Part shown: positions 1-64,000 of the stretch, one piece after another
Numbering within the stretch: position 1 is the stretch's first letter
Layout of the letters: every line of letters begins with the position of its first letter
Assembly: GCA_963920635.1 (NCBI GenBank)
Contig: OY987304.1
Span: forward strand, 33,418,365-33,482,364
Direction of reading: 5' to 3'
Length of the DNA: 64,000 nt
Origin: Pseudeuparius sepicola
Lineage: Eukaryota; Arthropoda; Insecta; Coleoptera; Anthribidae
Translations under genes and position numbers: made by a program
The notes under the pieces: generated by a model
Database searches by the model: none
What the model saw: only the letters and a program-made list of their open reading frames with translations
Told to the model about the DNA's origin: nothing

Positions 1-540
1 GTGACTGCATGCTCGCCTAATATAATATATCACCAATACTTGCATGGGCTACACTGTTCGACGGCCGGCCACTTGTACAGCGAAATGCGGTGGATAGGCG
101 TGCGATAATTTCACAGATTTTAGGATATACTTCCGTAAATAGTTGTAATCGATATGGCTTTTTAGAGACCTTTTGACAATATTATATGGTGCAGTAACCT
201 TTACGTTGTGTTTGAGGACAACCTTAAAAATAGTGAAATATTATGTTGCTTGTAGAATATGTATATTTGTGAAAACTGCGTGACGCTTATGTGCTATAAT
301 ATATTCTTTTTTTGTGACGCCAATTAGAGTTGTTTGAGCTGTTTCAAGTGACTTTAGAACTACTATACATAGTATTTTGTTCCCAATTTGTCAGGTTTAA
401 TTTTGTGTATTAAGTATATAGTTTTCCCTAAAACCAACTATTATCGAGATATAAGCGAAAACCAAAAGCAGAGACATATTAGACCAGCGGTACACGACTA
501 ATCGGATGAAATGTTTTTCAAATTCATTCCAATAATTGTA

Positions 541-1436
541 CAGTGTGGTCATTTAAGTGTGCAACATATGGGACTTTTTTTATTAATTGCACAACCAAAA
601 TAAGGATATTGCCGAAAGTTGATGCATGTTCAATAATCATATTAGGTGCACTTAGAATGGTTGCAAGTTAAACAGCATACAGGGAAGGTCAAAAAATATA
701 AAAATTGTACAAGAGTAAAGTACTCTTATTTCAAAAAATTCAGCAAAAGGTTATTAAGAAAAGTTGTTTAGAATTAAGAGCTATGCCTAAATACCAAAAC
801 ATAGCCTCCCAAGAAAAAAATTTTTTCGTCAATTAATTTCCACACTTTCTTACTAAACATTTAAAATAAAAATTTTGCACCCTTAATGAGAGTTTTTTAA
901 TATACACATTATCATTACTAATGTATTAGGTAGGTACCTTGTTCAGAAAAATTTTAAAGTTTTGTTTAATATCGTTGCAACAAACATGAAGTTTGTGATT
1001 CCCTTAAAAATTAAAAATCTAAGTTAAATTTTCAAATATTGTTGAATTTAAACAAAGTTATGCGAAATTGATTTAATTTTGATTGATTTATGAAATTGTT
1101 TAGTGTGAATATTAAAACATTTTTTTTTTAGGAAATTATTAATGTTTTTCAAAAAAAAAATTTTTTCTTAGGAGGTCATGTTTTGGTATTTGGGCATAGC
1201 TTTTAATTCTAGACATCTTTTATCAATAACATTTTGCTGAATTTTCTGAAATAAGGGTTCTTTACTCTTGTAAATTTTTTTTATTTTTTTTACCTACCCT
1301 GTATGCTGTTCGACTTGCAACCATTCTAAGTGCGCCTAATGTGATTATCGAACATGCACCAACTTTCAGGAATATTTATTTTTTTGTGCAATTAATAAAA
1401 AAATCCCATATGTTGCATACTTAAATGACCACACTG
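541..1436. mobile_element. 896-bp palindromic MITE, TA duplication (copy 1)
   Basis: Begins CAGTGTGGTCATTTAAG and ends with its reverse complement, flanked by TA on both sides. The two ~440-bp arms are near-complete inverted copies of each other, so it is a foldback element rather than a MITE with short TIRs. TA duplication points to Tc1/mariner mobilisation. No transposase is encoded. Confidence 0.85.
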
Positions 1437-1605
1437 TATATGAATATAATAATGAATTTAAAGCGCCGCTCGCGTACAGACGGGTGTTCGATTCAATTTT
1501 CCGTTTGCATCAAAAAGCGATGTCTCCGAACGATTATCAAATGCATGCCAATATATTGGTATGATAAATTTGAACTACCAAACGACGATTTATGCCAACG
1601 ATATA

Positions 1606-3531
1606 CAGGGTTAACTATCACTTAGTACAAAAAAATTTACCACGTGCGCAGGGTGGCTTAAGAAAACAGACAAATATTTTTAGATTTTTTTTACGATCTT
1701 TAAAAAAAGGGTAAAAATCCCTATTTTCCCTGTAAATCTCCGCCTCTAATTACGTCAACCAATATGGCTTCGGAACGTACTATCAGCTGGAAGTGATGTT
1801 CTGCGGTGTTGCCGTTGTTTTAGAAAGGATGAAAATACCTTTTTACTCAAACAAATTTAAAAAATACATAAATAACAATCGATTTGAATCTGTTCAGCTG
1901 CAGCGCTGCTAGATTTAGGTACTCGAGGTTCGCCTGGATTCAGCTTACCTTAGTTTGAAATTTGAAAACAAAAAACAGGATATGAATCCCGTGTCCCGAT
2001 CTCGGTCCCGAGGCTAGGTAATACTAAATCTCTAGGCGTTTTTTGTTTTTGCATTTTCACATAGCAGCACCAAGGAATTACGAAACTACATACACATTTC
2101 TCGCCTCGCGAAGCCACGAAAATTTCGTAGAGATGACGGATTGACAGACGTAAAAACTGGACACAAACGCACAAAACAGTAGAGGTTGGTGTGGTGCGTA
2201 ATAATTATCGATATCGATGTCAATGTTAGATTAGTTGATTGCGTGTAAAAAAATAATTTTAATAAAACTTATTGAAAATCTATCTAAACTAAATAAAAAC
2301 AATGGTGTGTTTTCTTAATGCCGGCGTTATTGAACTGAACGCTTTGCAAGACAAAGAATGTCGATGTGTATCGAATCGACGCATAGTTTTCTTCGACGTC
2401 GCATCTCTCGCATCTCTACGCCTCAGACTAGTTCCTGGTCTGGTTGCCTGCAACCTGCACGACAAGGCAGGGTAACGCGAACGCGTGAATCATCGTATTT
2501 CGGCCGATGCACGATAGGTACATTGTTTGTGTATCGTGGGCCGATGTTTACTTGACGTTTCCCTGCATCCCTCTGAATTTTCTGCGATATTTTCTCGTAT
2601 TTGTGTACTTTGGTGTGTTTTAAAGTTATTTTGAAATTAATTGAACGCCAGGCTTTTTATTAGTGCACTACGACCGCAACGTTACAGGCTAGAAGGGCTA
2701 AAATTAATTTAGTTTTGAAAATAGTTACCTATGTGAAATAGTGAAACATGTTTTCAGGCATGCGACCAACATTTTTCCACTGAGGATATTGATGGAAAAA
2801 GAAGTACCTTAGAATTATGTACTTTGTGGAATCGACCAGGCAAACTTAACGGCTAAGTTGCGAAGCACCCTCGCTTGGTCAAAGTAATGTTTTTTGATTG
2901 ACCCACTTATTTGGCCTGGCCCAGAATAAAGTAGAAGAGAAGATCCTGAAGTAAAAATGCAAACATTTTTAATTTAATTAAACGAGTGAATTTGCGCATC
3001 GAGGTTAAAGGCGGCCTCTTTGAACAGCTACTGTAGATCTCTGCATGTGCAATGTGTGCTAGTGCAGTTGTGTTTTTTGGTTACCCTTCGGCGTTTTCCT
3101 GGCGTAGGGGATCCTCCTCCGTGGTCGTCAGGCTGAGTACCTCGCTTCAAACAAAAGGAATGGCGGAGGGAAATAAGAGGTCCCCAACAAATTTAGAAAA
3201 TGTGAATATTCAATCCTGGAAATGTCAGTAAGGTAGGTGTTTCATAGGCATTCTACATGTTCCTTAGAAAGTAATCGTTTCCAACAGGAAATCGAACGTG
3301 GCAACGCTGCGCTATTTCACTACCTGTCACTACCATTGACATAGGCAAAATTTTAAGACACGTCACGCGGGCGTCCATAGTCGGCGTTTTTTGAGGGGTT
3401 TTATTAATTTGCAAAAAAAAAAAATTTAGGCTTAAGACAAATGTTAGAAAATTTTTGAAAATTTATTTTTACAAGTTTAATTTTTATTTATCTGCCATAA
3501 AATTTTTTGTACTAAGTGATAGTTAACCCTG
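1606..3531. mobile_element. 1.9-kb TIR element with non-palindromic interior
   Basis: Starts CAGGGTTAACTATCACTTAG and ends with the inverted match ending in CCCTG, with TA on both flanks. Only the outer ~30-100 bp are inverted; the interior (about 1730-3360) is unique, partly GC-rich sequence with no recognised transposase. Could be a non-autonomous mariner-like element that has taken up other DNA. Confidence 0.6.
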
Positions 3532-4403
3532 TATAGGAATAGATACATTACCAAAGGTAACTTGTTTTGTTTCATGATTTTAAAAAGATGTCATTGTGGG
3601 CACGTTCAAGGTTTCCAGCTTTTCACAAGATTTAGGTTATTTTGTAAATATACCTAAGTATCTCACAGCATATACACGATATAATACAAGTCTATAAAAA
3701 AGCTATTTTTGTTTGGTTTTAAAATCACCAATATCTCTTCTTGGACCTTGGACCCTTAAAAGTTATTGCAGTTGGCCATGTATTTGGTTTTCAAAAAAGT
3801 TGAATCGTGCATCAAATGCCATTTTCAAAGACCTATCTAACAAAAAAGTTTTTTATAATAAAAAATAAAAATTTTAGACAGTTGGCTTATTCTTAAAGTC
3901 TGAAATAAGACACACTTTAATTTGTAATTAAGACAGTTTTAGCTATGGAATTAGAATTTAAACATTAGAAATATAAATGTTCTAATCATGTCTCTTTGAC
4001 CTCATAACCATCTCCTTCTCAAGGGATCTTTGTTAAATGGTACTATATGTAAAACGGCGTCATGTAGTCATGTATGAGGTTACAGTTATAACTCGAATTT
4101 CGGAATAATTTAAGTGAAATCAAGCCGACATTATTTCCCTACAAAATAATTAATATCCTAAAAGACATAAAGCTGTAGATACAATATATTTTTTAAGGAA
4201 GATGGTGACAGGTATGTGGGATTATGCCAGCTCCTTGTTAAGGGACGTGCCCTTCGAAATAGTGCTGTAAAAAAGTTTGAAGCTAAATTCATACTTGGAA
4301 TTTTGGAATGATATGAGGACAGTTTCTTTCCTCTATTATCTCAAATATTCAAATTGGATTACTATACCCTTTCTATTACTTTGGGTTTGAGATTTATCCT
4401 CAC
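3532..4403. other. UCP4 intron sequence, nothing recognised
   Basis: AT-rich sequence downstream (in UCP4 sense) of exon 6. I looked for the final UCP4 exon here and did not find it. No RNA gene or element ends recognised. Confidence 0.4.
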
Positions 4404-4626
4404 CTGCCCTTCTCATCCATGGGCTGGTTCATCACTCTGGTTTTAATGACGTCCGCAGGTGTGCCCATTGAGGCTGCAACAAAACCAGCGCATGCGCTGG
4501 ACATCGTATGGACCGCGTGGTTGTCTGGCAGTCCCGTATGACGTAGGATGAATCGTTTGGCAACATCGTAGGTGGTCAAGTCGCCCAGGTTGACCAGAGC
4601 CGCGCGTTGAACGTTCGGCACCGATC
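4404..4626 (-). CDS. Ucp4: UCP4 coding exon 6 (third carrier repeat)
   Basis: Acceptor AG at 4628-4627, donor GTGAGG from 4403. The exon supplies residues ~186-260: the invariant UCP stretch [19 protein letters not shown], then a transmembrane segment and the third carrier signature [13 protein letters not shown]. It enters in phase 1 from exon 5 (split Gly) and leaves in phase 2 (split Arg). No continuation exon with the expected WLRMAPW-like motif was found between 1 and 4403, so the gene continues leftwards out of the window. Confidence 0.9.
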
Positions 4627-7600
4627 CTATTTTGGATGGTAAGTTAAATGATATTTTTCAGTTGGGTATTTACTTTTGTTTAAATTTTGTGTTAGCGTGC
4701 GAGATGCCCCTGAATGCCCAGACAAATATTTATTTTTTGTATAACAATATCCCTTACAAAATCTAAAAAAATATACAGAAATGTTTCATATGAAAACACC
4801 GTAACTCATTATAGGCCAAGAGCTGGCCTCAAAAAAGTGCAAAAGTTTTCGGAAGGTTGCTATTTTCAGATTGAGTTGTATTTTACTGATAGGGAGCCAC
4901 TGTAGAGTCATCATTTCCGCGGTCGGGACACCTGGCGCTAGGACGTTCCCTAAACTGTTTTCGGAAAGCTCAAAATTTGTATATAAATAGTTAGTGTAAT
5001 ATAGAGCACGAATCCAACAGTCCTATAGCAAAATAAAGGGACGCATCGCGTCAGCACTACAGTATAGCAGTTGTTAATAAATGATTACACAAACCCTTAA
5101 CTGTTTAAACTTTGGACCTAAAAAAAATGATAAATATGAAATTTGTAGGAAATTTCCTCACGATCTTGATGCACTGATTAGGAAAACAATTGAAGGTAAC
5201 ATTTTTTAGATATAAACAAAACATATTTGTTTAATGGATCACTCTATATATTATCGGATTAGGGAGGCTAATTAATTTTACACATTTTCGAGAGTCCCAG
5301 AACCAGGTGTCTCTAAAGTGCTGACTACAGTGGCTCTCTGTCACTAAAATACAACTCAATTTGAAAATATCAACCTTTTTGCTCTCCGACTATTATGATT
5401 CAGAGCGGGTGTTATCGGGTCTCATATATCTCGAGAACCAGGCTAGAAACCTTGTTGTACATTATGTAAGTGACTCTGGGAAGGCTCTTTGGTGCGTGAT
5501 TAATGCGTCAAAAATCTTGGGAGGCTTCATATTATATACAGTGTGGTCATTTAAGAGTGCAACATAATATGGGATTTTTTTATTAATTGCACAACGAAAA
5601 TACAAATATTCCCTAAAGTTGGTGCATGTTCGATAATCAGATTAGGCGCACTTAGAATGGTTGCAAGTCAAACAGCAAACAGGGTAGGTCAAAAAATATA
5701 AAAATTGTACAAGAGTAAAGTACCCTTATTTCAGAAAACTCAGCAAAATGTTATTAAGAAAAGTTGACTAGAATTAAAAGTTATGCCTAAATACGAAAAC
5801 ATGGCCTAAGAAAAAAATATATTTTTTGAAAAACAAAAATTTGTTTTAATATTCACCCTAAACAATTTCATAAATCAATCACAATTAAATCAATTTACCA
5901 TAACTTTGTTCAAATTCAACAATACTTGTAAAATTCACTTCGATTTTTAATTTTTTAGGGAATCACAAACTTCATGTTTGTTGCAATGATATTAAACAAA
6001 ACTTTAAAATTTCGCAAAAATTCTTCTGAACAAGGCAAAAGATTAGTAATGATAATGTGTATATTAAAAAACTCTTATTTAAGGTGCAAAATTTTCATTT
6101 TAAATGTTTGTTAAGAAATAAGAAATTGTGAAAATTAGTTGATGAAAAAAATTTTTTTTCTTAGGAGGCTATGTTTTGGTATTTAGCCATAGCTTTTAAT
6201 TCTAAACAACTTTTCTTAATAACCGTTTGCTGAATTTTTTTAAATAAGAGTACTTTACTCTTGTACAATTTTTATATTTTTTACCTACCCTGTATGCTGT
6301 TTAACTTGCAACCAAGTGCACCTAATATGATTATTGAATATGAATCAACTTTCGGCAATATCTGTATTTTGGTTGTGCAATTATTAAAAAAGTCCCATAT
6401 GTTGCATACTTAAATGACCACACTGTATACAAAATAGTTTAACTAGAGATTTTGCATTCTCTGACTTAGTGGTACAACAGGATACAACCAAAATTTTCGT
6501 TACCTACTTCTTATTAGGCTATTGCTGGTGGCACTTACATTATTAATTTTCTGACTTGGTCAGTATTGTAAGTTGTAAGTAATATCGAGTTCACTCCTAT
6601 AAAATTTTTAGGTATCTTTTGCAAGATATATAAAAAGAGTGATTCAATTCCCTACAGCTTGTCAATGATTCTCTACCTTTTACCTGATGCCGAAAGCAAA
6701 AAGACACAAATTGTTCCTTGGCGATATGTGCGTATAACATTCCTACTACAATTTATTTCTTACTCATTAAAATAATAGATAACACTAATAAAGTTATTTT
6801 TTTACCCAAAAATATCACGAGGATGTGATCTTTGATGGTTTGACGTATATGTATTATTATTGATCTATAATTGTTTTTGTTTTTTTCTTTTATCCATATC
6901 CTTTTATCCATACTCAGTTTTTGTTCTGTACAAACATCCTTAATAAAATTTATTTTTTTCTTTCATTTAAATGGTTCGACCTTCGTCTTCCCTGCGGCGC
7001 AATTTTTAACCACGTAACTTGACTTTCAAAACTATTGTTGCTTGTAAACTCCATCTGTGAACCTGTATGTGCCTTTATCATACTACCAGATATCTTGAAG
7101 AAAAAATGTACCTATATTGTCACTCAGGGTGCTTTTGTTGACTCTCGTTAGCCGGAATCACTGGGAGCGGGAGTCACGAAGCCTAGATTGAAGGCAGCAC
7201 GTATAAACAAGGACGTATATTGGTCAAAACTCACAGGTACATTCCCAACAGCATCCTGACCATGTCAGGCGTATCACGGACTGTGAACCGACTCTTCCCT
7301 GGAGGAGGCCGGGGCGCGTAAAGCCATTGTCCAGTGCAGCACAGCACATAGATTCGCTAAATGTGTTGAAACGCACTGGCATTTTGTTGTACGGACGCTG
7401 CCGTATCTCAGACAAACTTCCGCGCAAATCAACACAATGCCATACGCCGACATGTTTAGTACCAATGGTAGTACTTCTCAATTGAAAAGTAAGTGAAAAA
7501 GGTATGTCCTACGACTATGCATAACTGGACCAACCGCTAATATCACATAAGTATTCGGAAAATTTCAATTAATAAGGAACTCTTGCGTACCCTTAAAAAT

Positions 7601-10600
7601 CGGTTTATTATAACTAGGTATTGCCCTGATTCCAGTTTTGCATGGTATAACAATGCACTATTTCAAACTTTTGTATACATATTATAAACTTTAAGCAAAA
7701 AAATACTAATATCACAATAACAAATTACAATTCAGTTCAGTTATGCATAACTTTACTACATATTTTTATGTATCTAGAGGGTATATTTTTCCATGTACAT
7801 GGAGTCCCAGTTAAAACGTTACGAGCGATTGTTTCTACAAGACAGTTTTGTTGTTAAAAAATAATGTTTGCTAATATTATTTTGCAGACTTAGCTTGGGC
7901 TAAAAAAGTCACTTTACTATAGTCTAATGAAAAAATGCAACAAGATCGCCATCTTAATGAAAAAAAAAACAGTTAAGTGTTTGGCAATTACTTTTTTGTT
8001 TAAAATTCAATTGTTTCGTTCGCCATTCGATTGTTTGGAAAAACTACACAAATTTGGTGCTTCAACCATCAGTTTATCTGAAAAATCACTAAGAAAATAG
8101 CTCGTGACTTCTTGCGTGGAACAAAATACGTCAACTCAAGTCTGCGGTGCAGATTTTTTACCACCCTAATAAAAAATGCAACAAAATCGCCCTGCTGATT
8201 TTTTTTTTTCAAGAAATCGGTTAATTGGCGATAACTTTTTTGTTTTAAATTTAATAATTATTGTTTCGATCTTGATTTGATTCCTTGGAAAAAACTACCC
8301 AAGTTTAGTTTTTGAACCATCAATTTAAAATGACCGAGATATCAGCTTTTAACGTCTTAACTGGGACTCTCTCTAGTCGTTGCTCTAGTATTTCCAGTTT
8401 ATATGTTAATATACAAAAAATATATAATAATACATATATCTATTTAAATTTTTAATTTCACGAGTAACTTTTCTAAATTTTATGCAGATATGACGTCTTC
8501 CATTATAGAGAATGAAAATCATTCAGTTTCAACAACAGCTGAAGGTACTTATATAAATTTTCGTAAATAGCTTAAAACAATGTTTTCATTATTTTAGGCA
8601 GCAGCGCATTGAAAATAAAGTAAATTTTAATATTATCTATATTTAAAACTCAGTTATTTCTGATCTAACGTATATAATTTTTTTAACGCATTTTGCGCCT
8701 ATATCAAATAACAGGTGAAAGTTATTGGCGTTGCGTTGTACTGAACAGGGGATTTTCATCGCAGCGTTGTGTAAGTAACTCAAAAACACCAGTGCAGTTC
8801 AGCTCGCTATATGTGCTGTGCTGTACTGGAGAATGGCTTTACGCGGCCGGGGCGCTATGACTAGCTGCGCCCTTGGCCCGGCGGTGCGATGCCGCCGCTG
8901 ACGACTTCAACAGTACAGTCCTCCTTACGGCAGAATGCGTGCGACGTAAGGACGGAAATAAAACGTCATCACCTCGCGACGACCTTCATTTGACCGTGTT
9001 CCTAACTAGGATAAATGTTGCTAAAACAGAAATTGGGCACTGGAGTGCAAAAATTGCGCAAGTGTCTGTAAGATGGCGCTGGAGTTGGAGAGCGGCCATT
9101 GGTACAGAGCGAGAATAAAAAGTAATGTTTCGCCTTGCTAAAATAAGTTTCCGTTCCTTATAAGTTGTTTTGTTGCCCGGCAAGGTCGTTGCTCGGAACC
9201 AGGGGTCTAGGGGGAGGCAGGCGGACCGACCCCCTTTTTTATACAAATAACAGCACATCGCTTCCATCCTGGCGTATTTTGGGATTGAAACTGTGAATTG
9301 TTAAACACAAAATAATAATATGAATATTTACGCTCCTTTATTTTTCTATATTTTTTCATAGTTATTAAGAATATTGTTGAGTAAAATATTAAGTAAGAGG
9401 ACTACCTACCGGCTGTCAAATCTACTGTCATGACATAATAATTCTCCCTCAAAACCGCATGAATGATCACAATACTTACCCTAACTGACATTTAGAATTT
9501 ATGTCACTATAGTTTTATCTTTTATCATTCTATTAACTTTTCATTAAGTACTTAATATTGATAAACCGAAAGAAATTAAAATTCTGTTGTATTTGATCCA
9601 AAGTTGACGTAAAGTTGTGAATTTTGTTAGATACGTGAAATAGCTACTATTTGCTGATATCTTAATATATGTATTATTTTGGCATACATTTAGAGTAATG
9701 GAAAATGTAATGTAAATAAATTTATAGGTACTACCATAGAAGAATTTACGTAGTAGATTCTTCTATGGTACTACCTAAATGCTTGCCGGTACATCAACTT
9801 TGTGTCAAACAGAATTTTAAAGCGTTAATATAATTTTCTTTTGAAAAAGACATATTCTTATCGATATTTTTTAGTAATAAAAAAAGTTAATAAAATTATA
9901 GAATGATACTCGTATATTATGTTGTATAGCTAGTGATATAAAATAGTTTTTACGAAGTAATGACTTTTTAAAATTTTAAGAAATTTTATAAATAGGAAAT
10001 AGGCGCTTATGTAACATTAAAATAGAAACGACTTTTTCAAGTTAAACGTTTTGAAATTGTAACAAATAAGCCAATTTTTAGGGATTTTATTTTTTAAATA
10101 TAATTTTTGACAGATAGCGAAAGTCACGTGACCACGTTTGAGTCGGTTATTTTTCCTCGTTTTCAATCGAAAGGTAACCCCAAAGTTAACTGCATATGTG
10201 TTCTATTATTATCCGTTAATAAAAATATGTTTAAATTAATAAAAAGATACATTTTGCACCATCTTCATTTTTTCCAAAAAGGTTTTTTGGTTATAACTTC
10301 TGTTTGACGTTCGATTGTTTTTTTTCCAAACGACATTACATTGTTTGGAAAAAACTGCAACAAACTGGTTTTTAAATCATTAATTTGTCTCAAAAAATAC
10401 GGAATGGTTAAAGTGAATGTTCTTATCACCTTCAGGCGGCCACCCTGTACCTAATAAAAATATTATTAAACAAATAATAGTACTTTTTGAAATTGAGCCC
10501 ATGTGTTGACAGGTGGCCGTGATTACAGCCCAAAAGTAAAGTTACACACATTGTTTAATGTGCTTTTTGAACCTAACAAAAAAAAGTTTATCAAAATCGG

Positions 10601-13600
10601 TAAACAAATAAAGATATTTTACCAGGGTGGTAACTCCTTAACGGAGGTCACACTGTAGATGTTTAACATATAGGTGCAGAAGATGTTCTTTCGCATCAAT
10701 CTATCGTTTTCATTTTTTATTTTCGAGATATGTATTTATCTTAATTATTGCGTTACTTAAAATGTGTGTTTGAATGTAGTGTTAATGTAAACGAAGAAAC
10801 ACCTTATGTACACATAAAAGACCATGTTTCATTTCATTGAAAAAACTAAACATAATTTTGTAGAACTTTTAAGCCAGCAATACTATACCTACAGAAAACG
10901 TGCCGAATAACATTCTTTAACTAAAGATATGCCTTTAACAGTAAAAAACACAGTTGACATTCAAGTGACCTTGAAAACGTCGTCTGCCTACAAGTGAAAA
11001 CGTGCGTCTTACATTGCATCTCATATGCTTCAACTTTTATGTGATTTTTTGCGATTTTCGTTTTTGAGATATTTATAATAGCTGCATTTATTAAAATAGA
11101 ACACCCGGTATAGATAATTTTCGACATACCTATACATATAGAGACATAGACATATGAATCCTCCCCTAATGTCACTTTATATGCTAACGATTGTATTTTC
11201 CTCACGAAAAATACATAACGGCGACATACGTATAAATAATGCAAAGTCAACTAAAGCAGTTTTTAGTGCCGCCGTGTACCTTTCAAGCTAAAAATCAATG
11301 AACCATTGCTAAAAAGAGAGGGGTTAAAATCACAAATCGGAGTCTTTGAGCTACGGGGGTCTCCCGAATATACCTTTTGAAGTTTTATATTATTTTAATA
11401 TTAAAAATTCGCAATTCATAGTATATAATAATATGGAAGTAATACAAAAACATAAAAAAGTAATCAGAAAGCTTAGTTGATTAAATATTATCTCGCCAAA
11501 ACGTAAAATTGATCATATGAACATAATATATGTAATTATTAAACTGGACCTGTAACAACAGCGTCAACCGTTCATCGATCGTCTGTTTTTCGCGCCATCT
11601 GATAAACAATAGCTACACTTTTGGTATTCCCGCTGCATAATTTAAGGGTATTTTGCCTATGTTTTTTATTTACAACAAGACTGGATAATTACAATGTTTA
11701 TTACCGGGTTTTCGTTCCGAGCATATTCCGAAACCTCTGCCCATCTTAACGAAGGTAAAATTCCGGCTCAAGAGACAAAATAGACGAATTTATGCCGGCA
11801 TAAAGTTTGAAATTCAAAAAAAATTCTCGCCCATAGCTTTTAAACTAGTGTCATTAGTATCTATGGATATTTTAAAAATACCCGTGTTTTTTGTAATCCT
11901 TTGAAATTCGCTACTTTTTCCAGCTAGTTGGAAATAAAAATACATTGATACAGGCAACCAAACATACAATGGCGAGGCATTAGTCACAGTTCAGGGGCGT
12001 AGCTCAATTTTGTGTAACTTACTGACTTAATTTTCATATAATTGTATTCTTAACGGTGATGCCTTAGTCTATGGAGGAAGGCAAACCCTTATAACATTGG
12101 CAATTATTTCTCGTGCTTGAGAATGCAACGTTCTTCCCTGTTTACTCATTTTGCACACGTTAACTCCCGAACATACGAAACGCCACTGAGCTCTCTGAGC
12201 CGGCGGAAAAAACTTGCCAGCGGCCTAAAAAATGAGGTCTGTGTGGTAGCCCAAATACGCAGTTAACTTTACGTACTATAGAAACAGGCACAAAACGCGT
12301 TGGCTTACTGATTTTGTTAGCCGACTCCTTGGAAGAAGTGCTGTGTTGCAGTATTTCTAAGGCGATAGTAGACGCGACGATGTTGAAAAAATTATAATAG
12401 GTGTTTTATCACATATGATAAAACTTGTATTCGCCAATAAATAACGACTATACTCGTATAGGAAATCTCGCAACGCTACCTGCATTCTTTAGAAACGTTT
12501 TCTTTCGTGCTTTGGACTATACCTGGGGGGGGGGTACTGTCGTCTGCTCCTCAGAGCCCAACCTAGACGAGGATGCTAATAAGCAGTATCCATTGCCAGG
12601 CCAGACCACCGAGGATGGTCAGTAATCGAGTAGCTGCTAATAAGCTGTATCTACTGATGCCCAGCTTGTGGCTGTTTATCTTGTAGATCTTATAGATTGA
12701 TCCTCTTAATATATTGATTGTAGATTCTCCCTGGTATAAATTGATTAATGTTATCTCTATGTGTCATTTGGTTTGGTAGAAATGAATTTAAATAATTTTC
12801 GGTCATCGGTTCACAGATATAGCGACATGTTCGGAATTAAAAGTAAATCACTCTATATTTATAGGAAACTGATGATCCCATAAATCCAATGATAAGCTAA
12901 TTTCTAAGAAACTGGACGAGCTACCTTAGTCGCTAAGACGCAATTAGGATCATGCAAATAACTGTTTACAAAGAATAATTATTAGGGAATATAGTTAACT
13001 CGATGAATAGAGCGGGTGTCTGAGCTTAATTAAATAGGAAGCGAAAGTTGGATTAGAGATTTTATGCCCTGGCATTTTCTCTGGCAGAATTTGTTTAGTA
13101 GGACAACCGAGAACACCAAAAAACTGTTCTCATTTGCAGGTTAGTGCAAGTGGTAAGTACTGGCAATGTTCATTTTGCCACTTATCAAGAGCCCTTCCAT
13201 TTTCTACTGACTTTGACAGTTATGGGGAAAAAATATTAGACGGAGTTTTCTGTTTTGCCCATCTCGTTAGAATGATTTCCACTAATTGGGAAGTTATTAA
13301 TCTAAAATTTTGTAGTGGGCGACATAGATTAGATACCTTTCCAAAGTCCTCTTACACCTCCAGTACTCCAGACTTTAACAAAGGCATCCCACATGCCGTG
13401 AACTCTTGGTGGTAGTCCCAGAAGTCTTCTTCTGCCTTCCATTTGCAGCTGTACCTTTAATAAATCGGTCGGACTCGCGATATACTGAGCAAATGCGCCA
13501 GCACTTACACCACCTGTAAATATGAAAATAAATTGATTGTCAGAATCTTTTGTAAACTAGGAGGGTCACTTTTACTGTCTTATAGTGAATTTGTTTATTT

Positions 13601-16600
13601 CCTATAGGCACGTAGACATGCCTGGGTTTTCAATATATCAGGGGTTCGTAGATGTAGATTAGGGTTCCTTTATTAGGAGAGTAGTTGCAATCAATAATTA
13701 TTGTCATCATCAAATTTCAATTGGTTTTGCACAAAAGTAGTGACCCAGAGGTAAAGCCAAAAACCATGTGGGATGTTGCCTCATAGCACAGAATAGCCGG
13801 CTATTCTGTGCTCATAGGCTTGCAAGTAAATTTTTGAGAGAGTGATCAAAGCGGTGTGAAAATTTGACACTAAGAGACATTGTCATTTTAACTACAAAAT
13901 AATTCAATAAAATATATGCATTACATACTTGCATCCGTTGCAGCTCATCAAAGAGTGCCTATTGCAAGACTAGTATAATATGTGGTGCAGTGCGCATTTA
14001 GGCAAAAAAAACTCTATGAGAATGATTGTTTAAAATGATTCCAGTATCACAAAATGTTCCGCAAAGTCAGTATTATAGAAAATGACAATGAAGAGGCCCT
14101 ATAGAATAAATGGAGACTAAATCAATAGAGTAACATTTGCGGGAATGATATACATATACAGGGTGTTCCTTAATGACATGCTAATACTTATGGGGGTTAT
14201 TCTTGGGCCCATTTTAAGAAAAAAACTGCATATGAACGTATGTCGTAAACATCCTAACTTTTGAGATACAGGGCGTTAAAGTTCATTTTTTTAAATTGAA
14301 TTTTGGCTACATCTCCCGAAATAATCAAACTGCTGTACTGAAATTTGGCACTGCTATGTTTTGGGGGATGGAGAATAAGCTGAAAATGTCAATTTCACCG
14401 TATCTCACAGAGGGCGCCACTTGCGCTGTTTTTTGAGGTTATCTTTTTGGTTTTGCAGGTCTATCATTTTAGTGCATCTTTTCATTCTGCAATAAAAAGG
14501 TACTCTTGTTTCATAACGATTAAATCAACCGTTTGCGTTGAAATTACCAAAACATGCCCCAAAACACCTGTTGATTCCAATATTCGAAACATAAAATTTT
14601 CACCTACTGCTTTCAAATGTTACAGATCAACTGTACATTCAAAATGATGAAGAAAATGCCAAATGGGCATTGGTCAAAACACCATTGGTTTTCTTGAAAT
14701 AGAGTGTCCAAATTTTGTCAAATTCAATCCTTTCCATTTTGAAAGCGAATAATTTTTGGTACATTGTTCATAGGGATTTTTTTTCTCAGTTTAAATGGTA
14801 CAGTTGATCTGTAACACTTGAAGGTGATAGGTGAAAATTTTATGTTTCGAATATTGATGTCAACAGGTGTTTTGGAGAACTTTTTGGCAATTTCAAAGCA
14901 AACGGTTGATTTAATCGTTATGAAATAAGAGTACCTTTTTCTTGCAGAATGAAAAGATGCACTAAAATGATGGACCTGCAGGACCAAAAAGATAACCTCA
15001 AAAAAGTTACAAGTAAAAGCGTGAACAAAAAACAGCGCAAGTGGCGCCCTCTGTGAGATACGGTAAAATTGACATTTTCAGCTTATTCTCCATCCCCAAA
15101 AACATAGCAGTGTCAAATTTCAGTTCAGCAGCTTAATTATTTCGGGAGATGTAGCCAAAAATCAATTTAAAAAAATGACCTTTAACGCCCTGTATCTCAA
15201 AAGTTAGGACGTTTACGACATACGTTCATATGAAGTTTTTTCTTAAAATGGGCCCAAGAATAACCCCCTTAAGTATTAGCATGTCATTAAGGAACACCCT
15301 GTATAGGTACATATAACCACTATAAGTAACTACATACTTACATACTTAATAAGATATCTAATATTATTCTTAGACTAAAAAATTAACTCATATTCCTGGT
15401 GCACAGCCACCAGGAACTATTTTGGATGATATATAAAAAGCAAAACATTCCGTTACAGCGATTGGACAGATGTAAATTAAAACCAGAGTGAAGGCGTATA
15501 GAAGACTTTGGCTTTGGCATTGTTCGGATATATTTTCTAAATTAAAGAAGAGCTCTTATAAATTATTGAAATAATGGGTTGTGATTACCTAAGAGGTACA
15601 GTTACCGGCACAGGCAAATAAATCAAGGTTTAAAATAATAAGTGGTTGTCTTATTTGATATGTTTTAATCGATATTTTAGACTTTTGGTGAAGGCGCGGG
15701 TATTAATTTTAATATCTAAAACCACAGAAAATGTAGTAGGTATATTTTCTGTGCTAAAACTTTAATACCCACCATTCCCTTCCCACACCTCCAGCCATGT
15801 TCAGTTTTTTGACTATCGTGTTGCCAGCTGATGACTTTGACTATCTTTATAACCTGAAATATGCTCTTGATTTACGTTGCTACAGAAATAATCCAAACAT
15901 TTCTTCCCCAAAGGACAGAAGATATATATCTTATTTGTAAGTTACATAAATGTAATTTACGAATACCTGTAGGGTGAAGTAGTAAAGAGGGGAAAATGTA
16001 TCCAGTATATCTGCTCATACTCATACCCAGATACCTCCCCTTAAATGTAAGGATCGCATTACCGTAGCAAAACTGAAAGATTTGAAAGCTACATGCAAAA
16101 TTATATGCCACTTAAACATTAGTATTTTTATGAAGACCAGATACCTAAATAAAAAATTTCAAAATATACACACAGCCTAATCCAAATTGGTGCGTATGTT
16201 AAAATAGCTTCATTTAGTTTTTAGTTACTTATACTTGAATTTGTAATAATATTTTGAATTTATAAATGTTTTTTTTTGCAATAAAATACCTATGAGTTAT
16301 TCAAGTTTTGTTTTGTTTGTGGCATTTAGACTGTTCTAAGTAATATGGCATTAAACCCTTTTCAGTAATATGCATTACGACGTATAGACCCTTTTACGAT
16401 TTCCAGGGTGCCTCCTGGCTTTAAAATATAAAATGGTGGACAATGATATGGCATGGGTCTTTTGATATCAAGGAAAATTTCAGATTTTTAGCTGCAGTGG
16501 TATTCTAATTCAAGCGTATTGGCTTTTTTACCAGAGAACTTTCTTGACAATGCGCTTAATAGATACATACATAAAGCAGATTTCCAAACTGGGAAGTATG

Positions 16601-19600
16601 TCTCGTTTGGGGTTTGTTTAAGAAACTTTTCCTTTAGGCCTTTATACGTGATGATGCGAGTTCCGGAATAAACCATATGCCTCCATAAGGCGGCATGTAT
16701 ACCCTGCCATAGTTTGTGCAGTCCTTCTTCTCTCGATATTCCTAGCGCTGTTTTCAGCATCCCCCGATATGGCACCTAGAACATTACATGAAATATACAT
16801 TAGGAACAACAGTGTTACCTAAACTAAGCTACAGCATTGGTATTAGTAGAAGTGTAAAAGTAGGAAATAATGAGTTCGTTATTGGATATAGGATCACAAC
16901 GTGTTACTTTTTTATGTCCATCATACTATTATTAAACAAACGCATCACATAAGCAAACTAGGACTGGTTTGTGTAGATATTTTTTCTATGGCAATAACTT
17001 TGAGCAGTATCTAGTAGAAACACTACACCATTTTTTTTTATTTTTAAAAGTGTAGACAATAAGTGGGTGTTTATAACATATTTTAAGTTTTGACAAGCAA
17101 GATATAGACAAATGAATTGGTGAAATGCTAATACACTACTTAAATGAGTCCGTAAAATAGCTATTTTTGGGAAAAAAATATTTTGTGCTTTTTTGTATCA
17201 ATAGATATACCAGGGGTAACCCAGAGAAATATGCATTTCGGCGAAATCAATGGTTGGCAGTGGTAAACTCCCAAACGAATAAAACTTTTTTTCTATTGAT
17301 GTACCATTAATTTGTTTTTGTTTGCAATACATAGTTAGCTTTTATTTTCTGATTTCTGATTTTTGATGGTATAACATGGCTTCACAAACCCGTCTTCCAT
17401 TTTCGCAAAAAGTCACAGCCCATACCTTCACAATGAAGCAAACAATTTACAATTTGAAATTTTCGCAGTGTCCCAAGTCTAATTAAAAAGTGAAAATTTT
17501 CAATTCGATGAGGATCACCTTACTAGTTAACAGGTTTTATTGCGGTATTTGTTACACAGAGTATTCTTTGTAATAATAAATTTTAATTGTTTCCTAAAAG
17601 TAAAAACTATATAATAATTATTCCTGTATCCTCGGAAATACCCTCATATGGACCGGAACAGTAACGTCACTGTTACGGAAATTTTAATTTTTATTTGCAT
17701 TTTTGGATTAGGTATGAATTTTTTTAAATCGCTGTAAAATGGCTTTAGCGATTTTGTTAAAATTTGATATACCCAGATAAAGGAAACGACTCTTGTAAAA
17801 AACATCATCCTTAGGTACTTGTCAAAGATAATTTGTGAAACTAATTTTTCAATCAGTAAAGTGGCCCTTTTTTGTAGGTTTTAAGACAAGATGTTATTAA
17901 GAAAACTTGTTCGGACTAAAAAACCTAGTAGATGTGCTAAATTCCAAAAAGTTAGACCTACTTTGTTTTTTTAATTTTCCATTTTTAGAAAGTGCCCTTT
18001 CTATAGCTTTCACATCAAAATATTATTAAGGAAACTTGTTCATTATGAAAAACTGAGTACGTGTGAAAATTTTCAAAAGCCTAGACCTACTTTGACTTTT
18101 TGCTTTTAATTTTTTTAGTCGAAAAAAAATCGAAGTATAAGCCTAGGCTTTTGAAATGTTGCACACCTACTCACACACAGCTACAAAAAAGGCATTTTAC
18201 TGGTGTGAAAAATTAGTTATTTTCGAAATTCCCAAGGCATTCGTTGAAACACTCCAACCAATATTTTCTATTCCAATCGTATTTTATTATGATGTAAAAG
18301 TTTTGACACCTAAATGTCCCATTCTGAGTGACCTACATATGCGCAGGTTGTTTTTTAGAAAGCGAAATGCGGTCAGAAGTTACCCTTATATTTTTCGGGC
18401 TACTCCGCCACATCTGTCTGACCAGACACCTCGCGTTGATAGAAGCCACAACTTGTTTGTTTTCAACCGTATATCATTATAAAGACGGCCCTCAAAACTT
18501 TGAAAATATTCACTGCAGCTTGAAAATCTGAAGATATTGGTATTTCCTAAGACTAGTTTTAAGTAATTTTCCTTAACGTTTCTAAAAAGTTTCGCCTACG
18601 GCACATTTTACAGAGTTATTTTAAATGCACTTGTTTGAAAGAAATTCACAAGAATTGTCCCTCCCCACCCGAAATTAATTTCTATATACGTCACTGAAGT
18701 GGTCTAAACTCATCGCCCCGGCCTACTTTTTTAAAAAGTGACATGAAAAAAATATACCATTCTGGTGGCGTATCAATTTTCAATTTTTTTTCTAATAATG
18801 GCTTAAATAATTCCTTGCCGGGGCCCCGCACTTTCATCCGGCACCCAGCCCCACAAAAGCTTGAGCCGATCCTGAACCCCCCCAAAATTTTAGTTCCTTT
18901 TTTGTCTTGTTGTACCAACGAGTTTTTTGTTAATAAAACGTTAGAAAAATATGACACAATGTTATTCTAAGGGAGTGGGTAAAGAAAATGTTTATTAAAA
19001 AAGGGGCCCCCTCCATATTCTTCCCGGTGGGCCTTTTGGGTGCTCATCCGCCCCTGCACTGCACCTCCATTAAATTGGAGGGACCAGTGCGTTGCAAGGT
19101 TTTCCGTCATCTGCATAAGCGCTCCCTTAATGAATTTGAGGTACCTACCGGTGCGTTGCAAGATTTTCTGTCCCTAACTCCCTGTACCTATACAGGGTGA
19201 TTCAGTTCCGGTGCTCAACATGGGGATCTCGGAAACTGTAACAGATACGAAGTCAGTCAAATGGAGGCAAACTTGCGCCTTTGGGCGCCTAACAATATGC
19301 CGTTGAGAAAGTTAAAATATTTTCATGGATTGCTGAGATATTTAAGAAAAACCGAATTTTTGAAAATTAGATTTTATTTTTTTCTGGGGCCATTTGCGAT
19401 AATATTGAAAAATAAATTACACTTTTTCATTGCAACTTTTTTTGGACTACGTCGTGGTATTTTTAGATTTTCGGGGCGACGTTTCGTTTTTGAGATAGAG
19501 GTATCATCTTCATTTTTTTTAAATACGGACCTGGATTTTTTATTGCCCATTTCGAAATGAATCGTTGTTATGAGTACAACGATGTATGACACATACATAT

Positions 19601-22600
19601 TTTTTCTAGTTTTAGCTGCTAAAATGCACATTTACTAAGAAAAAAATTAATACGGTCCTGAACTATGCATTTTTCTCTCTTTTTTCAAAGCTATTCCATT
19701 AATAACAGGTGATCATTATTTTAATACTTACTGGATTAATTATACTCCATGTTTGGCATATTTTGAATTTTTTTATACTTTAGGTAAATAACAACAATAA
19801 CTACTAACAATAGTGAGATACATTTTTTACCTAAAGTATAAAAAAGAATTTTAAAATATGACAAACATAGAGTTTAAATAATCCAGTAGGTATAAAAAAA
19901 ATGATCACCTGTTATTATTGGAATAGCTTTGAAAAAAAGAGAGAAAAATGTATAGTCCAGGACCGTATTAAATTTTTTCTTAGTAAATGTGCATTTTAGC
20001 AGCTAAAACGAGAAAAAATATGTATTTCTCATACATCGTTGTACTCAGAACAACGATTCATTTCGAAATATGCAATAAAAAGTCCAGGTCCGTATTTAAA
20101 AAAATGAAGATGATCTCTCTATCTCAAAAACGAAACGTCGCCCCGAAAATCTAAAAGTACCACGACGTAGTCCAAAAAAAGTTGCAATGAAAAAGTGTAA
20201 TTTATTTTTCAATATTATCGCAAATGGCCCCAGAAAAAAATAAAATCTAATTTTCAAAAATTCGGTTTTTCTTAAATATCTCAGCAACTCATGAAAATAT
20301 GTTTAATTTCTCAACGGCATATTGTTAGGCGCCCAAAGGCGCAAGTTTGCCTCCATTTGACCGACTTCGTATCTGTTACGGTTTCCGAGATCCCCATGTT
20401 GAGCACCGGAACTGAATCACCTTGTATAGGCGCTACCTGTATTCATTTACATTTAGTGGTACGTGCGTTACAGGTGTACCTTCCCCAGTCCGCTGCATAA
20501 GCGCTACCGTTATTAATTACAGGTAGGTAGGTACATATCTGTGTTCATACTTTTCTTCCCCTAAAATCGTGTTGGCCCTTGTGGATTTCGATAAATAACC
20601 ATGGCGTATCAATTCGCGTGAATGAAAATATTTTGTTATTTTTTACTTGTATGCTAATACGTGACTGTGGGTCTCGTCGGGTAAACAAACTATTCTCAAC
20701 AAGCCGCGTGGTTAAACGTCCGAAAGAGATGCGACGTTGGGGAATGCAGTGCACGATGGGCCACGGGCGTAGCCAAGGGGGGGGTTTCGGGGGTTCAACC
20801 CCCCCCCCCGAAATAAGCAAAATATTACCTAATATTATACCGAAAAAATACGAGGAGTGAAGAGTTAAATTATTATTACGTTTGAATATATTATGTAGTA
20901 ATAGTAGCGCCTAGCGCCATCTTTTGACGAGAGGCAGACGCAGTTGCAGCCGAACTATTTTGTATTGTAGGGACACTTTGCGTTGTTTCTCGATTATTCG
21001 CCACGCCCCTAGGTCGAAATGAGCGGAACTTTGTGGAAGTTCGTGGAAGTTTCTGGACGGCTACTGGGCTGCTATATAAGCGGCGCCGCGGCGCGTGACC
21101 GCGCTTACGGCAGTATTGTTCCATGCGAACTCGAAGCGAATAAAAGTGAAAAGTGGTGAACGAATAGTGAAGAGAATTAAGTGTACCGTGTAAGTGAGTA
21201 ATTTTGGTGCACTGTTATTCGATGTCCTTGTTAAGGATAGATACGTGAATCATTATTACTGTCGAAAAATGGAGGGGAAAAAAAGGAAGGGTGATAAACC
21301 TAAAGGTATGGACTACTGGAAAAAGTGGTGTAGTCAAGGTCAAGGGGTTTCTAATAAAGAAACAAATTTGGATTTAGCTATCAAAGCTTCAGCTACCTTG
21401 CATGCTGATAAGAAGACTGCCTACCCCAAAATCTAGTTTGGAATGCCTAGATATGTGCGATAAAAACCTTTATCCTAATATTTACACATTACTACAAATC
21501 TTGGCTACCATTCCTGTATCCACTGCTACCCCAGAAAGGTCTTTCTCGAGCCTAAGGAGACTGAAAAAGTATTTACGAAACACTACAAGTGAAAACAGAC
21601 TTAATGGTTAATGAACATTAACACTATGGAACAGAAATTCATGCAGATAAAGTAGTGGATATATTTAAAAGAAAAAGCCGAAGATTTCTTCTTTAATGGT
21701 TTTAGATTTAGCGCAGAGGAACGAAATTAATTTATCCATTTCATTTAAAGTTAAGAACTTTATAAATATGTCGTAGTTTTTCGGATGAATATATAGATAT
21801 TAAATTTCATGTAAGTATATAACTAAACCCCCCCCCCAAAACTAAATCCTGGCTACGCCCGTGCGATGGGCTATGAGGTAGCGTCTTTGCTACAGAACAT
21901 AACCCGACCAGTTGTGGTCCAGGGGGAGACTCCCCAACCGAGGGATGTTAAACCCAGTCCTCGATTGGAACGGTTCCGAACCCCGTCCGTGCACACCGTC
22001 AGGTGTTCCTGGAAGAGAGAAGAACCCCTGTGAACAGTGGGCTATCCTAGCCACGAGAGATGGCAATAAAAAGGTTACTGCGACCTGGGAACACCGGCCG
22101 CGATTCTATATCTCTATTATTACTTCAGGCACAGTCTAACATACCTGGACGATGCATTCGCCGAGGTATGTGCGACATGTAGGTACGTCTCGGACGACCT
22201 GGCGCTTACCTGCAAGTGCGTTGGAATTTGGAATAAATCAAACACAGTGTAACTGGGTTAGACTTTCTTTGGTAAAACGGCGGAGTTCAATACTTTAAAT
22301 TTACCACGCTTGCAAATAAACAAAACACAACATATAACAAGTAGGTAGAGACCTCGGAGCGCCACCAACTTGAGGAGTGCCCAGTTGTGGCCGTGCTGAA
22401 ACCACGGCAGGCTTACAAGCGCCTATACACAACACTCCATTTATTAGAGCCTGTTTTACAAATAACAATTTTCGTCCAACAAATCCCCCAATAACTCTTA
22501 CCATTTATTTTTGTGTCATTTGTGGGCAAAACTAATTGCTACTTTATCAGAATTTAAGAGGGGGTTGACGACAGCGAAAGTGACGTTAGATTTCGTATTT

Positions 22601-25600
22601 TTTTAAGTTGTATAGCATAAAATCTAATAACATTTTACCTGGCAAAAATTTAGTACAAACATCTCTGTCTTCATTTTAATCATAAGATCTTAAAAGCATA
22701 TTCACTGGAATTATTATTTTTCCCAAGGTTTTCATAACCTATAAAACAAAAGGCTGCTTTTAAGATCTTATGATTAAAATGAAGACAGAGATGTTTGTAC
22801 AAAATGTTTGTCAGGTAAAATGTTATTAGATTTTATGCTATACAACTTAAAAAATACGAAATCTAACGTCACTTTCGCTGTCGGCAACCCCCTCTTAAAA
22901 CAATGCCACGGTTTAGTGGATGTTCTCTTAGTACCCACCGAAAAATGTGCCCATTTTATTGTAGTGAGCCGTGGCCTCGAATCCTGTACCTTCATGTTTT
23001 CTAGTTCTAGTATGCATGACAGCTATAAATAAAAACAATTTAAGTGTTAAGAGAGCACACAACAAACCATGGCTTTTTACAAATTCTGATAAACTAGGTT
23101 TAAAGCAATCAGTTTTGCCCAAAAATTTCATTAAGAATTTTTTTCGATAACTCCTGAAACAAAAAAGTTACATGCCGAAGAAATTTCGGTAATTTTCCGG
23201 ATTTTGAAAAATATCTCGGAAAATAGGCCATGGATCTCAAGTGTGTTTTTACGTAAAGTTAGCTCATCAAAAAATCTTTTTTTTTAAATAAAGTTCTCAG
23301 AAAAATGCATGTGTCAAGATTTTCTCGAGCGGCCCTTCTTAAATAGACACCCTGTATTTTTGTCCTTAACGTTTCGAGAACACCCTGTATATAAATTCTG
23401 AAGCTAGATTCGGATTCTCCAGAGAGGACTGCATCATCCTGGTTTTAACTAGTGCAAAAAGTGCAGCTCGAGACGGAGTCGAGGTAACTGAAGGACAAAC
23501 TTCATTTCCAGTATTTTTTGAATTTTGTTTTCTTCATTGCTTGTGAAGGTCTCAGTTTATTCACTTAAAACTCTTTTTCGAATTGTTGTGAAGTTTCCGG
23601 TACCTACTGGTACTTGGTTCACCTTCCAGAATTTAAGCAGCTACCTACTTCAGTTTTTTTAGAAATTGAATTTTTACTAAAAGTATTTATGCCAACAGGT
23701 TGAACGGAGCCTTTTCCGTTATAATATCTTATAAAGAATTTACTCGTAGTGTGACTGGTAGACTGGGGACTAAGGGATGCATTTTTGCGATACATTTCAA
23801 CAAAATTAAAACTTTTAATTTTACCGCTTATTACAAATTACAAATAATGATCGAGGTTTGTTTGTTTTGCTATCGGGCATTTTCACAGTTATGATAGAAT
23901 CCATGTCGTTATAATATCATTTAATGGTAATTTCTGAACTCGTCTCTGCGGCATGCTCCAGCAATGCCAAATACAATGCAACTATCTATAACAATACACA
24001 AGTAAGTAGGTAAAAAGTTAAAAATCAGCCAAGTGCGAGTCGAACTCGCACACGAAGGGTTCCATACCACCGTACAATATCCAACACAACATATTTTTAA
24101 AAAATACTTTAGTCAAAGTCAAAAATAAAAAGCGAAGAAATAAAAAAAGTTTGCCCCAGAGCGTGGTTTCGAACGCCGGACCTCTGGGTTATGAGCCCAG
24201 CTCGCTTCCACTGCGCTACTTCGCTCCTTGACAAATGTTCGATAGTAGCTAGTTAGCCGTGTCGATGGGATTGTCTTTGTTTCCAAAAATCGAACCTATT
24301 ATATTAACTTTATTCACTTTTATTATTTGTTTTAACAGCGGCCATACACACTGTGGAAATTTCACCTATTACGATTCAAAAGATACAGCCGTACAAGGCA
24401 TAGTTGGTGTCCCGTGGGGTTTTCTAAAAAAGTCCAAAATCGGTACGAAATTTGGAAATTCTCCACACCAAAAAAAATACCAAATGTCAATCTATGTTTA
24501 CGAATAAGTATCGGGGGGCGGGGCTTGTGCGTCGGCCACGATGTATACAGTATGATCCCGGGGTGCCCTCTGGCAGGCGAGAGGCCCGTATCCTTCGGCG
24601 GCCCCACGCAAAAATTGAACTCGATCGGCGGCCGAGGGCTCTCCCGATTCGGACGCCCTTCAATAGGGTTGTTCCCCTTGAGCTCGGACGGCCGTACGCC
24701 AAATTTGGGCTCGAAATATCGAAAAATGCGTCCTGCAGACGAGAGCATAGGTACACGTATTACTACACAGGAGCGGGAGCCATAACAAGGCCTATGGTCC
24801 GGCAGGGGTCAGCCGAAACGCGTAAATGTAATTTTACTTTAAATAAATAAATGATGGTCGATTTCCAGGATGTTGATGGAAATTAATAAGTCCGGCTGGG
24901 CCGGTGGGCGCTTATTAACAAGGTCCTAACCAATTAAAATTGACGATCATTTGCCACAACGTGATTATTCGAAACTAAAGTTATGTTTCAAAACAAGGAA
25001 GGCTGAACCCCAAAAGCCCAAATTTCAACGTGAATATGTTTTGTCTTTTACAAGAGTCACTTCTCATTTCCGGGGACACACAGTGTGTATCTACAGCTTG
25101 GTTTTCGAGGCCAAGAAATTTCGAAATCTGAAAGACGATTTAAAAGAAAATCTATTACAGTGACAAAATCTAAATCTAAAAGAAAATTTTACAGTTGCCT
25201 ATCAATCTCAAATAAATAGTCAAATAAATAGTTCTGTAAAAGACCCGTAAAGTAAGAAGGTTGCCTACTATCGCATAGAGAGAGATCGATGCCGAAGTCA
25301 CAGGAATGCTGTCAGATGGTGTGGTTGGCGTTTCTCCGCATGTCACCCTTGTCGAGGCACACGGGATAGAAGGCCTGCAGCCATCCCCTCCCCTCCGCTG
25401 TAACGTCACACTGTCAGGCTCATGTCAAAGCCTCGTTCACGCTCTCAATTCTCAGTCGAGGCGTACCGAGGCACGGGGCATTACGGCACGGTGTTCGTGC
25501 ATATACAGCTTCAAATCCTCGTATTCAGTTATCCTTTCTTATATAGTGTTTAGCGCAATTCACGCATTCAGGCCGTATATCATCATTTAACTGAAAAAAA

Positions 25601-28600
25601 AAACAGGGGCAGTACCTAATTACAGATGTGTTAAACAACTGGAAATTTGTTTCAAAATTCTGCAAAATTAGTCGTTGTTAACAGAAGGAATTAATTGTTC
25701 TTGCGATGTATCCTATCATCATTTAATTGTAAAATGTTTGGCTACACTGGCAAACATATATCTCGATAATTATCGAAAGATTAATAATGACAGAATGAAT
25801 AATCGCGCAAAAGGCTGAAAAAAAACTACAAAAATAGCAAGTAAGTGATATTTCTTATTTTCATTCATTATATTATATTTATTTCTACGTACTTAATCAC
25901 TAAAGCAATTTGCGTGTAAGTGTTTTTTTTTTTATTTTCATTGAGCTTATTACGTTTGTTTCTACGTATTATCACTTCACTGCCGCTTCAGTATCATTAA
26001 TAAAAAGATAAATGTTCATAATGTTGCTTGTTGCACGAGTTTTTCATGCAGTTGATTTCATTACTATCCCACTTTTATATTTGTAATCTGCTGTAATCTG
26101 CTCTATAAAATGATAATGGAGTGATAGAGAAGCGACAATAAGTGCTGCAATTGTTGAATTTCATTGAGTTTATTATGTTTATTATTACGAACTTAATTGT
26201 TTATAATGATTTATTTTCTGTTGTGCGTAACATTTTTCGGTTTCTTATGGTATGTGTTAATAAATAATCCGGAAAATAAAAAATGGCTTTAAAACTCCTC
26301 AAAATACCGCAACGCATAGAATATCTTAGCTAGAATCGGCCTGAGTTTGTGACGTCATGAATCGAGTCTGCAGGCCTTCTATCCCGTGTGCCTCGCCCTA
26401 GCCCACAATATTTATTGTCAGTATTCTTCATTCCCATGACGTCTTCCAGAATGCACTTTCTCAACAAGAGGCCACCTTCTTACTTTACGGATCTCGAGTT
26501 ATTCCAAATTAACTGACCGTCAAAATTGAATTTGATAAACATTAAATAAAAAAATTCTGTTTTGCTCTCATAGGAAAAATTGAATTGTAAGAGGAAAATC
26601 GAAATTTAGATGGCCCTAATTGGTTCTGGCTTCCTAAAGAAAACAAACAAAAATAAAAAACATAATTGTATTTTTCCTTACCTTATTTCCATTTTTAGCT
26701 AATTCACCCTGTATTTGAAGTCGTGTCTTTATTAAGTCTAATGGGTAGGTTACTGGAAATAAAAGGAAAGCATCCCCTCAATCAAAATTAATAACAACAT
26801 CTTAAAAGTTCGTTTCCGAAAACATGAAATGTCAAGTAGAATATAATAATATACCACCAATCTTGTAATTTCGTTCCTATTTGTAACATAATAACACAGA
26901 TCAATACAGCTTCGACATAGATCTGTGATAATAACCATTTTATTAAATGTGTAATTGGGGCACATTCGTCCTCGCTCAAGTATAATTGAATCAACTACGA
27001 AATCGATAACTTCGCTTAATGCATTTTTGTATAAAATCATTGATTATAAGGTATTTTCAAATATAAAATGCCCTGTAAAGCAAGCTAGTATACCATACCG
27101 TTTCTTTAGACTTAAGTAATAGAGAGATGTTAAACTGAACCTACGGCTACAATAGGAGTCCCGGGTTCGAATCCCCGCAGGAGTGCTTTAACACGAAAAC
27201 GTTCCTATGGATTATTTACATCTTAAGACATATTTTTTTAGAATTTAAATTATTGATATCGAGACTATATTCTTTCCGGAAATGACACTTTTCTTACATA
27301 CAGTGTGTCTACTGTTAAATGTATATATTTTGTGAGATATTCTCAAAAACCTTTTTTTCTCGAAATGTCTTCAAATAACGCTTCTTTTGACTTTATTACT
27401 TTTGTCAAAATACAAATCCTGGAACGGCTGCGATTTTTGTATATCTACCCCCGACTTTTACGAAAACCATTTATCGATTTTTTTATTTAAAATCTGACAC
27501 CATGGCTTCTTTAATCAGAACACCCTAAAACCCCCATATACCAAATTTTAACAAAAAATATATAGGTAGTTCCATTTTGTAGGGTTTCAAAGTTGAGCAA
27601 AATAGGAAATTTTAATGCATCTGACGAGTCAAATGTGTCATGAAATCCACTCAAAATGGTTGAATGGTCAACAGGATCACTGAAAGTTTTATCCAGGGAA
27701 TTTTTCTCTGGGCCATCTCAAAATGCTGAATTTTTATGAAACTTTATTTTATTTTTATTTACAATATATTAATAAACACAAAATTCTTTTTTACAAAATG
27801 CCAACCACAAAAAAAAACAATTTAAATTATTGGACCTTCCTCAACAAACTCACTGTCTAAGATGATACATTTTGTGTGCCTTTCCTGTTGTTGCACACCA
27901 GCCACCTTAACTCGGATGGACTTACTCACTGGCAGGCTTCTGTATTTTTTAGATTTAGTTGCCTTATAATGTCTAGAGCGGTTTTGATATACTCGATTTT
28001 TGACGTCAAAAATTTCAGTATTTTGAGATGGCACAGGGTGGTCCTGTTGACTTCTCAACTGTTTATAGGGAATCCATGGCACACTTGACTTGCCGGATGC
28101 CTTTCAAATTCCTCTTTTACTCAACTATCGCACTCTGTAGAATGGAAGTCCCTCTACATATTTTATTCAAATTTGTTTTATGGGGGTTTTGTATGTCCTA
28201 ATTAACTCTGTGGTTTCAGATTTTAAATAAAAAAAATCGCATAAAAAGAACTTCAGTGCGGAATTTTTTTTAATCGGGAAAAAAGTGTTTTATTGGGGAG
28301 ACGTAATTGAGTCCCGCATATGTAGGTAAAATTCAGTCCCGGGTATTTTTATGGTCTACGTAAACTGAGTCCCAAAAAGTACCTGGTTGTCAGGTAATTA
28401 GTATATAGTACCTGCTGCCTATATTAAAATCAAATAACTCTTAGGCCTGATGTAAACAAGAACGTGTGCGTTGAGATTTTAGCCAGAGCCGCACTGAGGC
28501 ACGACCTTTATTTAATTTTACTTTTACAATTGATTACGTCAAAATATTTCGGAAAAAATTTATTGACTTAATTAAAATGATTCAAAACATCGATAAAATT

Positions 28601-31600
28601 ATTTGTGGCAGTGTCTAAATAGCCGAAGACAACAAGATAAAACCGCATAAATATGCTTTTGCGATCGAGTACATCCCTGTTGCCAGACGCGCTGACATTT
28701 TATGGCCTATATTGACCAATCGCCTTACTTCGCGGAACGTCATCGTGGTTTTATTTGCGCCAGGCGTAAGAGTTACTTGATTTTAGTATAGGCCAACCAC
28801 CATTCTGTACAAAAGTACCTATTTACCCAACAAACAACCAATAATTAAAATTGAATTACCTAATAATTTATTATACCCCCTTTGTTTGCTGCAGGCTATC
28901 AATTTTCTTATTTAGCGCTATTTAGTATTTGTTTCTGTTAACTCCATCTGTGAGTTTAATATGGAAGTTATAAAGAGTGATTCTAGTAATACACGGCTTT
29001 GAATAATTTCGTTTCCATAAATCATTAGCCAATATATGAACGTTGGACGTGTTCTAAAGGTAAAATGCAAATCTCTTCTAAAAGTGGGAAAATATCAGGA
29101 AGTGTTGGAAGGCCCTTCACCTCACTCTCATGAACGAGAGGAAGATAACAAGTTCCAACAGCAAAGGATAAGCAATTCTAAAGCGAAAAGACGCTGATGA
29201 TATTTGTGCAAGAACTGCTAAACTCATACACTTGGCTTTATAAGACGGTGATATCCATTCACTTGCACGTACGGATTTAATCAAAACACCCGCAACCAAA
29301 ATCCATTGAAGGGGCTTTCATTATATTGGCAAATATTGAAGTCAAAACGAACGCCAACGAAGATTTTGTGATCGGCAATGATTCTCAAAGCAAGATATTA
29401 GGATTTTCTACGAAAAAGAACTTAGAAGTGCTATGTCGTTCACATGACGTTTATGTTAAATATTTTTTTCAATTATTTACCTTTTATGCCTTACCTAAAT
29501 AACGACTCGTATGTGCCTCTTGCATTCTTTCTTCTCCCTGGAAAAACTGTAGAATGTTATAAGAAGTGCAGTGGCGTAACTACAGGGTGTTCAGAGTGTG
29601 CGGTGAACACGGGCCCAGAGCTGCTAGGGGCCCACCGCCACCAAGATTCATGCGGGGCGCAGAAATTTCGGTTTTTCCGATACGAGCCGATTGATGTGGT
29701 GCTGCGTATCCGACGAGTCAGAATCTCTAATCGGTTACATAGAGGGCCATTGAAATTTCGCAACAATGAAAATTCAAGGCCCCAATTATGACCGAAAATT
29801 TGCTTTTTTGTTGTTTGGGGGAAATAGCCGCTGTGACGTCATCAATATTTTCCCCCAGAAACATAAAAAAAATTTTCCTAAATATCGAAAGCTTATCATT
29901 CTCAAAAACTTTTATAGGAAAAAATTTTCTGTATCTTTTATTGTTCAAAATGTACAATTGATAGTCAGAAATTATTTAAGATAATGTTAGGTTGTCTTGT
30001 GCACCCTTAAATTTGTTCAACTGGAATATTAAAAAACAATTTTTGTAACAAACTATAATCTATAATAGCAAGTCAGTAACAATTGCAAGTCAGTAACAAG
30101 CACAATTCAAAAATTTAAAAAATACTCCAGTAGAACAAATTTAATGGTGCACAAGGCACCCTAACATACTCTTAAATAATTTCTGACTATCGCAATAATT
30201 GTTTTCATGGCCAGCTAGATTCCATTAATAGCCCCTGTTCAAAATTTTATTTTCAGTTTTCGTGTTCCCGCAGTAGGCCTGAGGCGTCGAGTTTGGATCA
30301 CCCTGTACAGAAACGTACGTAGTGATTCAACATTTTGACCTATAAAATGACGTTTTTCGACCTGTAGTGAGCAATGTGCATTACTTTTAACTCTTGGTCA
30401 ATACAAAGTTTAAGTTGGATTATTCTCTATGCACCTACAGGGTGTCCCATTTTCGCTACTTTCGACAGGTACCTCGGTTATTTTTAGTTGCGGTTTTTGG
30501 GACACTGGCCTACTTTTTCATAAAAGGTTCGTATATAGAAACACAAGGTGATTTTCAAAATTTGCCATTTCAGGCACCCCCCTATATCCGTTATACGCTA
30601 ACTTGTTGAAAAGGTAAAAATCGACCGTTATAGATTTTTTCACGTAGAATTCAGTGGCGTACAAGATTTTTTTCTAGGAGGTAAGAATTTCAAAATATAA
30701 ATATAACTTGCAAAAGTATCGAAAATGGGACATCTTGTACAATGTTTGTCATTGTTACAACACTTTCAAACATAAAAAAAACACAGGGGGCCCACCTGAA
30801 ATTTTGAACACGGGCCTACTCTTCCATAGTTACGCCACTGAAGAAGTGTTTTCAAAATGTTGTTAATAGCAGCATAAATATGGGTTTAACGTTTTCACCA
30901 ATAAATATTTTTATAGATTTTGAAAAGGTCATAGCTTGCAATCAATATTATTAAAAGCGAAAATTAAAGGATGGCGTTTTCACCTTGGCCCTTGGCCAAA
31001 GTTGATATCGCAAGATTCGGTCTCTTGGTTTAATATAATTTAAATTTTTAAATAATATAAATCAAAATCAGAAACATCGAAATTTTTAAAATCATTCTTT
31101 GGACTGCCATTTTTAAAGCCTGAAGACATTTCAGATGTTTTTACCGATTTGGGAATGGGACTCAATTTACGTTTTCCGGTTTTATTAGCCAAAAAAGGGA
31201 TCACCCGTCCATGACCCGATTGCGTGCGGCTTTGCTTAACTTTGACGATCGCTCTACCTAGGTCAAGCATGACGAGGCACGGCGCTTCCCGACAGAAACT
31301 CCAATCTGCTGCCTGTTGTGCAGCCTCCATGAAAAATAGATTGATTTCAAATCTACTAAATATTTATACTGAAAGATTGCGCTGCTATATGTAACAATTT
31401 CGCAATATGTACGAAAAGTTAAGTCAAAGATGAATATTATGATCTTTGGTTAAATGGACCTTTATTGGCCGGGATTTGAATATTTGGTCACTTTTGACGG
31501 GCGATGGCTCCGCATCTGACGTTTGATATTTACATCTCGTCAAGGCCTACTTATTGAAAAAATCGTACAACAATGGGCTACTTCAGTGCCGATTTCTTAG

Positions 31601-34600
31601 CTTTTAATAATGATTTTGAGACACTTCACTGCCGATTTCAAGAAATAGTTATTGATGTACCAAGGCACTGAAGTTCAACTTTTTATGACTCATGTGGAAT
31701 TTAGTTGCCGAGCCATAAAAAAACATAAGTTTTTCAATAACCTAGTAGGAACGATATTAAAATTTTCAAATCTGAAACAACTAAGTATAACTTCTGAACA
31801 AAGTTGAACTCGCGGCTAGTTTTTTCCACCAGTGAATTCTTCTCGTCGAACTGCAATCAAGGTGACTAATAAGTGCCTAATTAATTTGTTTAATCAAAAA
31901 CTTCGGCAATGAAAGCTTGCCGATAATGAAACCGAAAAAAAATCAATCTATTTCTTTTTAAATTTGCTATTGTGAAATGGTGGTTTTGGCAAGTAATGAT
32001 TATATAACAATGAAAAAATTTTAGTACGAGTTTTTTAGTTTCCGATATATACAGGGATATTGTATTTCAAAGTTTTAATATAAAATGCATTATAAACGAT
32101 GACTCGACCTCAATCCGCTTGACTTTTACTTTTGAGGAAACGTAAAGACCATGGTTTATCGATTTACGTAACTAAAGTTATCATACCGAGGAAGAGTTGC
32201 GAAATCGCGCACCTAAAGCTGCCGCTGAAACAATCCTACGACAGCTGGGTTTAGGCTGTGCTTGGGTGGGGAGCTCAACTGTATAATGATAATGGTGGAA
32301 AAATAACTTCGAACAGTAGTTGCTGTGACATTCGTTTTTAAAGCAATTTTCGATTGATATACTTTGAAATTTACGGTTTCATTTTTTCTCATGTTATTGA
32401 TATATTATGTATTTCGGAACCTTAAAATATTTTTACAATTTTTTTATTAATTACTTGCCAAAAGCGACAATTTGTCAAATTTATACATGTAGTTTAAGAA
32501 TCACCCTGTATAAATTAACAATGGGCTAGAAAATATAAAGTGACACTAAAGTGACACTCAAGCGGTCTTTATAAACTAAATATAGGGCACACGCAAACTT
32601 TGATTGGTCTATTTTGGTACATAATTGGAGAGAAGTCCATTCGAAAGTGATGATTACCTACTTCAAAAATCGATGCTATACGAAACTAATAATACGCGCA
32701 GACTTTATGAGATTCACTAAAAAGTATTGCTCTCAGAGGAAAACCTGGGAGAAGCAGTTTTTCTCAAACAGTGGAAATGTCAAGGTACCTCAAATCCAGC
32801 TGGTTAACGAGGAGCTTTAGGTAGTATTTGGTAGGTTTTTTTTAAATTTTTATTTTCACTTGACTTATTTTTCGTGTTTCGCCAGTGTCGAATATTTATC
32901 TAATATTTTTCTTCATGACTTTTTAAATCAAATCCAACTTGGGGGTACTTTACTCTTAGGTGCTTTTCATATTTGTTAATTTTTTTGATCCCGTGTATGT
33001 TTTTTGCAATACGTTGCTCCTGCAATTTAATTATTTTTGCAAGCAAAACTTTGTAGCAAAAATGACTTTTTTCGAAAAAGTGAGTATCCTCCAAAGGCTA
33101 ATCGGGGACACAGTTTATATAATATTTCCTTATTTTAGTACTTATGTGGCTTTAGATTTGTTATTGTTATTTGATATAAACAGCAGCACAGTGGAACAAT
33201 GCTACTTTTAAATTTATAGCGATAAAAATGCTAAATATTAGTGTTTATAAAAAGTGATAATATATTTTAATTGGATGAGTGCTCAGACAATTTAAGGGCA
33301 CTGTTGCCAACAGATCTTTGAGATTGTGTTACCCAATAGAGACAAAAATATAGTAGCTATGGCACAGAACTAGTACTTAATTCCTAGAATTTTAAAAATA
33401 ATAATTGTTGATATCTACGCGCCGTTATTAAAAACAACGTTTTCCATGGCTCTAAAATTTAATGTTTTATTCAAATTTGGTACAGCTGCGACGTCATTCC
33501 CCTAAATTCTGATTGCTTTGATTTTAGCAGTAAAATTCAATAATATATCAAATTTTAAATGAATGACAAACAGCTGACTACAGGGCAAATCGGTGGTGGT
33601 ATATAGTTGATCTGAAATACGGTGGGATATTTAAATTTCGATAAAAGTTTTTTTGTCCAATAATACCATCAGAACCTAACCAATCAATATTAATTGATGC
33701 CTAATTTTTTCTCGGTGCACCTAGTATCATTAAAAATATCATAAATACTAAAATTTCCTACTTTAAATGAGGATAACATCACATCAGATAATGCCATCTT
33801 GGTTGGTCCTTATAAGCATTCTGTTTTATCTATAAAAATGGTGATGAGAAAAATAATCTTAGGAAAACAACAACAAATTTATATTAATAGAAGTAGGTGC
33901 AATCAACAAACATGAAAATATACCTACCCAATATTAGATCAGTTTGTCTTTGTTAAAAAATTAAAAATTAAAGGTGTTCGTACTGGAAAAAAAATTTTTC
34001 TTCACATTTCCGACAAACTTCAAATAAAGAGTTTTGTGTGCTTTTCGCAAATAGTATGTTAATTTAAATGCATGCTGATAAAAAAAACTAAATACCTAAT
34101 AGCCAAGAAAAATGCTCAGGAATAAATTGCTGTTAATTTTTTCTTTTACAACTTGTAAATGAATCATAACTTTTTCTATCCTCTCCGTCCTACCCGAAAG
34201 TACGTAGGTATATTCCAAGGTAATTTTCCTTTCAACAGAAGAAAGTATGTTCCTTATATCTTTCATAGTACCTACCTATCTGCAAACTAAGATTTTGACA
34301 TTTTTGACTTCTGGCGACAGACAGCAAAACTAGCATGGTTTTGAATCTTGAATTTTATTAGAGTGAGATGTAATTTTAATTTCATTTAGTTTTTAATTTA
34401 TATTTAAAATAGATCTGCAAATTTTAAGCCGATTGGGTACACCCAACAACTTGAAGAGGGTATAATTATTTTATTAACAGGAATTTTGGTGAATATGTAG
34501 AATAATTATTTCTCCAAATCATGATCTATTTTTTTTATGTTATGCATGCACGACTAGTCGATAGTCTTTATGGCAAAATTTTGCACGGCGTTAAGTAATG

Positions 34601-36371
34601 CATTTATGTTCCCGAGGCCAAAAAAGAGCGCACCTACGCATCGTGGAACATATTAAATTTTTCCTCCTATCGACAACACTTTACTACTTTGAATGATACT
34701 TTAAACTGCAAGTTTTTAAACACCATGCCTCTGCATAGTGCTCGTCTAAGTTATCAAGGCAGCCATAAAAAACCTTTTTAAAACAAGCTTTTATAAGCCG
34801 TGTACTAAAACGAATAAAATAAGTTTAGTTTTCGTTAATGATGAATTGCAACAAGTTTTTTTAAATTGTGACAAGATTTTGTAAATCAAAAAGCTTGTCG
34901 CGCGAATGGTAAAAAAATACATATCTTGGCAAGTAGGTACTTGCTTATCAACCAATCACTAACCAATAAATTTAATTGGTACCTACTTTTGGTTTACAAA
35001 AACTTATTGCAATTTGGCATTGTATTAGGTATCTTAACGAAAACCTGAACTTATTTAATTCGTTTTAGTACATGGCTTAAATAAAAGCTTGTTTTTAAAA
35101 AGGTTTTTTTTTTTACTTTATTTTGTGCTTTTTAGTACCTACCTATTTGATTGCCATGTCAAGAGGGTGGTAAAGAAAGTTAGTCCGCAAATACTAATTT
35201 ATTAGTAACTAGTGTGCAAAGCGCTGTTTAAGCGCTCCAGAATGACAATAAATATCATTCGGGTAATATCGCCTTCTTTACACCCTCAATGCATAGGTAT
35301 CTAAATGTCTATATTGTAAAATTCGTTACAGATTTTAAATGAGAGCAATTTAAATTTTCTCTCACTTACCCTACATATTATAGACAACGACAAATTTATT
35401 GGGAATATAAAATAGATCATGACCTGGATTAAATTTGTCAATCATCTTTTCCAGTATAAAAAATGAGCACTGAAAATTGTCTATTTTTCGAGATATTTTT
35501 CACGAAAAATGCGTCTACACTAATATAATACACCACCTGACTTTTCTGGATATTAGTTCAAGTACAGAAAACCAGCAATGTTTTTCTGTGATTCAAGTTA
35601 GGGAAACGTAGTTCAGTTATCGTTATGGAGATGTCAAGTAAACGCTTTGAGAGGGCATACTTAATTCATTTTGTTTTATTTAATTTTCATTTTCACTAGA
35701 GATCCTGGATAGGGAACCCTAATTTTCACTGGAGGAAAGGGCCATCAAACTATCCGTGGAAGGAAATGATACACTTTCTTTTAAAAAATTCTCGAGATTG
35801 ATATCGTAAATGTACTGTCCTCTGTGCGACTCTCGGCAATTAATTTCCCAATCCGAGACCCGGCCTGGAAATTTCTTTTAATCATAAAATATTTTGTATG
35901 CAATACGTCAAACTTTTTAAGTTGCCCCCCCCCCCCCCCCCATTAATATTTTCTGGGTGCGCTACTGACATAATATTATATTGTTCTTAATGTCTTTGTT
36001 ATTTTAGCCAGGAACAAAAATTCAATTTATGTCTTGAAGATATTTCTTCTCACCATATTATACCTTTAAAGCGAAGACTAGTTACTGGTGATATTTTTAG
36101 AACACCTTAATTCCAATAAGGGAACGAACTGGTCGATTTCTTGTGGTTTGGTATAGAATAATAAATTACTTTACTTTGTTATATTCGGTTTCTAAGTAGG
36201 TATACTTAGTTTGTTGCGTTTACCAAAGATATTATATCTTTGCGTTTACTTACAGAATTCTGCGTTCCATGCTGCTACGACGGACACCAAGTATATGCAC
36301 CACAGCGAGTCCACATACTTAGGGTACTCCACTTTTTGGGGGGGCAGAGGGGGCATCTTTTGTTATGAGGC
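4404..36371 (-). CDS. Ucp4: UCP4-type mitochondrial carrier, five coding exons, 3' end off window
   Basis: Inner-membrane solute carrier of the SLC25 family, most like uncoupling protein 4. Exons at 36371-36254 (ATG at 36356), 26752-26682, 16775-16571, 13513-13337 and 4626-4404 join with matching phases (1, 0, 1, 1, 2) and GT-AG borders, giving about 260 residues. All three carrier repeats carry the P-x-D-x-x-K/R signature: YPLDLIK near residue 37, SPTDLLK near 140, TPADVIK near 241. UCP4 hallmarks are the PYRG motif after the first helix pair, LWQG, and [18 protein letters not shown]4 proteins are usually ~320-340 residues, so one or two final exons lie left of position 1. The known role of the family is mild uncoupling or substrate transport in mitochondria; substrate cannot be read from sequence. 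Introns are 1.2-10 kb and full of transposons. The alternative is a UCP4 paralogue (insects have 4A/4B/4C). Confidence 0.9.
4853..5378. repeat. ~525-bp inverted-repeat element
   Basis: Arms of ~70-100 bp around AATACAACTCAA (right) and TTGAGTTGTATT (left), each next to an AGAGAGCCACTGTAG-like block, face each other. Ends are not sharp, so no target duplication is claimed. Confidence 0.5.
5539..6425. mobile_element. 887-bp palindromic MITE, TA duplication (copy 2)
   Basis: Second copy of the family at 541-1436: same CAGTGTGGTCATTTAAG terminus, same palindromic architecture, TA target duplication. Small indels separate the two copies. Confidence 0.85.
7300..8850. repeat. inverted pair of ~45-bp GC-rich blocks in UCP4 intron
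   Basis: The block around 7309-7350 (GCGTAAAGCCATTGTCCAG...) recurs inverted at about 8800-8850 (CTGGAGAATGGCTTTACGC). They may be the remains of one TIR element interrupted by the repeat at 7802-8369, or two copies of one dispersed repeat. Confidence 0.4.
7802..8369. repeat. element with inverted ends and an internal tandem duplication
   Basis: Ends GAGTCCCAGTTAA and TTAACTGGGACTC form an inverted pair. Inside, two direct ~170-bp copies (about 7925-8095 and 8168-8340, period ~243) share ATGCAACAARATCGCC, TAACTTTTTTGTTT and a TTGTTTGGAAAAA-like block. A diverged third copy lies near 10230-10400. Confidence 0.55.
8370..13336. other. UCP4 intron 5 remainder, mostly unrecognised
   Basis: No exon, RNA gene or complete element recognised apart from the micro-palindrome at 9735-9767 and the repeats noted. 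Short ORFs here have no recognisable protein features. Confidence 0.4.
9728..9774. mobile_element. micro-palindrome insertion, 33 bp, direct repeats GTACTAC
   Basis: Insert 9735-9767 has perfect 11-bp arms CATAGAAGAAT / ATTCTTCTATG around an 11-nt loop. The 7-bp direct repeats GTACTAC at 9728-9734 and 9768-9774 look like a target-site duplication; 8 bp is possible because the end base is ambiguous. Confidence 0.65.
13337..13513 (-). CDS. Ucp4: UCP4 coding exon 5 (second carrier repeat)
   Basis: Acceptor TTTACAG ends at 13514 and donor GTATCT begins at 13336. The 177-nt exon encodes [19 protein letters not shown] followed by [10 protein letters not shown], a UCP4 core block with the second carrier signature SPTDLLK, and ends in GLWKG. 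It is split by one nucleotide on each side (Cys from exon 4, Gly into exon 6). Confidence 0.92.
13780..13817. mobile_element. micro-palindrome insertion, 24 bp, direct repeats CTCATAG
   Basis: Insert 13787-13810 is a perfect 24-bp palindrome starting CACAGAATAGCC. It is flanked by identical CTCATAG at 13780-13786 and 13811-13817. There is no loop: the two arms meet at CCGG. Confidence 0.7.
14159..15301. mobile_element. 1.14-kb palindromic MITE, CAGGGTGTTCCTTAATGAC family
   Basis: Both ends read CAGGGTGTTCCTTAATGACA inward with TA flanks. The two ~550-bp arms are inverted copies, including the shared block CTCACAGAGGGCGCCACTTG. No coding capacity. A fragment of the same arm lies at about 43590-43775. 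Confidence 0.85.
15716..15760. mobile_element. micro-palindrome insertion, 31 bp, direct repeats CTAAAAC
   Basis: Insert 15723-15753 begins CACAGAAAAT and ends ATTTTCTGTG (perfect 10-bp arms, 11-nt loop). It is flanked by identical CTAAAAC at 15716-15722 and 15754-15760. The loop contains GTAGTAG, which is also present in the loop of the 9735 insert. Confidence 0.7.
16571..16775 (-). CDS. Ucp4: UCP4 coding exon 4 (PYRGM to FPVWKSAL)
   Basis: Acceptor TTCTAG precedes 16775; donor GTATGT begins at 16570. It encodes [19 protein letters not shown], then [13 protein letters not shown] and YSGTRIITY, the matrix loop and second helix region of UCP4, ending [11 protein letters not shown]4 normally has TPA before the RH motif; here the residues are HAA, a lineage-specific change. 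Open reading beyond the donor is intron read-through without carrier similarity. Confidence 0.93.
16776..18480. repeat. intron 3 sequence with a diverged ~120-bp tandem duplication
   Basis: About 17880-18000 and 18000-18120 are diverged direct copies (TATTAAGRAAACTTGTTC ... TAGACCTACTTTG). The rest of the interval shows no recognisable gene or element end. Confidence 0.4.
18481..18890 (+). repeat. dispersed hAT-like repeat fragment, copy 1
   Basis: Shares long stretches with 46290-46640: AATCTGAAGATATTGG, TTTCGCCTRCGGCRCATTTT, TCTATATACGTCACTGAAG, TAAATAATTCCTTG and GCTTGAGCCG, in the same order and orientation, and ends near a C-rich run as the other copy does. Non-coding. Confidence 0.6.
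19193..20424. mobile_element. 1.23-kb palindromic MITE, CAGGGTGATTCAGTTCC family
   Basis: Termini CAGGGTGATTCAGTTCCGGT and its inverse (ending CACCTTG) are flanked by TA. The long arms mirror each other, so the same peptide-like ORF appears at 19261 (+) and 20287 (-). Those mirrored ORFs are by-products of the palindrome, not genes. Confidence 0.85.
21073..21079 (+). promoter_or_regulatory. TATA box of the hAT element, with heat-shock-element-like half sites upstream
   Basis: TATATAA at 21073 is preceded at 21030-21056 by GAA/TTC repeats, one pair in perfect nGAAnnTTCn spacing (21045-21054). It is followed by an initiator-like CAGTATT near 21111 and an A-rich leader. The TATA call is good; heat-shock control is speculative. 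Confidence 0.45.
21269..21611 (+). pseudogene. hAT (DUF4371-type) transposase remnant, N- and C-terminal ends fused by deletion
   Basis: An N-terminal piece ([19 protein letters not shown]...) is followed in another frame by the hAT C-terminal dimerisation region: [18 protein letters not shown] then [18 protein letters not shown] and SENRLNG. The diagnostic ERSFS..R/K motif is intact; the RNase-H-like DDE core is absent and the frame shifts at about 21430. Transposition would need enzyme from elsewhere. Confidence 0.8.
21872..22553. other. GC-richer stretch right of the hAT, unrecognised
   Basis: Contains GC-rich blocks (21900-22110, 22140-22230). Joining it to 20700-20761 restores the pre-insertion sequence around CGATGGGC. 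It may be an older retroelement fragment, but no protein similarity could be recognised. Confidence 0.3.
22558..22894. mobile_element. 337-bp palindromic MITE with TTAA (or TTA) duplication
   Basis: TIR GAGGGGGTTGMCGACAGCG at each end, flanked by TTAA at 22554 and 22895. The arms (~140 bp) are strongly inverted around a ~50-bp centre. TTAA fits piggyBac and TTA fits PIF/Harbinger; the terminus does not settle which. Confidence 0.75.
24025..24070 (+). repeat. dispersed motif AGCCAAGTGCGAGTCG...CGAAGGGTTCC
   Basis: Reads AGCCAAGTGCGAGTCGAACT, then CGCACACGAAGGGTTCCATA. It contains the hairpin GCGAGT/ACTCGC. From memory, nearly the same string is widespread in lepidopteran genomes as part of a mobile repeat. 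It lies ~100 bp from a tRNA-Met-like block. Confidence 0.5.
24153..24228 (-). pseudogene. tRNA-Met-like sequence (anticodon CAT), probably pseudogene or SINE head
   Basis: On the minus strand the D-arm TAGCGCAGTGGAAGCG (A box), an intact anticodon arm CTGGGCTCATAACCCAG with CAT, and the B box GTTCGAAAC are all present and spaced as in elongator tRNA-Met. The acceptor halves do not pair and the T-stem has mismatches, so a functional tRNA is unlikely. Confidence 0.6.
24490..24790. other. GC-rich block with overlapping ORFs on both strands, unidentified
   Basis: Sharply GC-richer than its surroundings and open in four frames, two on each strand (24414-24785 +, 24452-24850 +, 24362-24748 -, 24487-24756 -). 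The predicted peptides are Arg/Pro/Gly rich and resemble no family I know. Open frames may simply reflect the lack of A/T-rich stops. Possibly the 5' end of a retroelement. Confidence 0.3.
25241..26494. mobile_element. ~1.25-kb TIR element with second internal inverted pair
   Basis: Outer ends AGAYCCGTAAAGTAAGAAGG (left) and inverse (right, ending TTACGGATCT) plus an inner pair GAGGCACACGGGATAGAAGG at ~25350 with its inverse at ~26373. The target duplication is not clear. No transposase recognised inside. Confidence 0.6.
26682..26752 (-). CDS. Ucp4: UCP4 coding exon 3 (first carrier signature)
   Basis: A short 71-nt exon, acceptor TTTCCAG and donor GTAAGG, encoding [19 protein letters not shown] and four more residues. 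This is the first P-x-D-x-x-K carrier signature. Its first two bases complete a Leu codon begun in exon 2, and it ends in phase 0 before PYRGM of exon 4. Family members often have LTKTR where this protein has LIKTR. Confidence 0.92.
27164..27174 (+). promoter_or_regulatory. isolated Pol III B-box-like motif
   Basis: GGTTCGAATCC matches the tRNA B box exactly and follows a short T-stem-like CCCGG, but no A box or acceptor stem is visible upstream. Could be a tRNA fragment or chance. Confidence 0.3.
27301..28245. mobile_element. copy of the CAGGGTGTCTACTTTTAA palindromic family, right end lost
   Basis: TA-flanked left end CAGTGTGTCTACTGTTAA, followed by the arm shared with 41838 and 61240 (GTGAGATATTCTCAAAAACC and a terminal ATTTAAAATCTGACACCA-like block). 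The right arm (about 28040-28245) mirrors it but stops before the terminus. Confidence 0.7.
28246..29560. other. UCP4 intron 2 sequence, nothing recognised
   Basis: No gene, element end or RNA recognised. It contains a few repeated GAGTCCC blocks at 28310-28375. Confidence 0.35.
29956..30200. repeat. palindromic MITE nested in the hAT
   Basis: Inverted arms ATAGTCAGAAATTATTTAAG / CTTAAATAATTTCTGACTAT and GTGCACC / GGTGCAC, about 100 bp per arm with a ~40-bp centre. Confidence 0.65.
30435..30738. repeat. CAGGGTGTCCCATTTTCG palindromic fragment nested in the hAT
   Basis: Left end CAGGGTGTCCCATTTTCGC and right end CGAAAATGGGACATCTTGTA face each other, as in the TA-duplication palindrome families elsewhere in the window. 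Confidence 0.55.
31040..31330 (-). other. 96-codon ORF of unknown nature in UCP4 intron
   Basis: Opens [19 protein letters not shown] and becomes Lys/Ser rich ([20 protein letters not shown]). It is more balanced in composition than the AT-driven ORFs nearby, but I recognise no domain, and no flanking splice sites or promoter stand out. It may be a transposon fragment. Confidence 0.2.
32090..32290 (+). pseudogene. mariner-like (DDxD) transposase C-terminal remnant
   Basis: In one frame DLNPLDFYF, a stop where family members have Trp, then [10 protein letters not shown]; in another [15 protein letters not shown]. This is the region around the third catalytic Asp of insect mariner-type transposases. 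Stops and frameshifts show long decay. Confidence 0.6.
32514..34760. other. AT-rich UCP4 intron 2, nothing recognised
   Basis: No exon or element end recognised. Short TACC/GGTA-rich motifs (such as GTACCTACCTAT near 34268) recur here and through the rest of the window. Confidence 0.35.
34764..35112. repeat. ~350-bp palindromic MITE
   Basis: Inverted arms AAAAAACCTTTTTAAAACAA / TTGTTTTTAAAAAGGTTTTT, continuing through CGTTTTAGTAC and TCTTAACGAAAAC-like blocks (~75 bp per arm). Target duplication not resolved because the ends are A/T runs. Confidence 0.6.
36217..36249. mobile_element. micro-palindrome insertion, 19 bp, direct repeats CGTTTAC, at UCP4 exon 2 splice donor
   Basis: Insert 36224-36242 has arms CAAAGATA/TATCTTTG and a 3-nt centre. 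It is flanked by identical CGTTTAC at 36217-36223 and 36243-36249. On the UCP4 strand the proximal repeat is intron positions +5 to +11, so the +5 G of the donor GTAAGT is part of the duplicated target. Confidence 0.65.
36254..36371 (-). CDS. Ucp4: UCP4 exon 2 with start codon (36356) and first helix
   Basis: Acceptor TATTTTAG ends at 36372 and donor GTAAGT begins at 36253. The ATG at 36356-36354 sits in a good context (AAAAG before it). It opens [19 protein letters not shown], followed by the first transmembrane helix [15 protein letters not shown]. This matches the usual UCP4 pattern of a Pro-rich N-terminus followed by YxxSxxAAxxAE just before the first carrier signature. Fifteen bases of 5' UTR are included. 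The ATG is the first in frame: the acceptor lies just upstream, and joining the open frame of the upstream exon would run into a stop. Confidence 0.85.
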
Positions 36372-37619
36372 CTAAAATAAATATAAATATAACATTTTTA
36401 ATAATACACATTTTCTTGAGTTTAATTACAAAGAGGTTCTACTAAAGATTAGTAACAGTTGCATTAATATCCTTGAGTGTACCTACTAAAATTATCTATT
36501 TGATTTCAAACTCTACAGAATCACGAAAAAATTTGCATACAATGCAATCTACGGTGTCGTAAATATACCTACACTTCAGACAAATATTTATATTTTACAA
36601 TATGCAATCGTCTATTACTGTTTCAAATTGTAACAATCAACAACTGAGGATATTAATATATTTAGGTAGTACCATTGATTGGTAATATTTACTGGAAAAA
36701 TACTAAAAATGATCCATAATCATTTTTATGGGCATGTGGACAGTAGACAGTTTATGCTTGGATCCCATAAATCGAAATGTACTACTACCTTTTATTGGCG
36801 TCCTAGCACTAATTTATTTTACAAATTTTTACAATTTGAACTTGTTTTGTAAAAATTTTGAAATAAGTGCGATAAGTAGGTATCTCATATTGATATTACT
36901 GTAGGTAGGTATTTTGTAAATAAAGTTCTTTAAAAAATCAGGCTACCTTACTATATTAACTGTTCTGCTATAAAATGTATAAAATATCTAATATTGTTTT
37001 GCTTCTAGATATTTCTAGGAAGCTGCACTACCTAAGGGGGTATATTATCTTTGCAAAATAATAGGTAGCTTAGATATGTACACTTCACACACAAATTACT
37101 ATTTGTGTGTAACAAACTAAATCCCAAATACTTAATAGGTAACAATTAAATTCGTATAACTTTTTAAATTTTATTGTATTTATCAAAATTGGAACTAACG
37201 GGCGAAAAGCAGATAAAACTATGCAATCGCGATAGCTTGGTAAATGAGGTAAGTACCTACTCAAATTTCTGAACCCTGCAACGTCGCGTAAAGGAAAAGT
37301 CTGAAAATTCTCCGACAACAGCCTACTTACATAATTTTGTTAAATTTTGCAAGACTACATAGTTTAGATTGCGTTCTAGTGGAACCTGTAATAAAACTAT
37401 TTTTTGTTTTCTAACTTTTCTGTTAAAGTTTTTTTAACAAATTAAAATCTTCAGTGAATCAGCTGATTTTCTACGTACATTTTCGGATGTATCTCTGTTT
37501 TTGTTTTGGTCGGCTAACGTGACAACGTCGCAAGTAACCTTTAAACCCATACCAAAATAAAAAAAGCAATGAAATTATAAAACAAGCTATTTGGATATGT
37601 GACTGGTGTGAAAACTTAC

Positions 37620-37720
37620 CATTTATTTTTGGAGAGAAATTGCTAGAGAGCACGTTTGCTTTTTGTAAGAAACATATCGGGTTCTGGGAACAGAATGCCC
37701 TCCCCGGCGTGTTCATATCG
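37620..37720 (-). other. Ucp4: candidate non-coding first exon of UCP4
   Basis: On the minus strand a CpG-richer stretch ends in a consensus donor (AATG then GTAAGT) at 37620-37614. It carries a short upstream ATG frame (MNTPGRAF...) that does not continue in frame through exon 2, so if used it is 5' UTR with an upstream ORF. The 5' boundary is not visible. This is inferred from position, donor quality and the adjacent CRE-like site. Confidence 0.4.
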
Positions 37721-37756
37721 ATCGACCGCTGGCGGTTGAGGCAAAGTTCGGAACGA

Positions 37757-37764
37757 TGACGTCA
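37757..37764. promoter_or_regulatory. palindromic CRE site TGACGTCA upstream of UCP4
   Basis: A perfect cAMP-response-element octamer, TGACGTCA, lies ~40 bp upstream of the candidate UCP4 first exon, in a locally CpG-rich stretch. CREB/ATF-family factors bind this octamer. Its function here is inferred from position only. Confidence 0.4.
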
Positions 37765-38887
37765 TAGACAAAACGTGACATTCGTAGAGTATCTTAGGTA
37801 TCTCAGTACGTAACATCGTAAACAGATTAGCCGCGCTTCTAATTCCTATAACATTAAAACTTATTCTCTATTTTTTAATCTAAGTATAAACTGACTACTA
37901 ATTATGGTAAAAATAAACCCTAATCTTATGTTCATTACCTACCTCTCTGTTTGTCTGTGATTTATTAAATGGACTTTAATAAAACTTATTAGTTTGTAAG
38001 TTTAGTCAGTTTGCTTGCAAACCATTGAGATTGTTTGAAACAACGCCAAACCTATTTCCATACTTTAAGGCAATAGAATTACCTACCTACATTTTAAATC
38101 TTAATTCTTTCTCTGGGGAAGGTAACAATGTACCTACCTACCTAACAATTATTTCAAAGTTGGAGCCCTGTCGAGAACGGTAATTCTGAACAACTCTTGA
38201 TTCAAATATTAATTGTTCACTTATTCTGAGACACTGTAGATTATTTAAGCTGATTTATCGCTCATTCTAGACATGCAACACTTACTAGTGGTATATGATA
38301 GGTATTTATGGTTTCAAAATGATGAAATTTATTATATCACAAATATCTGCCTACATTTATGAAACTAAAAAAAAATAAGTAAATTTCAGGGTTATCTAAT
38401 TCAGTGGCGTGGCCGCAGGTGGGCCTGGGTGGGCACCCACCGAGAATTGTAGACCCAGAAGTGTCTATCCAAAAAATGGAAACATTTATGGTATGGAAAC
38501 ATGGGCCTTAATTTATGGAAACTACAAATAATATCGTAAAGTAAACTATGCCTTAAAAAATACAACCGTAATATTTCTATTATAATAGTTACAGAGCCGT
38601 AGATGAGGGGAGGGGTTGTGGGTTCAAACCAACGATATACGGGAATAGATGACTCACTCTAATACAAATAAATCGGTTTTATTTGGCTTCTACATTAGCA
38701 TTTCCTAAATTAAGTCTTTCCTATTTTGTAATGCATAATAAATAGTCTTTTGATAGACTTGTATATCGTACATTTACAAAATAATCTAAATTTTATAAAA
38801 AAAACTGGAAAACTTGAATGTGCCAACAATGCAACAATAACATCTTTTCAATATCATGAAACAAAACAACTTGCCTTTGGTAATACC
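37765..38887. other. start of the UCP4-drk intergenic region
   Basis: AT-rich. At 38402 there is a hAT-like left end CAGTGGCGTGGCCGCAGGTG without a visible right partner, and at ~38590 a GAGGGGAGGGGTTGTGGGTT block that recurs inverted after 39129. No gene recognised. Confidence 0.35.
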
Positions 38888-38889
38888 TA

Positions 38890-39129
38890 TACCGTACTTT
38901 CACCGTTTTAGTATACATAGCCATGGCTGGGCGGCGCGCCGCCGTGTATTCGGCTAGGTTCGTCAGTCATTGGCGAGGGGCGGGGCGTGTTTTTTGCTCG
39001 CAAAACTCGACTGATAAGCGGTGCGGGACTACTGTGTACTCCCCCCGCCAACGACTGACAAACCTAGCTGGACGCACGGCGACGCGCGGCCTATTCCCCT
39101 ATGTCTACTAAAACGGTGAAAGTACGGTA
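38890..39129. mobile_element. 240-bp GC-cored palindromic MITE
   Basis: Termini TACCGTACTTTCACCGTTTT in inverted orientation, TA at the borders. The centre is CpG-rich (GGGCGGCGCGCCGCC) and also largely palindromic. The ORF at 38923 is a by-product. Confidence 0.75.
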
Positions 39130-41837
39130 TATCGTTGGTTCAAACCCTCCTCATCGGGAAAAAAATAACAAATTTCTGTAGATGTAACTATACGACCTCA
39201 CACAACTGGTAAGTAAAGCGTGTTTATCCAAAAGTTAAATATGATGGTGCCCATTGAAATAAATAAATTGAAGGAAAAAGGTTGTCGCTTATTCAGCGTT
39301 GTTATTGAAAATAACTGAATTGTTGCTGGCGACGTGATCTAATTATTGGTAATAGGGGCATTTTCATTTGGAAAAAAGAGTAGGTACCTAAATAAGCACC
39401 TTGACGTAAAATTAAACACATTTTAGCCTCTCTGTCTCGGGCAAAAATCGAAGCTGTAGATCCATTGGTACCTATCAGATGGTAGATGACCAATAATAAT
39501 TATTACGGGAAAAAATCCTATAAGCACCATTAATTATTCCTTTGAAGAAATGTTGTGAAATGAAAAATACCTTCCTACATAACATCGTCATATAATTGCC
39601 TTTTTTTTAATTTAATGAATCCAGAATTTTTAACTTATGGTTGAAAATAATCTTTTCTAAAATGTCCAGAATAAACTAGATACCTACATTTTGGTTTTGT
39701 CTTAGAATAACAATGCTTGGTTGTTATTCTAAGGGTTTTGTGGTTTCTCTGTACAAAACTAGAAATGACTTCATATTTAGACCTTTTTTACCAGGAAAAT
39801 TTACTGAACGACGAACTTCTTTGACAGTAGTTGGAGAAGGTATATTTAACATAGCCTTAACTTTATCGGAGTCAAGCATCCACAACGTATCCAAGATATT
39901 TCATTTCACTCCTATAAAATTGTCCCTTGTCTCAACTGATCTGAATTTAGGCGATCTTATAGTGACTGGGCCAGGACAACTATTTCGTCCAAGTAAACGA
40001 ACACGTGAGGTTCAAGATCAGCCCCTAAAATATTACCTGTTTACCTCTGCCAGGTCGAGGATGAATTGCTAAGGACAAAAGGCATTCGGTAAAATTAAAA
40101 CAACCTTCTGCGCGGGCGTGAGAACTCAGCGACAAGGACGTGGAAAAATGCGCTCTTAAGATCTAAACTGGATAAGAATTTGGCATCACATGCTTTCTGT
40201 GCATAGCATTTAGCGGTATCAATCTGACTCAAAACAAAGATGTGGTGGATACTTTGTATTTAATCCTTGCCCAGCACAAACTCACCAAGTTTCATATTTA
40301 ATATTCAATTTAGGAAGAAGATAAAAACACCATTCATTCTAACTCCAACAATGAAACTGGTCTTATTCGACGAAGGTTTGCCGATTTTATAGGACGGTAG
40401 GTACTTTCTATTGTGATAGTTTTCCTTGCCAATCATATTTCGATGGAATTTAATGTAAGTAAGGAAAAAGAGGCATATAATTTTTCATGGTAATTGGCCG
40501 ATATTATCGAGCCAAAGGAAAATAAAAACAAACAAAATGAACACAATTTCTGGCTACGTGCTTTATTTTTCAAAAATGGTTGTGACATGGTGAGTGTATC
40601 AATTCTAAGCTAGATCATTCGTACTGCTCCTCTCTGGCCCCAGTCTAGATATATCTTAACAATAGGTACAGGTATTCCAAAAATATGAATTGTATAATCT
40701 AGTCTTCTACTTGGAAGGTGTGAAACAATTCTGGGCTCTACGAAACTCTAGATTCTGGGAGATAGATTTTCTATAGCAGACGGCAGACACTTCGTACCAC
40801 TTTGTACTAAAGAGGCTGCATAAACATAGTTTTACAAACCTTGGATTGGTATCGACTGGTATCTGTCGAACGCTTTAGTTGCGGTAATGCAAAAGTTAAT
40901 AATTTAAGATTTTGGACATTTTATTTTCAAGGCACCCTAAAATATTAGTTTGTAAAGCAAGAGTGGATGTTGTCCATATATCGCGAGAGGAGAACGTAGA
41001 CTTCACGGCAATATGGACATTCCACTCGAGATGTACAGTATATTTTTTCTACACATAATTGATATTTGATCATACCTATACCTATGCGTGGAAGATCGTT
41101 TGCTAAATTACTCTAATCTGTTAGGATAAAGTTAATTCAAGGGTTGTTTGATTTGCAAATACGTCAACACACGCCGTAAAAAGTTTAACTGTCATTGATG
41201 GATTTCCATTTCATACTCTACATAGGATGATGGATAAGAAATTATATCCATTCAGTTAATTCAATTCAGTTGTCTATTTACCCATTCTGTAGATTGTAAA
41301 GATAACTGAAGATATGCAGGGTGTGCCAAAAGTCAACGTCATCCCTTGGAGGGCTGATTGGCCAACTCATGACTGATCACAATATCAAAATAGGACCTTG
41401 GTAAAAAATCGTAGGTAATTAGTTTGCGAAATATTGTCACTTTATGAATTTCGTGCAAATCGACACCTTACCAGAGTTCCACAGTTACATAATTCCATGT
41501 TCTAATAATCCAATAATCCTGAAGAGCCCTATTATATCGATCGCAGCTAAATTAAAATAAAACCAATAGTGCTATATTTAAGTACCTTTTGGGGAAAAAA
41601 CATTTTTTGTGCCAGTCGACAAATGGTTCTAGGTGGAAATAAATGCGGGCAAGCTGCAATACAGTTTTTTATCTTTGTTTGGATGTGTTGAACACAATAC
41701 TAAATTTGCACGGTCTATCGATCCCGGATTTGGCCGCCATATTGGAAAATTCCATATAAAAATTTTCTTTTTATGAACTTTTTAAAATAACTCGGTCTTA
41801 GTGCACCGTACAGAAAATTTTCAAATAACCGAAAATA
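39130..41837. other. intergenic, mostly unrecognised
   Basis: Holds one micro-palindrome (39701), an ~80-bp imperfect inverted repeat at 40970-41030 (arms AGTGGATGTTGTCCATAT / ATATGGACATTCCACT) and a lone CAGGGTGTGCCAAAAGTC element end near 41318. The 119-codon ORF at 39713 has no recognisable features. Confidence 0.35.
39693..39741. mobile_element. micro-palindrome insertion, 33 bp, direct repeats GGTTTTGT
   Basis: Insert 39701-39733 has perfect 13-bp arms CTTAGAATAACAA / TTGTTATTCTAAG around TGCTTGG. It is flanked by identical 8-bp GGTTTTGT at 39693-39700 and 39734-39741. Confidence 0.7.
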
Positions 41838-42309
41838 CAGGGTGTCTACTTTTAAGTGTATACAAATCGATAAAAAATGTATTTTGTGAGATATTTTCAA
41901 AAACCTTTTTTTTGTTCGAAAGGTCTTTAAAAAACGCTTCTTTTGACGTTTTTACTTTTGTCAAAATGCAAATCCAGGGACGGCTACGATTTTTTTATAC
42001 CCCGATTTTCACAAAAAAACATTTAGCGATTTTTTTATTTAAAATCTGACACAACAGCGTTAATCAGGACACCCCAATTCCCCCATATACTAAATTTCAA
42101 AATATACAGGGTGTCTCAAAAAACTGGGACGCTCACTTCTGGTCTAAGCTGAAGTGAGTAATGGCTACCTACTGACAATAATTTTCGTTTACATATAAGA
42201 AGCTTTTCCCGCTTTTGTGTTTATACATTTGATTTTCGACCTTTGCATTTTCGACCTTTTTCCCGCCATCATCATTTTCAATTATTCCCTAAAAATTAGA
42301 ACTATTTTT

Positions 42310-42565
42310 TATTAATTCGACCTTTTTTTATTCGACATTTTATGATTCGACCTTTTGTAATTCGATCTTTTGTGATTCGACCTTTTGTGATTCGACCTTT
42401 TGTATTTCGACCTTCTGTGTTTCGACCTTTTGTAGTTTCGACCTTGTGTCTTTCCATCTTTTTTGATTCAACCTTTTGTGATTCGATCTTTTGTAGTTTC
42501 TATATTTTGTTTTCGACATTTTGTGATTCTGCCGATTGTGATTCGATCTTTTGATTTTCCATCTT
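42310..42565. repeat. 15-bp minisatellite TTYGACCTTTTGTRA
   Basis: About 15-17 diverging head-to-tail units of TTCGACCTTTTGTGA. Because the unit is a multiple of three, both strands stay open: the plus strand reads IRPFV-type pentapeptides, the minus strand QKVES-type. Protein coding is not supported otherwise. Confidence 0.8.
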
Positions 42566-42704
42566 TTTTCCGTCAACCAGATGGAGCGCCTATCCATGGC
42601 TCGAGCTGTCACTGAGTGGCTAAATAATAATTTTGACAACATGTATTGTTATTGTTACACTTACATGATTTTAGATTAATGTACTAATAAATTTTACCAC
42701 TTGC

Positions 42705-42972
42705 AGATGGATTGGAAGAAATAGTCCATTAATTAGATGGCCCCGTCGATCGCCAGATTTGTCCTTGATGGACTTTTTTTTGGGGTGCGATAAAGGATAG
42801 AGTATATAAAAATCGCCCTAGAGCCATAAACGAGCTACAACAAAAAATAATAGAAGCTTGCCAATCAGTAACAGCAAATGAGTTAAAAAATGTTGTTTGT
42901 AACATTAAAAAGCGTATTGACAAATGTATAACCTTAGAAGGCGATTATATTGAGAAAACCTCGATAACTTAA
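42705..42972 (+). pseudogene. mariner-like transposase C-terminus (third catalytic Asp region)
   Basis: Reads RWIGRNSPLIRWPRRSPDLS then LMDFF, followed after a one-base slip in a T run (~42773) by GAIKDRVYKNRPRAINELQQ and KIIEACQSVTANELKNVV, ending at a stop near 42972. SPDLxxxDFFL with Asp as third acidic residue marks the DDxD mariner-type family common in insects. The N-terminal two thirds are missing. Confidence 0.8.
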
Positions 42973-43589
42973 GACTTAAGTATTTTATTTGTTGATGTTT
43001 TGGTAAAATTTAATTTATTTTACATTTAGTAACATTGTTTCAATAATCCAAGGCAAACTTGACCAGCATAAAATTCGAAAAAAAATCGGAAATTTGAGAC
43101 GCTGTAGAGAAAAACATCCTGTATATTTCTTCTTGCAATTTCTTCCATCAACACTTTGGGTGGTCCTGTTAATTCTTCCACTGTTTTGAAATAATTCCAT
43201 AGCACGCTTGACTTGCCAGGTGCCTTTGAAGTCCCTATTTTGCTTAACTTTAACACGGTGTAGAACCGAACACCCTCTACATGTTTTGTTAAAATTTGGT
43301 ATATGGGGGTTTTGGGGTGTCCTGATTAACGCTGTTGTGTCAGATTTTAAATAAAAAAATAGCTAAATGGTTTTTGTGAAAATCGGGGTATAAAAAAATC
43401 GTAGCCGTCCCTGGATTTGCAAAAAAAGGTTTTTGAAAATATCTCACAAAATACATTTTTTATCGATTTGTATACACTTAAAAGTAGACACCCGTATAGC
43501 CAATTAAATTCTCTACAAAAAAGGTTTTATTCATTTATTTTGTAAACTTGCCGGTTCTGAAGTTATAGCACTTAACATCTAGGGTAAAA

Positions 43590-43775
43590 TTTGGCACCGC
43601 CGTGTTTCTGGGGATAATAAGCTGAGGATGTCAATTTTTACGTATCTCACAGAGGGCGCCACTTGCCCTGCTTTTGGATCAAGCTTTTACTCGCAACTAT
43701 TTTGAGGTTATCTTTTTGGTGTTGCAGGTCCATCATTTTAGTGCATCTTTTCATTATGCAACAAAAAACTGCTCG
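43590..43775 (+). repeat. fragment of the 14159-type palindrome arm
   Basis: Shares CTCACAGAGGGCGCCACTTG, GAGGTTATCTTTTTGGT and GCAGGTCCATCATTTTAGTG with the arms of the element at 14159-15301. No termini. Confidence 0.7.
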
Positions 43776-43987
43776 GACAGTGATTCGTTGATAAGCGCAA
43801 GTACATGCCAATAAAGTATGCATTTTTATTTTTTATTTTTTAATTTTCAGTCAAAATAAAAGCCCATTTTTTACTTTTTGAACTAGTAATTTTAATTTAA
43901 AATTTGAGTCTTAAATAAACTAAAATTTTTTCTGACCTAGACTACTCCAGGGTCTTTTACGTCGTAATCTTATCAGGTATCTGATAT

Positions 43988-44149
43988 CAGTGGCGGTCCT
44001 AACATTTTAACAATGTTCGATTACTTTAGAGAGCACTTTTTCATTAATAAAGAATTTATTATATACAAATAGTCTTTATTTATTAAATAATAACCCAATG
44101 GGAGGGGGGAGCCTGGCCATCTTGCACCCTCCCTTTGGGCCCGCCACTG
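43988..44149. mobile_element. 162-bp hAT MITE, TSD TCTGATAT
   Basis: Ends CAGTGGCGGTCC and GGGCCCGCCACTG, with identical TCTGATAT at 43980-43987 and 44150-44157. Too short to encode anything. Confidence 0.9.
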
Positions 44150-44872
44150 TCTGATATGGAAGACCTAAGTCTGTGCGCACAATCGCTCCATCTTAGCTAA
44201 ACACGTCTGTGGTGGTTCTTGATGTTCTTTGTAGCTTCCTTTTAGTAATAATAGAAATATTAATAATTAGTTTTTTACATTTGTTTCTTTTTATTCAATT
44301 TAAATAATGTATAAATATATAAACGATGTGCTTGTTCTTGTTTCCAAGGCAACCATCCTCTGGGCCACAATGTTCTCTCGTTTTCTGCTTATAAAATAAA
44401 CAAGATGGCACACCACATATTATACTCCCCCTCTCACGATAAACACATTATTTATTTAAAATATTAAAACAAAGCCTATTTTTTGTTTTGTTGTTTTTTT
44501 AGAATTATTTTCCGCGTTTTCTGCTAAAATGAATACTGGTTTAATTCTGTCAATTCTGACTATTATTTCATTGTTATTTTTAATAATAGTAAAAGTTTTA
44601 TCATGTTTATTTAAAATGCTTGTCTGGACCTTCATACATTGGTGCCAAACAAGATTTCCGTCTTTCGCATTTGAGAAAAATGTAATTACCTACACATGTT
44701 CTAAAATCTGAAGAAACAAATGGTTTTTCTTTTAAGTGGTTACCTATTGTTGTTGGTCTAATGTTCTCAAAAGTTTCTGTTAAATTGATTAGTAGCATGA
44801 AATTGCAATGATATTGTGTGACTTAATAAAAAAAAATTGCCTGGTAACCTTAAGGGTTGACCATATAATATA

Positions 44873-45275
44873 CAGGGTGAGTATGAAATAACTGGCATTC
44901 TTTTTTTGGGTAAGAGAGATGGTTATTCTGAACAACTTTTCTTAAGAATTTTTTTCCTATCGCCGAAATTTTTCTCTAATTTCTTTAAAATTTATCAACA
45001 TTTATTTCATACACAGCGGATAGAATGGCTGGGAATAACTCGGTCTCAAAATACTATACTAGTTGATGATTTATCATTTTCTACTCGGTTGTTGGCAGGG
45101 CGCCAGTGCCGTGTTTTCATAGAGGGGGGATTTTGAGGGGATGAATTGTAGAAAAATCTCGGCTCTAGGAAAAAAATTTATTAAGAAAAGTGGTTCAGAA
45201 TGTTTGTGTGAAGATATCCACGGTTTCTCCACAGTTTCTGACGTGCGAAAAAATTCATCGCCTTCCTGATGGCAA
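44873..45275. repeat. CAGGGTGAGTATGAAATA palindromic element, right terminus lost
   Basis: Left end after TA at ~44873. Blocks ATTCTGAACAACTTTTCTTA and TAAGAAAAGTGGTTCAGAAT face each other across a ~200-bp centre. The right end is not seen. Confidence 0.5.
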
Positions 45276-45309
45276 AATTTACAAAAAGAAAACAACAAAA
45301 AACTAACAG

Positions 45310-46240
45310 GCTAGAACGAATATACCGCTAGGACAATCCCAAGAAACTGACGAATTTTAAGTGTAAGTTTCAATAATTTGGAACCATGTACGAGTACCGA
45401 AAGGATACGTAAGACCATCCCCTAAAATTTAAGTAGGGTTTAGTCAAATGATCGCGGGGACTAGAGGTCGAAAAAAATAAAAGCTCTGAGAAGGTGACGA
45501 ATCTTAGGTGTATGTTCCAATTTGGGAACCGTGGACGAGTACCAGGGGGTTGTGTGCATCGATGCCGATTTACAGGCACTTACGTAGAACCATCCCCTAA
45601 AATTTAAGCAGGGTTTAGTCAAATGTTCGCGGGGACTAGAGGTCGAAAAAAATTGGAGTTGTGGGCATCGATGCCGATTTACAGGGACATACGTAGGACC
45701 ATCCCCTAAAATATAAGTAGGGTTAAGTCAAATGTTCGCGGGGACTAGAGGTCTAAAAAATTAAAAGCTCTGAAAAGTTGACGAATCTTAGGTGTATGTT
45801 TTACTTTGGGAACCGTGGACGGGTACAAGGGAGTTGTGTGCATCGATGCCGATTTACAGGGACATACGTAGGACCATCCCCTAAAATTTAAGTAGGGTTT
45901 AGTCAAATGCCTGCGGGGACTAGAGGTCTAAAAAAATTAAAAGCTCTGAAAAGTTAACGAATCTTAGGTGTATGTTCCACTTTGGGAACCGTGGACGGGA
46001 ACCAGGAAATTGTGTGCATCGACGCCGATTTACAGGGACATACGTAGGGCCATCCCCTAAAATTGAAGTAGGGTTTAGTCAAATGTTCGCGGGGACTAGA
46101 AGTCTAAAAAAATTAAAAGCTCTGAAAAGTTAACGAATTTTAGGTGTATGTTCCAATTTGGGAACCGTGGACGGGTACCAGGGAGTTGTGTGCATCGATG
46201 CCGATTTACAGGGACATTTTAGGGATGGTCATACGTATGT
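45310..46240. repeat. tandem array, ~175-bp unit, about five to six units
   Basis: The block CCATCCCCTAAAATTTAAG recurs near 45418, 45591, 45698, 45876 and 46051: spacing ~175 except one unit shortened to ~107. Each unit holds ATCGATGCCGATTTACAGG and GTCAAATGTTCGCGGGGACT. At the right edge TTTTAGGGATGG appears inverted. Confidence 0.85.
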
Positions 46241-46289
46241 CCGTACGTATATCCAGTCAGTATATAGCCAGTATTTAGAAAGGCGGGGT

Positions 46290-46650
46290 CGAAACCATTT
46301 CGGAATTTGAAAATATTTACTGCACTTGTAAATCTGAAGATATTGGGATTTCCTAAGACTAATTTTAAGTACTTTTCCTTAAAATTCATAAAAATTTTCG
46401 CCTGCCGCGCATTTTACAGAATTATTTTAAATGCACTTGTTTGAAAAATATGCACAATAATAATTGCCCCTCCCCCACCCGAAATTAATTTCTATATACG
46501 TCACTGAAGTGATCCAAGCTCGTCACCCGGCGTACTTTTTGTTCTTAATGGATTAAATAATTCCTTGTCGGGGCCTCGCACTTTCATGCGGCACGCGGCA
46601 CCGCAAAAGCTTGAGCCGGTCCTGACCCCCCCCCCCCCCCCAATACGGCC
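46290..46650 (+). repeat. dispersed hAT-like repeat fragment, copy 2
   Basis: Same sequence order as 18481-18890 (see shared blocks there). It ends in a C17 run followed by AATACGGCCCTGA, which looks like the inverse of the CAGGGCCGTATA start at 48957. Confidence 0.6.
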
Positions 46651-46659
46651 CTGAATAGG

Positions 46660-48550
46660 TCATATTAAGAGTGTGATAATGTACCAAAAGTCGGTCGGCA
46701 ACGTCGTGACGGCTCGAATTTTGTTCTCCATTTTGGTGCAAACCAGGGTTATATCGATGTAAACACGACGTCGGGTCCCAACGTTTGGTCGGAATTTGAA
46801 ACGTTGTTGCAACGTGATTATAGTGCTAGTTGGGTAGTTGCCGCAGAAATCCCTGAACAAAATCACCAAGAAAGAAATATTCATATTCAGTAAGTTTGGA
46901 CTGACCAAAAAGTAAGATTCCTTTATATTTGAATTTCCTTATTATTTTGAATTTTTATTTTATATTTTGAAAACTTTTATAGAAATTGTCTTTTTTACTT
47001 GGACAGAAATAATTGTGTAACTTTTATTGGGAATTTTGAATGAATTTGGAAATTTATTTTTAACCATATTATACCATGTTATAAACTTAAGTAATTTTGA
47101 TTTACTTTTTATGGGCACTTTGTACTGGGAGGTTAATCAATGCTATACAGTGAGGTCAATTAATTTTTATGCTATTTGGCAATCTTTTGCAATTTTTGTA
47201 CTTTTAATCTGAATGTTGCCATTTTATGCCATAGTTTATGTCTGCCATTTTGACATATCGATTTGTGCCCTATTTTAATTCCGATTAATTAACAGTGCAC
47301 TTTTGAAACGTTTGGATTCTGTTGCATAAAAAGGGTTCATATTTCGGAGTGTAGCGTTGTGCGACATAATTATTGCCCATTTTTTGAACTTCCTCTTAAA
47401 CTGTATTTTGGCAAATTAATGTACTGTTTTCGTATTTAATCTTAATGCACCTATTAAACTATCCCTGTGTTTTCTTTAAACCCTTAGGTCCACACCAAAA
47501 ATAAGTAACTTGTGAACCACCCTGTACATACCGCTCGCCAACATCACATACAGGGTAAGCGTCACATTTCCATGTGGATCTTTCTCATATCCTTTCTTCA
47601 ACGTTACAAGACTCATTCACATAAAACAACATCAGTTATATCACAGATTTTTACTATTCATCTATCCTCTTTGGGTCAAATTGTCCAATCGCTCAAAATC
47701 TATTTCCCCTCAGCATCTTTACGGTAACTTAATTGAAACTAACTACACACACATCTACACTATTTATACAACATGACTAGTCATGGCCCTCTGGGACAGA
47801 ATTATTTAAAATTGAACATGCACTCACGGAGGCAGCCACCCGCGGACGGGGCTGTGATAGGACTCTCGGTATGAGGTTATATCTACGCTAAGTTTATGAG
47901 GTTGTTTCTATGTGAGGATATTAACGTCATTCTTCTATGTTACCCCGGGCTTCTTGTCATAATTATAGCGTTAATTTAACATAATTTTCCTAAGGTCATG
48001 GAGGTGATTTTATAACGGTATTTTGACGTAAAACTGGCTCGGCTGTTGGTTAGCTGGGGCAGGGTGCGAAACTGCACGTTTCAGTTGCAGGTCATACCCT
48101 CAGAATAACAACCAAGGAAAGAAAGCCACTTTCATCTGTATCACAATACATAAAGAAAGACCTGAAGCCAGAACAAACAAGGATCGGGGGTAGAGAGGAA
48201 AGGGGAACATGTTTATTTTACCTTTAGCGGATAGCGGATAGCTAAGAGGGGTCTGAAATGAAGTATATGACCTCGGATTTAAGCTCGTTTTTAATTCAGT
48301 ACCCCTAGGGCATCTAGAAGAAAATACATTATTGTTTACTTGCTCTTGCTAGCTTATTTAGATGCATAAAATTTTGCATATTTGAAGAGTTGGAATGGCT
48401 GGATTATTATTAACTGCGAGTTGCCTATCAAGACCTGTAAACTAAGACGGGTCTTGGACGACTATGGCTTATCCATGCATAGCACGGTGAAATGGAGCGT
48501 TCTGATTTGTTGGCAGTGTAAACGATATGCATCTCTCTTGCGGGTACATT
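46660..48550. other. intergenic, nothing recognised
   Basis: AT-rich 46900-47460 and mixed composition beyond. A CCACCCTGTACA ... ATACAGGG pair near 47517-47557 suggests remnants of the CAGGGTG families. No gene recognised. Confidence 0.35.
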
Positions 48551-48608
48551 ATTTTGACCAGCGCCGGTTTTAGGGGGGTGCTAGGGCGCTAATAGCACCC
48601 GGCGGTTA

Positions 48609-48660
48609 ATTTTAGCACAGACCTATATAGCTGCGAAGCTATATAGGTCAGTGATTTTAG
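48609..48660. mobile_element. micro-palindrome insertion, 38 bp, direct repeats ATTTTAG
   Basis: Insert 48616-48653 begins CACAGACCTATATAGCT, has a GCGA loop, and ends AGCTATATAGGTCAGTG (one arm mismatch). It is flanked by identical ATTTTAG at 48609-48615 and 48654-48660. It lies inside a hAT-like GGGGGGTGCTAGGGCGC block. Confidence 0.7.
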
Positions 48661-48956
48661 GAGGCGGTATAAGCTGGTATAACAACTAAAAATAAATCAC
48701 ATTTTGTTGCTATGTCACTCACAATGCGACACCTTCATTTTGATCGTCGTCTGCAAACATAACATCTCTGAAACGTTCTCCTATTCATCATCTTATTCAT
48801 CTGTACGTTGAAGATTTTACTCCCCCCCCCCCTGGATTTTTAGACGAAAATAAAAATTTCTAAGTGAAAATATCCTAAACGCAGAATATATACAACATTG
48901 ATTCATTGATTGAATATAAATTGGAAAATTGTCATGTAATAAGTAATGTGTAACAC

Positions 48957-49320
48957 AGGGCCGTATATAAGGGGGGGTTAGGGGTTCAAACCCCCCCCCC
49001 CCCTCCCCCATGATGGCATATATAAAATTTATTAACACGCCCGGCGCCCGCCAAAATGGAAAAATAAATAATCGTGCTGGTCGATTGTACTGCTTGGACA
49101 ATTGTAACATAAAACATGCTATGAAGGTCAAGCGTTTGCGTTTGGCAATATATATATTTGAGGATAATGCTCAAAAAGTAAAGGTATTGTCAAGTAGCTA
49201 ACTACCGATTCCACGAGACCTGGCTTTTCCCATACGCCCATACATAAGCCCAGGGCTGTATATGGTTTGGGCACAGAAAAACGGCAAGCTGCCGTTTTTC
49301 TGTGCGGTTTGAGGGTTCAG
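48957..49320 (+). repeat. two hAT-like left ends with poly-G/poly-C tracts
   Basis: CAGGGCCGTATATAAGGGGG at ~48957 and the similar CAGGGCTGTATATGGTTTG at ~49254 both lead into AGGGTTCAA(A/G)CCCCC-type sequence. These are partial hAT-type termini, one probably duplicated or nested. No 8-bp duplications assigned. Confidence 0.45.
49264..49312. mobile_element. micro-palindrome insertion, 35 bp, direct repeats GGTTTGR
   Basis: Insert 49271-49305 begins GCACAGAAAAACGGC and ends with its exact complement CCGTTTTTCTGTGC, centre AAGCT. Flanks GGTTTGG (49264-49270) and GGTTTGA (49306-49312) match in 6 of 7. It sits inside the hAT-like end at ~49254, so it post-dates it. Confidence 0.65.
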
Positions 49321-49892
49321 CCCCCTACATAGAGAAAAGACGAAAAATACATTATACTGTTATGATTTTGTAATTACCTATACCTCTTTTAAACTGTGCT
49401 TGATATTTCTAAAAAATTTCGCCTACGGCCCATTTTAGTGACCAAACACCTCTGCTTTCTTTTGTATAGCCGGTTGAACAAAAAAAATACCACCAGTTAA
49501 CAAGAATATGTTTTGCTTGGAATTTCTTTTCGTTATTAACTGTTTGACCTTGAACATTTCAAAAATTTTCGCCTGCGGCGCAATTTTGTACCAAAAAGAT
49601 TCTTTTTTTTAATTTCGGACCACCTCCCAACTAAAAAGTTTAGCTTTTGGGCTTTTGGGGTCGCAGAAGAATGAATCCCCTCCAGTGTCACATCACCGAA
49701 GATACCTATAATTTTTTTAGTGTTAAATTTGTTAAATATTTTTATACTAAAATCACAGATTAGGCTAAAATGTCAAATAAATGTATAGTTTATAATATTT
49801 GATTTTTTTAATCTTCGACAATCTTTGAGATGAAAATTAAAGTTTACAGGTAGGTACTTACGTTTTAGGTATTAGGCAGTGCCTCCGGTGAA

Positions 49893-49962
49893 CGAATGAG
49901 CTGCCGGCAACGTAACTCGAATGAGCTGCCGGCAACGGCACCCGAATGAGCCGCCGGCAGAG
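49893..49962 (+). repeat. three tandem copies of CGAATGAGCYGCCGGCA
   Basis: Three ~25-bp head-to-tail units CGAATGAGCTGCCGGCAACG immediately left of the GC-rich palindrome cluster. CCGGC is itself palindromic. Purpose unknown. Confidence 0.6.
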
Positions 49963-49970
49963 AATTCTTA

Positions 49971-50805
49971 GAGAGCTTGCACACGACGCGGAAGCGGCGC
50001 GGTATTCCGCGCGCGGTTTTCCGCCGCAATATCGCGTAGCCTATAAAACTATGGGTTCAATTTTTTTGCCGCGTCCGTGTGCAAGCATACCATTTCAAAC
50101 AATACAATTTAGCATCGCAGGGTTCCGCGTGCGATTAACCGCACGCGGCATACCGCGCCGCATCCGCGTCGTGTGCAAGCTCTCTTATTAGAGAGAACGT
50201 TAGCGAGCTTGCACACGACGCGGATGCCGCGTGGGGTTATCCTCACGCGGAATCGCGTGAAGCTAAATTGTATTGTTTTAAATGGTATGCTTACTCACGG
50301 ACGCGGCGCGGCAAAAAACGGTGCGGCAGGCGGCGGCCCTATTTAAACCCATAGTTTTATATAGGCTACGCGATATCGCGGCGGAAAACCGCGCGCGGAA
50401 TTCCGCGCCGCTTCCGCGTCGTGTGCAAGCTCTCTTTTGCACACGACGCGGATGCGGCGCGGTATGCCGCGTGCGGTTATTCGCACGCGGAACCGCGTGA
50501 TGATAAATTGTATCGTTTTAAATGGTATGCTTGCACACGGACGCGGCGCGGCCGTACATGTATGGTGCGGATTTGCGGTCAGAATTTTCGAACTTCTCCT
50601 ACCGCACGGCACCTGAACGCCTTGGCCGACTACGGGCGCTTGCACACACGCCGGGAAAAGAAATGGCAACATTGTACCTGAGCAATAGCCACTTAATCGG
50701 ATAGATTCAGGAACGCGTCGCACCGTGTGCAAGCTATAGGTACGCGGACGCGGCACGGAAAACCGCACGCGGCATACCGCGCCGCATACGCGTCGTATGC
50801 AAGCT
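49971..50805. repeat. cluster of GC-rich palindromic elements (GAGCTTGCACACGACGCGGA)
   Basis: At least three adjoining units, 49971-50185, about 50204-50434 and 50436 to 50735/50805, start GAGCTTGCACACGACGCGGA and end with its inverse CGTCGTGTGCAAGCTCTC. Cores repeat CCGCGTGCGGTTA and GCACGCGG. CpG density is far above the rest of the window. The long minus-strand ORF here (188 codons, Arg/Ala/Cys rich) is a composition artefact of the palindromes. Similar in look to PIF/Harbinger MITEs of arthropods, but family not proven. Confidence 0.75.
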
Positions 50806-51290
50806 GTCAGGGCAGTGGCCCACAGCGCGATTTCGGCGTGATTTCCCGCCCGCGATAAATCGCGCGACTTCCGTAAAATGCTCGCCCACACGCGAAAACG
50901 CGATAACATCGTTTATTAGTGCAATTTGCGTTGTTTTCACATTTTTCGTCGATACAGTGCAGTTCAGAGATGGATCGCAGAGTGCTAATTTTATTGGCTT
51001 TATTTATATGCAGAAGAAAGAATAACCAACAAGTAATTTGCAGTCAAAGACGATACTGAGTGCATCCAATTTTAAAAGTTAGATAAAGTACCTCGAAGGT
51101 GCATTTTATACAATATTCGATAGGTTAAGAGAAAATCCGGACTAATTTTTTAACTACTTTCGAATGAGCACAGACACCTTTGATTATTTAGTTGTTCAAT
51201 TAAAAGATTCTATATGTTCTCAAGATACCAAGGGCGTATTCAAGGGGGGGTACAGGGGGTAATTACCCCCCCCCCCCCCAAGCCCATCAA

Positions 51291-51710
51291 ATGTCCAATT
51301 TCTCAGCTCTATATTTAAGTAAATTTAGTCAAGAGTCTGACGAAGTAATACAAATTAAATTGCAAGGAGAGTTAGATTTATGGCAAAAAACATGTAGAGT
51401 CGACAATAATATTTGTGATATCCTTACAAGTTATAAAGACTGTGATGAAGACATATTTCCTACTATAAAAAAAATTCAACACATTAATTGTTCTGCCAAT
51501 TAGTGTTGCGTCAGCAGAACGAAGCTTTTCTTCATTGAGAAGACTGAAAACCTGGTTACGCTCCACTATGGGCGAAGAGCGATAAGTAGGATAGGCACTG
51601 CTGTTTACTCAGCACAGAGAAATCAATGTAGATGTTGATGTTTCTCGGGTTATTGAGCGATACGCCAAAAAAACAAAAAGAAAAATTGATTTCATATCAT
51701 AATAGATAAC
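51291..51710 (+). pseudogene. hAT transposase C-terminal remnant
   Basis: Begins MSNFSALYLSKFSQESDEV, then FPTIKKIQ; after frame changes near 51490 it reads [19 protein letters not shown] and TWLRSTMGEER, the hAT dimerisation motif, then VIERYAKKTKRKIDF. N-terminal zinc finger and catalytic core are absent. Confidence 0.75.
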
Positions 51711-51814
51711 TATATTCGTATTCCTATAATCCATTGTGATATGGATGTGATTTTCAAGAGTTTTATATTCTTTTAGAGAATATTATTTATTTTTAAATAG
51801 TATATTTCCTAACA

Positions 51815-51965
51815 AGTGCGGAAAGTGCCACTTTTCCGCACGCGATTGCAGTTGGCTGAACTCCGCTACGCGTCGTTCAGCCAAGAAATCGAGTGTGGAA
51901 AAGACACTTTCCGCAAGAGTTAGGAACACTATTTTTTCTACAAGCGTGCGGAAAAGTAAGACACT
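51815..51965. repeat. hairpin module inside the hAT
   Basis: GTGCGGAAAGTGCCACTTTT and TGTGGAAAAGACACTTTCCG face each other around TTGGCTGAACTCC...GTTCAGCCAA, a stem inside a stem. A further AAAGTG/CACTTT stem follows to about 51990. Confidence 0.6.
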
Positions 51966-52739
51966 TTAGTTCAGAAAGTGACACTTTTCCGAAAAGTGTA
52001 TACTATTCCGGACGATTGTAGAAAAAATATTTTTATACCTATAATGTTTTGCATTTTTTTATGTAATAATAAAATACCACCATATTCAGTTGAAATTGCT
52101 TTTACGAACGCACCAAACCCCTAATGCTAAAAAAATATTTTATATTACCCCTCCCAAGGCGAAATCCTGGATACGCCCTTGCAAGATACTCAAATGAGAG
52201 ATTGCATACCTCCAACAGAAATGGTGGCAGTAACTTTAAGGTAGGTAGCATGCTTTATTTTACTACTGGTATATTCTATCTGGTGTGGAGATCAGGGAGT
52301 AAAATAAAAAAAAGTATGATATCTTATAAGTACAATTTTGTATTGTCTTAGGTGTTAATAATTACAACAAATTATTGATGTTCGTGGTGGTGAAATTCAG
52401 AGAATATTTGGTGTAATGATGTAGAAAGATGCACACAGTGGCAACACCCAACTCCAAATGCCGCTAATTATTGCGTCCTAGTGGGCTACAGCACATTTGC
52501 TTCTATTGGCGTTCAAAAATCACGCGATATGAAAACGCGCCGCGCCGCGCCGCCAAATCGCGGGGTTTTGCGATCGCGGCATACCGTCGCGTTATTTTCT
52601 GCTGAATCGCTAATGGGCGAGCCCTCCATTTGATGACGTGTATTTTGTGACCGCGATTTTGAGCGCGATTTGTCGCGCGCGGGAAATCGCGCCGAAATCG
52701 CGCTGTGGGCCACCGCCCTTAGGGTTTGCCGCTTTTAAC

Positions 52740-52992
52740 TAGATAATTTTGTACAGATTTCAAGGTTTCATTAAAAGTCAACATTCTAGGCAAATATGTA
52801 ATGACAGATATAATAAATTCTAATAAAACAGCAAGAAGTGCAGGAACTAACAAAACAATAGATAATAACAACATCATAGCAAATATTTAACAAAAAAATG
52901 CACACATACTAATTTTTAATACAGAATAGATACAAGAGTAGGTCTACTGATATAAAAAATAAAAATTAAAATACGATATGAAATAGAGGTCT
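52740..52992. other. short gap between Harbinger and MULE remnants, nothing recognised
   Basis: AT-rich. No element end visible, so the 3' border of the MULE element remains undefined. Confidence 0.35.
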
Positions 52993-54164
52993 TTATTTTT
53001 TCTTTAATTTTTTTCTTTTAAGCCCAATTACGGTATTGCCATATCCTTTTGGACGACCACGTTTTTTAATATTAGCTGGCATTTTGATGTTCTGTAGAAT
53101 ACTGTCATAACTTGTTGCGACACCCCCTTGATTGGATGTATCAACTCCAACCTGTTGAACTGCAAAAAAAATGACGATTATGCAATCCGTGTATTTTAGT
53201 AAATTTACCAATATCGCTAGGCTGAGGTTCGTTTTCGTAGTGAACATTCCTTATTTCGTTTTCTTCATCATTATTCGTAAATCCAATAAATTCAATAATT
53301 ACTTCCTTTGCATCTTGTTTTTTTTTTATTATCACTATGTAGCAAATCGCTAGTTTCTTCTACTTGAAGGCTATTATATTAATAATAGTCATTGCAGTTT
53401 AACAAAGAGCTCCATCATTTTCTGTTCCATTTTGACATAGTATTTCATCATTGCTTTCTGGAACGTCAATAGTTTCCTCTACTTGAATTTGATCAACACT
53501 AGTTGCCCTTGTACTTCCACTTTGTTGTATTTCTTGCTCAGCACAATTTGTTATAACATTATCGCCAATGTGTTCGTTACTCTCCGAAAAATCGTGTTTG
53601 AAAATGTCCTTCAAAATTGCATCTTGCCCTTCTTCCCAATATTTTCTGATACATTGAATGATTTTAAATCTATCACGAAAGATTGGAGTGGATACCTCAC
53701 TACATAACTGAGCCATTTTTTACCTTGAGCATCCATAGGCTTGAATTTAGTGTGATTAGTCATATATTTGGGCCTTGTATCTTTTAATTGTGCTACTTGG
53801 TTGCCATCTATGTTATAATCAGCCTCAATAGCACTTTTTTCCGTTTCTAATTCTTGATACATTTTATTTGTATTGAATCCAAATGTTTCAAAAATATTTG
53901 CACAATACGATCGGCTCCATCTACTTAGGCGCAAATTAACATCGAATAAAGGCAATGATAATTTAGACCTGCAGTTAAAAATATGCCTGCAAGGCAACTG
54001 TGTAGATTTTCTGAAAAGATATTCACAGCTCAGCGGGGTTACTTGTATCAAACCCTCAGAAGTTACTGCCAAAAAAACATCATTACCAATGTTATTGTTG
54101 AATAATTCTTTCTTTCTTTAGCCGCATCTCCACTTTTTTAAACGCTAACGTTGTTAGATGTTCC

Positions 54165-54522
54165 CTGTATAAATATTCAGCAGAATTTTTTTCGAATGGT
54201 TTCAACTTTGTATTTAACATCTGAGAGTTTTTCACGTCCTTTCCAACTCGAACACTGTTTATGTAAGCAAATAAATGTTTTATAAAATCTTCCAACGGAC
54301 TATATCTGTTTATTACGCTTTTTAATTTACTATTTACAGATTCCTGTATAAATATTCAGCAGATTTTTTTTCGTATGGTTCTAACTTTGTATTTAACATC
54401 TGAGAGTTTTTCACGTCCTTTCCAACTCGAACACTGTTTATGTAAGCAAATAAATGTTTTATAAAATCTTCCAATGGACTATTTCTGTTTATTACGCTTT
54501 TTAATTTACTGTTTACAGATTC
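54165..54522. repeat. 179-bp tandem duplication inside the MULE gene
   Basis: 54165-54343 and 54344-54522 are near-identical direct copies (a few substitutions), both encoding FIKHLFAYINSVRVGKDVKN. 179 is not a multiple of three, so the duplication itself shifts the frame. Confidence 0.9.
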
Positions 54523-55584
54523 CAAACGATTATTAGGTATATGTTTTATTTGCAAAACATAAATTTTGCATAGTTAAATATTGAACCCATTGATCGGTAA
54601 TGCAGCCCCAATTAGAATCGTAATATTCTTTTACAATTTTCGGGACCCTTTTTGCCATTTCATCGTAAACCTTGTTATAATCAGATTCCGATAAAGCGTT
54701 TGCAAGTTTCTGTAAATATTCTTTGCTGATTTTCATTTCATCTGCACTTATACCCATTTTTTTAAAAGAAACTTCTCTATTAAAAATTTGGAAAACATGA
54801 AATAGGCATATCATTAATTTTACATCAGGGAAATGCTTTTTAAAAATTTTTCGTTCTGTTTTATCTTTATCGGCCATAACAACTTGTACTTTTTTCCAAG
54901 CAAGATTTCGATTTTTAAATGTTTCTATAAAAAAATTGATGGACGGTTCATCTTAATCAACTAGAAAACATACTGCGACTATCTCACTGAAACCACAGCC
55001 ATCTTCATCATTATTATATATGTTGCTGTTTTAAGGTCAACTAAGCAGTATGTTCCATCAATAAACAACATTTCTGCAAATGACTCCATGTATTTTTCCA
55101 TTCTTTCATCTTGAAAATACAGTCCTTTAAAAATTTCATGTTCATCCACTAGCAATTCAATATCACTACAATCATATGTGTTCTTGAGCATTAACACATC
55201 CTTGAAAGTTGTTTCTCTCTGAAGTTTTCCTGGTGATGTTAGTGAGGTCTTTAAGTGTATTCTTGCCGCCGGTTTCTGCTCTTATCTTATCCAACACAAC
55301 CTTTTTATTTGCACCAGCTCTTCAGTGGCGTGCAAGCCACACCAGCAGACCCCGCGGTGCGGGGGGGCCCCAAGTTACCAGGGGCCCCGGGGCCCCCAGC
55401 AAAAAATCATCGGGAAATCTCAGGCACCGCACCACCTATCAGTAGTACACTCGTTGTCTCGCTGCTCATTATTCTCTCCTTTACCATTATCGTTGCTCTG
55501 TGTGTAACCAACCTTCTGACCAGGACCACAACCACAAATCATAGATACGTTAGGTTTCAGATTAGAGCTAGGGCAGAGATATAT

Positions 55585-56155
55585 ACAGGGTGTAACTTAA
55601 GTACGTTAAAAGATTTTAGGGAGATGGTCCTCAGCCAATTCTAAGAAAAAAAGTTCATATAAACATGTGTCTTAATTCTTCGATTTTGATATAAGGGGTG
55701 TTAAAATTCTCTAAAATATCGTCTTTTTCCCATAACTTCTTTATTTGTAGAGCTTATTCAAGAAGAAAGTTAATACGGCCCTATATATGCGAAAAGCAGT
55801 TTTGGATGGAGCATAATATGTTTAAAAGTGTTTCTAGACTTATTTTTGTATCTATCGCCGTTTCGTGGCAAATTAGATTTTTTAAATTTATTTAATCGTA
55901 CTTTCAAAAAATCTCAGGTATTTAAAAAGTGTAGGGAAGAGATCAGGATCTTGTTCTCAATTAAAAACAAAATTTTGGAGGTTTCAAGGCAACGTAACTA
56001 ATTTTAACTCGAAATAAGAATAGAAAATTTTAACACTCCGTATATCGAAAACGAAGAATTTTTGTACACGTTTATGTAAACTTTTGTTGTTAAAATTGGC
56101 CGAGGATCACAACCCTGAAATATTTTAACGTATTTAAATTACACCCTGTATATCT
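55585..56155. mobile_element. ~570-bp palindromic MITE nested in the hAT
   Basis: Left CAGGGTGTAACTTAAGTACG and right CGTATTTAAATTACACCCTG, TA at both borders. Arms mirror each other through ACATGTGTCTTAATTC/GTACACGTTTATG-type blocks. Confidence 0.75.
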
Positions 56156-56283
56156 CTGAGCTAGGACCACTGTATAAATCCGCAGTCGCCAGTCGCATGG
56201 GCAGTTGTGGTACTGGTATAATTATCGGACTATTATATTATTATTTATACGTGTTTAGTGCTTAATGAAATATCGAAGAAATA

Positions 56284-57741
56284 CACTCCGCCAAAAAAGT
56301 ATCGCATCATCTATAAATGTGTATGAAAACTGTATAAAATTTAAGTGTATGCTAATTTCAAATTTTTGCTCGTTTCAAAAACTATAAAAAAATTGCACAA
56401 AAAATGGTCAATACGTATATGTTGGTTTTTACCATTTATTCGTCTATATTTCAAACGGCTGAAAATACACTAATTGTTTTGCATTGTGAATTAATTTAAT
56501 AATAGCAGACAGGACGAATTTAAATGAAAATTTGCCAAGGGAAATGGTTATCAGAATTGTCTCCTTAATTGAAGATGGCCGAAGTCAGAGGTACGTTGCA
56601 AATTTGGTGGGAGTGAATCAATCCACAGTATCTAGAGTGGTCGCAAGGTATCGTGAGACAGGAGGATATGATAGACGGCCAGTACAAGGGCGTCCAAGAG
56701 CTACCACCCCTGCAGATGACCGATTTCTTACACTACAGACTTTACGCATAAGACATGTAACAGCAATGCAACTGCAGCACGACTTAATTGACGTTCGAAA
56801 TGTACACGTATCATCACAAACTGTGACAAACATTTTAACCAGAGTTGGAATTAGAGCTAGAGTTGCTGCCACTGGCCCTCAGTTGACTAGGGAGCATCGT
56901 GTAGCTCGCCTACGGTTTGCTATAGGGAACATGTGAATTGGGATATTAACGAATGGGGCAATGTACTCTTCACTGATGAGTCAAGATATTGCTTGTACAC
57001 TTCAGACCGACGGGTCCCTGTATATAGTCGTGCAGGGGAGCGATATTCGCAGTGCAATATTAGGACTTCGCGAAATTTTGGAGGCGGCTCTATTATGCTA
57101 TGTGGAGGCATATCCAGAGCACACACGGAGTTGGTATTAATAAACAGAGGATCCCTAACAGCTCACAGATACATTACAGAGGTTTTAGAAGAACATGTCG
57201 TGCCTGTTGCCCCATTTATTGGGAAGAATTTTATGCTAATGCACGATAATGCGCGTCCACACGTTGCAAGAATAGTGTGGCAATATCTGCAAGAAGTAAA
57301 TGTCCGTGCTTTGGAATGGCCTGCACGCAGCCCGGATTTAAATCCGATAGAACATGTTTGGGACTATCTTTACAGACGAATAAGAGCCAGGGATTTGGTC
57401 GCAAGAAATTTAGACGAACTGCAACAGCTACTAAATGCCGAATGGGATAATTTGGACCAGGGGTACTTGGAGGGATTGATTAGAAGCATGCCCAGGCGTT
57501 GCCAGGAAGTAATAAGAGCCAGAGGAGGAAATGTGCTGCAATGAAAAATCATTTAATTTGTTTCCAAGTTTATTAGCAAAAATAAAGAAATTACAAAAAT
57601 ATGCACATTGTTTGGGTTTCTGTAGATTTATTTTCGAAAATATGGTAGTGATAACTAATGAAACAAGTAGTAATTTTTTTGAAAAAAATATAACGAAATG
57701 TATTAATTTATTTAGGTGATGCGATACTGTTTGGCGGAGTG
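56284..57741 (+). mobile_element. complete Tc1-type (DD34E) transposon, 1458 bp, TA duplication, nested in the hAT
   Basis: TIRs CACTCCGCCAAA then AGTATCGCATCA at both ends, TA at 56282-56283 and 57742-57743. One transposase gene fills it. Its clean ends suggest a fairly recent insertion compared with the MULE host. Confidence 0.95.
56502..57544 (+). pseudogene. Tc1-family DD34E transposase, start codon lost and one frameshift
   Basis: Cut-and-paste transposase. The N-terminal paired-like helix-turn-helix (MVIRIVSLIEDGRSQRYVAN then LVGVNQSTVSRVVARY) is followed by GRPRATTPADDRFL and a second HTH, then the catalytic domain: first Asp in LFTDESRY, second in LMHDNARPH, Glu in SPDLNPIEHVWD with 34 residues between the last two. 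The reading frame runs back to an ATA at 56502, exactly where an ATG would be expected, and shifts by one base at about 56931 (GGGAACATG then stop; reading resumes at 56933). Otherwise ~345 codons are intact, so inactivation is recent. Confidence 0.92.
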
Positions 57742-57852
57742 TAGTTACAAAATTTAACATCGATGAGAATATTTGCAGAGTTTATTTTAATAAAAAAAAA
57801 ACAAATTTTTGGCCAGTATTTTACTGGATTTGTGCGCTGCCCTTCGCCTTTT

Positions 57853-57988
57853 CTTAAGTTTACCATCATTGAGTTTGCCTGTTTCATCCTCAACCGTAGA
57901 AAGGTCTTTTCCAAAATTAAAACTAATAAAGCCATTTTTGCGATCGAAAATGGCTAACGAAAGACTAACTTACCTCCCGTATCAGTAA
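57853..57988 (+). pseudogene. hAT transposase C-terminal dimerisation motif of the 55323 element
   Basis: Reads LSLPSLSLPVSSSTVERSFP then KLKLIKPFLRSKMANERLTY and a stop. TVERSF.KLKLIK is the hAT dimerisation signature. The element's N-terminal and catalytic parts are gone. Confidence 0.8.
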
Positions 57989-58619
57989 GAGAATGAAAGG
58001 GCTAGCAGCTTGGATTTGGACAACATTACCAAAAAGTTTTTCAGTTTGAAACTGCTTTTATAGTTATTTATTGTTAGGGTATAATATTTTTGTATTTTAC
58101 GTTCATATGGAATAAATCAGTTTAATTTGTTTCCGTATTTTTTGTGATTTGTGACAAAACTCAGTGTTTTATTCATTTGTCTTAACGAAAGAGGGGCCCC
58201 GCGTCTAGTTTTGCGGGGGGGGCCAGAATATCTCTGCACGCTACTGCAGCTCTTAACGATTCCCTTGCACAATCTTTTACACTTTCTGGAAGCTGGAGCC
58301 TTTGTTGTGAAAGGGTCGTAAAATAAGCTTTAGAAAGATATATGGTTGTGGTTGTTCTTTAATTCCAACACACACAAATATTGCTTGCAGGCACTACAAA
58401 AATTGTTGCCTCACAATCTTCTTTATACGTTGTACATTTTCTTTCGAAATTTTCATTTTTGAATTTAAAAGCTCTACCACCTTTAATGCATGCTAATCGC
58501 ATATTATAATATTTAAGTGAATCATTAATGTTGTCAACGCTGGCGGGAGCTCGTTTTCGTTGATTTTCGATTGTTCTAGCATCTGGAAACCAAAATTCAT
58601 TATTAAATACTTTTCTTTG

Positions 58620-58815
58620 TACAGGGTGATCCTTCCAAGAGGAACACCCCCCCCCCCCTTAACTTCTTCATTTTCAACTTAAAGAAAAAATTGTTAAAAC
58701 AAAAGTTTTAAGGTTTTTGGTGAAATTTTCCATGGTCTTATTGAAATTGACACAGGCGGGTGTCCCGTAAAAGCTGGACAAACCAAGTTTATGTTTTTTA
58801 GTAGAACACCCTGTA
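58620..58815. repeat. CAGGGTGATCCTTCC ... ACCCTG fragment beside the MULE N-terminus
   Basis: CAGGGTGATCCTTCCAAGAG at ~58623 and GAACACCCTGTATA at ~58805 resemble the TA-palindrome ends; arms between are weak. A C12 run lies near 58650. Probably a decayed element that removed the MULE 5' border. Confidence 0.4.
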
Positions 58816-59312
58816 TATTATTGCATTTTTGGAATCTACACTTCGTCCCGATTCGAACGACATATATATGTTATATGATTTCTCCAGCCGTTTTGACAAT
58901 ACAATGCATTCGAACTTCATATTTTCATGTTTTCACATCCTGTATCTCAGAGACGAAACGTTTGCTGATAAATTGAGTATAAGAAAAAATGATGAAAGCG
59001 ATAATTCTTAATTTTTCTTTGGCGTATAATTCGTATTCTTTTTGATCAAAACCAGTTTATAATTAACAATCGATGTGAAAATATTAAATTTGACGCCAGT
59101 TTCAAGTTGCTACATATATTTTATTAGGTCCTTGCTGCATAATCGTTGCACCGTTGCTAGGCAATTCTTTTTGTACCTTGCAACCACATTTTGTACCTAG
59201 CAACAGGGCACCCCGAACATTTCACTTTCGCTTTCGGACCTGTTGGCGGAACATGTAAAGTGGACTTACGGGGGCGGGAGCAGGAAAAATAGTATATTTC
59301 ATTACGAGTCTG

Positions 59313-59408
59313 GAAATATAGATTTTTCCGTGCGCGCGTGACAAATTCCCGTGTGAGGCGCAGCCGAACACGGGAAGTCATGCAAGCACGGAAAAATCTA
59401 TTTCTGGC
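59313..59408. repeat. hairpin module 1 (ATAGATTTTTCCGTGC)
   Basis: Outer arms ATAGATTTTTCCGTGC / GCACGGAAAAATCTAT, inner TTCCCGTGT / ACACGGGAA around GAGGCGCAGCCG. Nested stems with a GC-rich tip. A related CGCACGGAGAAGTTTTTCCG stem is near 59785. Confidence 0.6.
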
Positions 59409-59911
59409 CGTGTAATAAACGATATTTTTTATTATACTTCTTTGAAAACGGAAACTTAAAATATTTTATCGGCATATTATAATAAATTTAATTGACAAAA
59501 AATAAACAATGCAGACAATATAGTGTTTGGTATGTATGATGCGTTTCCATGGTTACTCTCAAATTATTTCAAAGGTGCTTTGTTGTAAATTAGTTATTGT
59601 CAGATAAGGTGAATAAAACGTCAAAAATATTACAGAAGTGTATCTAAATATTGAAACACTTACGAATTAATATACAAAATAGGTACGTGTTAAATATCAG
59701 AGAGCATATAGAGTTTCTTAAATTTAGTTTACTTTGCTGTATATTTCTATTTTAAAGCCATATATTCGGTATTTTTATTCAGCGCACGGAGAAGTTTTTC
59801 CGTGCGCTGTTTCCATGCGCTAGCTCGAAAAACCCCATCTTTCATTATTGCTAAAACAGATGAAAATAAGGTGTTTTCAAAGAAGTATAATAATAGTACA
59901 TTGTGTACCTA

Positions 59912-60012
59912 GTAGGAAAAGCTGAACATTCCCGGACGACCGTAAAGATTGCCTGTCGAGGCGTAAGCCGAGACTGGCAATACGGAGTCGGGGAATGTGG
60001 CTTTTCCTACGA
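59912..60012. repeat. hairpin module 2 (TAGGAAAAGCTGAACATTCC)
   Basis: Arms TAGGAAAAGCTGAACATTCC / GGAATGTGGCTTTTCCTA, inner ATTGCC/GGCAAT around GAGGCGTAAGCCGAG. Same nested-stem plan and GAGGCG..GCCGA tip as module 1. Confidence 0.6.
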
Positions 60013-60104
60013 GGTATACATACTATTTTTCCGAAAATCGAAAATTACTCAAAGAACATAAATTCGAAAAACTTGTTCTCAATCATTTTTTTAGTTTATA
60101 AATA

Positions 60105-60185
60105 ACTGTAAGGAAATAATATTTCCTTACAGTACAAAAATAAATATTTCCTAACAGTTACTTTCGTAACTGCAAGGAAATATTG
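60105..60185. repeat. hairpin module 3 (ACTGTAAGGAAAT)
   Basis: Perfect arms ACTGTAAGGAAAT / ATTTCCTTACAGT with a 3-nt centre, then a second imperfect stem TTTCCTAACAGTTAC / GTAACTGCAAGGAAA. No direct repeats flank it. Confidence 0.55.
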
Positions 60186-60779
60186 ACTTTTTCTTTCAAA
60201 AATGTTATCAAAAATGTCAATATTTCTGATTGATTTTCGGAAAAAAATATTTATTCATTCTTACCGAACTAATTTTCCTAATTTAACAAAATGGCCTACT
60301 GCTTGACAAATTTTACATTTACATACCGAACTGTATCTTACCACCACGTTATATAAATTACAAAAGGCCTTGATACTCCTCTGTATTTCTGAATTGATTT
60401 TCCTGCGAATACATCTCTGGTTTCTATTCCCCCCATATGGCGTCAAGGTCATTGATTTGCGTATATTTTCTCAAGATTAATTTAAAATTCTTGTTGTTTA
60501 TATGCTCTGGTTTTGGTTTTTAATCTTTGTTTAACTGGTTGCCTTTTCTGGTTGTAAGCGGTTGACTGGTTCTGGCAGAAAACTGCCTAGTACATACCGC
60601 TCTACTGATAATATTTTGACATTCTACAGCATTTGACAACAAACCATTTCTAGATGCTCCGAAAAATAGTACCCAATTTATATTTTATTTTCCCTTGAAG
60701 AAACTATATAAATTTCTGGAAAATTTGAGTACCTTAAAAACTGGAGATATACTATGTGTTCCGAAAATACAAAATGGAG

Positions 60780-61123
60780 TTTTTCTCCTAAAAGTAGTGC
60801 TGACTGCTGGTAGTTGTGAGTGATTCCTACGCTCGCAAACGTCAACGCATACGCACGTCGAGGAGTCGAGGAGGTGTTGAATTTCATCGTTCTCTGTTCT
60901 GTGAGGCAGGGAGTGTACATGGAAAAATTATACAAAAATCACAACAGCATCACCCCTAAAGACGTATTTATTTGGTATTTATTGTTTTGAAGTAATATGC
61001 GGTGTTTATATTCGGAAGAAACATTTTATCTACTGTAAATACCAACCCCGCATTGTGATAACTGAAACTACTTTGGTGTTATTTATTTTATTATTGTGAT
61101 AATCAAGTTCGTGCTGTAAAACA
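60780..61123 (+). promoter_or_regulatory. drk: drk promoter / 5' UTR region
   Basis: Directly upstream of the drk ATG. A local CpG-rich patch (60820-60890, CGCATACGCACGTCG) within AT-rich DNA suggests the promoter, with ~200 nt of leader. No TATA box is convincing. Start-site position is inferred. Confidence 0.4.
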
Positions 61124-63818
<2,695 letters not shown>

Positions 63819-64000
63819 TAGTTTTTAGTCCAAGAGATTTCCAATCTTTTGTCGGTTTCGAGATATTCACATATAAATTTTCCTGGTTGGCATTAAATAA
63901 GGAAGCTTCTTTTTGATCTAAATGGATAAAGCAAATTCTCGGTCCATGGCCTACTTATCATAGCTGCATGCGGTTAATATTAGCCATGTTCGCGGGGAAA

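Follow-up and report, generated by a model that had tools for sequence, protein, structure and literature searches.

Hairpin insertions in the window

The window, the 64-kb stretch of Pseudeuparius sepicola DNA that we analyzed, contains eleven short palindromes, each lying between two copies of a 7- or 8-bp direct repeat. Seven of these had been reported in the initial annotation, and all seven are present at its coordinates. It also gave each site a direct repeat of 7-8 bp; this holds exactly for six of the seven, while the repeat at 49271 has one mismatch (GGTTTGG/GGTTTGA) or, with the insert framed at CACAGA, a spare C. The hairpins, and the other features that we noted in the window, are as follows.

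Hairpins, putative scars (window coordinates; span with duplications in brackets; strand '.')
2510-2538 (2502..2546): 29 bp; CACGATA..TATCGTG; 8-bp duplication GGCCGATG; scan 1
9735-9767 (9728..9774): 33 bp; CATAGAAGAATTTAC..; 7-bp duplication GTACTAC; scans 1 and 2
13787-13810 (13780..13817): 24 bp; CACAGAATAGCC / GGCTATTCTGTG; duplication CTCATAG; scan 1
15723-15753 (15716..15760): 31 bp; duplication CTAAAAC; scan 1
26895-26927 (26888..26934): new, 33 bp; CACAGATC..GATCTGTG; duplication ATAATAA; scan 2
31425-31448 (31418..31455): new, 24 bp; CAAAGAT..ATCTTTG; duplication GTTAAGT/GTTAAAT; scan 2
35563-35590 (35556..35597): new, decayed, 28 bp; TACAGAAAA..TTTTTCTGTG; duplication GTTCAAG/ATTCAAG; scan 2
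36224-36242 (36217..36249): 19 bp; CAAAGATAT..; duplication CGTTTAC; scan 2
39701-39733 (39693..39741): 33 bp; CTTAGAATAACAA..; 8-bp duplication GGTTTTGT; scan 1
48616-48653 (48609..48660): 38 bp; duplication ATTTTAG; scan 1
49271-49305 (49264..49312): 35 bp (33 from CACAGA); duplication GGTTTGG/GGTTTGA; scan 2

Other features of the window
About 4,400-4,520, 13,330-13,520 and 16,620-16,760, minus: mitochondrial carrier exon-like matches; if one gene, it encloses three of the scars
14148-15312 and 19187-20430: long inverted repeats with arms near 600 bp (85% and 93% alike)
20762-21863, 29569-30840 and 51229-52181: hAT-like elements with GGCGTA-type ends and 8-bp duplications; the first and third match the hAT dimerisation domain
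42313-42553: tandem array of 15/45-bp units
45405-46217: tandem array with 109-, 176- and 284-bp periods
49754-49764: CACAGATTAGG between two copies of CTAAAAT, a possible scar with one end trimmed
53,611-54,952, minus: MULE/ZSWIM-type transposase remnant
56,490-57,544, plus: Tc1-type transposase remnant
About 63,420-63,552, plus: SH2-domain exon-like match (GRB2, SHP2)

We identified the hairpins with two scans that made no use of a terminal motif. Scan 1 looked for palindromes between maximal direct repeats and was compared with 40 Markov-1 shuffles of the window. It returned 8 matches with arms of at least 7 bp (shuffled mean 1.0) and 6 with arms of at least 8 bp (shuffled mean 0.3), recovering five of the seven reported sites and adding 2510, the least typical member, whose arms are only 7 bp; its remaining matches, at 60118 and 60179, are chance-like in appearance. 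Scan 2 fixed the repeat length and allowed shorter arms or one repeat mismatch (10 shuffles), and several GC-tandem or AT-rich low-complexity rows were removed from it by eye. Here we find 10 matches for an exact 7-mer (shuffled mean 2.2), 14 for a 7-mer with one mismatch (mean 2.9) and 2 for an 8-mer with one mismatch (mean 1.1). The two reported sites that scan 1 missed appear here, along with three new ones, 26895 (CACAGATC), 31425 (CAAAGAT) and 35563 (T/CACAGAAAA); all three new sites have CANAGA-type ends though they were found without using the ends. The two scans combined thus yield all seven reported sites and four new ones. Searching directly for CACAGA within one mismatch at both ends and exact 7-bp repeats gives six sites in the window, all of at most 38 bp, and no such pair from 39 to 15,000 bp; in ten shuffles, pairs of up to 45 bp were absent and longer ones numbered 0-3 per shuffle. 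A chance origin, which the initial annotation had called very unlikely, is ruled out by the shuffles of the window scans, of this end search and of a 200-kb scan described below.

The ends of the eleven members, counted at both sides, agree on C at position 1 (21/22), A at 2 (20/22), C at 3 (14/22), A at 4 (19/22), G at 5 (20/22) and A at 6 (20/22), with little in common beyond position 10. CANAGA and its variants therefore describe the ends better than the loose "YAGAA terminus" first suggested, and the hairpin at 48616 ends in TCAGTG rather than TCTGTG; exact CACAGA is present at both ends of 4 of the eleven. A single MITE family is ruled out, as the inner arms differ among the window hairpins. 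Copying of the arms from elsewhere in the window was also rejected: their longest outside matches are 9-15 nt, like those of 110 random segments. A search of the window for a paralogous empty site found none, and Rfam and tRNA scans were empty.

Related elements and genome-wide abundance

We propose, with a probability of about 0.9, that each hairpin is the end-joined excision footprint of a P-superfamily DNA transposon. The hairpins are, most probably, scars left when cut-and-paste elements of this superfamily departed. In the 769-Mb assembly (16 contigs, including the window), a first look for the P-element transposase domain PF12017 (Tnp_P_element) gave 849 candidates, of which 150 were scored; all those listed passed the cut-off, and several have long open frames. 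The same domain was found in 0 of 14 control genomes. At 8 of 20 fetched loci, terminal repeats and exact 8-bp target site duplications surround the transposase match (positions compared by hand), with ends CACAGACTAAACAGACTTGC (four), CAGAGAAATGGAGGAGG (two), CTTAGACAAGG and CTCAGACCAAT, also written CACAGACTAAACAG, CTTAGACAAGG, CAGAGAAATGGAGG and CTCAGACCAAT. These eight elements, with P-type transposase inside and 8-bp duplications outside, represent the end types CACAGA, CTTAGA, CAGAGA and CTCAGA, and therefore the P elements of this genome carry the same end type as the scars. Loci L009 and L011 have the CTTAGACAAGG repeat, with no exact duplication found, and clean ends were not found for the other 10 of the 20; the partner of the terminal repeat at L027 was not found within 7 kb. 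The longer elements with matching ends that the initial annotation had predicted thus exist, both as these P elements and as intact 7-bp relatives of the 48616 hairpin. Among the 20 loci we found no element with a 7-bp duplication and PF12017, which counts against the P reading. The window itself has no P transposase at positions 1-60,001 (Pfam, six frames, 15-kb pieces, E<=0.01); for 60,001-64,000, two frames were searched against PDB.

Individual window scars can in places be tied to sequences elsewhere. The 13787 hairpin has a near-identical partner, CACAGAATAGCCAGGCTATTCTGTG, at C1:112412, and 49271 has a relative, CACAGAAAAACAGCAAGC.., at C1:5740542. One tail of 15723 shares 14 nt with the end of a 668-bp element (L018:8736-9403) that has an exact 7-bp duplication. 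The 39701 scar has only its first 6 nt in common with the P element at L010 (CTTAGA ends, 8-bp duplication). For most of the window scars no full element was identified, which counts against the P reading.

The initial annotation had offered, among other readings, a hAT transposon, with the hairpins as end-to-end deletion derivatives or excision footprints. In favor of hAT, YARNG-like ends are a feature of these elements, and so are 8-bp duplications with NTNNNNAN targets, as described for hobo in the accounts consulted; three hAT-like elements with 8-bp duplications lie in the window. However, most of the duplications are 7 bp, the ends of the window's hAT-like elements (CACGGGCGTAGCC, CAAGGGCGTATTC, CAGTGGCGTAACT) differ in sequence, and it is P transposase that lies inside the elements whose ends match. 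On hAT excision, hairpins form on the flanking DNA, so that the footprint insert comes from the flanks and the duplication is altered at its inner ends. Here, the insert consists of terminal-repeat sequence wherever the full element is known. We consider a hAT origin extremely improbable: the ends, the duplication lengths, the related full elements and the limits on tail length (below) fit the long staggered cuts of the P superfamily. The earlier suggestion of an excision footprint survives, while the superfamily and mechanism named with it do not. Its further proposal of a new process that inserts copied hairpins is likewise not borne out, the anatomy being that of a P-element excision footprint.

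Most duplications are 7 bp long (eight 7-bp and three 8-bp in the window), and they are exact at 8 of the 11 window sites, in agreement with the earlier claim that these are insertions with target duplications. The accounts of Drosophila available to us give 8-bp duplications for P and 7-bp duplications for 1360 (GTTNAAC) and Galileo (GTANTAC); PMC10983969, PMC2775673, PMC3276498, PMC3573991 and PMC4168063 were also drawn on in part. In the window, 6 of 8 7-bp duplications fit NTNNNAN (background 0.10, p=2.7e-5), as do 11 of 20 exact 7-bp duplications genome-wide, among the matches listed. Only 2 of 7 fit for 7-bp scar-type hairpins in the 200-kb scan (judged by eye), which counts against the P reading. 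Palindromy of the 7-bp window targets is mild (3.4 of 8 pairs versus 2.2, p=0.009) and is carried largely by the 9735 site, whose GTACTAC fits the Galileo consensus. At the three 8-bp window sites no target palindrome was seen, and this counts against the P reading. Overall, the 7-bp families show the palindromic target, with T as its second base and A as its sixth, and intact elements of these families carry GTAGGGG and ATATCAG. The 7-bp duplication, the palindromic target and the T and A at these positions are all shared with 1360/Hoppel and Galileo, from which the families here differ in that our searches tied no transposase to them. We met no footprints of 1360 or Galileo in the portions of the literature on them that we consulted. 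Their duplication length, their target and end motifs and the anatomy of their footprints would place the 7-bp families in the P superfamily, presumably with a P-type transposase.

The check that the initial annotation asked for, a genome-wide excess of such hairpins, came out positive. The pattern CACAGA-N(4-30)-TCTGTG, which spans at most 42 bp and says nothing on longer hairpins, matches 8,950 sites versus 661 for a reversed control pattern. Of the 50 matches listed, we checked the first 40, all from the start of contig C1, and 24 have exact repeats of 7 bp (20) or 8 bp (4); in another 5, the two copies of a 7-bp repeat differ at one base, and the other 11 show no repeat. By chance, as measured in the window, an exact 7-mer at that spacing is expected at 0.014-0.035% of positions. 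The 11 sites without a duplication count against the P reading; the control rate of about 7% would account for three of them. Two further sites from an earlier pattern comprise one with an exact 7-bp duplication and one without. The genome thus appears to hold thousands of scars, and extrapolation from the 4 of 11 window scars with exact CACAGA at both ends gives a possible, unproved total of about 20,000.

We also scanned 200 kb of DNA around the fetched P-transposase loci with no terminal motif and with inserts of up to 90 bp allowed. This returned 83 rows. TA-rich microsatellites make up 61 of the 83, and of the other 22 rows, 12 have scar-type ends (judged by eye; shuffled mean 0.4 rows). 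Several loci merit description in their own right. At C1:2624122-2624195 (L055 and L056), two different hairpins adjoin, with CTATAGG between them and at both sides, as if the site had been struck twice. In L016, five or six scar-like hairpins lie within 2.2 kb (7849-9989) beside an intact P element. There is also a second end type, CGTTGA, with 7-bp duplications: a 172-bp element in L023 (5805-5976) and scar-like hairpins in L023 (5209-5237) and L011 (9603-9628).

Tail lengths and cut positions

The proposed course of events is as follows. An element with terminal inverted repeats would insert, with duplication of 7 or 8 bp of target. During its excision, one strand would be cut flush at the element end and its partner at a point deep within the terminal repeat, so that each flank would keep the duplication and a single-stranded 3' tail of terminal repeat. 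Because both tails are identical, pairing between them would be confined to self-complementary words (TATA, AGCT, CCGG, GCTA/TAGC). Once the tails had been trimmed, paired and filled in, a near-perfect palindrome would lie between intact duplications. The longest tails in a family of scars may therefore mark the position of the inner cut, and we measured tails in two families.

In the first, an 8-bp family, the pattern CAGAGAAATGGAG has 1,088 matches versus 2 for the control. One scar of this family, L019:765-791, joins two stretches of terminal repeat, one of 10 nt and one of exactly 17 nt, and the repeat is that of a 477-bp element that lies 0.7 kb away with an 8-bp duplication. Among the first 100 matches listed, we recognized 13 scar rows by eye, chosen without regard to duplications and including two copies with the same flank, and their left tails are 13-17 nt. 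In a further five truncated rows, whose right end is not in view, the tail extends to 15-18 nt. The GGAGTAGG variant accounts for most rows, and the transposase-bearing elements L012 and L013 belong to a close variant, GGAGGAGG. In this one family, and among these first matches listed, the footprint tails are thus at most 17 nt, which is the published P-element cut.

The second is the 7-bp family of the 48616 scar, which itself can be read as a 17-nt tail followed by one of 21 nt that runs past a single substitution. The arm of this scar, CACAGACCTATATAGC, has 2,456 matches versus zero for the control, and the terminal repeat of the family is CACAGACCTATATAGCTTCGCTACAGAC. Both of the two intact elements checked have exact 7-bp duplications: L072, examined over its whole sequence, is 4,577 bp long with duplication GTAGGGG and no ORF of more than 172 aa, and the second, of which the ends alone were examined, spans 9.7 kb with duplication ATATCAG. 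Among the 100 CACAGACCTATATAGC matches listed, 94 leave the repeat at 16-24 nt, with peaks at 17-18 nt (38 rows) and 23 nt (26 rows); 3 leave at 24, none at 25-32, and 6 are intact ends at 33-35. These rows are tails rather than independent events, since a scar can contribute both of its tails to the list. Local copies make up a few of the rows, some show no second end, and at least two (C1:9612173 and C1:14729117) sit 244 bp inside full elements. In the three 24-nt rows, the next base, C, matches the repeat by one base, so the limit is 23 nt, or 24 at most. The 17-18 nt peak coincides with the self-complementary word AGCT and need not be a cut site, because two identical tails can pair there. 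The 17-nt value of the P element is therefore exceeded, which suggests, for this one family and the first matches listed, a cleavage offset different from the published one; this difference counts against the P reading.

The tails also bear on two other explanations. Internal-deletion derivatives from aborted gap repair, reduced to bare ends, would draw on a common event, as incomplete synthesis followed by end joining is frequent after P excision (PMC2895639). Gap repair is expected to leave a continuum of lengths, but scar-type hairpins in the window and in the 200-kb scan reach only 38 bp with inserts of up to 90 bp allowed, the window's gap in CACAGA-ended pairs begins directly above that length, and tail lengths break off abruptly at 17 or 23-24 nt. 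We therefore regard this explanation as very unlikely. Slightly less improbable, though still a distant alternative, is that the hairpins are micro-MITEs of 20-40 bp, mobile in their own right and each moved whole by a transposase for which CACAGA-type ends suffice. Identical hairpins at different loci with different duplications, L035/L068 (TTAATAG, CTTCTAG) and L038/L070 (CTAGAGG/CTAGGGG, TCTGAAAC), are what such units would leave and count against the P reading. However, centers vary among copies within one family while the arms match the terminal repeat of a long element, the tails end at a fixed position, and published P footprints repeat the same junction without mobility (14 of 44 in the junctions of PMC2895639). 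Like MITEs, the hairpins have terminal inverted repeats and target duplications and are non-coding; unlike MITEs, they are far shorter, with a variable center and a fixed arm limit, and they act as products rather than as units.

Probable excision scars as a record of transposition

The excision-footprint reading finds its closest parallel in D. melanogaster. The P-excision junctions given by Chan et al. 2010 (Table 1, PMC2895639) run from one duplication through terminal repeat (at most 17 nt), a center of microhomology or a short insert, and the complement of the terminal repeat to the second duplication. The parts of the literature consulted place the cut made by P transposase in the 5' strand 17 bp into the terminal repeat (PMC7776569) and state that the donor ends keep 17-nt 3' tails (PMC2895639). 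The window hairpins resemble those junctions in their intact duplications, in the microhomology or filler at their center and in length: of the tabulated junctions that keep both duplications, 34 of 44 are 19-38 bp with a median of 30, and the window's eleven have a median of 31. The terminal-repeat limit of 17 nt per side is shared as well, except that one 7-bp family here has a 23-nt limit. The Drosophila footprints derive from a single element and were produced in the laboratory, whereas the scars here are natural, come from several families and apparently number in the thousands. The kind of lesion is thus already known, and it is its abundance that looks new; the 23-nt offset, against the published 17-nt cut, may be new as well. 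In the literature that our search reached, we found no genome-wide footprint or scar study of P-type scars.

Small palindromic insertions of this sort are easily missed or taken for a new class of element. Recognized as scars, they tally past transposon excisions and supply natural double-strand-break junctions in large numbers. We are inclined to think, with moderate confidence, that the 7-bp families were moved by a P-type transposase that cuts some 23 nt into the terminal repeat rather than 17, and that such natural scars (thousands per genome, with 94 rows versus 6 intact ends among the CACAGACCTATATAGC matches listed) form a germline archive of cleavage geometry and end-joining rules, family by family. 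With scars, sequence by itself would be enough to tell the cut offset of each transposase family, and within this same genome they suggest 23 nt for a 7-bp family versus 17 nt for an 8-bp family.
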